NCBI GenBank assembly: GCA_016192985.1
Contig: JACPTC010000029.1
Coordinates: 1 to 41,872, forward strand
Direction: 5' to 3'
DNA from: Candidatus Woesearchaeota archaeon
GTDB lineage: Archaea > Nanobdellota > Nanobdellia > Woesearchaeales > GW2011-AR4
DNA: 41,872 nt
Below are positions 1-41,872 of this stretch, piece by piece. The notes under the pieces are model-generated. The model made no database searches. It worked only from the letters and a program-made list of their open reading frames with translations, and was not told the DNA's origin. The position numbers and the translations under genes were made by a program. Positions within the stretch are counted from its first letter, which is position 1, and the number at the start of each line of letters is the position of its first letter.

Positions 1-846
1 GCTAATGGTGAGGTTGTATCAGTAGACGCTTTAGATATTTCTGTAATTTATGACGGGCAGCCAGCCAAGTTATCTGTGCTGCATGATGTGACTCTATACA
101 GGGAAAGAGAAAATCAGCTTACCACTGCTAATAAAGAGTTAGACGGAACAATAGCTTTAGTGGCACACGAGCTACGCACTTATCTAGCTGTTATTGCCGG
201 ATATACTTCATTGTTGCTGAGGAGAAGATTAGAGGAATCTATACAAGGCACATTAAAGACAATAGAAAGAAATGCTAGAAGAATAGAAGAAGCCCTTAGT
301 GCAATAATGGATTTAGCGCGTGCCAACTACCAAGAAATAAAATATGATAAAATAAATCTTACTGGGCTTGCTTATAAAGTCAAAGGAGAGCTAGAAGAAC
401 AAAACCCTCAAAGAGCCGCATCATTTATGATTCAAGAGGGGCTAGTAGCAAATGGCGATAATAGGCTTTTAGAGATTGTGCTAAGGAATCTTCTAAGCAA
501 TGCTTGGAAATACAGTGGCAGATTAGCCGATAGAAGGGCAGTAATAGATTTTGGTTACAAGAGTTATGACGGGCAAAATACTCAACATCAAGGCAAAGAA
601 GTGTATTTTGTGAGTGACAACGGTGTTGGATTTGAACCTGCTAAAGCGCACGAGTTATTTGGACTCTTTAGTCGCTTGCATAATAAAGGAGAATATGATG
701 GAATTGGATTAGGTCTGCGTAATGCGGAAAGAAGCATTAGGCGTCATGGCGGTGAAATATGGGCAGAAAGCCCTGTTCCTGATGGTCGTGGCGGCTTCAG
801 GCAAGGCGCCATATTCTACTTCACTTTGCCGGCTAGACAAGGCTGA
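1..846 (+). CDS. Sensor histidine kinase, 3' part (gene starts before the window)
   Basis: The reading frame is open from base 1, so the gene begins upstream; an apparent GTG at 76 is internal. Residues 1-40 look like the end of a PAS domain. A HisKA dimerisation helix follows with the H-box AHELRTYL (His at about residue 56 of the visible part). The HATPase_c domain has an N-box RNLLSNAWKYSG (about 163-174), a G1 box SDNGVGFEP (about 205) and a G2 box DGIGLGL (about 233). The protein should autophosphorylate on the H-box histidine and pass phosphate to a response regulator. No receiver domain or regulator gene is visible, and the sensor part lies outside the window, so the signal is unknown. 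It ends 28 bp from the end of the convergent taw3 gene. Confidence 0.93.
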   Translation, partial: ANGEVVSVDALDISVIYDGQPAKLSVLHDVTLYRERENQLTTANKELDGTIALVAHELRTYLAVIAGYTSLLLRRRLEESIQGTLKTIERNARRIEEALSAIMDLARANYQEIKYDKINLTGLAYKVKGELEEQNPQRAASFMIQEGLVANGDNRLLEIVLRNLLSNAWKYSGRLADRRAVIDFGYKSYDGQNTQHQGKEVYFVSDNGVGFEPAKAHELFGLFSRLHNKGEYDGIGLGLRNAERSIRRHGGEIWAESPVPDGRGGFRQGAIFYFTLPARQG

Positions 847-874
847 AATTTTTACTGGGAGCGTTTCGCCAAAT

Positions 875-1444
875 TCATAGCTTTTTGATTATACTCAAAA
901 ACTTATCGCTCTTGCTTTTATTCTCCTCAAAATTCCTATTTGCGTATCTTGTCAGATGCTTAATATATTCTTCGTCAGCAGCAAAATCCTTATCAGCAAT
1001 TATAGCCTCAACCTTTTCATTTCCTATTATTTCTATTACAATTCTCCTTTTGGTAATGCTTATGATTCCAGAGTGCTTGAATATTTTTCTTGAAGCTTCA
1101 AGCAGTTTCTTAGCTGCATCAAGATTTATGCAGGCAACATGCAGTATTATCGGCTGCTGCTTAAGCCATATTTCATTTTTTATTTTATGTTTTTTTAATG
1201 AGCTTGCAATCTCGTCAAAAGCAACTTTGCTGTGCTTTGTTAAAATCCAATCACATTCACTCTTCTTTTTGGATTTCCTCTCAAGCAAAACAATTCTTCC
1301 AGCGCAACTGCTTGTTGTATAGTATTCGCTTTTGGAATTAAACAAATTGATAATTTTCAATATACCCTTGTCTATGCATCCTTTTTTGCTCTTGTCGCTC
1401 TTTTTGAGAAAATCCGATTTTTCCTTGGCAAAATCTTCAAGCAT
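875..1444 (-). CDS. taw3: tRNA(Phe) wyosine-synthesis methyltransferase Taw3/TYW3-like
   Basis: A 189-residue protein matching the TYW3/Taw3 family in motifs and length. It has the N-terminal SKKGCID segment (about residues 19-25), the hallmark YYTTSSCAGR at 41-50, a W-I-x-x-x-H stretch near 66-71, and LHVACINLDAAKKLL followed by F-K-H-S-G-I near 122-127. Family members methylate the wyosine precursor at G37 of tRNA-Phe using SAM. The ATG at 1444 fits the N-terminus. A TATA-like TTTATAAATA lies on the - strand at about 1489-1498, which puts transcription start near 1470. It is convergent with the histidine kinase gene. Function is by family resemblance; taw1/taw2 are not in the window. Confidence 0.9.
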   Translation of the reverse strand: MLEDFAKEKSDFLKKSDKSKKGCIDKGILKIINLFNSKSEYYTTSSCAGRIVLLERKSKKKSECDWILTKHSKVAFDEIASSLKKHKIKNEIWLKQQPIILHVACINLDAAKKLLEASRKIFKHSGIISITKRRIVIEIIGNEKVEAIIADKDFAADEEYIKHLTRYANRNFEENKSKSDKFLSIIKKL

Positions 1445-1486
1445 ACAAAAAGAATACCCTTTTCATTTATTAATCTTATTCTGCAT

Positions 1487-1567
1487 TTATTTATAAACTG
1501 CCGCTAAAGCTATAATTGCAATTACTATAATAACAGACAAAATTACAAATAGAGTGCCGTCATCCAT
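1487..1567 (-). CDS. Possible 26-residue single-pass membrane peptide
   Basis: A short ORF reads MDDGTLFVILSVIIV then AIIALAAVYK: an acidic start, about 20 hydrophobic residues and a basic end, as in small membrane proteins. It lies 42 bp upstream of taw3 on the same strand. An AT-rich TATA-like stretch (about 1590-1605) sits some 30 bp before the ATG, which would suit a leaderless transcript; no Shine-Dalgarno sequence is visible. Its stop overlaps the likely TATA box of taw3. No function can be assigned, and chance cannot be excluded at this length. Confidence 0.4.
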   Translation of the reverse strand: MDDGTLFVILSVIIVIAIIALAAVYK

Positions 1568-1650
1568 TTTTGTTATCTTGGCAAAATTATCCTATATTTT
1601 TAAATTTTATTATTTTATTATGGTCAAATTGCTCTTAAATTTCCGCAAGT

Positions 1651-1659
1651 TTTATAAAT
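1651..1659 (+). promoter_or_regulatory. TATA box of the EF-1A transcript
   Basis: TTTATAAAT in an AT-rich intergenic region. An archaeal start about 26 bp downstream would fall near 1680, giving a leader of roughly 70 nt that carries the hairpin at 1692-1720 and the Shine-Dalgarno sequence at 1736-1740. Confidence 0.55.
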
Positions 1660-1691
1660 GATGTGGAATTTCTAAATGAGCTAAAATTCAG

Positions 1692-1720
1692 TGCAAGCAA
1701 ATACACGATATTTGCTTGCA
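1692..1720 (+). promoter_or_regulatory. Perfect 12-bp hairpin in the EF-1A leader
   Basis: TGCAAGCAAATA (1692-1703) and TATTTGCTTGCA (1709-1720) are exact reverse complements around a 5-nt loop (CACGA). The hairpin sits between the likely transcription start and the ribosome-binding site, 15 nt ahead of GGAGG, where it could affect translation or mRNA stability. A DNA-binding site for a dimeric regulator is equally possible. Confidence 0.55.
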
Positions 1721-1752
1721 ATTGTATTAAATGTAGGAGGTTTATTTTAAAA

Positions 1753-3039
1753 ATGGCTAAAGGAAAACCGCATATCAACATTGTGTTTATTGGTCATGTA
1801 GACCACGGCAAGTCAACAACAGTAGGAAGATTGCTTTACGATACAGGCACTATAGACGAGCAAACCATGAGAAAGCTGAAAGACCAAGCAAAGGAGCTTG
1901 GCAAAGTGGGCTTTGAGTTTGCCTTTGTTATGGACAACTTAAAGGAAGAGAGGGAAAGAGGACTAACAATTGACTTGAGCCACAAGAAGTTTGAGACTCA
2001 AAAGTACTATTTTACAATAATTGATGCACCTGGTCACAAGGATTTCATTAAGAACATGATTACAGGCGCTGCACAGGCTGATGCAGCTGTCCTAGTTGTT
2101 TCTGCCAACCCCGGCGACGGAGTGCAGGCACAGACAAAAGAGCATATCTTCTTGGCAAGAACTCTCGGCGTAAACCAGCTTATTATCTACATAAACAAAA
2201 TGGATATGGCTAAATACGAGGAAAAAAGGTTCAACGAGGTTAAGGAAGAAGTTTCAAGGCAGTTAAAGCTAGTTGGCTATAAGATTGACGATATCCTATT
2301 TATCCCAGGCGCATCTTTCCCTGGGGACAATGTTGTAAAGAAATCTGAGCATTTGCCATGGCACAAAGGAGGCACTTTGCTAGAGACATTAGACACTATA
2401 AAGGAGCCTCAAAAGCCAACAGATTTGCCGTTAAGGCTGCCCGTGCAAGATGTTTATAACATAACTGGTATTGGCGTTGTGCCAGTTGGCAAGGTTGTAA
2501 CAGGAGTAATGAAAGTAAATGACAAGGTTATTTTCATGCCCGGAAGAGAAGGCAAGGGAGTGATTGGCGAAGTGAAAAGCATAGAGATGCACCATGAGCA
2601 GCTTGACGAGGCAGAGCCTGGCGACAATGTCGGCTTTAACGTCAGAGGCATTGAAAAGAAAGACATTGCAAGAGGCGATGTTATAGGCCATGTAAGCAAT
2701 CCGCCGACTGTTGCAACAGAATTCACAGCCCAGATGGTTGTATTGAATCACCCAACCGTTATCACAGTTGGCTACACACCTGTATTTCATGTACATACTG
2801 CGCAGGTTGCATGCCAAATTACGGAAATAGTCAAAAAGCTTGACCCGGCAACAGGCGCAACAAAAGAAGAGAAGCCGGACTTCATAAAGAATGGGGACGC
2901 AGCTGTAGTAAAAATCAAGCCAATACAGCCGTTATGCATAGAAAAGCAGAGCACTATCCCGCAAATGGCAAGATTCGCTGTACGCGACTCAGGCGTCACA
3001 GTAGCGGCTGGCATGTGCATTGACTTAGTGAAGAAATAA
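1753..3039 (+). CDS. tuf: Translation elongation factor EF-1A (aEF1A)
   Basis: A 428-residue GTPase that carries aminoacyl-tRNA to the ribosomal A site. G1 GHVDHGKS is at 14-21, the switch I threonine in GLTIDL near 70-75, G3 DAPGH at 91-95 and G4 NKMD at 148-151; two beta-barrel domains follow, ending at the usual family length. The frame is open back to 1663, but the ATG at 1753 gives the family N-terminus [15 protein letters not shown] and has GGAGG at 1736-1740, 12 nt upstream. Downstream come S10 and a hypothetical gene in the same direction, the usual archaeal EF-1A/S10 pairing, but with an abnormal 210-bp gap to S10. Confidence 0.98.
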
Positions 3040-3165
3040 ACATTTATTTTAAATTCCTTATTTTGAGGATCATGGTAAACTAACAATTATCATGAGGCAA
3101 TTAGTTGCTGCATATCAATATCATTAAAAACAAAAAACGTCAATGGCAACGGAAAAGTTGGTTTC

Positions 3166-3225
3166 GTGGAATCGAGCAAAGCGAAGATTCCACCTTTTTG
3201 ATCAAACTTTTTCACAAAAAGTTTG
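3166..3225. repeat. Two adjacent inverted repeats inserted between EF-1A and S10
   Basis: First repeat: GTGGAATC (3166-3173) with GATTCCAC (3186-3193), an 8-bp stem and 12-nt loop. Second: CAAACTTTTT (3203-3212) with AAAAAGTTTG (3216-3225), a perfect 10-bp stem and 3-nt loop. The second ends 24 bp before the S10 start codon. In archaea these two genes usually lie only a few bases apart, so this looks like an inserted repeat element. It could be a terminator, processing site or mobile palindrome; no other copy was noticed in the window. Confidence 0.6.
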
Positions 3226-3249
3226 TCGGCGTTAACTGACGAAACGGTT

Positions 3250-3558
3250 ATGCAAAAAGCAAGAATAAAACTGGCAAGCATAGATATACACAAAATCAAT
3301 GAAGTGTGCAGCTACATAAAAGACATAGCTGAGAAAACAGGCGTTGATATGAGGGGGCCAATTCCTCTGCCCACAAAAAGGCTTAAAGTGACAACAAGGA
3401 AAAGCCCTGACGGCGAGGGAACAGCAACTTGGGAGCATTACGAGATGAGGCTGCATAAAAGGCTTATTGATCTTGGGCTTGATGAGCGCGCTTTAAGGCT
3501 TGTCATGAGAGTTCCTATTCCTGAGGGGCTTAATATTGAAATAGAAATGATAGAATAA
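3250..3558 (+). CDS. rpsJ: Small ribosomal subunit protein uS10
   Basis: A 102-residue protein with the archaeal uS10 pattern: N-terminal [17 protein letters not shown], then RGPIPLPTK, a [11 protein letters not shown] segment, [15 protein letters not shown], and the C-terminal [13 protein letters not shown]. It is part of the 30S head. The frame is open upstream to a TTG at 3223, but that codon lies inside the inverted repeat and the extra residues are foreign to the family, so the ATG at 3250 is chosen. It follows EF-1A and is followed 11 nt later by a hypothetical gene in the same direction. Confidence 0.97.
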
Positions 3559-3569
3559 TTCTAATAATA

Positions 3570-4019
3570 ATGCCTAAACAGCCTAATCCAGTTTCACGGG
3601 ATGAAATATCAACAAAAGTTAGGGGTTTGGTAGCTTTAGCTGACCGTTATCTGACTGTAGCGTCTGATTATCACTCAGCTGTCCGACAAGGAAAACCGAC
3701 AGATACAAAGCCTAACAAAGTCAAGCGCGATTTTTATCAAGAAGCAAAAGGAAGCCTTGAAAAAACTTTAGCGATGGCACTGCCAAGCAACGTCTCAACA
3801 GCGGTATCAGGGCTTCAAACATTTGTAGGCTATTCAACTTCTGATAAATGTGACTGGGAAATACAGAAAATTTTCGAACTTATTGCAGATGAATATCATG
3901 ATACAATTAGAAAGGAAATGCTGGATTCAATTAGCGCTCAGCAATCTGTGAGACATGACGACGCAAAACGTACTTTTGATTCAGGAGAAGGAGGCGGTGT
4001 AGGCACTTTAGAAAGATGA
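3570..4019 (+). CDS. Hypothetical helical protein downstream of S10
   Basis: A 149-residue soluble protein that I do not recognise. It reads as mostly alpha-helical, with a polar N-terminus (MPKQPNPVSRDEISTK), a long central segment rich in Ala, Lys and Glu, and a flexible end containing GEGGGVGTL. There is no signal peptide or membrane segment. The ATG is 11 nt after the S10 stop, so co-transcription with S10 is likely. It ends 18 bp from the convergent membrane-protein operon. The coding call rests on length, start context and plausible composition only. Confidence 0.7.
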   Translation: MPKQPNPVSRDEISTKVRGLVALADRYLTVASDYHSAVRQGKPTDTKPNKVKRDFYQEAKGSLEKTLAMALPSNVSTAVSGLQTFVGYSTSDKCDWEIQKIFELIADEYHDTIRKEMLDSISAQQSVRHDDAKRTFDSGEGGGVGTLER

Positions 4020-4037
4020 ACAACATACTGCAATACT

Positions 4038-4262
4038 TTATTTTGACAATTTGTACACTTTATAAAAACTTACAAAACTAATAATCAATAAAATTGTTCC
4101 AGCTAAAATCAAATCATTATGCCTTATTCTATGGCCCAACACATTAGCGTCAAACAACAAAAATTCTGCTGCTGACTTTATCGTTTTTCTCGGAATAAAT
4201 TCGTAAAAGCTGCCACATATTCCAGTTACTATTCCTAGTATGAGCCATCCTCTTTTTTCCAT
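4038..4262 (-). CDS. Small two-helix membrane protein
   Basis: 74 residues from the ATG at 4262, with hydrophobic helices near residues 6-21 (WLILGIVTGICGSFYEFI) and 50-66 (LILAGTILLIISFVSF) joined by a basic linker (RKTIKS; GHRIRHND). The start overlaps the stop of the upstream gene (TGATG); a GTG at 4265 would add one residue. This coupling makes it the last gene of an operon with the seven-helix protein and the small cupredoxin. The family is not recognised. Confidence 0.7.
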   Translation of the reverse strand: MEKRGWLILGIVTGICGSFYEFIPRKTIKSAAEFLLFDANVLGHRIRHNDLILAGTILLIISFVSFYKVYKLSK

Positions 4263-4987
4263 CACGCATCACTCATAAAACCGCTTTTAAAGGTATGCAC
4301 CATATAATATGAAATAAATACAAAAATAAGTGAAAAGACTGCCGTTGATATTTCCTTTGTGAAAAAGCCTATAATCACTGTAGGAACTAAAGCTGCTGCT
4401 AAAACATCCATAAATCTCTTTTTTGATAGTCTTTCTGCAATCACTCCTAAAATGCTTCCAGCGATATAAGCGGTTGTCGGAATTATGATAAAGCCAAATG
4501 TCATCATTTTGGCTGCAGTCTCTTCCTCTATTCCGGCTGACTTCCATCTAATCATAACAAATAATGCATAGAGAGCTGCTGAAGTAAAGCTAACTGCAAT
4601 GACAAAGCCAACAGTTTTTGTCCAAAATTTTTTTGATGAAATAAAATTCCAAGCAGCAAAATAAGCTATCATCATCAATAATATATGCAGGAAAATGAAC
4701 CAAAACTGCTCATCAAGCCTAAAAATTTCTCTGTTTAGAGTCGGGCCTGCAAATACATAGTAGACATAGAACATCAAGGGGCCAAAAATGCTTGCAGCAA
4801 TTCCTTCCTCCTTTCCAATCCCTATAAATTGGGTTATCATAAATGTTGCAAGAAAAATGACGGTCAGTTTTATAGCAACATAATTAAGATGAACAGCCCA
4901 CCCTGTTGCCAAATGATAAATCATATCAAGAGCATTCATAACTGCAGTAACTGCAAGAGAAAAAAGAAAATTAGAATAAGTTTTCAT
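4262..4987 (-). CDS. Polytopic membrane protein, about seven helices, in the cupredoxin operon
   Basis: 241 residues with about seven hydrophobic segments. Helix 1 contains NALDMIYHLATGW; later segments include FWFIFLHILLMMIAYF and a C-terminal helix FSLIFVFISYYMVH. There is no signal peptide or catalytic motif that I can name. It starts directly after the stop of the cupredoxin gene, and its own stop overlaps the start of the small membrane protein, so the three should be co-translated. Membrane His residues (HL, VHL, LH) and the copper-protein context allow a role in copper or electron transfer, but that is inference; it does not match CopD. Confidence 0.75.
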   Translation of the reverse strand: MKTYSNFLFSLAVTAVMNALDMIYHLATGWAVHLNYVAIKLTVIFLATFMITQFIGIGKEEGIAASIFGPLMFYVYYVFAGPTLNREIFRLDEQFWFIFLHILLMMIAYFAAWNFISSKKFWTKTVGFVIAVSFTSAALYALFVMIRWKSAGIEEETAAKMMTFGFIIIPTTAYIAGSILGVIAERLSKKRFMDVLAAALVPTVIIGFFTKEISTAVFSLIFVFISYYMVHTFKSGFMSDA

Positions 4988-5359
4988 CTACTGCACCGTA
5001 ACAGAGCCTTTCATGCTTGGGTGTATACCGCATATATAATCATGCTTACCGGATTTTGTAAATGTATAACTATAAGTATCCCCTGTTGAAAGCTCATCTG
5101 ACCTTAAATCACCATCTGCACTTTCTACAGTGTGAGGTGCGCTGTCTTCATTTGTCCATACCACCTTTTCTCCAACTTTTATATTCACTTCCGCAGGTAC
5201 GAACTTAAAGCCCCTAATTGCAACTGCAACAGCCTTGCCAGATTCTGCAGATCTTCCTATAGTCTTGTCACTAGTCTGAACAGCAGTCTGCTGTGAAGCG
5301 CATGCAGAAATCACAATTACAGAAATTGAAAGAAGCACTAACAAATATCTTGCGTTCAT
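4988..5359 (-). CDS. Cupredoxin lipoprotein (plastocyanin/amicyanin-like)
   Basis: 123 residues from the ATG at 5359. The N-terminus is a lipoprotein signal peptide ending in ISAC (Cys20). The single cupredoxin domain shows the type I copper ligands His76 (in APHTV), Cys110, His113 and Met116 (YICGIHPSMKG). It should be an extracytoplasmic, membrane-anchored electron carrier or copper-binding protein. The ATG was preferred to a GTG at 5368 because a GGTGG ribosome-binding site (about 5365-5369) lies 5 nt upstream of it. It heads an operon with two membrane proteins. A TATA-like TATTTAAATA is at about 5395-5404, separating it from the larger cupredoxin gene. Confidence 0.93.
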   Translation of the reverse strand: MNARYLLVLLSISVIVISACASQQTAVQTSDKTIGRSAESGKAVAVAIRGFKFVPAEVNIKVGEKVVWTNEDSAPHTVESADGDLRSDELSTGDTYSYTFTKSGKHDYICGIHPSMKGSVTVQ

Positions 5360-5394
5360 CAAAACCACCTCTCTTGAATTATAAAAACTGGTTT

Positions 5395-5404
5395 ATTTAA
5401 ATAT
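5395..5404 (-). promoter_or_regulatory. TATA box of the small cupredoxin operon
   Basis: TATTTAAATA read on the - strand, about 40 bp ahead of the ATG at 5359. This places transcription start near 5375, just before the ribosome-binding site. Confidence 0.45.
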
Positions 5405-5411
5405 TTTGATT

Positions 5412-6473
5412 TTATCTAACAACAAAATAAAATTCACCATCATGGGCACTGCCACCTAGCCATATTGCATGATAAGTAATTTTGTAAGTTCCAGGATTAA
5501 TTTTTGGAATATTGCTTATTTCTAAGCCAAGTCTACTTCTTGTCGGTCCTCCATCGGCAAGCTTATCTCCTTTTAAATTATGAAGAATTATACTGCTCCC
5601 CTTTACAATCGGATAATTGAAAGAAACTGAGATTGCTGATGGGCTGCTTACAGAACTGCCATGTTGTGGTGCTGAGCCTGTAAAATGAGGCGTTCTTATT
5701 TCTTGGTACTCAAACTCATTTGTTACAGCCTGTTGCTCCTCTTCTCCAAAAAACTCAAAAGAATCAGCCAATGTAAAATGGTCGCTGTCAGGATTTGTTA
5801 CAATCACATCCATCTTCAATGTATAGTGTTTTGGGGTTATAACTTCAAGAGTGCTTTGGTCAATAAACTTCACATCGCCAAACAAATGGTGGAAGAATAC
5901 AGTTGTGCCTTCCACAAAATTTTGTCCTTTGACAATAACCTTTTCCCCACCATGAACAGAAACTTTGGATGGAGTTATTGAGAAAACCTTGGGAGGAGCA
6001 GTGTCTTCAGCAAATTCCATCATTTCAGGCAGTTCAGGAGGATTTCCAACAACAATGCCTCCCCGCATAAAAGGGTGTATTCCGCAGATATACTCATAAA
6101 CCCCTTCTTCATCAAATACGTGCTTATACTCATTACCTGTCTTCAATATATCGCTTTCTGTTATTTCAGTTGGGCTCTTCCTGTTGTGCCATGCAACTGT
6201 ATGCTCAACTTTATCTCTGTTTAGCCAAGTAACTTCAGTATTTGGCTTTATGTGGATGAACGCTGGCAAAAATGCAAGCTCGTCAATGACAACAGTGGCT
6301 TTATCAGTATCGTAAGTTATGACATTCATTGCAGCCATTTTTTCTTGAGCAATTGATATATCTTTCATGGCATTGTCCATTGCACTATCCTTCTTGTCAG
6401 AGACTTGCGCAGTTTGACAGCCTAGAACAAAAATTAGAAAAATGCAGAAAAGACTCAGGGTTTTTTTGCTCAT
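5412..6473 (-). CDS. Cupredoxin-IPT-CopC fusion lipoprotein
   Basis: 353 residues. A lipoprotein signal peptide ends in VLGC (Cys19). A cupredoxin domain (about 55-141) has the copper ligands His91 (VEHTV), Cys130, His133 and Met136 (YICGIHPFMRG). An IPT/TIG-like Ig domain (about 160-242) contains ITPSKVSVHGGEKVIVKGQNF. The C-terminal domain (about 255-353) resembles CopC: SAPQHGSSVSSPSAISVSFN, then GTYKITYHAIWLGGSAHDGEF and a final FYFVVR strand. It is probably an extracytoplasmic copper-binding or handover protein. The ATG at 6473 has GAGGT about 6 nt upstream and a TATA box near 6506-6520. It is transcribed separately from the neighbouring cupredoxin operon. Confidence 0.88.
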   Translation of the reverse strand: MSKKTLSLFCIFLIFVLGCQTAQVSDKKDSAMDNAMKDISIAQEKMAAMNVITYDTDKATVVIDELAFLPAFIHIKPNTEVTWLNRDKVEHTVAWHNRKSPTEITESDILKTGNEYKHVFDEEGVYEYICGIHPFMRGGIVVGNPPELPEMMEFAEDTAPPKVFSITPSKVSVHGGEKVIVKGQNFVEGTTVFFHHLFGDVKFIDQSTLEVITPKHYTLKMDVIVTNPDSDHFTLADSFEFFGEEEQQAVTNEFEYQEIRTPHFTGSAPQHGSSVSSPSAISVSFNYPIVKGSSIILHNLKGDKLADGGPTRSRLGLEISNIPKINPGTYKITYHAIWLGGSAHDGEFYFVVR

Positions 6474-6505
6474 AAAAATACCTCGATATTTTACTAAAAT
6501 TGAAT

Positions 6506-6520
6506 ATATATAAAATTTTT
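6506..6520 (-). promoter_or_regulatory. TATA region of the cupredoxin-CopC fusion gene
   Basis: TTTTATATATATTC on the - strand, about 35-45 bp before the ATG at 6473, with GAGGT between them at about 6480-6484. Confidence 0.45.
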
Positions 6521-6557
6521 GATTTCAAACACTCAAATTAGAATTAACCAACAAACA

Positions 6558-6567
6558 TTTATAAATA
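6558..6567 (+). promoter_or_regulatory. TATA box of the tRNA-Ser gene
   Basis: TTTATAAATA is centred 26 bp upstream of the first base of the tRNA (6588), the standard archaeal spacing. It supports 6588 as the transcript start or processed 5' end. Confidence 0.65.
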
Positions 6568-6608
6568 AAAAATAAAATCAAGGCTTTGCCGGGATAGCAT
6601 AACCTGGT

Positions 6609-6630
6609 ACATTGCCCAGCAATGCAGGAA
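6609..6630 (+). other. tRNA intron 1 (D-loop, position 20/21), 22 nt
   Basis: The central helix is CCTG (6603-6606, exon) with CAGG (6625-6628, intron). The two 3-nt bulges are GTA (6607-6609) and AAA (6629-6631). The inner helix is CATTGC (6610-6615) with GCAATG (6619-6624). Cutting after the second base of each bulge restores an ordinary D-loop. The outer helix is weak (2-3 bp). Confidence 0.8.
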
Positions 6631-6647
6631 ATTGCGCAGGCCTGGAA

Positions 6648-6662
6648 TACTCAATTTCAGTC
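6648..6662 (+). other. tRNA intron 2 (anticodon loop, position 37/38), 15 nt
   Basis: The central helix is CTGG (6642-6645) with TCAG (6657-6660), including one G-U pair. The bulges are AAT (6646-6648) and TCA (6661-6663), and the outer helix is the 5-bp anticodon stem. This is the canonical archaeal intron position; splicing leaves CTGGAAA as the loop. Confidence 0.85.
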
Positions 6663-6694
6663 AGCCTGTTTCCGAAAGGATATCTGGGTTCAAA

Positions 6695-6760
6695 AGCAAT
6701 ACTTAAATCTTAGGCATAGAGCTTCGCTTGTTGCCTGACTTAACAAGGTATTGCCGAAAG
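6695..6760 (+). other. tRNA intron 3 (T-loop, position 59/60), 66 nt
   Basis: The outer helix is the T-stem CTGGG/CCCAG. The central helix is TTCA (6689-6692) with CGAA (6755-6758), three pairs plus one A-C mismatch. The bulges are AAA (6693-6695) and AGT (6759-6761). The inner helix is 7 bp, GCAATAC (6696-6702) with GTATTGC (6748-6754). The intron interior can fold further (TTAGGCA with TGCCTGA). Confidence 0.8.
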
Positions 6761-6774
6761 TCCCAGTCCCGGCG

Positions 6775-6780
6775 TTTTTT
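6775..6780 (+). terminator. T-run terminator after the tRNA
   Basis: Six T residues directly follow the discriminator base, as expected for archaeal oligo-T termination. Confidence 0.55.
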
Positions 6781-6796
6781 ATTTCATCCTTTTAAA

Positions 6797-7120
6797 TCAA
6801 TAAGCTCTCTCTTCTTCAATCCTTTTCTCAAGCTTTTTTATTCTTTCATTAATCCTGTCCAGAATTTTGTCTTTGCGCGTAATACTCTTTATTGAATCAG
6901 CAAGCTTGTTGTCCTTAAGCACATCCCTGATCCAGTTGGCAATGTCATTTTTCTCTTCGTTAACGTGATGTTTGAAAACTTCGTCTTTCATATAATTAAG
7001 GGCGTTTGACATCTCATGGAGGTTATGTATTATTGGCCCGTTATTTATCCAGAAGCACTGCTCTGGCTTCACATCTCCAAGTATCCTTTCTGCATCCTCA
7101 ATTGAAATTTTGTCAAACAT
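6797..7120 (-). CDS. Single-module DUF5752-like protein with coiled-coil tail
   Basis: 107 residues. Residues 1-70 form the module shared by this gene group: KPEQCFWINNGPIIHNLHEM, a second helix NALNYMKDEVFKHHVNEEKN, then DIANWIRDVLKDNKLADSI. The tail (NERIKKLEKRIEEERAY) is a short coiled coil. The pattern (F-x-L-x-N-G, then H-V-N with D-x-x-x-W-I, then LA) resembles Pfam DUF5752, whose function is unknown to me. It starts one base after the preceding gene ends, so translation is probably coupled. No membrane segment is present. Confidence 0.8.
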   Translation of the reverse strand: MFDKISIEDAERILGDVKPEQCFWINNGPIIHNLHEMSNALNYMKDEVFKHHVNEEKNDIANWIRDVLKDNKLADSIKSITRKDKILDRINERIKKLEKRIEEERAY

Positions 7121-7121
7121 T

Positions 7122-7421
7122 TTAACTGCTTAAAATTTCCACTATTCTCCTTAATATTATAATCTGGGTTTTGCACTTGTCCTTGCTCAGAAGCAAATCA
7201 TTTGCAAGTTTCTCGTCATTAATTGTACCTCTGATCCATGTGCTGAAGTCATTCCTGTAATCATTCACATGATACCTGAAGGTTTCTTCTCCCATGCCCT
7301 CCAGAGAGGAGTCAAGCCCCATAAGCCCCTTTACTATTGTGCCATTTGCCACCCTAAAATAGTTTTCAGAGTTTACATCCGACAACAGCCTTTTCCTGTC
7401 CTCTTCTTTTATTTCTTCCAT
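7122..7421 (-). CDS. Single-module DUF5752-like protein
   Basis: 99 residues, almost entirely one copy of the shared module: VNSENYFRVANGTIVKGLMGL, then EGMGEETFRYHVNDYRND, FSTWIRGTINDEKLAND and a C-terminal helix. It is soluble, with no signal peptide. It sits in the middle of a three-gene run on the - strand: 22 bp after the anchored paralogue and one base before the next paralogue. The function is unknown; tandem paralogues with one anchored member suggest subunits of one complex (inference). Confidence 0.78.
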   Translation of the reverse strand: MEEIKEEDRKRLLSDVNSENYFRVANGTIVKGLMGLDSSLEGMGEETFRYHVNDYRNDFSTWIRGTINDEKLANDLLLSKDKCKTQIIILRRIVEILSS

Positions 7422-7443
7422 TACTCCCCATCTATAATAAAAA

Positions 7444-8118
7444 TTATAATAAAAATTTTATATAGGCTAAACCGATTATCAGGGCAGCCAATAATCCAAC
7501 CAAAATGCCCTGCACAAATTCTTTTGAAAAGAATCTCGGCTCTTTTTTTGAACTAAGGTCTGCTAACTCCATTTCAATTCTGGCTTCTATCTCTTCTATC
7601 TTCTCCTCCCTCTTTGCGATTTCCTTTTCTTTGAGGAGTATCTCATCTATTTTTCCTAATGGCAGCTTGCTTTCATTTCCTGATTTTTCGGCGTCTGTGC
7701 TTTCCGCTTCAGGCATCTTCACCAACGATTTAGCAGAGCTATTGGTGAAGGGATAGCTTTTAATTAATTTTTTAGGCTCTTTGAGCTTTGTGGACATGCT
7801 TGTATTGTGTTTCTCTTGAGCAATGTCGAGCGCTGGATTTTTTACTTTGGCATGTGCAAAAAGCTTGGACTCCACAGCATTTATAATCTCGTCCTTTGAC
7901 TTGGAGCTAAAGATTGACTCCGCTAATTGCTCGTCTTTAAATATGTCCCTGACCCAGTTGCCAAAATCATTCTTATTTTCATTTACATGAAATGCAAATG
8001 TTTCATCATCTATCCCTTTTAGGGCATTGAGCAATTCATATAAGTTCTTTAGAATTCTGCCATTGCTTAGCTTAAAATATTCTTCAGGCTTGATAGCAGC
8101 ATCCAATCCCTTCCCCAT
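7444..8118 (-). CDS. DUF5752-like module with C-terminal membrane anchor
   Basis: 224 residues: one module at about 10-75 (KPEEYFKLSNGRILKNLYEL, then FAFHVNENKNDFGNWV), a polar linker, a charged coiled coil at about 150-195 (LLKEKEIAKREEKIEEIEAR), and a C-terminal transmembrane helix (about 204-223, ILVGLLAALIIGLAYI). Most of the protein should face the cytoplasm, held by a tail anchor. The ATG at 8118 has GAGGTGA just upstream and a TATA-like ATTTAAATA near 8160, so it probably heads the three-gene operon. The 638-aa coiled-coil gene lies just upstream on the same strand. Confidence 0.82.
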   Translation of the reverse strand: MGKGLDAAIKPEEYFKLSNGRILKNLYELLNALKGIDDETFAFHVNENKNDFGNWVRDIFKDEQLAESIFSSKSKDEIINAVESKLFAHAKVKNPALDIAQEKHNTSMSTKLKEPKKLIKSYPFTNSSAKSLVKMPEAESTDAEKSGNESKLPLGKIDEILLKEKEIAKREEKIEEIEARIEMELADLSSKKEPRFFSKEFVQGILVGLLAALIIGLAYIKFLL

Positions 8119-8178
8119 TCAATCACCTCTTTTAGACATCTGATAAATTTGGAATAAAGTATTTAAATCTTTTTATCA

Positions 8179-10095
8179 CTAATAAAATTTTCTCATAATA
8201 TCCTCTTTCAATTTTGCTATGTCGCTGTGAATCTTTTTCTTTCCTTCAGGCGTTAATTTGGAGTAAATTTCCCTTATAGTGTCATAGGCATGCTTTACGT
8301 CTTGAAAGCTTTCCCTTTTTATGTGCCTTTGCGCTTCTTCTATCTCCAGAAGCACGTCTTTATGCAGCTTATCATGCAGTGACTTGTGGTGCTCATTTTT
8401 TAGCTGCTCCATTTTTTTAGTCAATTCGCGCATTTCATCATGGATTATTTTCAATTTTTTGGATTTATCCTCAAGCTCCCCAGATTTAACTTCCAATTCT
8501 TTTTCCCTTTGAGTTAACAGTTTTCTCAGGGCGCTTTCCTTTTCCAATATCCTGCTCAGTTTTTCCTCATTAATCTTTATCTCCTTCTCCAGTTTTTCTC
8601 TTTCCACTTTCAGCTTTTCCATCATATCCTTATATTTGCCCTTTTGCTTTTCCAGAAAATTGATTTCACTTTTCAGTTTTCTTTCCCTGTTATAAAGAGA
8701 TGAAGATTTGTCAGATAAGGCAATTTCTTTATTTTTGAGCTCTTTCTCCTTATTTTCCAAAAGAAAAGATTTGTTTTTCCATAGAATCTCTTTTTCCATG
8801 GTGGTTTTATACAAATGCTCCAGCCCACCCTTCTTGGACTCCAAATTTCTTTCTTTTTCCGATAGCTCTTCTTCCGTAGACTTGCGCTCTCTTTCAAACT
8901 TACTCTGCGCTTCCTGCAAGTTTTTAAGCCTCAGCTCATACATGCCATATTTTTTTTCAACCTCCTGCTGCTTTTCCTTAATCACTTCTTCTTTTTGCTT
9001 TAGCTGCTTTTCGAATTTTAAAGTATTCCATGCTTGCTCTGATTTACTCGATTGAATCGAATACAATAAAGTTTCATTAATTCCGTTTAATTCAACAATT
9101 TCTGCTTTCTTTTTTTCAAGCTCCATCTCCCTTTTTTTCAGCTCTGCAAGACTCAAGCTTAATCTTTCTTGCCGCTTCGCTGAATCTTTTTCTTTTTGCT
9201 TTAATATGGCGATATCCTTGCCAAGCTGATATTGCTTTTTATCTAGGACTTTGTCAAAATTAATCTGTTTGCTTATTATTTCAGAAATTTGCGCCTTTTT
9301 TTCTGACAGTTCGGCTTCCATACTGTTTTTTTTCATTTCCAGCCTGTTTATTTCCTTTTCCAGCAGGTTTTTCTGTTTTTCAGATTCCATCCTTCTTGAT
9401 TCAATTTGATTGCTTATCTTATCCAGCTGGGCTGATTTTTCCGCCACCTCATCATGGGTTTTTGCCAGTTTGTAGCTCAGATTGCTCAATTTTTGCTCTT
9501 CTAGGTTGGAACCATATTTCAGTTTAGAAAGAAGATTGGAATTTAATTCCACATCATCTCTTAATTTCTTTTCTAATTTCTTAAGCTCTTTTAACTGCGC
9601 CTGTCTTTGGGACATTTCATGCTCTCCCTTTTTTTTGCCCTCTTCGATATTGCTCAGAAATTTTTTATATCTTGCCTCTTCACTCTCCATGAATCTTTTT
9701 TTGTCATTGAATATGTATTCCTGCCTTTCCAGGCTTGATTTTGTTTTTTCAAGTTCTGCCCTGTTTTTTTCCGAAACTTTTCTTTGGGCGCTTATATCGT
9801 CTTCTTTGAGCCTTTCCAGAGCCTGAGCTTCCCTAAGCCGAGCCATCCTTTTTGTCAATTCCAGCTCGTGGCTTTCCAATGCATCTGCTATTCTCGAGAG
9901 CAAAACAGTCTTTTCCTCAAGAATAGTCTCTTTCCTTTTTGCCTCCTTTTCTCTCTCCATGTACAATTTCTCGCTAAGCTCGCTGCTGCTGTCAGCTTCC
10001 TTAAGGGCTTTGTTTTTTTCAAGAAGTTCTGCGCCTAACTCATTAAAATACAAACTTTTTTTCTCCTTTTTCAACATATTAAGCAGTTTTATCAT
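8179..10095 (-). CDS. Long coiled-coil protein (about 638 aa)
   Basis: Nearly the whole protein is Glu/Lys/Leu heptad repeat from about residue 20 to 575, with no Walker motifs or SMC heads, so it is a rod rather than an ATPase. The C-terminal 60 residues form a distinct helical domain (EEAQRHIKRESFQDVKHAYD, then YSKLTPEGKKKIHSDIAKL) of a kind that recurs in DPANN coiled-coil proteins (from memory). The ATG at 10095 is chosen; a TTG at 10107 would add four residues but falls inside a leader hairpin. There is no signal peptide, so it is cytoplasmic. A role as a structural or scaffold protein with the anchored DUF5752-like genes downstream is inferred from position only. Confidence 0.82.
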   Translation of the reverse strand: MIKLLNMLKKEKKSLYFNELGAELLEKNKALKEADSSSELSEKLYMEREKEAKRKETILEEKTVLLSRIADALESHELELTKRMARLREAQALERLKEDDISAQRKVSEKNRAELEKTKSSLERQEYIFNDKKRFMESEEARYKKFLSNIEEGKKKGEHEMSQRQAQLKELKKLEKKLRDDVELNSNLLSKLKYGSNLEEQKLSNLSYKLAKTHDEVAEKSAQLDKISNQIESRRMESEKQKNLLEKEINRLEMKKNSMEAELSEKKAQISEIISKQINFDKVLDKKQYQLGKDIAILKQKEKDSAKRQERLSLSLAELKKREMELEKKKAEIVELNGINETLLYSIQSSKSEQAWNTLKFEKQLKQKEEVIKEKQQEVEKKYGMYELRLKNLQEAQSKFERERKSTEEELSEKERNLESKKGGLEHLYKTTMEKEILWKNKSFLLENKEKELKNKEIALSDKSSSLYNRERKLKSEINFLEKQKGKYKDMMEKLKVEREKLEKEIKINEEKLSRILEKESALRKLLTQREKELEVKSGELEDKSKKLKIIHDEMRELTKKMEQLKNEHHKSLHDKLHKDVLLEIEEAQRHIKRESFQDVKHAYDTIREIYSKLTPEGKKKIHSDIAKLKEDIMRKFY

Positions 10096-10105
10096 TATTT
10101 TATGC

Positions 10106-10137
10106 AAAAAATTTAACCCCCGAAGGTTAAATTTTTT
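10106..10137. terminator. Perfect 13-bp hairpin between the coiled-coil gene and the adhesin region
   Basis: AAAAAATTTAACC (10106-10118) pairs with GGTTAAATTTTTT (10125-10137) around a 6-nt loop. Each strand ends its stem in six T residues, so it could act in either direction; on the - strand it begins 11 bp before the coiled-coil start codon. A TATA-like AAATATTTAAATA (about 10144-10157) suggests the - strand transcript may start within the hairpin. It may be a leader structure, an operator or an insulator; the terminator label is tentative. Confidence 0.4.
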
Positions 10138-10425
10138 GTTCTGTATTTAAATATTTTTAACTATTTTTTTGTAATTAATAAAATATTTATAGTTGCGGCA
10201 CCAAAAAATTGAAATTAAACCCGATTTTAAATTGTATTAATTAAAATGATATATGGGTATACTTATTACCATACTTTTACATGAATATGTCCTAAGGATT
10301 TCTGTATAGGTTGGGGGAGAAATTGCAGGACAAACTGGCTGGGCAAGTCAAAAAATAACCAAGACAATAAAGCTCAGCGAGAGGCACCCAATCAAGATTA
10401 CCAATTTGATTTGTTAGATTTATGC
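10138..10425 (+). other. Unassigned intergenic region upstream of the giant adhesin
   Basis: About 290 bp without a credible ORF. The first half is very AT-rich, with several TATA-like stretches. The second half (10290-10400) is richer in G and C and can form a 7-bp stem, GCTGGGC (about 10338-10344) with GCTCAGC (10372-10378). I recognise no tRNA, riboswitch or snoRNA there. Confidence 0.4.
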
Positions 10426-10433
10426 TTTTATAA
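10426..10433 (+). promoter_or_regulatory. TATA box of the giant adhesin operon
   Basis: TTTTATAA, about 26 bp before 10456. A start there gives a leader of about 23 nt containing GAGGGG (10468-10473) 5 nt ahead of a TTG codon at 10479. Confidence 0.45.
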
Positions 10434-10478
10434 CCATCGTTTTGCCGTGGGCAGCGATTGTTAAAAAGAGGGGCGCAA

Positions 10479-13400
10479 TTGAGAGCAAATGTGGGTAATT
10501 TAGTATTGTTAGCTATATTCCTAGTGCTATTCACCACTCTTCATTTGCATGATTCTTCAGCTGTGATATCCATAAAAAACCCAAGCTATGTTGTTGGTCA
10601 GAATGTTTTAATTGATGTTAATGTAACTTCAATGGACAACCTTAGGCTGGAGGTTGCTTCTATTGATTCAACTTTTATCTATCTTGGAAAAGAGAGCCAG
10701 TTGACTTTTACCCCAAAAGTGCCGGAATTCTATTCGCTAAAGCTGATAAACACATCTTATGAATCAACAAAAGAAACCATTGATTTTGCTGTTATAACTC
10801 CAAAAGGCTCGGACATATTCACAGACAAGAAATCGTATCAGCTGGGAGAAACCGTTTTTATCTATGTAGGCTTGGAGCATTTGACATCCAATTATAACTT
10901 GTCTATAAGCACAGAGCGAGAGCTTTTCTACTTTCTAGGTGAAATTCAGAATCCTTTAAAGTTTGTGCCGCGAAGCACTGGAAATTACCAGATAAACCTT
11001 TATGGAAATGGCTCCATTGTGCAAAAGAATTTCAGTGTTGAGTCATTGGACCCATTTAAAGCAAAAAGAGCAGCTGTAAAAATTACCTCTCCAAAGAGAA
11101 CCTATGTGCTTGGCGACAAGGTTGAGCTCAGGCTCATATTTCCAAAAAATGAAAGCCTGCAGTTTTACATAACCTCAGGAAATAATGTATACAGGTATTT
11201 CGGAATTCCTGGTGATGTGCTTGTATTCGAGCCAAAGGAAAAGGGATACTACACGGCATTTATAGAGGAAGCAGGGATAACACTTGCTTCATATGCCTTT
11301 ACTGTGCTGCCCAAACTTATGCTCAACATAAGCACCATACTTGAAAATGTTGATTATTCCTTTTCTTTGTCTGAAAATGCAGTGATTCAGGTTGATTTCA
11401 TAAACTTATTGAAAGCCAACAGGAATATAGTTGAGATAGCTTTGAAATCATCAGTTTTGGAAAAAATCACAGCTTATATAGAAGGACATCACCTTGATTC
11501 TGATTTTGTTTTAAGTATAGAGCATGTAGAATACGATAAATTCAAGGTTACTATTCTTTCAAACAAAAACATACAAGAGGGAATTTACAGGCTTGCCGTT
11601 GTAGGAAGATACAACGATAAGGTCTACAAAAAAACTGCTCTTTTCAATTGGGGATTGACAGACGAGCAAGCTTTCTTCAGCGAAATTTCAATAAAAAAGG
11701 CTAAACTCAATAAAAGCATTGTCGTTGACAAATCAGATTACAAACTGGGGGAGCTTGTACAGATAAAGACTAATCTTTCCAATGCAGGAATACGCTTTGA
11801 TGGTCATATTTTCCCGCTTTCTTCAGAAAATGTGCCAGAACTTGTATTTGCGCCCCAAGCTACAGGTTTGTACACAATAGAGGCACGGGACGGCTTAGGC
11901 AATGCTGCGACTCAAGATTTCTATGTTTCTGATGTCGCAGCAGCTGAGCCGTTTTTTAACGAGAGTGAAATGCAGCTACAGGCAGAGATAGGAAAGCCCG
12001 TCAAATGGATGAAAACGCTCAAATTCAAGAATGCAGAGAGCATTGCAAGCACCATAACTTCAGCATTGCCATTTGAGTCAGATAACATAGCAATAACTTC
12101 AGGAGCATCTTCAATAAACAATTCTGTTGAGCTGTTGCAAAACAAGTCAATTGTTTATTTCAATGATAGCCTGCTCCCGTTCGAGGAGAAAGAATACTCA
12201 ATTGAATTCCAGACGCCGGCTCCATCAAAGAGCGAAAGTTTGGACATAACGCAAAAATCTGATGATAAAAGTGTAAAAATAACAAGCACAGCATCGGTGC
12301 ATTATTCAAATGTGTCTTCTTATGTTGATATTGCTGAATCAAAGCCTAAGCAAGTTAGAGTAATATTTGTTGTAAACGGAAGCGAAATTGATGTAACGAA
12401 AAACGCAGAATTCAACGTAACCCTTATAGACTCAAATAATAATGGTTTAGTAGATGAAGTAAGATGGGTTGTGCCAAATCTTTCTGAGCAATTGTTTAAA
12501 ATTAGAGTTATAAAAGCCGCTGACTTAAACTTGGATACAAAAGACTCAGGAAGCAGCACCAATAACGCGGATTACATCCTTTATTCAGACAATGTGTTGA
12601 TTAAGACTCAAGGCAACAAACTCCAGCAGCTGATAAATATTTCAAGGAAGAACGACATTGAAATAAGGCCAGTAAGCAAGAGCATCAGGAAAATAAGAAT
12701 TAATGATATTCAATTGGCGGGAGATGCAAACCTTTCTTTTGGCTTAGACGATGTCCCTGCAAGCAAAGACAAAGCAAAAAAATGGAAGAAAATTTTCGCA
12801 ATCGATCCAAAAAATATTGTGTTTTCTAATGGCTCTGTCACTGTTAATGCAACAGGAACTGAGCTTTACAAATGCAAAGACTGGAATTTTGCCGAGCAGA
12901 AGTGTTATGGAGAATGGCAAAAGATAATGGACATATTGCCGGGAACAGAGTACACTTTTGCAATGACAAAAGACGACCCCGGATATGCTGAGAGCGGATT
13001 GGCAAGTGTAAACACAAACAAATCTTTGTATCATCCAAATGAAGAGGTAAAAATAATGGTGGTGGTGCTTGACAAGGATGGCCATCTTGTAAGCGATGCA
13101 GACGTTGTTTTGAACATAACAAAACCCAATGGAACTTTTACAACTTTATTGACAAATGACAGCACAATAGTAGAGACGCAAAGAGGCATTTATACTGCCA
13201 AGTACCCAGACACAAGATTGGAAGGAAATTATACGCTATTTGTTAAAGCTACAGGCAACAACGTCAATAATACATTCTCCTCATTTTTCACAGTGAAGCA
13301 ATTTTATGAATTTGAAATTTTGAGAGATGCTCCATTGACAACCGACCCATGGAGAGGCCCGTTCACTTCTTCAATAAAAATCACCTCATTGACAGGCTCA

Positions 13401-16400
13401 ACAATATTTGATTTCAGCGAAGTGCTTCCAATAAATTTCACAGTGACAGATTATGGCGGCGCAACAGAGACAATTTCAGGTGACAAGGTAGTATTAACAT
13501 GGAACGGATTGAGCAACAATTCAGTTGTTTCATATTCAGCACGGGCGCCATTTATAACGCCTGAGCTTTGGGAGTTGGGAAATGCTTATGTAAAGTATGG
13601 CTCTCAAACTTTTACAGAGGCAAAACCATGGTTCTTGGCAGTTGATCCGGCTAACAGCGTTAACATCTCTACTCCAGATGCCGGCGCACCAGGCATGAAT
13701 CTTGTAGTGCAATTCATAGGCGATGATTTTGACTCAACAGACAATGTTACAGTAAACACAACCGACATTTTTATTGGTACAAAGACCATAACAGACCTTG
13801 CTGGCAACGTAGTCTCTGATAACGGAAGAGTCCTCACAACAGTCTTCTTCATCAACCCAAGTGCTGCTGCACAGGATGTCCAGATAAACATAAGCGGAGT
13901 TTCTTTGCCCCAGCCATTTAAGATTGTTGTGCCCACACGAGACAGCGGAAATTTTACTGGCTTGAGCGGCACTTTCACAATTGGCGATGGTAAAAACGGC
14001 ACAAGAACATCTGGCGGAACAATAGTGCTTGACAGCTTGATAATCCCTCAAGGAGTGACTGTCAATGTTTCAAGAAACGATCCTGATGGAATAAGCGGCA
14101 ATGGAAATCAAGGCTATTTGCCCGCAATGATTATTGTCGACGGCCCTGTCAACATTTCAGGAACGCTTGTTGTGAATGGCACAGATGGTTTGGCTTCTGA
14201 CGCTGGAGTAAATCCTGCAAATGGCGGCAATGCTGGGCCTGGCGGCGGCGGAGGCGGCGGAGGCGGTGTTCATGATCCTGGAGGTACTGCAGGCACAGGA
14301 GGAGACGGTTTTGCTGGAGGAGGAGGAGGATCTGCAAGGAGTGGCTCGGGCACTAGTGGCGGAACAGGAGGAACAGGCTCAGGCTCTACTGGAACAACAG
14401 GTTCAGGAGTTAATGGTGGTGAAGGAGGGCCTGCTCTTTCCGATGTAGACACAGATACTGGTGGCGGAGGAGGTGCAGGAGCATCAGACAGCGGTGCAGG
14501 CGGAGGAGGAGGAAGTGGTTATGCTTTTGGTTTAGGTGGTGGTGGTGGCGGAAGTTCAGGTGGAACAGCAGGCTATGGTGGCGGAGGAGGTGCAAGAAGC
14601 GGTGGAAATGGAGTTGGTGGTGGCGGTGGAGGTTTTGGAGAAGTAGGGACAACAGGCACAGGAGATGGCAGCGCAGGCGAGGGTGGACTTTTAACAGGAA
14701 ATTATACCTTAATTTCATTGATGGGAGGAAGTGGTGGCGGTGGCGGCAATTCTGATAGTGGCGGTGCGACTTCTAGGCGTGGAGGAGGAGGTGGAGGGGC
14801 AGGTGGAGCTGTTTTGATTTTTGCTACAGGAAATATTACTGTGACAGGCACTATAAATTCAAATGGAGGGAATGGTGGCTCTGGAGTTACATCTCAAGGC
14901 GGAGGAGGAGGAGGAGGAAGCGGAGGTGCAATCGTTCTTCAAAGTGCCAGGGTAAATACTTCTTCAAGCAACCTATTCGCTTTAGGTGGCTCAGGCGGCG
15001 CAGGCACTTCAAGCAGAAATGGAGGAGGAGGTGGAGATGGAAGGGTGAGGGTAGATGGTTTGAGAGAAGGCAATACCTCTGTTGAAGGGGTGCGGGGAGT
15101 ATATAATGGTTCCACATTTGTAGGGCCTTCTATCACAAATGTTAACTTTAGCCATGTCGCTGGAAGAGCAAATGTAAGTTCGACTGTTGAAGTTGTTATC
15201 CTTGACAAATCATCAAGAACTTCAAAATTTAATGCATCTGTTGATTCAAATGGCGACTTCATTGTTGAGGTTCAGCACTTCAGTGGATTGAATTATATAA
15301 CAGTAATACAAAATGTGAGCTCTGGCTTGTTTTCTGTCATGAGTTCAGCAGCTGCTGTAACATTCAATGCACCCATCCCTCCAAATGTAAGCAACTTGAC
15401 ATATCCTGCAAATGCATCTGTTATCAGCTATATACCAATACCTTTCAACTTTACAGTTCATGATAACCAGAATGTTACAAACTGCACTCTTTGGACAAAT
15501 TCAACAGGCACATGGAAATCAAACTCAACAATATTCCCAACTACAAACGAAAGCACCACTTGGAACATTACAGTGCCACAGCCTGATGGCATATTCATTT
15601 GGAATGTGCAATGCTATGACAACTCCACCCCTCAGCAGTTTGATTGGTTTGAGCATAATTATACAATAACCGTCGACTCGCAAGCACCTGTTGTAACATT
15701 AGATAGTCCTGCAAACAACAGCCTTGACACTGATCTTAATGTAAGCCTGAAATGCAGTGCCTCCGACCAGGTTGATGTTAGGAACATATCCATTTATACA
15801 AATTCAACAGGCACTTTTCTTGAGAACCAGTCTGCCATATTTTCAGGCTCAAGCGAAAATTCCGTGTCTTACATATTCAACATATCGTTAAGCAATGAAA
15901 ATGTTTTTGTGTGGAATTGTTTGGCTTTTGGAAACATAAACACCTCGGCTTTTGCAGCAAACAACTTTACAGTAAGGGCAAGGATACCAAGTGAAAGTTA
16001 CGTTGACATAACCCAATTGAGCAATGTTTCAAACAGGACAACAGGAAGAGGAACATGCATCGAGGACTACAATAAAAATGGATTGCTCGATATAATCCTG
16101 CTGGGAGACGACCAAGGCAGTATCAACTTGTTTAACAATACTGGCAATAACATTTTCAAAAATGACAGTGTTTCCTTAAATGCAGGTTATGGGGCAGCAG
16201 GCAGAGCCTGTTCATTTGGCGATTTCAATAATGACGGCTTCACAGATTTTGTCACATCAAGCGATTTGATTCTTTACAAGAACAATAAAAACCATACACT
16301 CAACTGCACGGACAGTGAAAATGACGCAGCATGCTCCGCTTCTGTTTTGCCTGTCACAGCCTTCACAGGCAAAGGCATACAGTTCTTTGACTATAACAAG

Positions 16401-19400
16401 GACAGCTACCTTGACATCTTTGCTCCGGATACAACTGGCGCTTACATCTTCAAAAATAACGGTGATGGAAACTTTTCTTTGGTAACTATTGGCTCTGATA
16501 CAATCGATGAGTACACCGCAGCTGCTGACTACGATGGGGATGATGACCTTGACTTGTTTGCTGTTGACAGCACAGCCCATATCATTTACAGAAACAACGG
16601 CGATGGCACATTTACAAAGACGGACGCCTCAACAATAGGATTGCCAAACAGGACAAGAGGCTCTGGAGAGGATGCTGAAGACTTCCAATGGGGGTTTGGT
16701 GATTATGATAACGATGGAGACTTGGACGTTTTTATAACTTCCACCAGCGCCACAGAGAGAAACTTCTTTGAGAATGATGGCGATGGGACATTTACTGAGA
16801 AAACAATAACAGCCAACCTTCCAACTGATGACGTAGGCACAAATCCTGTTTGGGGTGATTATAACAACGATGGCTATCTTGATTTGCTTGTGGGAGGCAA
16901 AGGCATATTCAAAAACAATAAGGATGGTACATTTAGCGAGGTAACTTCCAATTTGAGCATAACTAAAGTTCCCGATTCCGTACAATTTGCCGACATAGAC
17001 AATGACGGCGACTTGGATATAGCGGGGCAAAATAAAAGCGGCATAGTTTTGATTTATCGAAATGATATCAATGACGCAAACTATTTGAAAATTTTAGTCA
17101 GAGGTTTGGGCAATAAGACATATCATAATTTCACGAATGCAGATGCCATAGGAGCAAAAGTCAGAATTTACAATTCCAGCAGCAGCTTGGTTTGTTTCAG
17201 GGAGATAAGCGCAGGCTCTTCTTATGGGCAAGCTCCAAAAATACAGCATTGCGGATTGAAGTCAGCATTTACATACAATGTAAGCGTAGAATTTCCTTCA
17301 GGCTTGTCAACAAATGCCACAGTAGTTCCATCATCTGCAACCTTGGGCATAGGAGAGACAACCCTTATTCAAACAATTGAGGTTAATGAAAGCGAGGCTG
17401 CTCCAGCAACAATTTTGGTGTTGCCTGCAGCAAGCGATGTGGATTTGGATGGCTTGGACATAACTTTCGTTTGCAATGCAACCGATGACATAGACTTAGC
17501 CAACGTAAGCCTTTACATAAATGACACAGGCATTTTCAAATTGAACCAAACCAAAGTTTTTGATACAAACAGTGACTTGGCAAATTCTTCAAATTTCACT
17601 ATCAACCTTACATCAGGATTGTTTGGATGGAACTGCCTGACTTATGACTCGGCTGGAAATTCAAGATTTGCTAATTTGAACAGGACAATTAGCACAGGCA
17701 CGGACACCTTGAATGTCGATGTTTATGCGGATAGCACAATATACGGAACAAATGAAGTGGCCAGAATAACTGTGAACACCACCAACAGCCAAGCCGGACC
17801 GCTTAATGCCACAACAGCAACAGACATAGTTTTTGGTTCAACAACAACTCCGTGGTGGAACAGTTCTTTCACTTTTAGAAAACCTATATTTTTGCAGCAT
17901 ACATCAAATCACTCAAACATAACGGTGCAAATAAACGTGACAGGTCTAGGAGGCAACATTATTAGTTGCGTTAACGACACCAGAATAGTCAAAAACTATT
18001 CTACAAGCAATTTTTTAATAAACAGCACAATCTTCAGTGGAGACAATTCTACTTATTGCACCATAAGATTTAATGCGGAGATTGACACAAACAATGCAAG
18101 CAATTACCATGTTTATTACAAAAACAATACTGGCTCAAACCCTGGTTTTACCATCAGCCCAAGCCTCTTAGTTAAAACGGTGCAGAAAGGTACAGCCTCA
18201 TTACCCAGCACAGACACATCAATTGCTGTCAATATTACTGAAATCAATACATCAGCCTCTTTGCTGGTTTTCAATTTGAATGAGAACAATGCAGATCCTG
18301 CAAGCGGCCTCATAAGAGGGAACATATCCAACAGCACAACTTTGAGATTTATAAGATCGGGCTCCGGCAATTCTGTTGCAATTCAATGGTATGTCGTTGA
18401 ATTTGAATCTGGCGTAAATGTGCAAAGAGGAACGGCAACTGTTACAGCAACACCTCATGATATTACAATAAGTTCTGTCAACATCAACAAGTCATTCCCT
18501 GTAATTTCATGGAGCAATGGAGGTGCGCGCTATGGCAGCGATGATTTTGCAAGAGCAAATCTGACAAGTCCCACCAATTTAAGGGTCACAAGCGGCGCTG
18601 CATCAATAGACAACTTGGAATGGCAGGTCATTGAGTTCACAAGAGATGTTAGAGTACAAAAAGGCGATGTTAATTTCGCTTCTGGCGATTCAGTAGTTTA
18701 TTCTGGCATAAGTCCAGTAGATATAAATAAATCATTCCTCATAGCCACTTGGACTGCTTCAGGGAATGACATAGACTCGAATATGATAATGGCAGCATTT
18801 GTCAATGCAAGCAACCTTTCCTTTGAAAGAGAAACCACAGGAACTACAATAGGTCTGACATACTATGTTGTTGAATTCAACACATCAATAGTCCAAAGCT
18901 CTACAGTGAATTTTACGGGAACTAACACTTTAAAAAATATAGTAATAAACTCCGTGGACACTTCAAGAAGCATAGCCTTCCTTTCAGGGAGCCAAATGGC
19001 CGGTGGCTCTTCTGACTTTACAGCGGATGACAACATAGGAACGGGCTTTTACACTGCAAATGTAACAAGCGCTACAAATCTAGAATTAAGGAGAGGCACA
19101 GACACAGAAAGCGCTGTTTCAAATGCAACCTATTTTGTAGTGGAGTTTTATAGCGTGAATTCTGTAAAAAGCTCATTGGGAGACGAGCAGAAATTTTTGA
19201 TTAAAAACCTCAATGACACTGAATCTGACGGGATACATTCTATAAATTTCAGCACCCTTGACCAAACTGTTGGACTTTACTCTGTTGTTAGTGTGGCTAC
19301 TAAAACAAGTTATAGTGATGTAAAAGACTTTACCTTCTTCAACATAACTTCTGGTGGGGAAGTACCTGTGGTTACTGTTACATTCCCCGCAAGCGGCTCA

Positions 19401-22400
19401 ACTACAAGCAATGCACAGATAGATTTAAACGCAACTACAAGTAAATCAGCAACCTGCAAATATAGCACAAATCAGCTTTTTGATTATGACACGCAAGGCA
19501 CACTATTTACAACTACAGGGTCAACAATCCATTCAACAAATCTTGGAGCGCTTAGTGAGGGCAGTTACACATATTACATTAAATGCCGTGATAGCATAGG
19601 CAACACAAACGACAACAATAACCAAGGCTCAACAACCTTTACAGTAGATAGGACACCTCCAAGCATCACGCTGAATAGGCCTTCCAATAACTCTAATCAA
19701 ACAAGCGCCACTATAACCTTTTCCTGGACAGCAACAGACAACATCGACACATCAATTGCGTGCAACCTAACTGTCAACGGAGTTGTTGAAGCCTCTGATG
19801 TGCAATCCCAAAGCGGCACCCAAAGAGATTTTGCCATCGCCCTCTCCAATGGCAACTATACTTGGAATGTAACATGTGCAGACAACGCGCCCAACATCAA
19901 TTTCAGCGTCACAAACAGCTTTAGGCTCAATGTTGTGGACTTGATAGTTAGCATACAGACAGTCAATACGAGCTACAAGCAGAACAGGATTGTCAATCTT
20001 TCAAGGGTAAGGGTGGAAGAATCTTCAGATTTAGAAGCAAGCATACAAACAACATCTTTTCCAATTAACACCCACATATATGTTGCGAATGATACAGCGG
20101 AAAAAGCTTATTATGTCGAGACTGGGTGCAATGCGGGCACTGTTCCTCCGTCAGACGGACCTGACCCTACTTGCGGGGGTGCTCATGTCGAGTTTACAGG
20201 TACTGAGTACAATTCAGCATCAGTGAGCGATGATAACAGCGTTTCACTGTCATGCGGAGCAAACGACGAGGATTATCTCCTTTTCAATCTAAGCATTGAT
20301 GAGGATTTGAATTCCATAAATTCCATAAACTGGTCGTTTGAAGGAGCGCTTTCAGCAACAGCAGGCACAACGCTCAAATTTTTTATGTGGAACTACACAT
20401 CCAGTTCTTGGTTTAATTGCACAGGAAATTTGCAGAGCACAACAGACACATTTATCAATTGCATCTACTCAACTAATGTGACAGACTTCATCAATTCAAC
20501 CACCAAATACACAACTTTTTTGGCACAATGCCAAGAAACTTCTGGCAATGCAAGGACTATAACCAATGACTTCACCCAATTCGTTGTTAATTATTACACA
20601 AATAAGACCGATGGAAATTCCTCGTTTATAAATTATACATTTGGAGACAGCTCCAACAGGACGAAGCTCTCTGATATAAACATAAAAATCAATGTGATAG
20701 TGTATAACAATTCTGTTTCTAGCACAAGAGGCAATAATGCAGCGGATTTGCAGGTCCAATTCTACAATGGCACTAACTACACATACTTTGAGAACTGCAA
20801 TCTAAACAGCCTTGGTATGAGCGGCTCCAATATATCGGTGAATTGTTCTGTTACAGTTACCAATAAAACAATCTTGGCTGCATGGGCAAATTCCACAAAC
20901 AGGAAATTCAGGATTAGTGGAATAAATCTTGACCAGGCCAGAGAACTTCAGGACAGCATAAACTGGACTGATGTCTTTATAAGATTGCACACTCCATCAG
21001 AAATAGAGAATGTAGGTCCTGAAAACTTCACCAGAAGGCTTTTGCTTCAGGTATTCAGGAACACTACCGATGGCTTTGTTTCATATGAAGTCGTTTACAA
21101 CGACACTGTTACCATACCTTCCAATACTTCCAGAAACATCAGCGATTTCTGGGACACAAAGGGATTCAATACAGCTAATTCCCCATTAGGCTCTTATATG
21201 GTTTATGCGGCATTGATTGCTTCGGATAATTCTGTGGTGTTGAATGGCGACGATCAGCCATTGAACGACACTTATGTTTTCACTATAGATTACCTCAGGC
21301 TCAACATTACCTCGCCCCAGAACAATTCTGTCCAGGACGCAGCAGGATTTTTCATAAACGTCTCTTTGGAAAACATAACATTCACAAGCGGCGGCAACTG
21401 CAGCTATTCAATCGATGGACAGCCTAATGTAACAATGACAAATTCGTCTTCCATATCATTTTTTAATTTCACAAGCACAGTGGCGGTAGGTGACCATCAA
21501 ATTGTTGTTTTTTGCAATGACTCCTCAGGAGAGTACTCAAGCTCAAATACCCATAATTTTTCAGTTCAGGACCAGACATCACCTTTGGTTGGCTTGGTAT
21601 TCCCATTCAATAACAGCGAAGTTCCAACAGGCGATGTCGGCTTTATTTATAATGTGACAGACTTTACATCAAATATTACTAACTGCACACTCATTCTTGA
21701 CTTCCAGGACAACATAACAAACATAACTGTTGCGAAAAACGTAAATCAGACTTTCAATGTATCGGGGTTGCCAAACGGCCAGCACAGATGGCAGGTGAGA
21801 TGTACAGACAATTCCTCAAATAAGAATATTGGCTTATCCGATGAATTTGTATTTTTGGTTGGTGTAGATTCCTCTCCCCCTGTTGTATCTTTGACAAGCC
21901 CTGCAAACAACACATTCACGCAAAACAACGATGTTATTTTCAAATACACGGCATTTGACGAGCCTGTTGCAGCAAATATCTTGAACTGCACCTTAATCCT
22001 TAATAATCAGGCTAACCAAACCAATACCACAATCTTTACGGGAGCTGGCCAAGTAAACAATTTCACGCTGAATGATATGCCGGTTAGGGACTACAACTGG
22101 AGCGTGAACTGTACAGACAGTTCCCCGAGCAGGAATGTAGGCTCGTCAAAGACATTCAATATTTCCATAGGCCAGGATACAGATTTCCCGACGATTAACC
22201 TTGTTTCACCACTCAATAACATAACAGACACAGATGGAGTTGTCGCGTTCTCGTTTAACGTGTCTGACATTTCCGGAGGGATATCTAATTGCACAATAAT
22301 AATAAACGGGACGATAAACCAAACTGATACAACAATACAGGAAAATGCAGAGCAATCATTTAGTATCTCAGGATTCAATGACGGAATTTATAATTGGCAA

Positions 22401-23495
22401 ATCAACTGCACTGATGATTCGTTCCAGAGAAACTCAAATGGCTCGGAAATCAGAAACTTTACAGTAAATAAGCTTCTTGATATGAAAGTTGAAGTGACAA
22501 CAGATAAGTACTTTTATGAAAAAGGCACGCAGCTAAATGACTCAGCTTTTGTGACTACAACAACAAGGGACAGCCTAAATAGCTTGATTAATGCAACCGT
22601 CACAAGCGATGTAATAAGAGGCAATACAACGCTGAGCTGGTGGAATGCATCGTGGTCGATGAGAAAGCCCATTTTTATCAATGAAACAAGCACTGCTGGC
22701 AGAATAGAGATACCAGTTAGCGTCAATGTTACAGGATTAAATGGAAACATCAGCAACTGCAACAATGAAATCAGGATTGTTTACAATAAATCCCAGATAC
22801 ATGCAGTTGTTCCGAGAAAAATACTGAGCGGCGATGATTCAACGTACTGCTTCATAATGTTTTTGGCAAACACCACTTCCAATTCTGTCAATGACAACAA
22901 CTACCATGTTTATTACAATAACACCAATGCATCACCCCCAGAAGATTTTAACTTCACAGTGCAGGAATATGTTAATGCAACTTTTACTGAAAGCGCTGAA
23001 GGCTTTGTTTATGGAGATGATTTCTATGGAGGGACAAGCAATGCCGCTGAAGAAGACGGGGTGAGGGAGCAAAGCACAAGCTGCCCAGGCCCATCTGCAT
23101 CAAATTTCTGTTTGAATGTGAGCCTTAACACAGTACCAGACACAAGCGGTCCGTGGAGCGGCGGCTGGAATATGACATTTAACATAACTGAGCCAAATGT
23201 TCTTGTTAATATAACCTTTAACTTTAGCCTGATTTTGACAAGATTTACGGAAGTAGGGGAATCTATAAATCTGAGTTATAGAAATTTGACTAGCGGTGCA
23301 GTTGTAACCGCAGCAGTCATTCAGGGAGATGTAGGAAATCCTGCCCCTCTCAATGATTATGTGAATGGAACACTTAATTACACAGTTCTTTTGACAAATT
23401 CTGGACAATACTCCTTCGATGTTGGATGTGTCTTAACCACTGTTGATAGCACAAATGAGGTAGGGGCGTGCTATATCGACAATGAAATGAGGTAG
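10479..23495 (+). CDS. Giant multidomain surface adhesin, N-terminal fragment (4338 aa), truncated by a frameshift
   Basis: A signal peptide (NLVLLAIFLVLF, cleavage near DSSA) is followed by four ~75-aa Ig/MG2-like repeats (10.57-11.94 kb; pattern K-x-x-Y-x-LG-x-x-V, then F-x-P-x-x-x-G-x-Y). Next are an MG2-like domain near 13.0 kb, a glycine-rich beta-helix-like region (14.2-15.06 kb), Ig-like domains and VCBS/FG-GAP repeats (16.0-17.06 kb; FGDYDNDGDLDVFI) with an ASPIC/UnbV-like domain (17.07-17.38 kb). Then come DUF2341-like domains near 17.85 and 22.64 kb, four VVEF repeats (18.15-19.15 kb) and Cys-paired Ig-like repeats (21.58-22.47 kb). N-x-S/T sequons are extremely dense. TTG 10479 is chosen for its GAGGGG site; TTG 10458 is the alternative. 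The premature TAG comes from a 32-bp duplication; without it the frame continues to 31198. Adhesion or host contact is inferred. Confidence 0.9.
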   Translation: MRANVGNLVLLAIFLVLFTTLHLHDSSAVISIKNPSYVVGQNVLIDVNVTSMDNLRLEVASIDSTFIYLGKESQLTFTPKVPEFYSLKLINTSYESTKETIDFAVITPKGSDIFTDKKSYQLGETVFIYVGLEHLTSNYNLSISTERELFYFLGEIQNPLKFVPRSTGNYQINLYGNGSIVQKNFSVESLDPFKAKRAAVKITSPKRTYVLGDKVELRLIFPKNESLQFYITSGNNVYRYFGIPGDVLVFEPKEKGYYTAFIEEAGITLASYAFTVLPKLMLNISTILENVDYSFSLSENAVIQVDFINLLKANRNIVEIALKSSVLEKITAYIEGHHLDSDFVLSIEHVEYDKFKVTILSNKNIQEGIYRLAVVGRYNDKVYKKTALFNWGLTDEQAFFSEISIKKAKLNKSIVVDKSDYKLGELVQIKTNLSNAGIRFDGHIFPLSSENVPELVFAPQATGLYTIEARDGLGNAATQDFYVSDVAAAEPFFNESEMQLQAEIGKPVKWMKTLKFKNAESIASTITSALPFESDNIAITSGASSINNSVELLQNKSIVYFNDSLLPFEEKEYSIEFQTPAPSKSESLDITQKSDDKSVKITSTASVHYSNVSSYVDIAESKPKQVRVIFVVNGSEIDVTKNAEFNVTLIDSNNNGLVDEVRWVVPNLSEQLFKIRVIKAADLNLDTKDSGSSTNNADYILYSDNVLIKTQGNKLQQLINISRKNDIEIRPVSKSIRKIRINDIQLAGDANLSFGLDDVPASKDKAKKWKKIFAIDPKNIVFSNGSVTVNATGTELYKCKDWNFAEQKCYGEWQKIMDILPGTEYTFAMTKDDPGYAESGLASVNTNKSLYHPNEEVKIMVVVLDKDGHLVSDADVVLNITKPNGTFTTLLTNDSTIVETQRGIYTAKYPDTRLEGNYTLFVKATGNNVNNTFSSFFTVKQFYEFEILRDAPLTTDPWRGPFTSSIKITSLTGSTIFDFSEVLPINFTVTDYGGATETISGDKVVLTWNGLSNNSVVSYSARAPFITPELWELGNAYVKYGSQTFTEAKPWFLAVDPANSVNISTPDAGAPGMNLVVQFIGDDFDSTDNVTVNTTDIFIGTKTITDLAGNVVSDNGRVLTTVFFINPSAAAQDVQINISGVSLPQPFKIVVPTRDSGNFTGLSGTFTIGDGKNGTRTSGGTIVLDSLIIPQGVTVNVSRNDPDGISGNGNQGYLPAMIIVDGPVNISGTLVVNGTDGLASDAGVNPANGGNAGPGGGGGGGGGVHDPGGTAGTGGDGFAGGGGGSARSGSGTSGGTGGTGSGSTGTTGSGVNGGEGGPALSDVDTDTGGGGGAGASDSGAGGGGGSGYAFGLGGGGGGSSGGTAGYGGGGGARSGGNGVGGGGGGFGEVGTTGTGDGSAGEGGLLTGNYTLISLMGGSGGGGGNSDSGGATSRRGGGGGGAGGAVLIFATGNITVTGTINSNGGNGGSGVTSQGGGGGGGSGGAIVLQSARVNTSSSNLFALGGSGGAGTSSRNGGGGGDGRVRVDGLREGNTSVEGVRGVYNGSTFVGPSITNVNFSHVAGRANVSSTVEVVILDKSSRTSKFNASVDSNGDFIVEVQHFSGLNYITVIQNVSSGLFSVMSSAAAVTFNAPIPPNVSNLTYPANASVISYIPIPFNFTVHDNQNVTNCTLWTNSTGTWKSNSTIFPTTNESTTWNITVPQPDGIFIWNVQCYDNSTPQQFDWFEHNYTITVDSQAPVVTLDSPANNSLDTDLNVSLKCSASDQVDVRNISIYTNSTGTFLENQSAIFSGSSENSVSYIFNISLSNENVFVWNCLAFGNINTSAFAANNFTVRARIPSESYVDITQLSNVSNRTTGRGTCIEDYNKNGLLDIILLGDDQGSINLFNNTGNNIFKNDSVSLNAGYGAAGRACSFGDFNNDGFTDFVTSSDLILYKNNKNHTLNCTDSENDAACSASVLPVTAFTGKGIQFFDYNKDSYLDIFAPDTTGAYIFKNNGDGNFSLVTIGSDTIDEYTAAADYDGDDDLDLFAVDSTAHIIYRNNGDGTFTKTDASTIGLPNRTRGSGEDAEDFQWGFGDYDNDGDLDVFITSTSATERNFFENDGDGTFTEKTITANLPTDDVGTNPVWGDYNNDGYLDLLVGGKGIFKNNKDGTFSEVTSNLSITKVPDSVQFADIDNDGDLDIAGQNKSGIVLIYRNDINDANYLKILVRGLGNKTYHNFTNADAIGAKVRIYNSSSSLVCFREISAGSSYGQAPKIQHCGLKSAFTYNVSVEFPSGLSTNATVVPSSATLGIGETTLIQTIEVNESEAAPATILVLPAASDVDLDGLDITFVCNATDDIDLANVSLYINDTGIFKLNQTKVFDTNSDLANSSNFTINLTSGLFGWNCLTYDSAGNSRFANLNRTISTGTDTLNVDVYADSTIYGTNEVARITVNTTNSQAGPLNATTATDIVFGSTTTPWWNSSFTFRKPIFLQHTSNHSNITVQINVTGLGGNIISCVNDTRIVKNYSTSNFLINSTIFSGDNSTYCTIRFNAEIDTNNASNYHVYYKNNTGSNPGFTISPSLLVKTVQKGTASLPSTDTSIAVNITEINTSASLLVFNLNENNADPASGLIRGNISNSTTLRFIRSGSGNSVAIQWYVVEFESGVNVQRGTATVTATPHDITISSVNINKSFPVISWSNGGARYGSDDFARANLTSPTNLRVTSGAASIDNLEWQVIEFTRDVRVQKGDVNFASGDSVVYSGISPVDINKSFLIATWTASGNDIDSNMIMAAFVNASNLSFERETTGTTIGLTYYVVEFNTSIVQSSTVNFTGTNTLKNIVINSVDTSRSIAFLSGSQMAGGSSDFTADDNIGTGFYTANVTSATNLELRRGTDTESAVSNATYFVVEFYSVNSVKSSLGDEQKFLIKNLNDTESDGIHSINFSTLDQTVGLYSVVSVATKTSYSDVKDFTFFNITSGGEVPVVTVTFPASGSTTSNAQIDLNATTSKSATCKYSTNQLFDYDTQGTLFTTTGSTIHSTNLGALSEGSYTYYIKCRDSIGNTNDNNNQGSTTFTVDRTPPSITLNRPSNNSNQTSATITFSWTATDNIDTSIACNLTVNGVVEASDVQSQSGTQRDFAIALSNGNYTWNVTCADNAPNINFSVTNSFRLNVVDLIVSIQTVNTSYKQNRIVNLSRVRVEESSDLEASIQTTSFPINTHIYVANDTAEKAYYVETGCNAGTVPPSDGPDPTCGGAHVEFTGTEYNSASVSDDNSVSLSCGANDEDYLLFNLSIDEDLNSINSINWSFEGALSATAGTTLKFFMWNYTSSSWFNCTGNLQSTTDTFINCIYSTNVTDFINSTTKYTTFLAQCQETSGNARTITNDFTQFVVNYYTNKTDGNSSFINYTFGDSSNRTKLSDINIKINVIVYNNSVSSTRGNNAADLQVQFYNGTNYTYFENCNLNSLGMSGSNISVNCSVTVTNKTILAAWANSTNRKFRISGINLDQARELQDSINWTDVFIRLHTPSEIENVGPENFTRRLLLQVFRNTTDGFVSYEVVYNDTVTIPSNTSRNISDFWDTKGFNTANSPLGSYMVYAALIASDNSVVLNGDDQPLNDTYVFTIDYLRLNITSPQNNSVQDAAGFFINVSLENITFTSGGNCSYSIDGQPNVTMTNSSSISFFNFTSTVAVGDHQIVVFCNDSSGEYSSSNTHNFSVQDQTSPLVGLVFPFNNSEVPTGDVGFIYNVTDFTSNITNCTLILDFQDNITNITVAKNVNQTFNVSGLPNGQHRWQVRCTDNSSNKNIGLSDEFVFLVGVDSSPPVVSLTSPANNTFTQNNDVIFKYTAFDEPVAANILNCTLILNNQANQTNTTIFTGAGQVNNFTLNDMPVRDYNWSVNCTDSSPSRNVGSSKTFNISIGQDTDFPTINLVSPLNNITDTDGVVAFSFNVSDISGGISNCTIIINGTINQTDTTIQENAEQSFSISGFNDGIYNWQINCTDDSFQRNSNGSEIRNFTVNKLLDMKVEVTTDKYFYEKGTQLNDSAFVTTTTRDSLNSLINATVTSDVIRGNTTLSWWNASWSMRKPIFINETSTAGRIEIPVSVNVTGLNGNISNCNNEIRIVYNKSQIHAVVPRKILSGDDSTYCFIMFLANTTSNSVNDNNYHVYYNNTNASPPEDFNFTVQEYVNATFTESAEGFVYGDDFYGGTSNAAEEDGVREQSTSCPGPSASNFCLNVSLNTVPDTSGPWSGGWNMTFNITEPNVLVNITFNFSLILTRFTEVGESINLSYRNLTSGAVVTAAVIQGDVGNPAPLNDYVNGTLNYTVLLTNSGQYSFDVGCVLTTVDSTNEVGACYIDNEMR
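14218..15060 (+). other. Glycine-rich beta-helix-like region within the adhesin
   Basis: About 280 residues with runs of up to nine glycines and GGGGGSGG motifs, interleaved with strand-like segments such as GGAVLIFATGNITVTG and GGAIVLQSARVNTSS. Flanking segments (TIVLDSLIIPQGVTVNVS; GPVNISGTLVVNG) look like coils of a right-handed beta-helix. G-rich codons raise local GC well above the rest of the gene. Confidence 0.8.
16000..17380 (+). other. VCBS/FG-GAP repeats followed by an ASPIC/UnbV-like domain
   Basis: At least six calcium-loop repeats of the form D-x-(N/D)-x-D-G-x-x-D, for example FGDFNNDGFTDFV, WGDYNNDGYLDLLVGG and FADIDNDGDLDIAG, suggest a beta-propeller. The following ~100 residues (YLKILVRGLGNK, DAIGAKVRIYN, REISAGSSYG, VEFPSGL) match the ASPIC/UnbV pattern that often follows such repeats. 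Confidence 0.8.
18146..19150 (+). repeat. Four ~80-residue VVEF protein repeats
   Basis: Four consecutive copies end in WYVVEF, WQVIEF, YYVVEF and YFVVEF; most begin with a VQ-(R/K/S)-G-like motif and contain an I-x-x-V-(D/N)-x-x-(K/R)-S core. They are protein-level repeats with diverged DNA. Confidence 0.75.
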
Positions 23496-23516
23496 GGGCG
23501 TGCTATATCGACAATG
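23453..23516 (+). repeat. Exact 32-bp tandem duplication that splits the giant adhesin ORF
   Basis: Bases 23453-23484 are repeated exactly at 23485-23516. Because 32 is not a multiple of 3, the second copy shifts the frame and creates the TAG at 23493-23495. Reading only one copy gives ...VGACYIDN-VRIFVNG..., joining the two long ORFs without a break. Confidence 0.97.
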
Positions 23517-26500
23517 TGAGAATATTTGTTAATGGCTCTGCATCTGGAGTCAGGGCATCTGTCGGTCAAGTGCAAGAGCTCAGAAAAAGAGAGATTAATG
23601 ATACAACCTCAGATGGCACATTTGAGCATATTTTCAATTCAACCAACCACTCAATTGGAGTTTACAGCATTGTATCAGTTGCTAAAAACTCCTTGTACAA
23701 TACCAATTTTAACCATACTGTTTTTGAAATAATCAAAGATGCAACACCCCCATCAGTTAATCTGGTTTCGCCTGGCGACTCTTTTGCAAGCGCATTGAAC
23801 AACCTCACTTTTGTTTATAATGTTAGTGATATTCATTCAAACATCAGCAGTTGTCAACTTATAGTTGATGGGGTAATTGTCCAGACAAACAGCACAATCA
23901 CGGAAAACGCACTGCAAAATTTCACACGAACAGAGATAAGCAACGGCGCACATACATGGCAGATTAATTGCACTGACGGCTTAGGAAACAAAAACGGCTC
24001 ATTGATAAGAAGCTTTGATGTCCAAGTCGATACTTTAGGGCCTTCAATAACGCTTGAAGCACCAGCAAATAATTCAAATGACACGAACGGCCAGCTCGTT
24101 TTTGATTATGTTGTTGTAGATCAGTTTAACGGCATTGCAAACTGCACGCTAATAATAAACGGCACTGATAACCAAAGCATGTTTAATGTCAGCGAATCAG
24201 TCACGAGAACATTCTACTCAAACATCACTGACGGGGTTTACAACTGGAGCGTAAGATGCTTTGACAATTCTTCAAACTTTAATGTAAACACTTCTCTTAT
24301 AAGAAGATTCAATGTTATTGTAGATACATCCCCTCCCATAATCAATCAATCGTTTCCGCTGAATAATTCCCAATTGGTATCTGGAAATATAACTTTCATC
24401 TATAATGTGACCGATTCAATCTCCAACATATCAAATTGCTCAATATTTATTGATGGCGTGCTTAACATCACAAACAAGACAGTGTCAGAGGGAATCAATC
24501 AGGTATTTAATGTAACGGGAATTGGAAACGGCTATCACAATTGGAGCGTGCTGTGCGTGGATGGCTCAGAAAACAATAATTCAGCAATGTCTGCGAATCT
24601 CACATTCTTAATATCTCCAGATAATGAAGGGCCAATTGTAACATTAATCAATCCACCGAATGCCACGGAAGATCCTGATGGCAACATCACACTTACATAT
24701 AATGTTACTGACACAGCTTCTAACATAAAGAACTGCACTTTGTTCATAAACCATACAAGAAACTTGTCAACACTTGATGTACCCGAAGGCCAACAACAGT
24801 CTTTTGACCTGTTCAATGTGCCTGACGGCGTTTATATCTGGCAGGTCAATTGCACAGATACTGCGCTGATAGAGAATACAGGCAATTCGTCAATAAGGTT
24901 CTTTATCATAGGCGCTGACTTAACTCCGCCGACTGTAACTCTAGAAAATCCTGCCAATAATTCTAATGACTCTGACGGCAGGATAGGCTTTAACTATAAT
25001 GTTGTTGATTTTGGCAGCAATATAAAAAATTGTTCCGTTTTAATAAATAATACAATAAACCAGACAAATACTTCTGTTGCGGAATCAGCGACGCAGACCT
25101 TCACAATAAGCAGCTTCAATAACGGCACATTCAGCTGGAAAGTTTCCTGCACTGACAATTCATCACAGCAAAATACAGCAAATTCGTCTTTTAGGCTGCT
25201 TAAAGTTATAAATGATGTTGAAAAACCCACGATTAATTCGATTTTGCCTGCAGATGGGGCGTCAGACAGCGACGGAAATGTTTTATTCTTGTACAATGTA
25301 AGCGACGAGCTGAATGGGATTTCAAGCTGCAGATTATACATAGATAATTCGCTCCAGCAGGAAAATACCTCAGTTACCCAGAATACAAACCAGAGTTTCA
25401 GAGTCAATGGATTGGGAGACGGAACCTACCAATGGTTTGTCAATTGCACTGACAACAGCGATAACCAAAATATTGGCAAATCAGCTGCAAGAACGTTAAC
25501 GGTACAAAACGATGTCACAGGACCCACAGTTACATTGCTCAATCCTCCAGAGCATACTCTTGAAACAAATGGAAGCAGGGAATTCTTTTATAACGTCACA
25601 GATGCAGTTAGTGGCATTGCGTCTTGTGAGATAATCTTTAGTGGAGTTATACAAGATACTGATACTAGTGTATCAAAAGGAATATCTCAAAATTTCTCAC
25701 TGGCAGGCTTAACTGACGGGCAAAAAAATTGGAGCGTTAACTGCACAGATAATTCTGACAATTCAAATGAGGGAGCTTCCTCAATAAGAAACCTTACGGT
25801 GATTTTAGACAGCTCTGCCCCTGTTGTAAATCTTGTAAGCCCGCAAAACAACACGCAAAGCGTTGTCAATAATGTCACTTTTATATTTAATGTCAGTGAC
25901 GCCAATGGAGTGTCTAACTGCAGCATCCAAATAAACGGCACTTTAAATTCCACAATCTATAACGTGTCGAGAGACGTTAATGTCAATTTTACAATCAGCA
26001 ATTTCAGCAATGTAACTATAAATTGGAATATTGACTGTTACGATATATCAGAAGACCGCTTTAGAGGCATATCAGAAAACAGAACACTCATTATAGGAGC
26101 TGATGCTCTCGGACCAACTATAACCTTGCTGAGCCCACCAAACAATATACAAGATCCAGACGGCAATGTCCTATTTGACTACAATGTTACTGATTTTGCC
26201 TCAAATATTTTGAATTGCAGCCTGATAATCAATGGAACAATCAATCAAACCAATACATCTATACAGGAGAGTGTCAAGCAGAATTTTACGATTAACGATA
26301 TGCCGACCGGCATTTATACTTGGAGCGTTAATTGTACGGACAACTCAACCAGCCTTAATACAGGAGCTTCGGAAATTAGAAACCTCACCATAGGCAGAGA
26401 CACTACGCCCCCAACAGTTACTTTGATAAGCCCGTCTAACAATACAGCGTATAATGCTGAATTTGTTGTTTATGAATATTCTGTTTCAGATTTTGCATCA

Positions 26501-29500
26501 GATATCAAAAACTGCACGCTGGTCATTAACAATGACCTAAATGTTACAAATACAACAGTTTCCGAAGATGTTTCTCAATTTTTAAGGATAGTTAGGCAAG
26601 AAGATGGCCATTACAATTGGAGCGTAAATTGTACAGATACATTCAATAATACAGGAGCTTCAGCATACTTCAACATTTCAATCTTTGCCCCTAAACAAAT
26701 ACTTGTTAATGTATCAACCAACAGTTTTTCCTATGAGCAGGGAAATACAGCAACAATCTCAGTCAACACGACAAATGGCTCAAATTACGCACTTGCTGCT
26801 AATTTGACTGTGGATATAATCAGAGGAAATGCAACTGCGCCTTGGTGGAATACCTCTTATCATTTTAGAATTCCATATATAATAAATGCGTCCAGCAGAG
26901 CGAGAACAGACAAGCTTATTGAAGCTTCTATAAACTTTACAGATGTTTTAGTTAATGAGTTAAGCTTAAGCGGTTTGGCATTTGACAATAGCTCCGTGAG
27001 AGTTGTTGAATTCGACAGCAACACTTCGATAGAAATTCCCTCTCAGTTTGAAGCTGGTGAGCCGTTCAACAGCATCAACAGCAGTTACGGCACTTTATAT
27101 TGGGTGCTCAACTCAACTACTGCTGAAAATGAGGTTAGGGAATACTACATTTATTTTGACATTATAGAGAACGGGCAAAAATCTGCCCCAAGCTATAGCA
27201 AACCGACATTTTCCTTCAGAGGTGATACAAAAAATGTGCTGTTTGACAACACTCTTACAAGCGCCAGCCATGTCATAATTAATAATTCAAACAACACTTT
27301 TACAATGCTCTTCTCAGATGGTGATGGAATTTTCAACCAGCTATATAGCGACTATCAGGGCGCAGGAAGCATATTAAACATAACAATGAACGGCAATCGC
27401 ATTACAAATGACAACTCCAGCATAGTCCCTTTTGCCATAAAAGATGATGATTACATGATAACCAACAGCACTGTTACTTTTGAGTCTGGCTATGTTGTTT
27501 CATTTATCAATATCAATTCAACAATAAATTCTGTAAGTGATTCTTCAGCACAAATTAATTACACAATATGGTTTGCAAAAAATGATATTTATATCAGAGC
27601 AAAATTGTACGCTACTTTCGGCACCGCCGAATCAGCGCCAATAGACCTGTACAGCAATCTGTGGTTTGCTTATCTTATTGATGAGGGAAGCTCGTCATGG
27701 AATTCTTTTATTAATACATTGAACTCCAGAGGGTATAATGACACGCATGACTACAATACTGTTTCTGCAAATCTTAGCGAGTTAAATGCATTTCGTCCAA
27801 GCGACTGGCTCTCAGAACTCAAATCAGGCTTAGGCGGCATAAATCTTTATGTTCAAAACTTCTCGCTCAATAATGCCAATACCACAATAGGAATAGTCTC
27901 ATTTGATGATGCAAAGCTTCCTGCCGGCACGCAATCAGATGGAGTTGGATTTAACCTTAATTCCGACCAAACGATAGCTGCAGGCGACATCTACTCAATT
28001 ACAGCATGGATGAGGTTTTCAAGTGATGGCGCTTCAAAAGGCGAGGACATTGAGCTTGACATAGAAACACCGCTTGTGACAACAAGACAGCAAGGACAGC
28101 GCTTTATCAACAGGACAATAAACCAGTCGGATTCAAATGGAATGTTCATCATGAATTTCAGCACTGCCGGAATTTCAACGGGGTTCTATTCAGCTGTTGC
28201 TAGGGCATTCAAGGATTTGTACTTAAGTGGAGTAAATTTCAAGATATTTGAGATGACAACTGACATAACCAAACCGGTTGTTGCAGCTTTAAGCCCTGAA
28301 GGATTCAACAGCACAGTTAATTCAACATTCACCTACAATGTTTCGGAAGGCAATTCGCTCAGAAACTGCACTTTAATACTAAACAATAATCTAAACGTAA
28401 CAAACTTGTCTCCGATAAACAATGCGCAGAATGCTATAATTGTTTATAACATTGCCGAAGGCTCTTATAACTGGAGCGTAAACTGTACAGACAATGCAGG
28501 GAACACAGGAGGAAGCAATGTCAAGAATGTAACAATAGATTACACAATACCCAGCGTGATTCTAAATTACCCAAATGCATCCCAGATTTTCCAGACAACA
28601 ACAATAGAATTTAATTTTACAGCCATAGATAATCTTGACACAAATCTTACTTGCAACCTTACTATTGGAGGCGTAGTCAACAGAAGCAATCTTGCATCAC
28701 TGAATGATACAATCACAAATGTTACAGTCACAAACTTCAATGAGGGAATTTATTATTGGAATGTGAGCTGCATTGATGATGCTTTCAACAAAAATATATC
28801 GCTGACAAGAAACTTCACTATCAGCCTCGGAAATCCGAAATTCTTCCCTGAGAATACCCAAACAGCCATCAACAACAGCAATCCGAGAAGAAACAATGTA
28901 CTCCAGATATCTACAAATGCAACAGACGAGTCGGGCTTGAATCTTATCCTTTTCTCATGGAATTCTACAGGCATCGGCACATGGATAAACGTGTCTAATG
29001 CAACTCTAAGCGCTGATAAGTCCGTTAATTACACTGTAAATGTAACAGTAACCGCTATTGCTAACACCGTTGTTGGATACATCTTCCATGCAAGAGACAT
29101 TGCAGGCAACTTCAACACAACTGCCTTGAGAACTTATACTGTTGTCAATTCTCCCCCATCATCACCTACAATATTATTTCCGTCCAATGGCTCGAAATAC
29201 AACAAGCAACCTCTTGACATAAACATCACATTCACTGTTGATGCCGATGATGACGCAATAACCATCTATTATTACATAAATGGCGCATTTAACCAAACAT
29301 CATCAACAAACACAACCCTTAATGCAAGCGACGGCACTTACATATTAAATGTAAGCCTATCTGATGGAACTGATTTCAGCTCTAATATTACCATAAACTT
29401 TACTATAGATACAGTAAAGCCAAGAATAAACGCATCTCTAAACAATTCTTCACCGAGAAGATTTGATGTTGTAAACATGACAGCCAACGTGACTGATGAA

Positions 29501-31198
29501 ATAGAACTCTCATTTTGCCAGTTTATCCTAAACCAGTCAGCAAATGGCGCGAAAGAATTCTTTAACAAAACAGTTAATGGTAAAAATGACCAATGCTCGC
29601 AGAATTTCACCATAAATCTGACAAGAGGCAATGTGATTAACTTTACAGTTATTGTTAATGACACTGCAGACAACTTGAATCAGAGCCAGCAAATAATTAC
29701 AGTGGCTAATTCCCCTCCATCTGCGCCTGCAATATTGTTTCCGACTATCGGTTTGAATACAAGCCTGCAGCCTCTAAGCTTAAATGTCACTTTCGCTGGA
29801 GATTCGGACAATGACGCGATTACCATAAGATATTATATAAACGGCACATTAAACCAAACATCGCTCACAAACACAACCCTTAATGCAAGCGACGGCACTT
29901 ACATATTGAATGTAAGCCTTACTGACGGCATAGAATCGTCAGCCAACACAACTGTCAACTTTACAATAGACACAATAAACCCAACAACAACGCAAGTTTA
30001 TCCGCCTAGCGATTATTACAATGACACTTCTGACCCATATTCGATATTATTCAACTGCTCCGCAACAGACAATATTGCATTGAAAAACATAAGCTTGTAC
30101 ATATCTAACAGGCTTAACCAAAGCTTCAGCTTTAATGTGTCGGCAGATTTGGACAGCAATTCCGGTTATGGAAACTGGACATTAAGCTTGCAGAGCGGCA
30201 ACTACACATGGAATTGTCTTGCATTTGACAGGGCTGGAAATTATGATTGGGCTGATAATAGAAGCCTCCTCATTAATACAAGTCTACTAGATTTGAAAAT
30301 AGCCACAGCTGATATAACTTTCAACAGCACAAGTCCGGTTGAAGACGACAATATAACAGTTAATGCAACTGTCTTTAACATCGGTTCTATAACCGCAACC
30401 AATGTGCTTGTAAGATTTTTTGATGGCGACCCGGGCAATGGCGGAAATCAGATAGACACCGATAAGACAATAAGCTCTTTGGCTTCTCTGCAAAATAAAA
30501 CTGTAAATGCAACCTTTAGAATATCACTTGGCTTGCATCAAATATTTGTCTTGGTTGATCCGCTCTCAGCAATAGTAGAGGCTAATGAAAGCAACAATAA
30601 TGCAAGCGGCAACATTTCAGTCCCGATATGGCACTTTGCAACAGGAAATGTAACAGGCAACTTGCTGTTGCGAAGCATAGGCAATAGGACAATATTCAGC
30701 TGGGACATCACTGCAGCGACTACTGGAAATTTGTTTGTTGTTGATTCAGATAGCAGCATAACATGGACAAACCTCACCGCATTGGGAAGAAACATCACAG
30801 GACAGAATGCAAGCAATGACTGGGAGGAGCTTGATAGGGCGCTGAACACTTCTAATTCTTCAAAGTATCTGGATTCAATAAACAGGACATTCACCTCAAA
30901 TTATGTTCCAATCAATACAACATCCTTCATAGTTTTTGCCAGAACAATCTACAATGTTTCAATAGCCAACAGCACAAACAGCTCAAATTTTGTGACTGGC
31001 ATTTTGTGGGACCAAAGCGATGACACAGGAGACGGGCAGTACAACGGAAGCGAAGACGTTGCTTTCATAACAGAAATCGAAAGAAACCTTACAGGAAAGT
31101 ACGGGGTTTATGATTTTGAGCTTAGAATCCCTTCAACACTGAAGAGACTCAAAGGACCTGAATTAAGCTCTGTTACATTTTATGTGGAGTTGAGATGA
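23516..31198 (+). CDS. Giant surface adhesin, C-terminal fragment (2560 aa)
   Basis: This is the continuation of the 10479 gene after the 32-bp duplication; the GTG at 23516 is only the first possible start and there is no signal peptide. Ten consecutive ~97-aa Ig-like repeats (23.74-26.68 kb) follow the pattern D-x-x-x-P-x-(V/I)-x-L-x-x-P-x-N, Y-N-V-(S/T)-D, (N/S)-C-x-L-x-I and W-x-V-N-C-T-D, with two cysteines each. Then come a DUF2341-like domain (WWNTSYHFRIPY, 26.84 kb), further Ig-like domains, two near-duplicate NSPPSxPxIL repeats (29.15 and 29.71 kb), a CARDB domain (30.29-30.63 kb) and a ~190-aa C-terminal module ending SSVTFYVELR. That module also ends the next protein. If the frame is restored, the whole protein has about 6,895 residues. 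Confidence 0.9.
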   Translation: MRIFVNGSASGVRASVGQVQELRKREINDTTSDGTFEHIFNSTNHSIGVYSIVSVAKNSLYNTNFNHTVFEIIKDATPPSVNLVSPGDSFASALNNLTFVYNVSDIHSNISSCQLIVDGVIVQTNSTITENALQNFTRTEISNGAHTWQINCTDGLGNKNGSLIRSFDVQVDTLGPSITLEAPANNSNDTNGQLVFDYVVVDQFNGIANCTLIINGTDNQSMFNVSESVTRTFYSNITDGVYNWSVRCFDNSSNFNVNTSLIRRFNVIVDTSPPIINQSFPLNNSQLVSGNITFIYNVTDSISNISNCSIFIDGVLNITNKTVSEGINQVFNVTGIGNGYHNWSVLCVDGSENNNSAMSANLTFLISPDNEGPIVTLINPPNATEDPDGNITLTYNVTDTASNIKNCTLFINHTRNLSTLDVPEGQQQSFDLFNVPDGVYIWQVNCTDTALIENTGNSSIRFFIIGADLTPPTVTLENPANNSNDSDGRIGFNYNVVDFGSNIKNCSVLINNTINQTNTSVAESATQTFTISSFNNGTFSWKVSCTDNSSQQNTANSSFRLLKVINDVEKPTINSILPADGASDSDGNVLFLYNVSDELNGISSCRLYIDNSLQQENTSVTQNTNQSFRVNGLGDGTYQWFVNCTDNSDNQNIGKSAARTLTVQNDVTGPTVTLLNPPEHTLETNGSREFFYNVTDAVSGIASCEIIFSGVIQDTDTSVSKGISQNFSLAGLTDGQKNWSVNCTDNSDNSNEGASSIRNLTVILDSSAPVVNLVSPQNNTQSVVNNVTFIFNVSDANGVSNCSIQINGTLNSTIYNVSRDVNVNFTISNFSNVTINWNIDCYDISEDRFRGISENRTLIIGADALGPTITLLSPPNNIQDPDGNVLFDYNVTDFASNILNCSLIINGTINQTNTSIQESVKQNFTINDMPTGIYTWSVNCTDNSTSLNTGASEIRNLTIGRDTTPPTVTLISPSNNTAYNAEFVVYEYSVSDFASDIKNCTLVINNDLNVTNTTVSEDVSQFLRIVRQEDGHYNWSVNCTDTFNNTGASAYFNISIFAPKQILVNVSTNSFSYEQGNTATISVNTTNGSNYALAANLTVDIIRGNATAPWWNTSYHFRIPYIINASSRARTDKLIEASINFTDVLVNELSLSGLAFDNSSVRVVEFDSNTSIEIPSQFEAGEPFNSINSSYGTLYWVLNSTTAENEVREYYIYFDIIENGQKSAPSYSKPTFSFRGDTKNVLFDNTLTSASHVIINNSNNTFTMLFSDGDGIFNQLYSDYQGAGSILNITMNGNRITNDNSSIVPFAIKDDDYMITNSTVTFESGYVVSFININSTINSVSDSSAQINYTIWFAKNDIYIRAKLYATFGTAESAPIDLYSNLWFAYLIDEGSSSWNSFINTLNSRGYNDTHDYNTVSANLSELNAFRPSDWLSELKSGLGGINLYVQNFSLNNANTTIGIVSFDDAKLPAGTQSDGVGFNLNSDQTIAAGDIYSITAWMRFSSDGASKGEDIELDIETPLVTTRQQGQRFINRTINQSDSNGMFIMNFSTAGISTGFYSAVARAFKDLYLSGVNFKIFEMTTDITKPVVAALSPEGFNSTVNSTFTYNVSEGNSLRNCTLILNNNLNVTNLSPINNAQNAIIVYNIAEGSYNWSVNCTDNAGNTGGSNVKNVTIDYTIPSVILNYPNASQIFQTTTIEFNFTAIDNLDTNLTCNLTIGGVVNRSNLASLNDTITNVTVTNFNEGIYYWNVSCIDDAFNKNISLTRNFTISLGNPKFFPENTQTAINNSNPRRNNVLQISTNATDESGLNLILFSWNSTGIGTWINVSNATLSADKSVNYTVNVTVTAIANTVVGYIFHARDIAGNFNTTALRTYTVVNSPPSSPTILFPSNGSKYNKQPLDINITFTVDADDDAITIYYYINGAFNQTSSTNTTLNASDGTYILNVSLSDGTDFSSNITINFTIDTVKPRINASLNNSSPRRFDVVNMTANVTDEIELSFCQFILNQSANGAKEFFNKTVNGKNDQCSQNFTINLTRGNVINFTVIVNDTADNLNQSQQIITVANSPPSAPAILFPTIGLNTSLQPLSLNVTFAGDSDNDAITIRYYINGTLNQTSLTNTTLNASDGTYILNVSLTDGIESSANTTVNFTIDTINPTTTQVYPPSDYYNDTSDPYSILFNCSATDNIALKNISLYISNRLNQSFSFNVSADLDSNSGYGNWTLSLQSGNYTWNCLAFDRAGNYDWADNRSLLINTSLLDLKIATADITFNSTSPVEDDNITVNATVFNIGSITATNVLVRFFDGDPGNGGNQIDTDKTISSLASLQNKTVNATFRISLGLHQIFVLVDPLSAIVEANESNNNASGNISVPIWHFATGNVTGNLLLRSIGNRTIFSWDITAATTGNLFVVDSDSSITWTNLTALGRNITGQNASNDWEELDRALNTSNSSKYLDSINRTFTSNYVPINTTSFIVFARTIYNVSIANSTNSSNFVTGILWDQSDDTGDGQYNGSEDVAFITEIERNLTGKYGVYDFELRIPSTLKRLKGPELSSVTFYVELR

Positions 31199-33567
31199 AA
31201 ATATCAAATGTCAAAATTAAAATAATGGTCTTATTACTTTTTTTGGTAATAATTATTTCGATAGAAGTTAAGTCTATATTATTGGCCCCTTTTTTCAATG
31301 ACACTACTGAGGTTGATTTTGGACAAGGAACACTTCATTTAACAAACATAACTGGATCCGATGTTGGTACTAATGTAACTTTGAACTTTACGGTAAACAC
31401 TGGCAATATGAGCGGAGGTCATAATCTCTATAATATAACTGGGAATTTCACATCAAGAATTTTTGATAGTGGCCATACCAACTCTGTTTTTGACAAGATT
31501 GCATGGACAAGCACTTTGCCAAACACTAGCGATGCAATAGGATTTGCAATGCATACTGGAGCGAGAGATGTTGGTGTTTTTTATAGAAATGGAAGCATTG
31601 GGACTAATCTGAACCAGAGAGCCTATGATGCCAGCTTTGCATTCACGGACAGCTTAAGATTTTATTCAATTCCAACTGGATGGAGCAGAGATGACATCAT
31701 TGGATTTGGATGGGATGATGACAATTCCCCTAACTTGTATGCTTTGTTCAGGAATGGAAGCATCGCGCAATCCAGCCAGGCTGACTTGACTACAGATGCG
31801 GTCTTAACAAGTACAAGCTCATTCACAATACTAGGAGGTTTCAACACAAGCGATGTTATAGGATTTGCAGTTGACACGGTGTCAAATCCTACTCAAGGTA
31901 CTTCAGCCCTATTTTTCAAAAATGGCAGCTATCTTGTTGCACCTACTGAAAGTCCTCCTTTTGCGTTTAGCACGGTACGCGCTTTTACCCTTTCTCCATC
32001 AGGATTTAACACTGTTGATGTTATTGGTGCAGATGCGTCCAACTTTGGAAACGATGTTGCTATGTTCTTCAGGAACGGTAGCTATGTTGCAAATACAGCA
32101 ACAGCTGACTTTAGCGCTGACATAAGCTTCAGCAGCGTGTTTCTAGCCACTTACCATTCTGATGCAAACATCACAGAGCAGACTAACATAAGCTTGCAGA
32201 CAAGGGTTGCCAATGACACAAATTTTTTCACAGACTGGAGCAGTTTCTATATACAAAGTAATGGCACGCAAACAATTGAAGGAGGCAATGGAAGGTACAT
32301 CCAATACAGGGCTGTGTTTTACACGCCTGACAAATATATAACCCCATCCCTTGAAAATGTATCCCTTAATTATTCAGATTTGAAAGTACCGGATGTTAAC
32401 TCATCTATAAACAATACTGCTCCAGAATATGGTGAAATTATAAATTTAAGTGCAAATATAAGTGATTTTTCTGGCTTGAGTTTCTGCCAATTTATTGATA
32501 ATCAAAGCACTGATGGAGCAAGAAGATTTTTCAACTATTCTATTGGAGGGCAAAATGACAGATGCTCTCAGAATTATACAGTATTCACAGCAAGAGGCAG
32601 TATTATCAATTTTTCTTTGATTGTGAACGATACATACAACAATAAAAACCAGACCGATTTTATAATCGCGATATCTGGTATACCTCCAAGATGGCAAAAT
32701 CCAGAGATAAATGATACAAATATAGAACAATTTGACTTTGTAAAATTTAATGCAACGTGGAGCGATAATATACAACTAAGCGGCTATTTTTTCTCAACAA
32801 ATGCGACTGGAAAATGGACAAATATGTCGAATATCAGCTTTTCAGGCAGCCAAAATGAGTCAAATTTTACAATGCAGATAAATGCTTCTCCATACGCAGT
32901 TGTTGGCTGGGCTTTTTATGCAAATGACACATCAAATAATTTCAATGCAACAGATGTGCAGACTTTCGCGGTTGTTCCGCAATACCACACATTTTATGGC
33001 GATGTTCAATCGGACATTGTGCTGGATACCTACCAGAATATTTCCATTATTGCTTGGTTTAATTCTTCTGATGTGAAAGGCAATGTTTACATCACTGATA
33101 CCGATACTTTAAACGGAATATCGTGGGGTTCCTTGCAAGCAATTGGCAAAGACAAAACTGCAGCATTGAACGATGTAACAGATGATTGGGAAGACATTGA
33201 CACTTTGCTTGGCATGACTCTGTTTAATGACTCAATCAACAGGTCGTTTATAAATGGAACCAGAGGATTTCCAAAAAATAAAACAAATTTTGTTGTTCAA
33301 GGCAAGCTGATTGAGAATGTTTCCACAATAAACAGCACAAATACATCAAACTTTGTGACTGGCATATTGTGGGACACTTCTGATTCTGCTGATGCGCAGT
33401 ATGACGTTTTAGAGATAGAAGATGTTGTATTTGTAACGAAAGTGAACAACAAAGCTTTGGGCTTTTACGGCAATTATCATTATGAAATCAAAATTCCTGC
33501 CAGATTGCAAAGGTACAGAACTCCTAACAACCAAGACAGCGCGACATTTTACGTAGAATTAACCTAA
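31195..33567 (+). CDS. Secreted 790-aa surface protein with C-terminal VELT module
   Basis: The ATG overlaps the stop of the giant gene (ATGA), so it is in the same operon. A signal peptide (IMVLLLFLVIIISIEVKS) is followed by four repeats at about residues 100-310 carrying D-(V/I/A)-I-G-x-(A/G) and (L/M/V)-F-(F/Y)-(K/R)-NGS, for example DIIGFGWDDDN then ALFRNGSIA, suggesting propeller blades. Ig-like domains follow with CSQN/FCQF cysteine motifs also present in the giant protein. Residues about 600-790 (HTFYGDVQSDIVLD, SNFVTGILWDTSDS, EDVVFVTKV, SATFYVELT) are homologous to the C-terminus of the giant protein. The protein is rich in N-glycosylation sequons. It is probably an extracellular partner of the giant adhesin (inference from operon and shared module). 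Confidence 0.9.
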   Translation: MKISNVKIKIMVLLLFLVIIISIEVKSILLAPFFNDTTEVDFGQGTLHLTNITGSDVGTNVTLNFTVNTGNMSGGHNLYNITGNFTSRIFDSGHTNSVFDKIAWTSTLPNTSDAIGFAMHTGARDVGVFYRNGSIGTNLNQRAYDASFAFTDSLRFYSIPTGWSRDDIIGFGWDDDNSPNLYALFRNGSIAQSSQADLTTDAVLTSTSSFTILGGFNTSDVIGFAVDTVSNPTQGTSALFFKNGSYLVAPTESPPFAFSTVRAFTLSPSGFNTVDVIGADASNFGNDVAMFFRNGSYVANTATADFSADISFSSVFLATYHSDANITEQTNISLQTRVANDTNFFTDWSSFYIQSNGTQTIEGGNGRYIQYRAVFYTPDKYITPSLENVSLNYSDLKVPDVNSSINNTAPEYGEIINLSANISDFSGLSFCQFIDNQSTDGARRFFNYSIGGQNDRCSQNYTVFTARGSIINFSLIVNDTYNNKNQTDFIIAISGIPPRWQNPEINDTNIEQFDFVKFNATWSDNIQLSGYFFSTNATGKWTNMSNISFSGSQNESNFTMQINASPYAVVGWAFYANDTSNNFNATDVQTFAVVPQYHTFYGDVQSDIVLDTYQNISIIAWFNSSDVKGNVYITDTDTLNGISWGSLQAIGKDKTAALNDVTDDWEDIDTLLGMTLFNDSINRSFINGTRGFPKNKTNFVVQGKLIENVSTINSTNTSNFVTGILWDTSDSADAQYDVLEIEDVVFVTKVNNKALGFYGNYHYEIKIPARLQRYRTPNNQDSATFYVELT

Positions 33568-33591
33568 CATTTTTTTGTGTATACCACATTT

Positions 33592-33632
33592 GCGCAGCTG
33601 CCGCATGCCAAACTGCATGCGGTGGCTTGCGC
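33592..33632. terminator. Strong GC-rich hairpin after the adhesin operon
   Basis: The arm 33592-33608 pairs with 33615-33632 over 17 pairs, with two G-U wobbles and one bulged T, around the loop CAAACT. The core is CCGCATGC/GCATGCGG. It stands out in AT-rich DNA 25 bp after the operon's last stop. No long T-run follows, so it may stabilise the mRNA 3' end rather than terminate transcription. Confidence 0.5.
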
Positions 33633-33677
33633 CCCTTTGCTTTAACTTCTTAACAATAATAACAAAAATATTTAAAA

Positions 33678-33690
33678 TATTATAAAAATA
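33678..33690 (+). promoter_or_regulatory. TATA region of the two-module DUF5752-like gene
   Basis: TATTATAAAAATA, with an expected transcription start near 33710. A GGAG (33723-33726) then lies 7 nt before the TTG start codon at 33734. Confidence 0.45.
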
Positions 33691-33733
33691 GTAAGAGAAA
33701 GTAGAGAATAGTCTAAAAAAGAGGAGTGGTAGA

Positions 33734-35005
33734 TTGGTTAAGAAGTTTATTTCAGGAATTCTCGGGAAAAAGGAAGAGCAAGCTAAGGCAACTGAGAGTG
33801 CAGAAGAAATTCCGGATGAACTGCCGCCGCTAGCTGAAGAAATTGTAGCAAAAGCAGCAGCTCCAAAGAAAGAAGCTGCTGAAACTGCCCAGCCTGCTAC
33901 TGCGCCAAAGGAACAGGAAAAACAGGAAGTGCCGGAGGAATTGCCCCCTATTGATGAAAGCGCAACCAAAACAGAGGAAGCTGTTGAACCGGGAACATTA
34001 GATGATCTGGATAAGGAAGATATTCCTGAGGAAGTAAGGAAAGCTAAGCTTGCAAAGAGCAAGATTGTTGATTCAAAAACTGCTCCAGAAGCAAAGGTTG
34101 AAGAAATAAAGATGGCGAAAGATATGTACACTCCAAAAGAGCGCATACAGGCTGGAGCTGAGGTAGGGTTTTTCTCAAATATTCTTGAGTATATCAAAAA
34201 ACATGATGGTGCAAAAGAAAGGCTCTTGGCTGGCGACCTCTTTTCAAGAATGGGAAACTATTGGGAATTAAGAAAAAATGAAATTAAAACAGGAGCGCAA
34301 TTGCCAACCGAGAAGAAGCTTGAGCAGGAGCTTTTAAAAAAACTTGAAGAGTTAAGGATTTTAGAGCAAAAATGGCAAGTGCAGAGATTAGCATTGGAAG
34401 AGGACATGAAGTATATACATGAAAGGGAAATAGGGATACAAGCAAAAGCTGACGAATTAAAGATGATTTCAAATGAGCTTTCATTGTTTAGAAGCGTAAA
34501 GCCGGAAGAGTACTTTTACCTTCACAATGGTGTAGTGCTTAAATGCCTGCATGACTTGATTGACATACTGGAAGTCATAGATGAAGAGTCATTTAAGTAT
34601 CATGTAAGAGAAGGCAGAAACGACTTCAGCGACTGGATAAGGCATGTATTCAGAGACAATAACCTTGCAGACAAAATCAAAAACGCAAAAACAAAAATGG
34701 AGATGATTGAAACGCTTGAAACAGTGCCTGTTATTACTGCGGAAAATAAGAGCAGTGAGGGCATTATCCTAAACCCAAAAAAATATTTCTGGCTGGCAAA
34801 CGGCACTGTCATAAGGAATTTGTATGAACTTTCTGATGCATTAAGGGTTATAGATGATGAGATGTTCGGAAAGCATGTGAATGAAAGCAAAAATGATTTT
34901 GCGAAGTGGGTTGGTGAAACAGTCAAGAATGAGCATCTTGCAAAAAAACTAACCAATGCCAAAACAAAGCAGGAGATGATTGAGATTATTGAGGTGTTTT
35001 TATAA
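33734..35005 (+). CDS. Cytoplasmic protein with disordered N-terminus, coiled coil and two DUF5752-like modules
   Basis: 423 residues from a TTG start with GGAG upstream. Residues 1-130 are acidic, Ala/Pro/Glu-rich and probably disordered, with a repeated linear motif (IPDELPPLAEE and VPEELPPIDES). A helical segment (FFSNILEYIKKHDGAKERL) and a coiled coil (about 190-250, KLEQELLKKLEELRILEQKW) follow. Two copies of the module seen at 6.8-8.1 kb complete the protein: KPEEYFYLHNGV with YHVREGRNDFSDWI (about 255-335), and NPKKYFWLANGT with HVNESKNDFAKWV (about 346-423). It ends overlapping the convergent ATPase gene by 6 bp. The function is unknown; family copies on both sides of the adhesin operon suggest a shared role. 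Confidence 0.85.
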   Translation: MVKKFISGILGKKEEQAKATESAEEIPDELPPLAEEIVAKAAAPKKEAAETAQPATAPKEQEKQEVPEELPPIDESATKTEEAVEPGTLDDLDKEDIPEEVRKAKLAKSKIVDSKTAPEAKVEEIKMAKDMYTPKERIQAGAEVGFFSNILEYIKKHDGAKERLLAGDLFSRMGNYWELRKNEIKTGAQLPTEKKLEQELLKKLEELRILEQKWQVQRLALEEDMKYIHEREIGIQAKADELKMISNELSLFRSVKPEEYFYLHNGVVLKCLHDLIDILEVIDEESFKYHVREGRNDFSDWIRHVFRDNNLADKIKNAKTKMEMIETLETVPVITAENKSSEGIILNPKKYFWLANGTVIRNLYELSDALRVIDDEMFGKHVNESKNDFAKWVGETVKNEHLAKKLTNAKTKQEMIEIIEVFL

Positions 35006-36193
35006 TTTCAGAAATTCAATTAATGGCATGATTTCTACAGAATTTTTTGATGCTGTTTTTTTAGAAACTAAGATCTTATTCTTTATTTTTATAGACTTTA
35101 TTTGCTTTAAATCTTCTTCATTTATTTCATCCTTATATTTTACTTCTATAGCTTTATCTCCAATAACAAAATCTACTTCTTTGCCATCATGAAAATAGTA
35201 AAATATCTCTCCTTTATTTTTTATATTTAAGAACACAAGATTCTCAGCCAAAATACCTCCATTTTTAAAACCAGTTAACACAGTTTTTATACCGTTATCT
35301 GCTACATACATCTTCTTAGGGGCATATATCCTTTCATTCATAGATTTAGAGTATTTTAATATTGTATATAGTAAAAATGTTTCTTCTAAATATGTTATAT
35401 ACTGCCTTACTGTATCAATAGATATGTCCAATATTTTAGCTATTTTATTAAACGTAAACCTATTTCCAACTCTTTCTATTAAGAGCAAAAATAATTTTTT
35501 TATTACATCTGGATTTTTAACTCCATATTTTCCAACAACATCTTTGTAGATAATGCCTTCAACTAATTCGAGGACATACTCAGGGTTATTTTTAAGCACA
35601 TATTCTGGAATACCACCTATTACAAGGTAATCTTCTAAGTATCTATCTAGAAGGTAAATCTCAGATTGCTGTATTTTGATATTCTTAAACTTTAAAAATT
35701 CATCAAAGTTTAGGGGCTCTACCAAAATTTTGTTATATCTGCCCACTAAAAATGAGCTTTTATGCTTAATTACTAAACTTGACGAGCCTGAAGCAAAAAT
35801 CTTTACATTTTCAATATCGTATAAAATTTTTAATTCTCTTTCAAAATCTTTTTTGATATGAACCTCGTCAAAGAAGAGGAAAACCTTTTCTTTTATACCT
35901 AATTTATGAATTGTCCTGTATTCTTTTAAAATATCCAATAGTGTGTTTTTATCAAAAGCTGGGTGGTCAAGGGAGAGGTATAATATTTTCTTATAGTCAA
36001 CATCTTTTAGCATATCTTCAATTAGTTGATAGATAATAGTAGTTTTTCCAACCCTTCTTAGTCCTATAATAAATGTAATCTCCTTAGACTCTAACTCATT
36101 TTTTAATTTCTTCAAATAGAGTTCTCTTTTTATCGTATTTGTTTCAAATTTTCCTTCCCACCATGGATTAAATTGATACAAAATTTCTTGCAT
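35000..36193 (-). CDS. AAA ATPase with DUF4143 / PD-(D/E)XK-like C-terminus
   Basis: 397 residues. The N-terminal AAA_14-type ATPase domain has a Walker A GLRRVGKTT near 44-52, a Walker B VFLFFDEVH near 103-111, and an arginine-rich HKSSFLVGRYN segment. A winged-helix-like segment follows (FNKIAKILDISIDTVRQYI), then the DUF4143 C-terminus with EVDFVIGDKAIEVKYK, the D-(x)n-E-x-K pattern of restriction-like nucleases. This is the common COG1373-type ATPase of archaea and bacteria; its role is poorly defined. It is AT-rich and is the only - strand gene on this side. A - strand TATA (about 36211-36223) lies 26 bp before the ATG, suggesting a leaderless mRNA. Confidence 0.92.
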   Translation of the reverse strand: MQEILYQFNPWWEGKFETNTIKRELYLKKLKNELESKEITFIIGLRRVGKTTIIYQLIEDMLKDVDYKKILYLSLDHPAFDKNTLLDILKEYRTIHKLGIKEKVFLFFDEVHIKKDFERELKILYDIENVKIFASGSSSLVIKHKSSFLVGRYNKILVEPLNFDEFLKFKNIKIQQSEIYLLDRYLEDYLVIGGIPEYVLKNNPEYVLELVEGIIYKDVVGKYGVKNPDVIKKLFLLLIERVGNRFTFNKIAKILDISIDTVRQYITYLEETFLLYTILKYSKSMNERIYAPKKMYVADNGIKTVLTGFKNGGILAENLVFLNIKNKGEIFYYFHDGKEVDFVIGDKAIEVKYKDEINEEDLKQIKSIKIKNKILVSKKTASKNSVEIMPLIEFLKL

Positions 36194-36224
36194 AAGTATT
36201 GAAATATTTGCTTATTTATAAAAG

Positions 36225-36243
36225 TTTCGATTTTGAATCGAAA
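36225..36243. promoter_or_regulatory. Palindrome directly upstream of the ATPase TATA box
   Basis: TTTCGATT (36225-36232) and AATCGAAA (36236-36243) are perfect reverse complements around TTG. The site abuts the - strand TATA of the ATPase gene, a typical place for a regulator. Nothing shows which protein binds. Confidence 0.45.
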
Positions 36244-36287
36244 TATTCGTCCATATATTCTATTGACAGTAGAGATATTTAAGCAAA

Positions 36288-36317
36288 AAAATAGAAAGAT
36301 TTATATATTAGTATACA
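36288..36317 (+). promoter_or_regulatory. Promoter P1 of the first small surface gene, 30 bp shared with 37767
   Basis: These 30 bp, containing TTTATATATTA, are identical to 37767-37796 upstream of the second paralogue. The start would be near 36331, leaving a leader of about 310 nt here against about 87 nt at the second gene. Confidence 0.55.
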
Positions 36318-36641
36318 TTTTTATATAAGAAACTACTAATTTATTCCAAATTTAATACTACTAAATAAGAATTAAATAAGTGTAAGTGTAAATCGTAAGA
36401 GTAATGAAGTGTAAAGCGTAAGAGTAAGAGTCAGTGAAAATGAATAGATTGACTGATTCTTATGTGCTGAAGTTTAAGGCTAATTGAAAGTATTTACAAG
36501 CCATCAAAAACTCATGTTTTTTGATTTAAATATTTAAAAATCAATTCAAAGATTAAGTGTAATCGAAAAGTGTAATTGAAAGAGTAAAAGCAAGAGTCAG
36601 CGTAAGTGAAAAGGTGCTGATTCTATCACGAGGTGTTTTAG
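36318..36641 (+). promoter_or_regulatory. Duplicated leader with AG-rich repeats, hairpins and a second promoter
   Basis: There is no ORF here. From 36379 to 36430 there are repeats of the type AGNGTA (AGTGTA, AGAGTA, AGCGTA). A hairpin TCAGT (36431-36435) with ACTGA (36452-36456) follows. A second TATA, TTTAAATATTTAAA (36525-36538), predicts a start near 36557. More AG-rich sequence leads to the hairpin TCAGCG (36597-36602) with TGCTGA (36615-36620), then GAGGTG 6 nt before the GTG start codon. Confidence 0.5.
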
Positions 36642-37431
36642 GTGAAAAAGAGAGTAGATTGGATTAGGGAGTATACTTCACTTTTTATTTTTGTAAGTTT
36701 GTTTATTTCGTTTTTTATTTTGTTAAGTGCCTTTGTTCTAGCCCAAACTGAGCCTGTAGGACCAGACACAATAACCATTGCTGGTTCTGGGAGACGTACT
36801 AATAATTCTGGATCTTTAAGTTTGCAAGCTCAAGCAGGCAATGTAACTGCATTAGTTATCAGCAGCGTAAGAGCTACCCAAGCTTGGCAGGGTTATTATG
36901 GAAATATAACTGGTACAATTGCACTAGATGACGCCAACAACAACACACTTTACGATTGGTCTTTGCCAAATCCAAGCTTGGTCAAATATTTATTGCATGA
37001 ATGTAAGTCCAATTAGGAATAATAGTGCCGGACCGAGTAGTACTGGTATTGTGTATAGCGTTAATGGCTCTCAAATAGAGCTGAACTTTGGCATCAATGC
37101 AACTGATAAAGATGGGCTAAATGAGACTTTCAATGATACTTACACAGACACAACAGGATTTAGAACAGGCTCTGTTACAATTGATGTTGCAGATGGCTGC
37201 TCTTTAGCACACCCATACACAAGCCAAGCCTATGATTCATCCCAATGGCAGGAGTTGCTGCTAAGTGATAATTCATCCATAATCTTCACAGCATTGGTCA
37301 GAGAAAATGCAAATGGATTTGAAGCTGGCTCAACAGACACTTATGATTTCCAGATGCTGGTGCTTGAGAATGGGCATACAGAGCAAGCTAGTACATTAAC
37401 AAATTATTACTTTTTCGTTGAGTTGACTTAA
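36642..37431 (+). pseudogene. Small secreted VELT-module protein A, frame-broken
   Basis: Two ORFs in adjacent frames make up one gene. The first (36642-37016, GTG start, GAGGTG site) has a signal peptide (FILLSAFVLAQ), a TEPVGPDTITIAGSGRR start to the mature part, and WQGYYGNITGTIALDDANNN. The second (continuing from about 36978 to 37431) has NGSQIELNFGINATD, TDTYDFQMLVLENG and the end LTNYYFFVELT. Compared with the intact paralogue at 38873, about 13 residues (roughly 40 bp) are missing after SLPNPS, and the frame resumes at WSNIYC, equivalent to WSGINC. This may be a real inactivation, a variable-expression state or an assembly error. The protein would be an extracellular structural or adhesive subunit (inference). 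Confidence 0.75.
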
Positions 37432-37896
37432 ACAAAGATTCCATTTTTATTATTATGGTGGGCAATAATACTATAACCTTTATTTGTAGATGAATTGCTT
37501 TGCCTAAAGTTTTTCTATAAATCACCCAAAAGGACATCTTTGGAATAGAGGTGGAAGTGCTGTTACTCTTGGTAATACACAACTTGATTAAATAATCATC
37601 ACATTTTGAGCTATCATAGTTTAGCTTGAATTGACACTAAGCTACTTCAGTCCGCAGAGGATGTTTTTAAAGTATATATTTTTATAAGTGAGGTGGTACT
37701 TTTTTGTGTGATAATATTAATTTTCTATATTATAAATAAATTTAATTAATGTTTATATCTATGAATAAAATAGAAAGATTTATATATTAGTATACACTTT
37801 TGTATATAAAATTATTAAAAACAATAAAAAGTATATTAATATAGGAAAAAGTCAGCGTAAGTGAAAGCGCGCTGATTCTATCAAGAGGTGTTTTAG
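37432..37896 (+). other. Intergenic region with coding remnant, promoter and leader hairpin
   Basis: The first ~20 bp duplicate the 3' flank of the next paralogue. At 37508-37591 a stop-bounded frame reads SFSINHPKGHLWNRGG then SAVTLGNTQLD, possibly a decayed surface-gene end. The 30-bp promoter copy at 37767-37796 predicts a start near 37810. The leader hairpin TCAGCG (37852-37857) with CGCTGA (37870-37875) has a 12-nt loop. GAGGTG precedes the GTG at 37897. Confidence 0.45.
37767..37796 (+). promoter_or_regulatory. Promoter of small surface gene B, identical to 36288-36317
   Basis: An exact 30-bp copy including TTTATATATTA, with an expected start near 37810 and a leader of about 87 nt. Confidence 0.55.
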
Positions 37897-38654
37897 GTGA
37901 AAAAGAGGTTGGGTTTTGTAAGAGATTATTTTACATTTTTAACTGTAATCGCTTTTATTGTTATATTAAGTACAGTTGTTCTAGCCCAAACTGAGCCAGT
38001 AGGACCTGACACAATAACTATTGCTGGCTCTGGCAGGCACACAAACAACACTTTTCCTACATTGGTACAAGCTCAAGCTGGCAATGTAACTGCATTAGTT
38101 ATCAGCAGCGTAAGAGCTACCCAAGCTTGGCAGGGTTATTATGGAAATATAACTGGTACAATTGCACTAGATGACGCCAACAACAACACACTTTACGATT
38201 GGTCTTTGCCAAATCCAAGCCGCTTCGTGGTGTTAATGGTACATCTGAAGTAGGAGGAGCGGCGGTTGATTACACTATTAATGGCTCTCAAATTGAGCTT
38301 AATTTCGGCATAAATGCAACTGACAGAGATGGGCTTAATGAAACTTTCAATGATACTTACACAGATGCAACTGGATTTAGAGTTGGCTCAACAACAATAG
38401 ATGTTGCAGATGGATGTTCCTTAGCTCATCCATACACAAGCCAAGCCTATGATTCATCCCAATGGCAGGAGTTGCTGTTAAGTGATAATTCATCCATAAT
38501 CTTCACAGCATTGGTCAGGGAAAATGCAAATGGATTCGAAGCCGGTTCAACAGACACATATGATTTCCAGATGCTGGTGCTTGAGAACGGTCATGTTGGT
38601 CAAGATGGCCCTGCTCAATTAACAAATTATTACTTTTTCGTTGAGTTGACTTAA
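37897..38654 (+). pseudogene. Small secreted VELT-module protein B, frame-broken
   Basis: A tandem paralogue of gene A. The first ORF (37897-38253) has a signal peptide (FIVILSTVVLAQ), TEPVGPDTITIAGSGRH and WQGYYGNITGTIALDDANNN. After SLPNPS the frame is lost and resumes in another frame at about PLRGVNGTSEVGG, continuing NGSQIELNFGINATD to LTNYYFFVELT at 38654. The break begins at the same base of the shared sequence as in gene A, but the right side and the size of the loss differ. The 141 bp before the break are identical in the two genes. Promoter, leader hairpin and 3' flank are also shared, so the copies arose by tandem duplication or were homogenised. Confidence 0.75.
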
Positions 38655-38739
38655 ACAAAGATTCCATTTTTATTTTTATTTTTTATTTAATTTTTACTAT
38701 TTTAATAAAGAAAGCGTACGGAAATGAAATTGTCTGGAA

Positions 38740-38871
38740 TTGTCTGGAGTTAATGCAAATGCAGCGATTAACGATATTGATGAATGTTGTCAGATGCTAA
38801 CTGAATGTTGTCAGATGCTAACTAATTCTGGACTTGATTTTCATAGTCTGTCATGGAATAAGATGAAATGA
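38740..38871 (+). CDS. Possible 43-residue upstream ORF containing a 7-codon repeat
   Basis: An open frame from a TTG codon reads SGVNANAAINDIDECCQML and then repeats ECCQMLT once more before NSGLDFHSLSWNKMK. It stops one base before the ATG of the next gene. No Shine-Dalgarno sequence is visible, so it may be a decayed gene end or chance rather than a translated leader. Confidence 0.2.
   Translation: MSGVNANAAINDIDECCQMLTECCQMLTNSGLDFHSLSWNKMK
38781..38822 (+). repeat. Exact 21-bp tandem repeat in the leader of the 38873 gene
   Basis: Bases 38781-38801 are repeated exactly at 38802-38822. A shorter 10-bp near-repeat (TGTCTGGAAT/TGTCTGGAGT) lies at 38731-38750. Both are between paralogous surface genes. 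Confidence 0.85.
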
Positions 38872-38872
38872 G

Positions 38873-39721
38873 ATGCTTATGCGAATTTTCAGCAACAATA
38901 AGAGAAACACATTATTTTTGCTAATTCTAGTTAGTTATATTCTCAGCTTACTTATAACAGTGCGAGCAGCACCAATAGGACCAACTGCAACTGTATCAGG
39001 CAACACAACAAAAAACGCAGCTGTTGCAAGGCTTGTAAATTCAACAATAAACGGCACCATAAGCCCAGGAGGATTTATCTTTACAATGAACCTTGATTCA
39101 GTGCAGCAGGACACAAGATGGAAGGGCTATGTGGGAAACGTAACAGGAACATTGACATTGGATGATGCTAGTGATAATACTTTGTTCTCTTGGTCTTTAT
39201 CATCTGTCACAGGAGAGGTTTATGCAACAAGGGCATCTGGCAATGTAAACTGGAGCGGGATAAACTGCACATGGATAGCAGATGGAAGAGTCAATAAGTC
39301 AGATGACACATTCAACATATCCAAATCTAACAGAACGCCTGAGCATAATGAAAATATTGTCTTAAGCCATACAAACAAAGATGACAACATAACTGCAACC
39401 TTCAGCAAGAGGAATCATTCTTCTATAACAGTTGGCTCTGTTGTTATTGGAAAAGACCAATGCTTTTCAGTCCAAACCTACCAAAGGGATGCAGCTCAGG
39501 TTTTCAGCGACAGCGATAATGCCAATTTCACTCAAGTTATTTTGTATGATGCAGCTTACAACATAACAAACGGGAATGTTGTTTATGAAACAAAGATAGA
39601 AGGAGACATAACTGGCTACAGGTCTGGCGACACCTATGACTTCCAGATTATACTGCCCGAGAGCGGCGCAGTTGGTTTCACAGCCTCTACTGCATATTAC
39701 TTTTATGTGGAATTGACTTGA
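38873..39721 (+). CDS. Small secreted VELT-module protein C, intact
   Basis: 282 residues. A signal peptide (LFLLILVSYILSLLITVRAA) is followed directly by the mature protein: APIGPTATVSGNTTKNA, then WKGYVGNVTGTLTLDDASDN, the W-S-G-I-N-C segment lost in gene A, HSSITVGSVVIGKDQCF, DTYDFQIILPESG and the end STAYYFYVELT. The cysteine pair and dense N-x-S/T sites suggest an exported glycoprotein. The core pattern G-x-V-x-G-x-(L/I)-x-L-D and the end match the C-terminal modules of the giant adhesin and the 790-aa protein. The stop overlaps a possible TTG start of the next gene. No enzyme motif is present. A repeating surface or filament subunit is one possible role (inference). Confidence 0.85.
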   Translation: MLMRIFSNNKRNTLFLLILVSYILSLLITVRAAPIGPTATVSGNTTKNAAVARLVNSTINGTISPGGFIFTMNLDSVQQDTRWKGYVGNVTGTLTLDDASDNTLFSWSLSSVTGEVYATRASGNVNWSGINCTWIADGRVNKSDDTFNISKSNRTPEHNENIVLSHTNKDDNITATFSKRNHSSITVGSVVIGKDQCFSVQTYQRDAAQVFSDSDNANFTQVILYDAAYNITNGNVVYETKIEGDITGYRSGDTYDFQIILPESGAVGFTASTAYYFYVELT

Positions 39722-39726
39722 GTAAA

Positions 39727-40743
39727 ATGATAATCAGAATAAAACGCAAAATTTTGGAACAGGGAATATTTGGAATATTGATGATATCAATAATTGTGTC
39801 AATACTCATAGGTGTTTCTTTTACAACAAACTATGTGATAGGAGCAACAAATGTTACCAACAACACAGTTCTTGCAATAGTTAATGTTACAAATACAGAG
39901 CCAAATATAACTTTAGTTGTAATTTATGACGAAACTAATGCATTGTATGGCGATATAGACTTGATAGCCAGTGGTCCAACTATTGTAACCTGCAATGTCA
40001 GCATTTTTGACTATAATGGAGCAGGTGATATTGACAATGAGTCTATAAATGCAACATTGCATATTCAGTCTGTTGGCAGAGAAGGTAATACTGACAACAA
40101 TCACCGCTATAGAAACTCAAGCTGCGGTACATGTGCACAGTTTACATCAACAAATGTCACTTGCGAGTGCAAATTTGGCTTGCAATACTATGCCAATGAT
40201 TCCAATTCTTGGGTTTGCAATGTCACAGTCAGAGACAGAGGCGGAACCGGTTTGACAGCCTCAAGGCTTAACTTTAGCGACACTGAGATAAGCAGCACTA
40301 TAACAGTAGCAAAGCTGCTTGCAATCAACACCTCGACTTTGCTTGATTACGGCAATCTGAGCGTGACTCAAACTTCTGCTGAAATTGTGCATAACATAAC
40401 CAATGTTGGGAACATAAACCTTAATCTTTCATTAAGGAGCTATGGTGGAGACAATGAATCGCTGGGCCAAAATGTGACTATGGTATGCGGGCTTGGCAAT
40501 ATCACTTTTGGCAACCAAAGGTATGAGGTCGGTGGCCAGAAGTCTGGAATAGCATTTGCTGACATGAGAAATGTGACAAACCAAACAGTTATAATTAATT
40601 TCACATTCCCTGCAAGAATAGATGACACAACATATGGTCTTGATAGAAACTCAACATTATGGAGACTGCAAGTTCCATTAAGTGTAGGGGGAATATGCAA
40701 TGGCACAATAATTTTTGGAGCAATTGATGCCGAGGTTGTATAA
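39727..40743 (+). CDS. Secreted Cys- and Asn-rich protein in the small surface cluster
   Basis: 338 residues from the ATG at 39727; a TTG at 39718 overlapping the upstream stop is also possible. A basic start (RIKRKILEQ) precedes a signal/anchor helix (GILMISIIVSILIGVSF). The mature part has Ig-like beta segments (TEPNITLVVIYDE; VTCNVSIFDYNGAGDIDNE), a cysteine cluster (SSCGTCAQFTSTNVTCECKF) and a late C-terminal domain with TVAKLLAINTSTLLDYGNLS. It ends in GAIDAEVV without the VELT signature. It is probably translated together with gene C. Sequons are dense. The family is not recognised; a partner or minor subunit of the VELT proteins is inferred from position. Confidence 0.83.
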   Translation: MIIRIKRKILEQGIFGILMISIIVSILIGVSFTTNYVIGATNVTNNTVLAIVNVTNTEPNITLVVIYDETNALYGDIDLIASGPTIVTCNVSIFDYNGAGDIDNESINATLHIQSVGREGNTDNNHRYRNSSCGTCAQFTSTNVTCECKFGLQYYANDSNSWVCNVTVRDRGGTGLTASRLNFSDTEISSTITVAKLLAINTSTLLDYGNLSVTQTSAEIVHNITNVGNINLNLSLRSYGGDNESLGQNVTMVCGLGNITFGNQRYEVGGQKSGIAFADMRNVTNQTVIINFTFPARIDDTTYGLDRNSTLWRLQVPLSVGGICNGTIIFGAIDAEVV

Positions 40744-40744
40744 A

Positions 40745-40954
40745 ATGAATGAAGACAATTTATTCAGCGAATTTTTGGGCCAGGAAGTAAAAGCCCCATA
40801 TAAAGATGGCAACCAGTTCAAGATAGCAAGAGGCGTGCTTGAAGATATCAGCAACGGCTTTGTAAAAATAAAGGGCAAGCTTGGAACTATCATCATTAAC
40901 CAAAAAAACATAGAAAAGGTTACTGTTGTAAAAGGGACAAATCAAGCTAACTAA
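40745..40954 (+). CDS. Small beta-barrel (Sm/SH3-like) cytoplasmic protein
   Basis: 69 residues from the ATG two bases after the preceding stop. The sequence has five predicted short strands: FLGQEVKAPYKDG, FKIARGVLEDIS, GFVKIKGKLGTIIIN and KNIEKVTVVKG. The spacing and glycines suggest an Sm-like or SH3-like barrel, though no diagnostic RNA-binding residues can be claimed. It has no signal peptide, which is odd among secreted neighbours, and coupling with the secreted protein upstream is likely. It could be an RNA-binding regulator of the cluster, but this is speculation. Confidence 0.75.
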   Translation: MNEDNLFSEFLGQEVKAPYKDGNQFKIARGVLEDISNGFVKIKGKLGTIIINQKNIEKVTVVKGTNQAN

Positions 40955-41240
40955 ACTGTTGAAAGAGGTGAGGCAATAAGGAAATTATGATAGTCTGGAG
41001 AGAGCGTAAGCGTATTGGTCTAGAGAAAGTGAAAGCGTTTAGGAGAGAGTAAATGTCTAGAAGTAAGAGAAAGCAAGTGTCAGCAAAGTTAATGCAAAGG
41101 CAATGAATAGAACAGCAATGAACAGTGAATGCAATGAAATGATATAGGCGTTAAAAAAACTTCTAGATAAATAAAATACATAAAATACATCGCAAAATTA
41201 GTGTGAACTCTAGGCTTTTCTAGATTTTCAAATACGCAAA
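40955..41240 (+). promoter_or_regulatory. AG-rich intergenic leader upstream of the last surface gene
   Basis: The region is strongly purine-rich with GTAAGCG, GTGAAAGCG and GTAAGAG motifs like the leaders at 36379-36600, and three TCTAGA-type sites. A 21-codon ORF at 40987-41052 (MIVWRERKRIGLEKVKAF...) has GAGGTG about 20 nt upstream, too far to be convincing. A weak TATA-like GATAAATAAAATA lies near 41167. No hairpin like those at 36597 or 37852 was found. Confidence 0.4.
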
Positions 41241-41872
41241 ATGCTGTCCAAATCTGATAAGAAAGATGTAACTATAGTAGTATCTGCTTTAATCATGCTC
41301 ATTATCCCCATGCTAGCCTCATTAGTTCAAGCTGCACCAAGTGGACCAACTGCAACTGTAAGTGGCAATACAACAAAAAATGCCGCTTCTACTACAAAAA
41401 TCAACTCAACAATAAACAACTCCATAAGCCCAGGAGGCTTTATCTTCACAATGAACCTTGATTCAGTGCAGCAGGACACAAGATGGAAGGGCTATGTGGG
41501 AAACGTAACAGGAACATTGACATTGGATGATGCTAGTGACAATACTTTGTTCTCTTGGTCTTTATCATCTGTCACAGGAGAGGTTTATGCAACAAGGGCA
41601 TCTGGCAATGTGAACTGGAGCGGGATAAACTGCACATGGATAGCAGACGGAAGAGTCAATAAATCAGATGACACATTCAACATATCAAAATCTAACAGAA
41701 CGCCTGAGCATAATGAAAATATTGCCTTAAGCCATACAAACAAAGATGACAACATAACTGCAACCTTCAGCAAGAGGAATCATTCTTCCATAACAGTTGG
41801 CTCTGTTGTCATTGGAAAAGACCAATGCTTTTCACTCCAAACATACCAAAGAGATGCAGCTCAGGTTTTCAG
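41241..41872 (+). CDS. Small secreted VELT-module protein F, cut by the window end
   Basis: The ATG at 41241 opens a frame that runs past the last base (210 codons visible). A signal peptide (VVSALIMLIIPMLASLVQA) leads to APSGPTATVSGNTTKNA, then a stretch nearly identical in DNA and protein to gene C (38873): FIFTMNLDSVQQDTRWKGYV, GTLTLDDASDN, WSGINCTWIADGRVNKS, HSSITVGSVVIGKDQCF. The signal peptides of the two copies are unrelated, and the first ~20 mature residues after the shared start differ more than the core. By homology, about 70 more residues ending in a VELT signature should follow. It has an AG-rich leader and a weak TATA near 41167. Confidence 0.85.
   Translation, partial: MLSKSDKKDVTIVVSALIMLIIPMLASLVQAAPSGPTATVSGNTTKNAASTTKINSTINNSISPGGFIFTMNLDSVQQDTRWKGYVGNVTGTLTLDDASDNTLFSWSLSSVTGEVYATRASGNVNWSGINCTWIADGRVNKSDDTFNISKSNRTPEHNENIALSHTNKDDNITATFSKRNHSSITVGSVVIGKDQCFSLQTYQRDAAQVF

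Follow-up and report, generated by a model that had tools for sequence, protein, structure and literature searches.

The window analysed here is a 41,872-nt contig from a 1.26 Mb, 77% complete MAG of a Woesearchaeota archaeon. It includes a locus at which a tRNA-Ser(GGA) gene appears to be cut three times. The questions raised are whether this is a functional tRNA gene, which enzyme would process it, and what its longest intron, which carries an extended complement of 16S rRNA, might do once it has been removed.

A tRNA-Ser(GGA) gene with three introns

In unspliced form, the window gave no tRNA with ARAGORN and none with Rfam, and the gene was also missed by a tRNA model run on the whole genome, in keeping with the original prediction that the gene could leave the genome apparently lacking this tRNA. 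Removal of the three introns listed in Table 1, the boundaries of which had been predicted exactly to the base, gives the expected 84-nt tRNA-Ser(GGA) (GCCGGGATAGCATAACCTGGTATTGCGCAGGCCTGGAAAGCCTGTTTCCGAAAGGATATCTGGGTTCAAATCCCAGTCCCGGCG). The spliced form, called as tRNA-Ser(gga) by ARAGORN, has an acceptor stem of 7 bp, a D-stem of 3 bp, an anticodon stem of 5 bp, a T-stem of 5 bp, a long variable arm (TCC-GAAA-GGA), the GGA anticodon and the G73 discriminator at 6774; CCA is not encoded. The call requires that the D-loop and T-loop introns be removed, the 37/38 intron being tolerated by ARAGORN, and when fewer introns are removed either nothing or a false tRNA-Cys is reported.

Table 1. Positions of the tRNA-Ser(GGA) gene, its exons and introns, and associated elements in the window.
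Feature	Position	Strand	Evidence or remarks
TATA-like promoter element TTTATAAA	6558..6565	+	Conserved in most relatives; putative role
tRNA-Ser(GGA) gene, three introns	6588..6774	+	Spliced form called by ARAGORN; same-genus orthologues
Exon 1, positions 1-20	6588..6608	+	Joined to exon 2 without break in G001
Intron 1, 22 nt, D-loop 20/21	6609..6630	+	Absent from G001 and G003; BHB CCTG 6603-6606 / CAGG 6625-6628
Exon 2, positions 21-37, anticodon GGA	6631..6647	+	ARAGORN on spliced form
Intron 2, 15 nt, canonical 37/38, relaxed BHB	6648..6662	+	Absent from G001; CTGG 6642-6645 / TCAG 6657-6660
Exon 3, positions 38-59, variable arm and 5' part of T-arm	6663..6694	+	ARAGORN on spliced form
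Intron 3, 66 nt, T-loop 59/60	6695..6760	+	BHB TTCA 6689-6692 / CGAA 6755-6758
Antisense element, pairing with 16S 1088-1110 over 23 contiguous bases (two G-U pairs)	6723..6745	+	Antisense scan; E. coli numbering by alignment
Antisense core GTTGCCTGACTTAACA, all Watson-Crick pairs with 16S 1088-1103	6730..6745	+	Fully paired in 16 genomes, exact in 14
Exon 4, positions 60-73	6761..6774	+	ARAGORN on spliced form
T-run after gene, probable terminator	6775..6780	+	Sequence; putative

Each intron is bounded by a bulge-helix-bulge (BHB) motif of the form originally described. The central helix is fully paired in intron 1 (4/4, with an inner helix of 6 bp) and in intron 2 (4/4, with one G-U), and 3/4 positions pair in intron 3 (inner helix of 9 bp), where an A-C mismatch is found; most relatives have TGAA at this place, which restores 4/4 pairs. 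Introns are located at exactly 20/21, 37/38 and 59/60 in eight Woesearchaeota of the same genus (G002, G005, G011, G012, G015, G016, G017 and G018), and the sequences of these introns, which have diverged independently, differ at most positions. G001 has neither intron 1 nor intron 2 and contains only the T-loop intron, and its positions 1-70 align without a break at 99% identity. As the same sites are used in eight relatives, and G001 lacks the first two introns while its exons are 99% identical, the three introns and their boundaries are, as judged by sequence comparison, real and far beyond chance.

When the spliced tRNA was used as the query, matches were found in 58 of the 59 related genomes, many of these being other tRNA-Ser isoacceptors. 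The T-loop is uninterrupted in G053, G058 and G038, and the intron sets of other members include sites at about 8/9 or 9/10, about 29/30, 37/38 and 59/60. In G057, a member of another family (locus L042), the D-loop motif is TCTG/CAGA as compared with CCTG/CAGG in the window, a compensatory change. The presence of a tRNA-Ser(GGA) with three BHB introns in a DPANN genome is thus supported by relatives carrying the same introns, though the case is not as singular as first supposed, since multi-intron tRNA-Ser genes are found family-wide. The tRNA-Ser(GGA) genes of G057 and of G040 (L167), likewise of other families, combine 20/21 and 37/38 introns, so that these positions recur beyond the family, and a short T-loop intron is present also in the tRNA-Ser(TGA) of G008 (L041).

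A search of the part of the 77% complete MAG that was covered revealed no second tRNA-Ser(GGA), the ordinary copy that might have replaced this one. In most relatives, an element of the TTTATAAA type precedes the tRNA by ~25-30 nt. The EF-1alpha and uS10 genes are at 1663-3558 in the window, and the uS10 gene adjoins the tRNA-Ser in several relatives (read as reverse complement), which agrees with the archaeal gene order EF-1alpha, S10, tRNA-Ser. The best explanation is that the locus is the functional tRNA-Ser(GGA) gene.

Multi-intron tRNA genes of Thermoproteales, such as those of Pyrobaculum, were reportedly described by Sugahara in 2007/2008 and are reviewed in PMC4090602 and PMC8450103. 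Excerpts of PMC8450103 give up to three introns per tRNA gene in this group. Introns at 20/21, 37/38 and 59/60 are known from archaea. The gene in the window resembles those described there in having up to three BHB introns at known positions, and differs from them, as far as the excerpts go, in belonging to a DPANN lineage with a single EndA-type gene and in the conserved rRNA antisense of its T-loop intron. Triple-intron tRNAs are thereby extended to Woesearchaeota.

The tRNA model gave only 12-25 tRNA-like matches per genome in G000, G002, G009 and G016 (12 in G016, which is 93% complete), and most ARAGORN hits in these tRNA sets have introns. Many tRNAs of these genomes are probably hidden by several introns, which would explain why Woesearchaeota genomes seem to lack tRNAs. 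The tRNA-Ser(GGA) at L171 (G023:C31:17600-18150) seems to have four interruptions: one near 29/30, one each at 37/38 and 59/60, and one in the loop of the variable arm. The variable-arm insert is a palindromic repeat; if it is spliced, the gene would exceed the three introns reported as the maximum.

Splicing endonuclease and ligase

Three introns in one tRNA had been taken to imply an endonuclease of broad specificity, with the alpha2beta2 and epsilon2 forms as the candidates. EndA is indeed present in the source genome, as a 198-aa single-unit alpha-type protein with N. equitans 3iey_A and M. jannaschii 1a79 as its nearest solved relatives, but the broad-specificity types were not borne out. 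Nearly every family genome has one PF01974 gene with a frame of ~190-270 aa; in G013, two catalytic-type copies were found. No convincing Pfam hit for a second endonuclease subunit was obtained in the family genomes, including those that are 93-99% complete, and neither a second structural subunit nor a fused three-unit protein was identified. Another weak endonuclease hit (C33) does not resemble such an enzyme. Given a single catalytic EndA-type gene without a detectable second subunit, the family endonuclease looks by gene content like the alpha4 type, which is described as strict.

In excerpts of PMC4090602, multiple and relaxed introns are tied to alpha2beta2 enzymes and strictness to the alpha4 and alpha2 forms. 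Either a divergent partner was missed, for instance a beta subunit that Pfam models no longer recognise, or all three sites are processed by an enzyme encoded by a single gene. ARMAN-2 (Micrarchaeum) is comparable in that it is an ultrasmall archaeon with diverse tRNA introns, but its endonuclease is of the epsilon2 type (PMC12397907), in contrast to the single-unit alpha-type protein found here.

RtcB is encoded by 30 of the 36 family genomes and is missing from the 77% complete source MAG. The RtcB frames of G001, G003, G006, G010, G016, G019, G025 and G033 are interrupted by stops or a large insertion, those of G019 and G025 being 992-1021 aa long. Inteins are one possible cause of these interruptions, BHB introns within the ligase gene another.

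Complementarity of the T-loop intron to 16S rRNA

The original prediction dealt with the introns only, and the 16S-complementary core of the third intron had no part in it. When the T-loop introns were compared, the block GTTGCCTGACTTAACA was found to be near-invariant, and it is the exact complement of U1088-C1103 of archaeal 16S rRNA (E. coli numbering, by alignment to rrsB). As the source MAG includes no 16S gene, the target sequence was taken from its genus: the 16S rRNA of G016 and G019 reads CCTGTTAAGTCAGGCAACGAGCGAGACC, the paired part of which corresponds to E. coli 1088-1110, and the target stretch of these two genes is CCTGTTAAGTCAGGCAACGAGCGAG, of which the block is the complement. 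This target sequence is common to most 16S genes examined.

Sixteen genomes from four genera carry the element, namely 14 with the exact core together with G005 and G015. The set was gathered partly via the motif itself, G005 and G015 having come from the exon search, and core-less introns found in the same way are reported below. In anchored columns, 18 consecutive intron positions opposite 1088-1105 are paired in 16/16 genomes. Most of the paired columns reach ~2 bits, whereas those just 5' are below 0.7 bit, and on the 3' side one column of 1.05 bits is followed by ~0.2 bit. At both edges, the conserved block thus ends within one or two bases of the 16S complementarity. All core substitutions are compatible with pairing: G1104 faces U or C, and A is replaced by G opposite U1095 in G005 and opposite U1090 in G015. 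Because the 16S target does not vary, two-sided covariation is not visible. Outside the 18-nt antisense the intron is saturated with changes, whereas the antisense itself is conserved in all four genera.

Among the 353 genomes of the order, 14 contain the exact core followed by a base other than the one found in 16S; all 14 belong to one family, with one copy in each and always in the T-loop intron of tRNA-Ser(GGA); the reversed-pattern control gave zero hits in the same 353 genomes. A context pattern run over the GTDB collection gave 11 hits, all in Woesearchaeota/Nanoarchaeota and most from groundwater isolates. A looser scan of the order that allowed G-U pairs gave 18 further hits, and the 14 examined with context were non-tRNA DNA or 16S itself.

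For core-bearing introns, this 16S site gives the longest antisense run (in G005, once G-U pairs are allowed). In the other introns, and in T-loop introns without the core, runs extend to only 7-10 Watson-Crick pairs, except for one AT-rich run of 14. Net binding to 16S is predicted at -12 to -18 kcal/mol for five core-bearing introns, as against 0 to -1.6 for three without the core. G019, G025, G028, G029, G032 and G035 have T-loop introns that lack the core and pair with 16S no better than shuffles do. The existence of such introns means that the core is an added feature that can be absent and not a need of splicing, and any antisense function would accordingly be dispensable or replaced in these six.

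An antisense scan of the other tRNA loci of G000, G002, G009 and G016 found only a REP-like palindrome and AT-rich runs. The palindrome scored because the 16S gene of G016 itself contains it. This palindrome, TGTGAGCGAGTTCGCAACGAGCTCACTCGCA, recurs whole or in part in the genomes of L170, L001, L018, L088 and L171, and is located both inside the G016 16S gene (L170) and in the variable arm of a tRNA-Ser.

A proposed role for the excised T-loop intron

The conserved complementarity suggests, at the level of sequence, that a discarded intron acts on the ribosome. In the mechanism proposed, EndA would cut the pre-tRNA at the three BHB motifs and the four exons would be ligated to give tRNA-Ser(GGA), leaving the T-loop intron to take on a second job in this lineage. 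EndA is known to release archaeal tRNA introns at BHB motifs, and circular forms of many have been found (PMC12558985; PMC7994747); the freed 66-nt intron would probably be circularised likewise. It would then expose an antisense of 18-23 nt able to pair with 16S 1088-1105/1110, which spans h35-h37 in the 3' major (head) domain. This region is presumably helical in the mature 30S (h35/h37), and binding of the intron must therefore compete with these helices. The likeliest target would be nascent or unassembled 16S rRNA, and maturation of tRNA-Ser may in this way be coupled via the intron to 30S production. We thus think it probable that the excised and perhaps circular intron serves as an antisense RNA on 16S, most likely as an assembly chaperone or an assembly-stage regulator.

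The same pairing could also act in cis. Free 16S rRNA might bind the intron within the pre-tRNA and block or promote splicing, tuning the supply of tRNA-Ser(GGA) to ribosome assembly; in the window, no more than ~35 nt separate the core from either T-loop splice site, and the predicted pairing disrupts the intron helix beside the BHB. A free intron acting in trans accounts for the same data, however, and a sensor in cis is judged unlikely.

Guidance of 16S modification, by box C/D 2'-O-methylation or H/ACA pseudouridylation, has a precedent in the Haloferax tRNA-Trp intron, which is a box C/D guide (PMC7994747), and archaeal guides target rRNA. Nevertheless, RTGATGA is absent within one mismatch from 12 of the 16 introns, no CTGA box lies just 3' of the core, and the sole shared CTGA is inside the core and lost in G005. 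The T-loop intron hits no Rfam family at gathering or permissive thresholds. It is therefore not assigned to the box C/D sRNAs, which have box C (RUGAUGA) and box D (CUGA) next to the guide, nor to the H/ACA sRNAs, as the duplex is contiguous over 18 or more pairs and is not split around an unpaired U-N of the target. A role as a guide of either known kind is quite unlikely, and a guide of another type is conceivable.

It might further be argued that the gene is an ordinary multi-intron tRNA, with the core kept for splicing or intron folding and the 16S match coincidental. Part of the core, UGCCUGA, does pair intramolecularly, its partner being UUAGGCA in the window and, in several relatives, a similar GGCA, but this partner is not conserved (at most ~0.5 bit at offsets -24 to -9) and the CTTAACA half of the core is without a partner in most folds. 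By a simple estimate, a perfect 16-nt match to any rRNA is expected ~1e-4 times per intron, and neither the coincident ends of conservation and complementarity nor the occurrence of core-less T-loop introns fits this account, which is considered very unlikely. Lowest in probability is an inhibitory antisense inactivating 16S or 30S, either the cell's own in dormancy or that of a host archaeon, given that archaea widely share the target. Neither export nor a growth-phase switch is hinted at, and this reading is purely inferential.

An antisense RNA assisting 16S assembly has several partial parallels. Like the haloarchaeal and Pyrococcus tRNA-Trp intron sR50, the Woesearchaeota intron would have a second, base-pairing function, but sR50 is a box C/D RNA that targets its own tRNA (PMC7994747), whereas the intron described here has no box C/D arrangement and matches 16S. 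Archaeal C/D sRNAs have been proposed as rRNA-folding chaperones, small RNAs that pair with 16S domain III during assembly; these are dual-guide C/D RNPs (PMC7994747), in contrast to the single long antisense within an intron. Yeast fitRNAs (Nostramo 2025, via excerpts of PMC13247085) are likewise freed tRNA introns acting by complementarity, though the targets given there are mRNAs, while the rRNA target here is conserved across archaeal genera. Three introns per tRNA, a tRNA intron with guide function (tRNA-Trp) and yeast introns acting on mRNAs are hence already known, and the open-licence literature searched yielded no account of an rRNA antisense within a tRNA intron. That a tRNA intron doubling as a conserved 16S antisense, outside box C/D and H/ACA, represents a new class of intron-derived, ribosome-directed RNA, one that ties the splicing of tRNA to assembly of the small subunit in a DPANN family, is put at slightly better than even. 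The persistence of archaeal tRNA introns and the role of their circles become directly testable questions with the 18-nt 16S antisense, which offers a candidate tRNA intron maintained for its action in trans on the ribosome.

Elsewhere in the window, a short motif resembling DUF5752 (about kNDFsnWVRdvFkd) recurs several times among neighbouring proteins at 6797-8118 and 33734-35005. Two adjacent giant frames of 4345 and 2560 aa, at 10458-23495 and 23516-31198, include many repeated N-rich domains and probably encode one or two giant surface proteins.

Follow-up and report, generated by a model that had tools for sequence, protein, structure and literature searches.

A giant archaeal surface protein ending in a C-terminal module shared with small secreted proteins and HerA-type ATPase membrane proteins

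The closest described counterparts of the protein studied here are the SPEAREs of Nanohaloarchaeota, secreted giants of 5,998 to 9,409 aa with multiple Ig-like domains, whose system includes a VirB4/HerA-type ATPase; host binding has been proposed for them, and one was found by proteomics to be made (PMC6642349, PMC10266531). The 9,409 aa are the largest size reported in cultivated archaea (PMC10266531). In bacteria, fibrillar and giant Ig-repeat adhesins are known (PMC8286594), as is a 7,651-aa adhesin of Mobiluncus (PMC10619420), while TasA and the archaeal thread filaments are made of small secreted beta-rich subunits, with donor-strand assembly in archaea (PMC9674648, PMC9715654). A description of the module system presented below was not found in the literature, within a search whose coverage of subscription papers and preprints was thin.

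The window, i.e., the whole stretch of 41,872 nucleotides that was analysed, is the entire contig C8 of an archaeal MAG labelled Candidatus Woesearchaeota archaeon (1.26 Mb, 65 contigs, 77% complete). Most of it is taken up by a giant surface protein and the genes downstream of it. Directly upstream and divergent lies a gene for a 642-aa coiled-coil protein with no convincing family (8179-10107, minus strand), and further upstream one for a secreted protein with cupredoxin/plastocyanin, TIG, and CopC domains (5412-6473, minus strand); a plasmid search gave no match. Like the SPEAREs, the giant displays a very large extracytoplasmic region with a signal segment. However, SPEAREs carry a TM segment and the ATPase on the same polypeptide, whereas here the ATPase is located on a separate protein that shares a module with the giant, and domain scans and hydropathy of the giant, together with AlphaFold2 (AF2) modelling of its C-terminus, revealed neither a TM segment near its end nor an ATPase match. 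Since it fails this same-chain feature, we do not regard it as a SPEARE, though by analogy the present system may function along similar lines. SPEARE-like frames were also observed in another genome of the order (G057): an uninterrupted one of 15,809 aa ending in a DUF87 ATPase (G057:C41:15376-62805, L202-L205) and a second one, left open by the contig end, of 11,928 aa or more, with an ATPase region of the HerA/VirB4 type at its C-terminus (G057:C93:9226-45009, L206-L208). Both are longer than the largest size reported in cultivated archaea, and neither was matched by our module profiles.

As deposited, the giant is represented by two large open reading frames on the same strand with a 32-bp tandem duplication between them. 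The following features were identified.

10458-23495, plus strand: ORF A, N-terminal part of the giant (4,345 aa), starting with TTG at 10458 or 10479
10479-10562, plus strand: signal-peptide-like hydrophobic segment LRANVGNLVLLAIFLVLFTTLHLHDSSA (sequence, hydropathy)
13011-13271, plus strand: MG2 domain (Pfam PF01835, E 2.1e-8, 34.8 bits against a cut-off of 32.8)
14220-14669, plus strand: glycine-rich region, 53% Gly over 150 residues (composition; no Pfam match)
16701-16892, plus strand: FG-GAP_3 repeat, best of five stretches (Pfam PF13517, E 7e-29)
17145-17342, plus strand: UnbV_ASPIC domain after the FG-GAP repeats (Pfam PF07593, E 3.1e-5, above cut-off, segment scanned alone)
21684-22418, plus strand: first three C..C Ig-like stalk repeats, before the duplication (motif count)
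23453-23516, plus strand: perfect, frame-shifting 32-bp tandem duplication, probable assembly artefact (copies 23453-23484 and 23485-23516)
23516-31198, plus strand: ORF B, C-terminal 2,560 aa of the same giant, without a signal peptide of its own
23852-26641, plus strand: main series of C..C Ig-like repeats, of which nine fit the strict motif (motif; Pfam Big_7, Big_13, Big_3_3)
30287-30631, plus strand: CARDB domain (Pfam E 1.7e-10, segment scanned alone; AF2 fold match)
30629-31195, plus strand: C-terminal module, ending ..TFYVELR at the stop codon (alignments A1/A4; AF2 pLDDT 93)

When one copy of the repeat is counted, a stop-free frame of 6,902 codons from TTG 10458, or 6,895 from TTG 10479, results, with the peptide ..VDSTNEVGACYIDN|VRIFVNGSASG.. 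at the junction. The latter figure reproduces exactly the single frame from 10479 to 31198 of the original prediction, and open frames of such length are not due to chance. Relatives in which the two halves are separate genes, each with its own signal peptide, were looked for, and no split case was found. Three relatives align over the junction in single stop-free frames, namely G048:C1 (query 4-424, frame of 4,959 aa), G088:C2 (query 6-424, 4,005 aa), and G070:C12 (query 22-411, 2,090 aa). The giant of G048, about 6,500 aa in size, is collinear with most of the present one (residues 35-490, 3357-4182, and 4414-6113, and 5889-6902 on a second contig); because both contig ends share the peptide ETNPEIVL, it is broken only by the contig end. 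That 23516-31198 is a real second gene expressed alone from GTG 23516 is how the deposited frames read, yet this start falls inside a domain that VRIFVNGSASG continues, no signal peptide or domain boundary is found there, and both sides of the junction stay in one frame in relatives, so that we consider two genes highly improbable. Judged from sequence, 10458-31198 constitutes one predicted gene, continuous in relatives. Some 28 bases ahead of TTG 10458 lies a TATA-like stretch, at a distance that would be compatible with a leaderless start.

In regard to the duplication itself, the two copies are exact and extend by no base on either side. Our census of tandem duplications, covering 0.906 of the 1.265 Mb of the genome, revealed 14 exact ones, eight of them with a unit not divisible by three, and in six of these eight the broken frames were joined when one copy was counted. 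Among the loci of relatives (0.886 Mb), only two of eight exact tandem duplications had a non-triplet unit. An out-of-frame exact 32-bp tandem duplication was also detected near small module genes in one relative, a genome of the same family (G028, L066:15666). Since the gene is unbroken in relatives and the assembly holds other exact duplications that break reading frames, an assembly error is most likely, and the most economical, cause. The duplication might instead be real in the population, by slippage or as a phase switch, in which case the giant would be off in some cells, truncated without its C-terminal module. Slippage can create perfect tandem duplications, two small paralogous genes nearby are interrupted as well, and the genome holds further exact tandem duplications. 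However, a long, unique unit without internal repetition is not what phase-variation tracts typically look like, and the frame-breaking duplications are spread over unrelated genes, which indicates a genome-wide assembly cause; we therefore think a real duplication unlikely.

Most of the architecture that had been proposed for the giant was recovered. This applies to the N-terminal hydrophobic signal segment, the glycine-rich region, the FG-GAP plus ASPIC/UnbV-like part, in which the five FG-GAP_3 stretches possibly form a beta-propeller head, the VVEF repeats (three motifs), the CARDB domain, on which sequence profile and fold agree, and the terminal VEL(T/R) module, which proved to be a real family. 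Other elements held in part. Ig-like repeats are present, but MG2 occurs in only one copy above cut-off and is thus not a repeat. Three domains described as DUF2341-like are indeed homologous to each other (47% and 31% identity), yet no Pfam match to DUF2341 was obtained in scans of the whole ORFs or of two of the three segments alone, and we refer to them as 'WWN' domains. Instead of at least 15 disulfide-paired Ig-like repeats, 14 were counted by strict motif; one more C..C repeat than in the runs listed above lies at about 28367. The AF2 model of the last 300 residues reached a pLDDT of 93, and its residues 1-112 matched CARDB structure 3idu (Z 14.3, rmsd 1.6 over 101 residues). Domain scans of the giant detected no enzymatic domain. 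It is a secreted protein, probably heavily N-glycosylated, as it contains 412 N-x-S/T sequons, whereas shuffled sequences average 161. No C-terminal membrane anchor was detected, there being neither a hydrophobic helix nor a basic tail at its end. By rough estimate, a chain of some 70 Ig-sized domains might reach a length of a few hundred nanometres. Based on the domain content, the label 'adhesin' appears reasonable, and the giant may serve in host attachment.

To rank it 'among the largest archaeal proteins' is fair, though the same family has longer members. Intact giants with the same C-terminus comprise 6,797, 5,520, 4,553, 4,311, 4,003, and 8,788 aa in relatives, and the genomes of the order contain further open frames, with 7,579 and 7,165 aa. 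Because related genes reach 8,788 aa, the size of the present giant is not exceptional. A second class of giant ORFs, represented by G028:C59:453-10496 (3,347 aa) and G048:C98:731-16531 (5,266 aa) (L048, L053), displays a different shared C-terminus (..W.H[DE]PNT..) that is unmatched by the module.

The original prediction of one giant secreted surface protein stands; what it missed is the link, via the C-terminal module, to small secreted proteins and to a membrane protein with an ATPase. The last approximately 200 residues of the giant constitute one family (alignment A1, extended as A4), for which no described family was found by sequence searches against Pfam, NCBIfam, and PDB, neither with the module nor with the small proteins. 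Scanning 84,980 species genomes with the narrower profile A2, limited to one peptide pattern, resulted in 65 loci, nearly all labelled Woesearchaeota, Pacearchaeota, Nanoarchaeota, Micrarchaeota, Diapherotrites, Altiarchaeota, or ANME-2/Methanosarcinales. In all 64 host ORFs out of 64, giant and mid-size, the module ended no more than two residues from the stop codon. It was present in 82 of the 287 genomes of the order and in none of the 19 genomes of the same genus that were searched, so that its distribution is patchy. With the model of the small protein, Foldseek and VIA-align yielded no clear structural counterpart (best Z 2.1); the fold search with the C-terminus of the giant matched only the CARDB part, which is no proof of a new fold for the module.

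Downstream of the giant, the window harbors the following genes.

31195-33567, plus strand: mid-size secreted protein, 790 aa, overlapping the stop of the giant by 4 bp and carrying the same C-terminal module (32968-33561)
33734-35005, plus strand: cytosolic DUF5752-containing protein, conserved in the cluster, family in 23 loci
36642-37431, plus strand: gene for a small module protein, broken where an exact 141-bp repeat ends
37897-38654, plus strand: gene for a small module protein, broken at the corresponding point, again where the exact 141-bp repeat ends
38873-39721, plus strand: intact small module protein, 282 aa
39718-40743, plus strand: member of a secreted protein family of about 330-340 aa occurring with small module genes, 25 loci
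41241-41870, plus strand: small module protein, cut by the contig end, about 86% identical to 38873-39721

The small module proteins are secreted, about 250 aa in size, and consist of a signal peptide, an N-terminal extension, and the module, with little more. Comparison of the giant's module with the small protein by hhalign gave a probability of 99.3 (E 9e-21). In 48 loci, 4 kb or more of downstream sequence was available, and 24 of these have a small module gene there on the same strand. A further family of the cluster, of about 577 aa, displays a signal segment, a C-terminal TM segment, and a basic tail (12 loci); its representative in the genome of the window (C56:4405-6108) adjoins a small module gene (C56:7053-7820). 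The two interrupted small genes have the exact 141-bp repeat in common, and a small gene of the relative G028 is split as well (C73:13608-14397). Either near-identical tandem copies were collapsed in the assembly or these are real pseudogenes.

Searches with the small-protein profile also matched the N-terminal ectodomain of membrane proteins, referred to here as anchors, which in DPANN genomes are organized in the order TM segment, module, CarboxypepD_reg repeats, TM segment, and DUF87/HerA ATPase. The anchor in the genome of the window (G000:C11:2420-6991, 1,523 aa) follows this order with six CarboxypepD_reg repeats, TM segments near residues 9 and 1016, and a Walker A motif near residue 1102; its gene lies on a different contig from the giant. 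Anchor and small protein matched each other with an hhalign probability of 99.7 (E 4e-25). Among 288 genomes, giant or mid-size modules were found in 76, anchors in 75, and both in 56, i.e., anchors occurred in 56 of the 76 giant-bearing genomes versus 19 of the 212 others (Fisher p 2e-26, without phylogenetic correction); counted by family, the figures were 30 of 41 versus 3 of 45. Giant and anchor lie within 50 kb on one contig in 21 genomes. Conversely, 20 of the 76 giant-bearing genomes revealed no module-anchor and 19 anchor-bearing genomes no giant, and incomplete MAGs explain only some of these unpaired cases. Elsewhere in the genome of the window (G000:C43:1912-10202, L172), a gene for a 1,373-aa secreted protein is followed by one for a second HerA/DUF87-type ATPase (781 aa) and by three KaiC/RecA-like ATPase genes.

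Loci with the module system were also observed in ANME-2/Methanosarcinales (L120, L123-L128, L130). Compact clusters, found there (L120, L125, L127, L130) and in Altiarchaeota (L129), combine in varying order a protein with the C-terminal module, a small protein, a TM protein of about 580 aa, and a module-TM protein. Since related clusters occur in ANME-2/Methanosarcinales, the system is not confined to DPANN symbionts, and one may ask whether it was transferred between DPANN and methane-oxidising archaea.

Altogether, homology, fixed C-terminal position, gene linkage, and co-occurrence tie the predicted module of the giants to the small proteins and the anchor ectodomain. We give a slightly better than even chance to the reading as a whole, in which one giant gene encodes a protein mounted, via its C-terminal module, on an assembly that consists of small subunits and a membrane/ATPase base. 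Accounting for the giant's attachment, its last approximately 200 residues, the module, would hold it on the cell. The small module proteins would build a filament or layer, with the module-TM-ATPase protein as its base, and giants and mid-size proteins would be terminal pieces whose domain-rich N-terminal parts point outward and bind other cells or surfaces. Joining could be donor-strand-like, with the strand given by small proteins and anchors and the giants acting as non-donating tips. In small proteins and anchors, the module core is preceded by a conserved GGxIxxLxI segment, which is unpaired in the monomer model of the small protein (pLDDT 82.7), while in giants the terminal CARDB strand runs straight into the module core and occupies this position. 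On the small-protein profile, alignments start at 59-75 for most DPANN giants versus 45-53 for anchors, with exceptions at 51 (G042:C13), 44 (L113), and 32-57 (ANME giants). A regular expression of a single pattern for the N-terminal strand motif hit 37 of 52 small proteins and, through the CARDB strand, 12 of 47 giants; because it is too crude, alignment and profile positions were used instead. Motif position and monomer model are only suggestive of donor-strand joining.

All of the homology evidence would be shared by an arrangement in which the module docks into an S-layer-like coat, the small proteins forming the lattice and the giants being inserted by their C-terminal module. Several small paralogs per genome, glycosylation sequons, and the lack of TM anchors would suit such a coat, but the HerA-type ATPase on the anchor suggests energised assembly over a passive coat, without being decisive, and we regard this arrangement as possible, if rather improbable. 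The extreme C-terminal position of the module in giants and mid-size proteins at 64 of 64 loci would also be expected of a tag for sorting or secretion that can be cleaved off, comparable to those of the type IX and PGF-CTERM systems. Against a tag speaks that the small proteins hold little else than the module, that the module also occurs on the N-terminal side of TM anchors, and that neither a hydrophobic helix nor a basic tail is found at the C-terminus; this makes it very unlikely in our view.

Returning to a subunit structure with an ATPase base as the preferred reading, some likenesses to known systems are apparent. Fibrillar adhesins are typically anchored by LPXTG, TM, or transport signals. 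With the bacterial ones the giant shares a long Ig-like stalk, adhesive domains, and intradomain cross-links, here putative disulfides, whereas its anchoring would be by a homologous subunit-like module. In chaperone-usher pili (FimH/FimA), the tip protein has a C-terminal subunit-like domain and lacks the extra N-terminal segment of the subunits. The present system, known from sequence, would be a work-alike at most, and neither an usher nor a chaperone was found for it. The small proteins resemble the subunits of TasA and archaeal threads in being small, secreted, and beta-rich; no match to subunits of TasA, threads, or chaperone-usher pili was found in sequence (Pfam, PDB), nor a clear one in fold (Foldseek/VIA), and they may nonetheless be related. 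A more far-reaching version would see an undescribed archaeal surface machine of small subunits, a HerA-type ATPase base, and giant terminal adhesins, built on one module without a described family and polymerising through strands that subunits and base donate to module-only tips, common to Woesearchaeota/Pacearchaeota-type DPANN, Altiarchaeota, and ANME-2, with SPEARE as a fused relative. We offer it tentatively, as a proposal that would sooner fail than hold in all its parts.

To our knowledge, how DPANN archaea hold on to their partners is mostly unexplained outside a few cultured cases. What is new here is the module system, whose physical form we infer, and not the size of the giant, which by itself is usual within its family. 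The module provides a searchable list of parts, i.e., terminal adhesins, likely subunits, and an energised base, for over a quarter of the sampled genomes of the order, and it links DPANN to the ANME-2 consortia, in which contact between cells is likewise important. In addition, the module offers a possible explanation of how proteins of 5,000-9,000 aa stay on the cell while lacking a membrane anchor, and suggests a common means, not described before, by which archaeal cells may carry very long adhesins.
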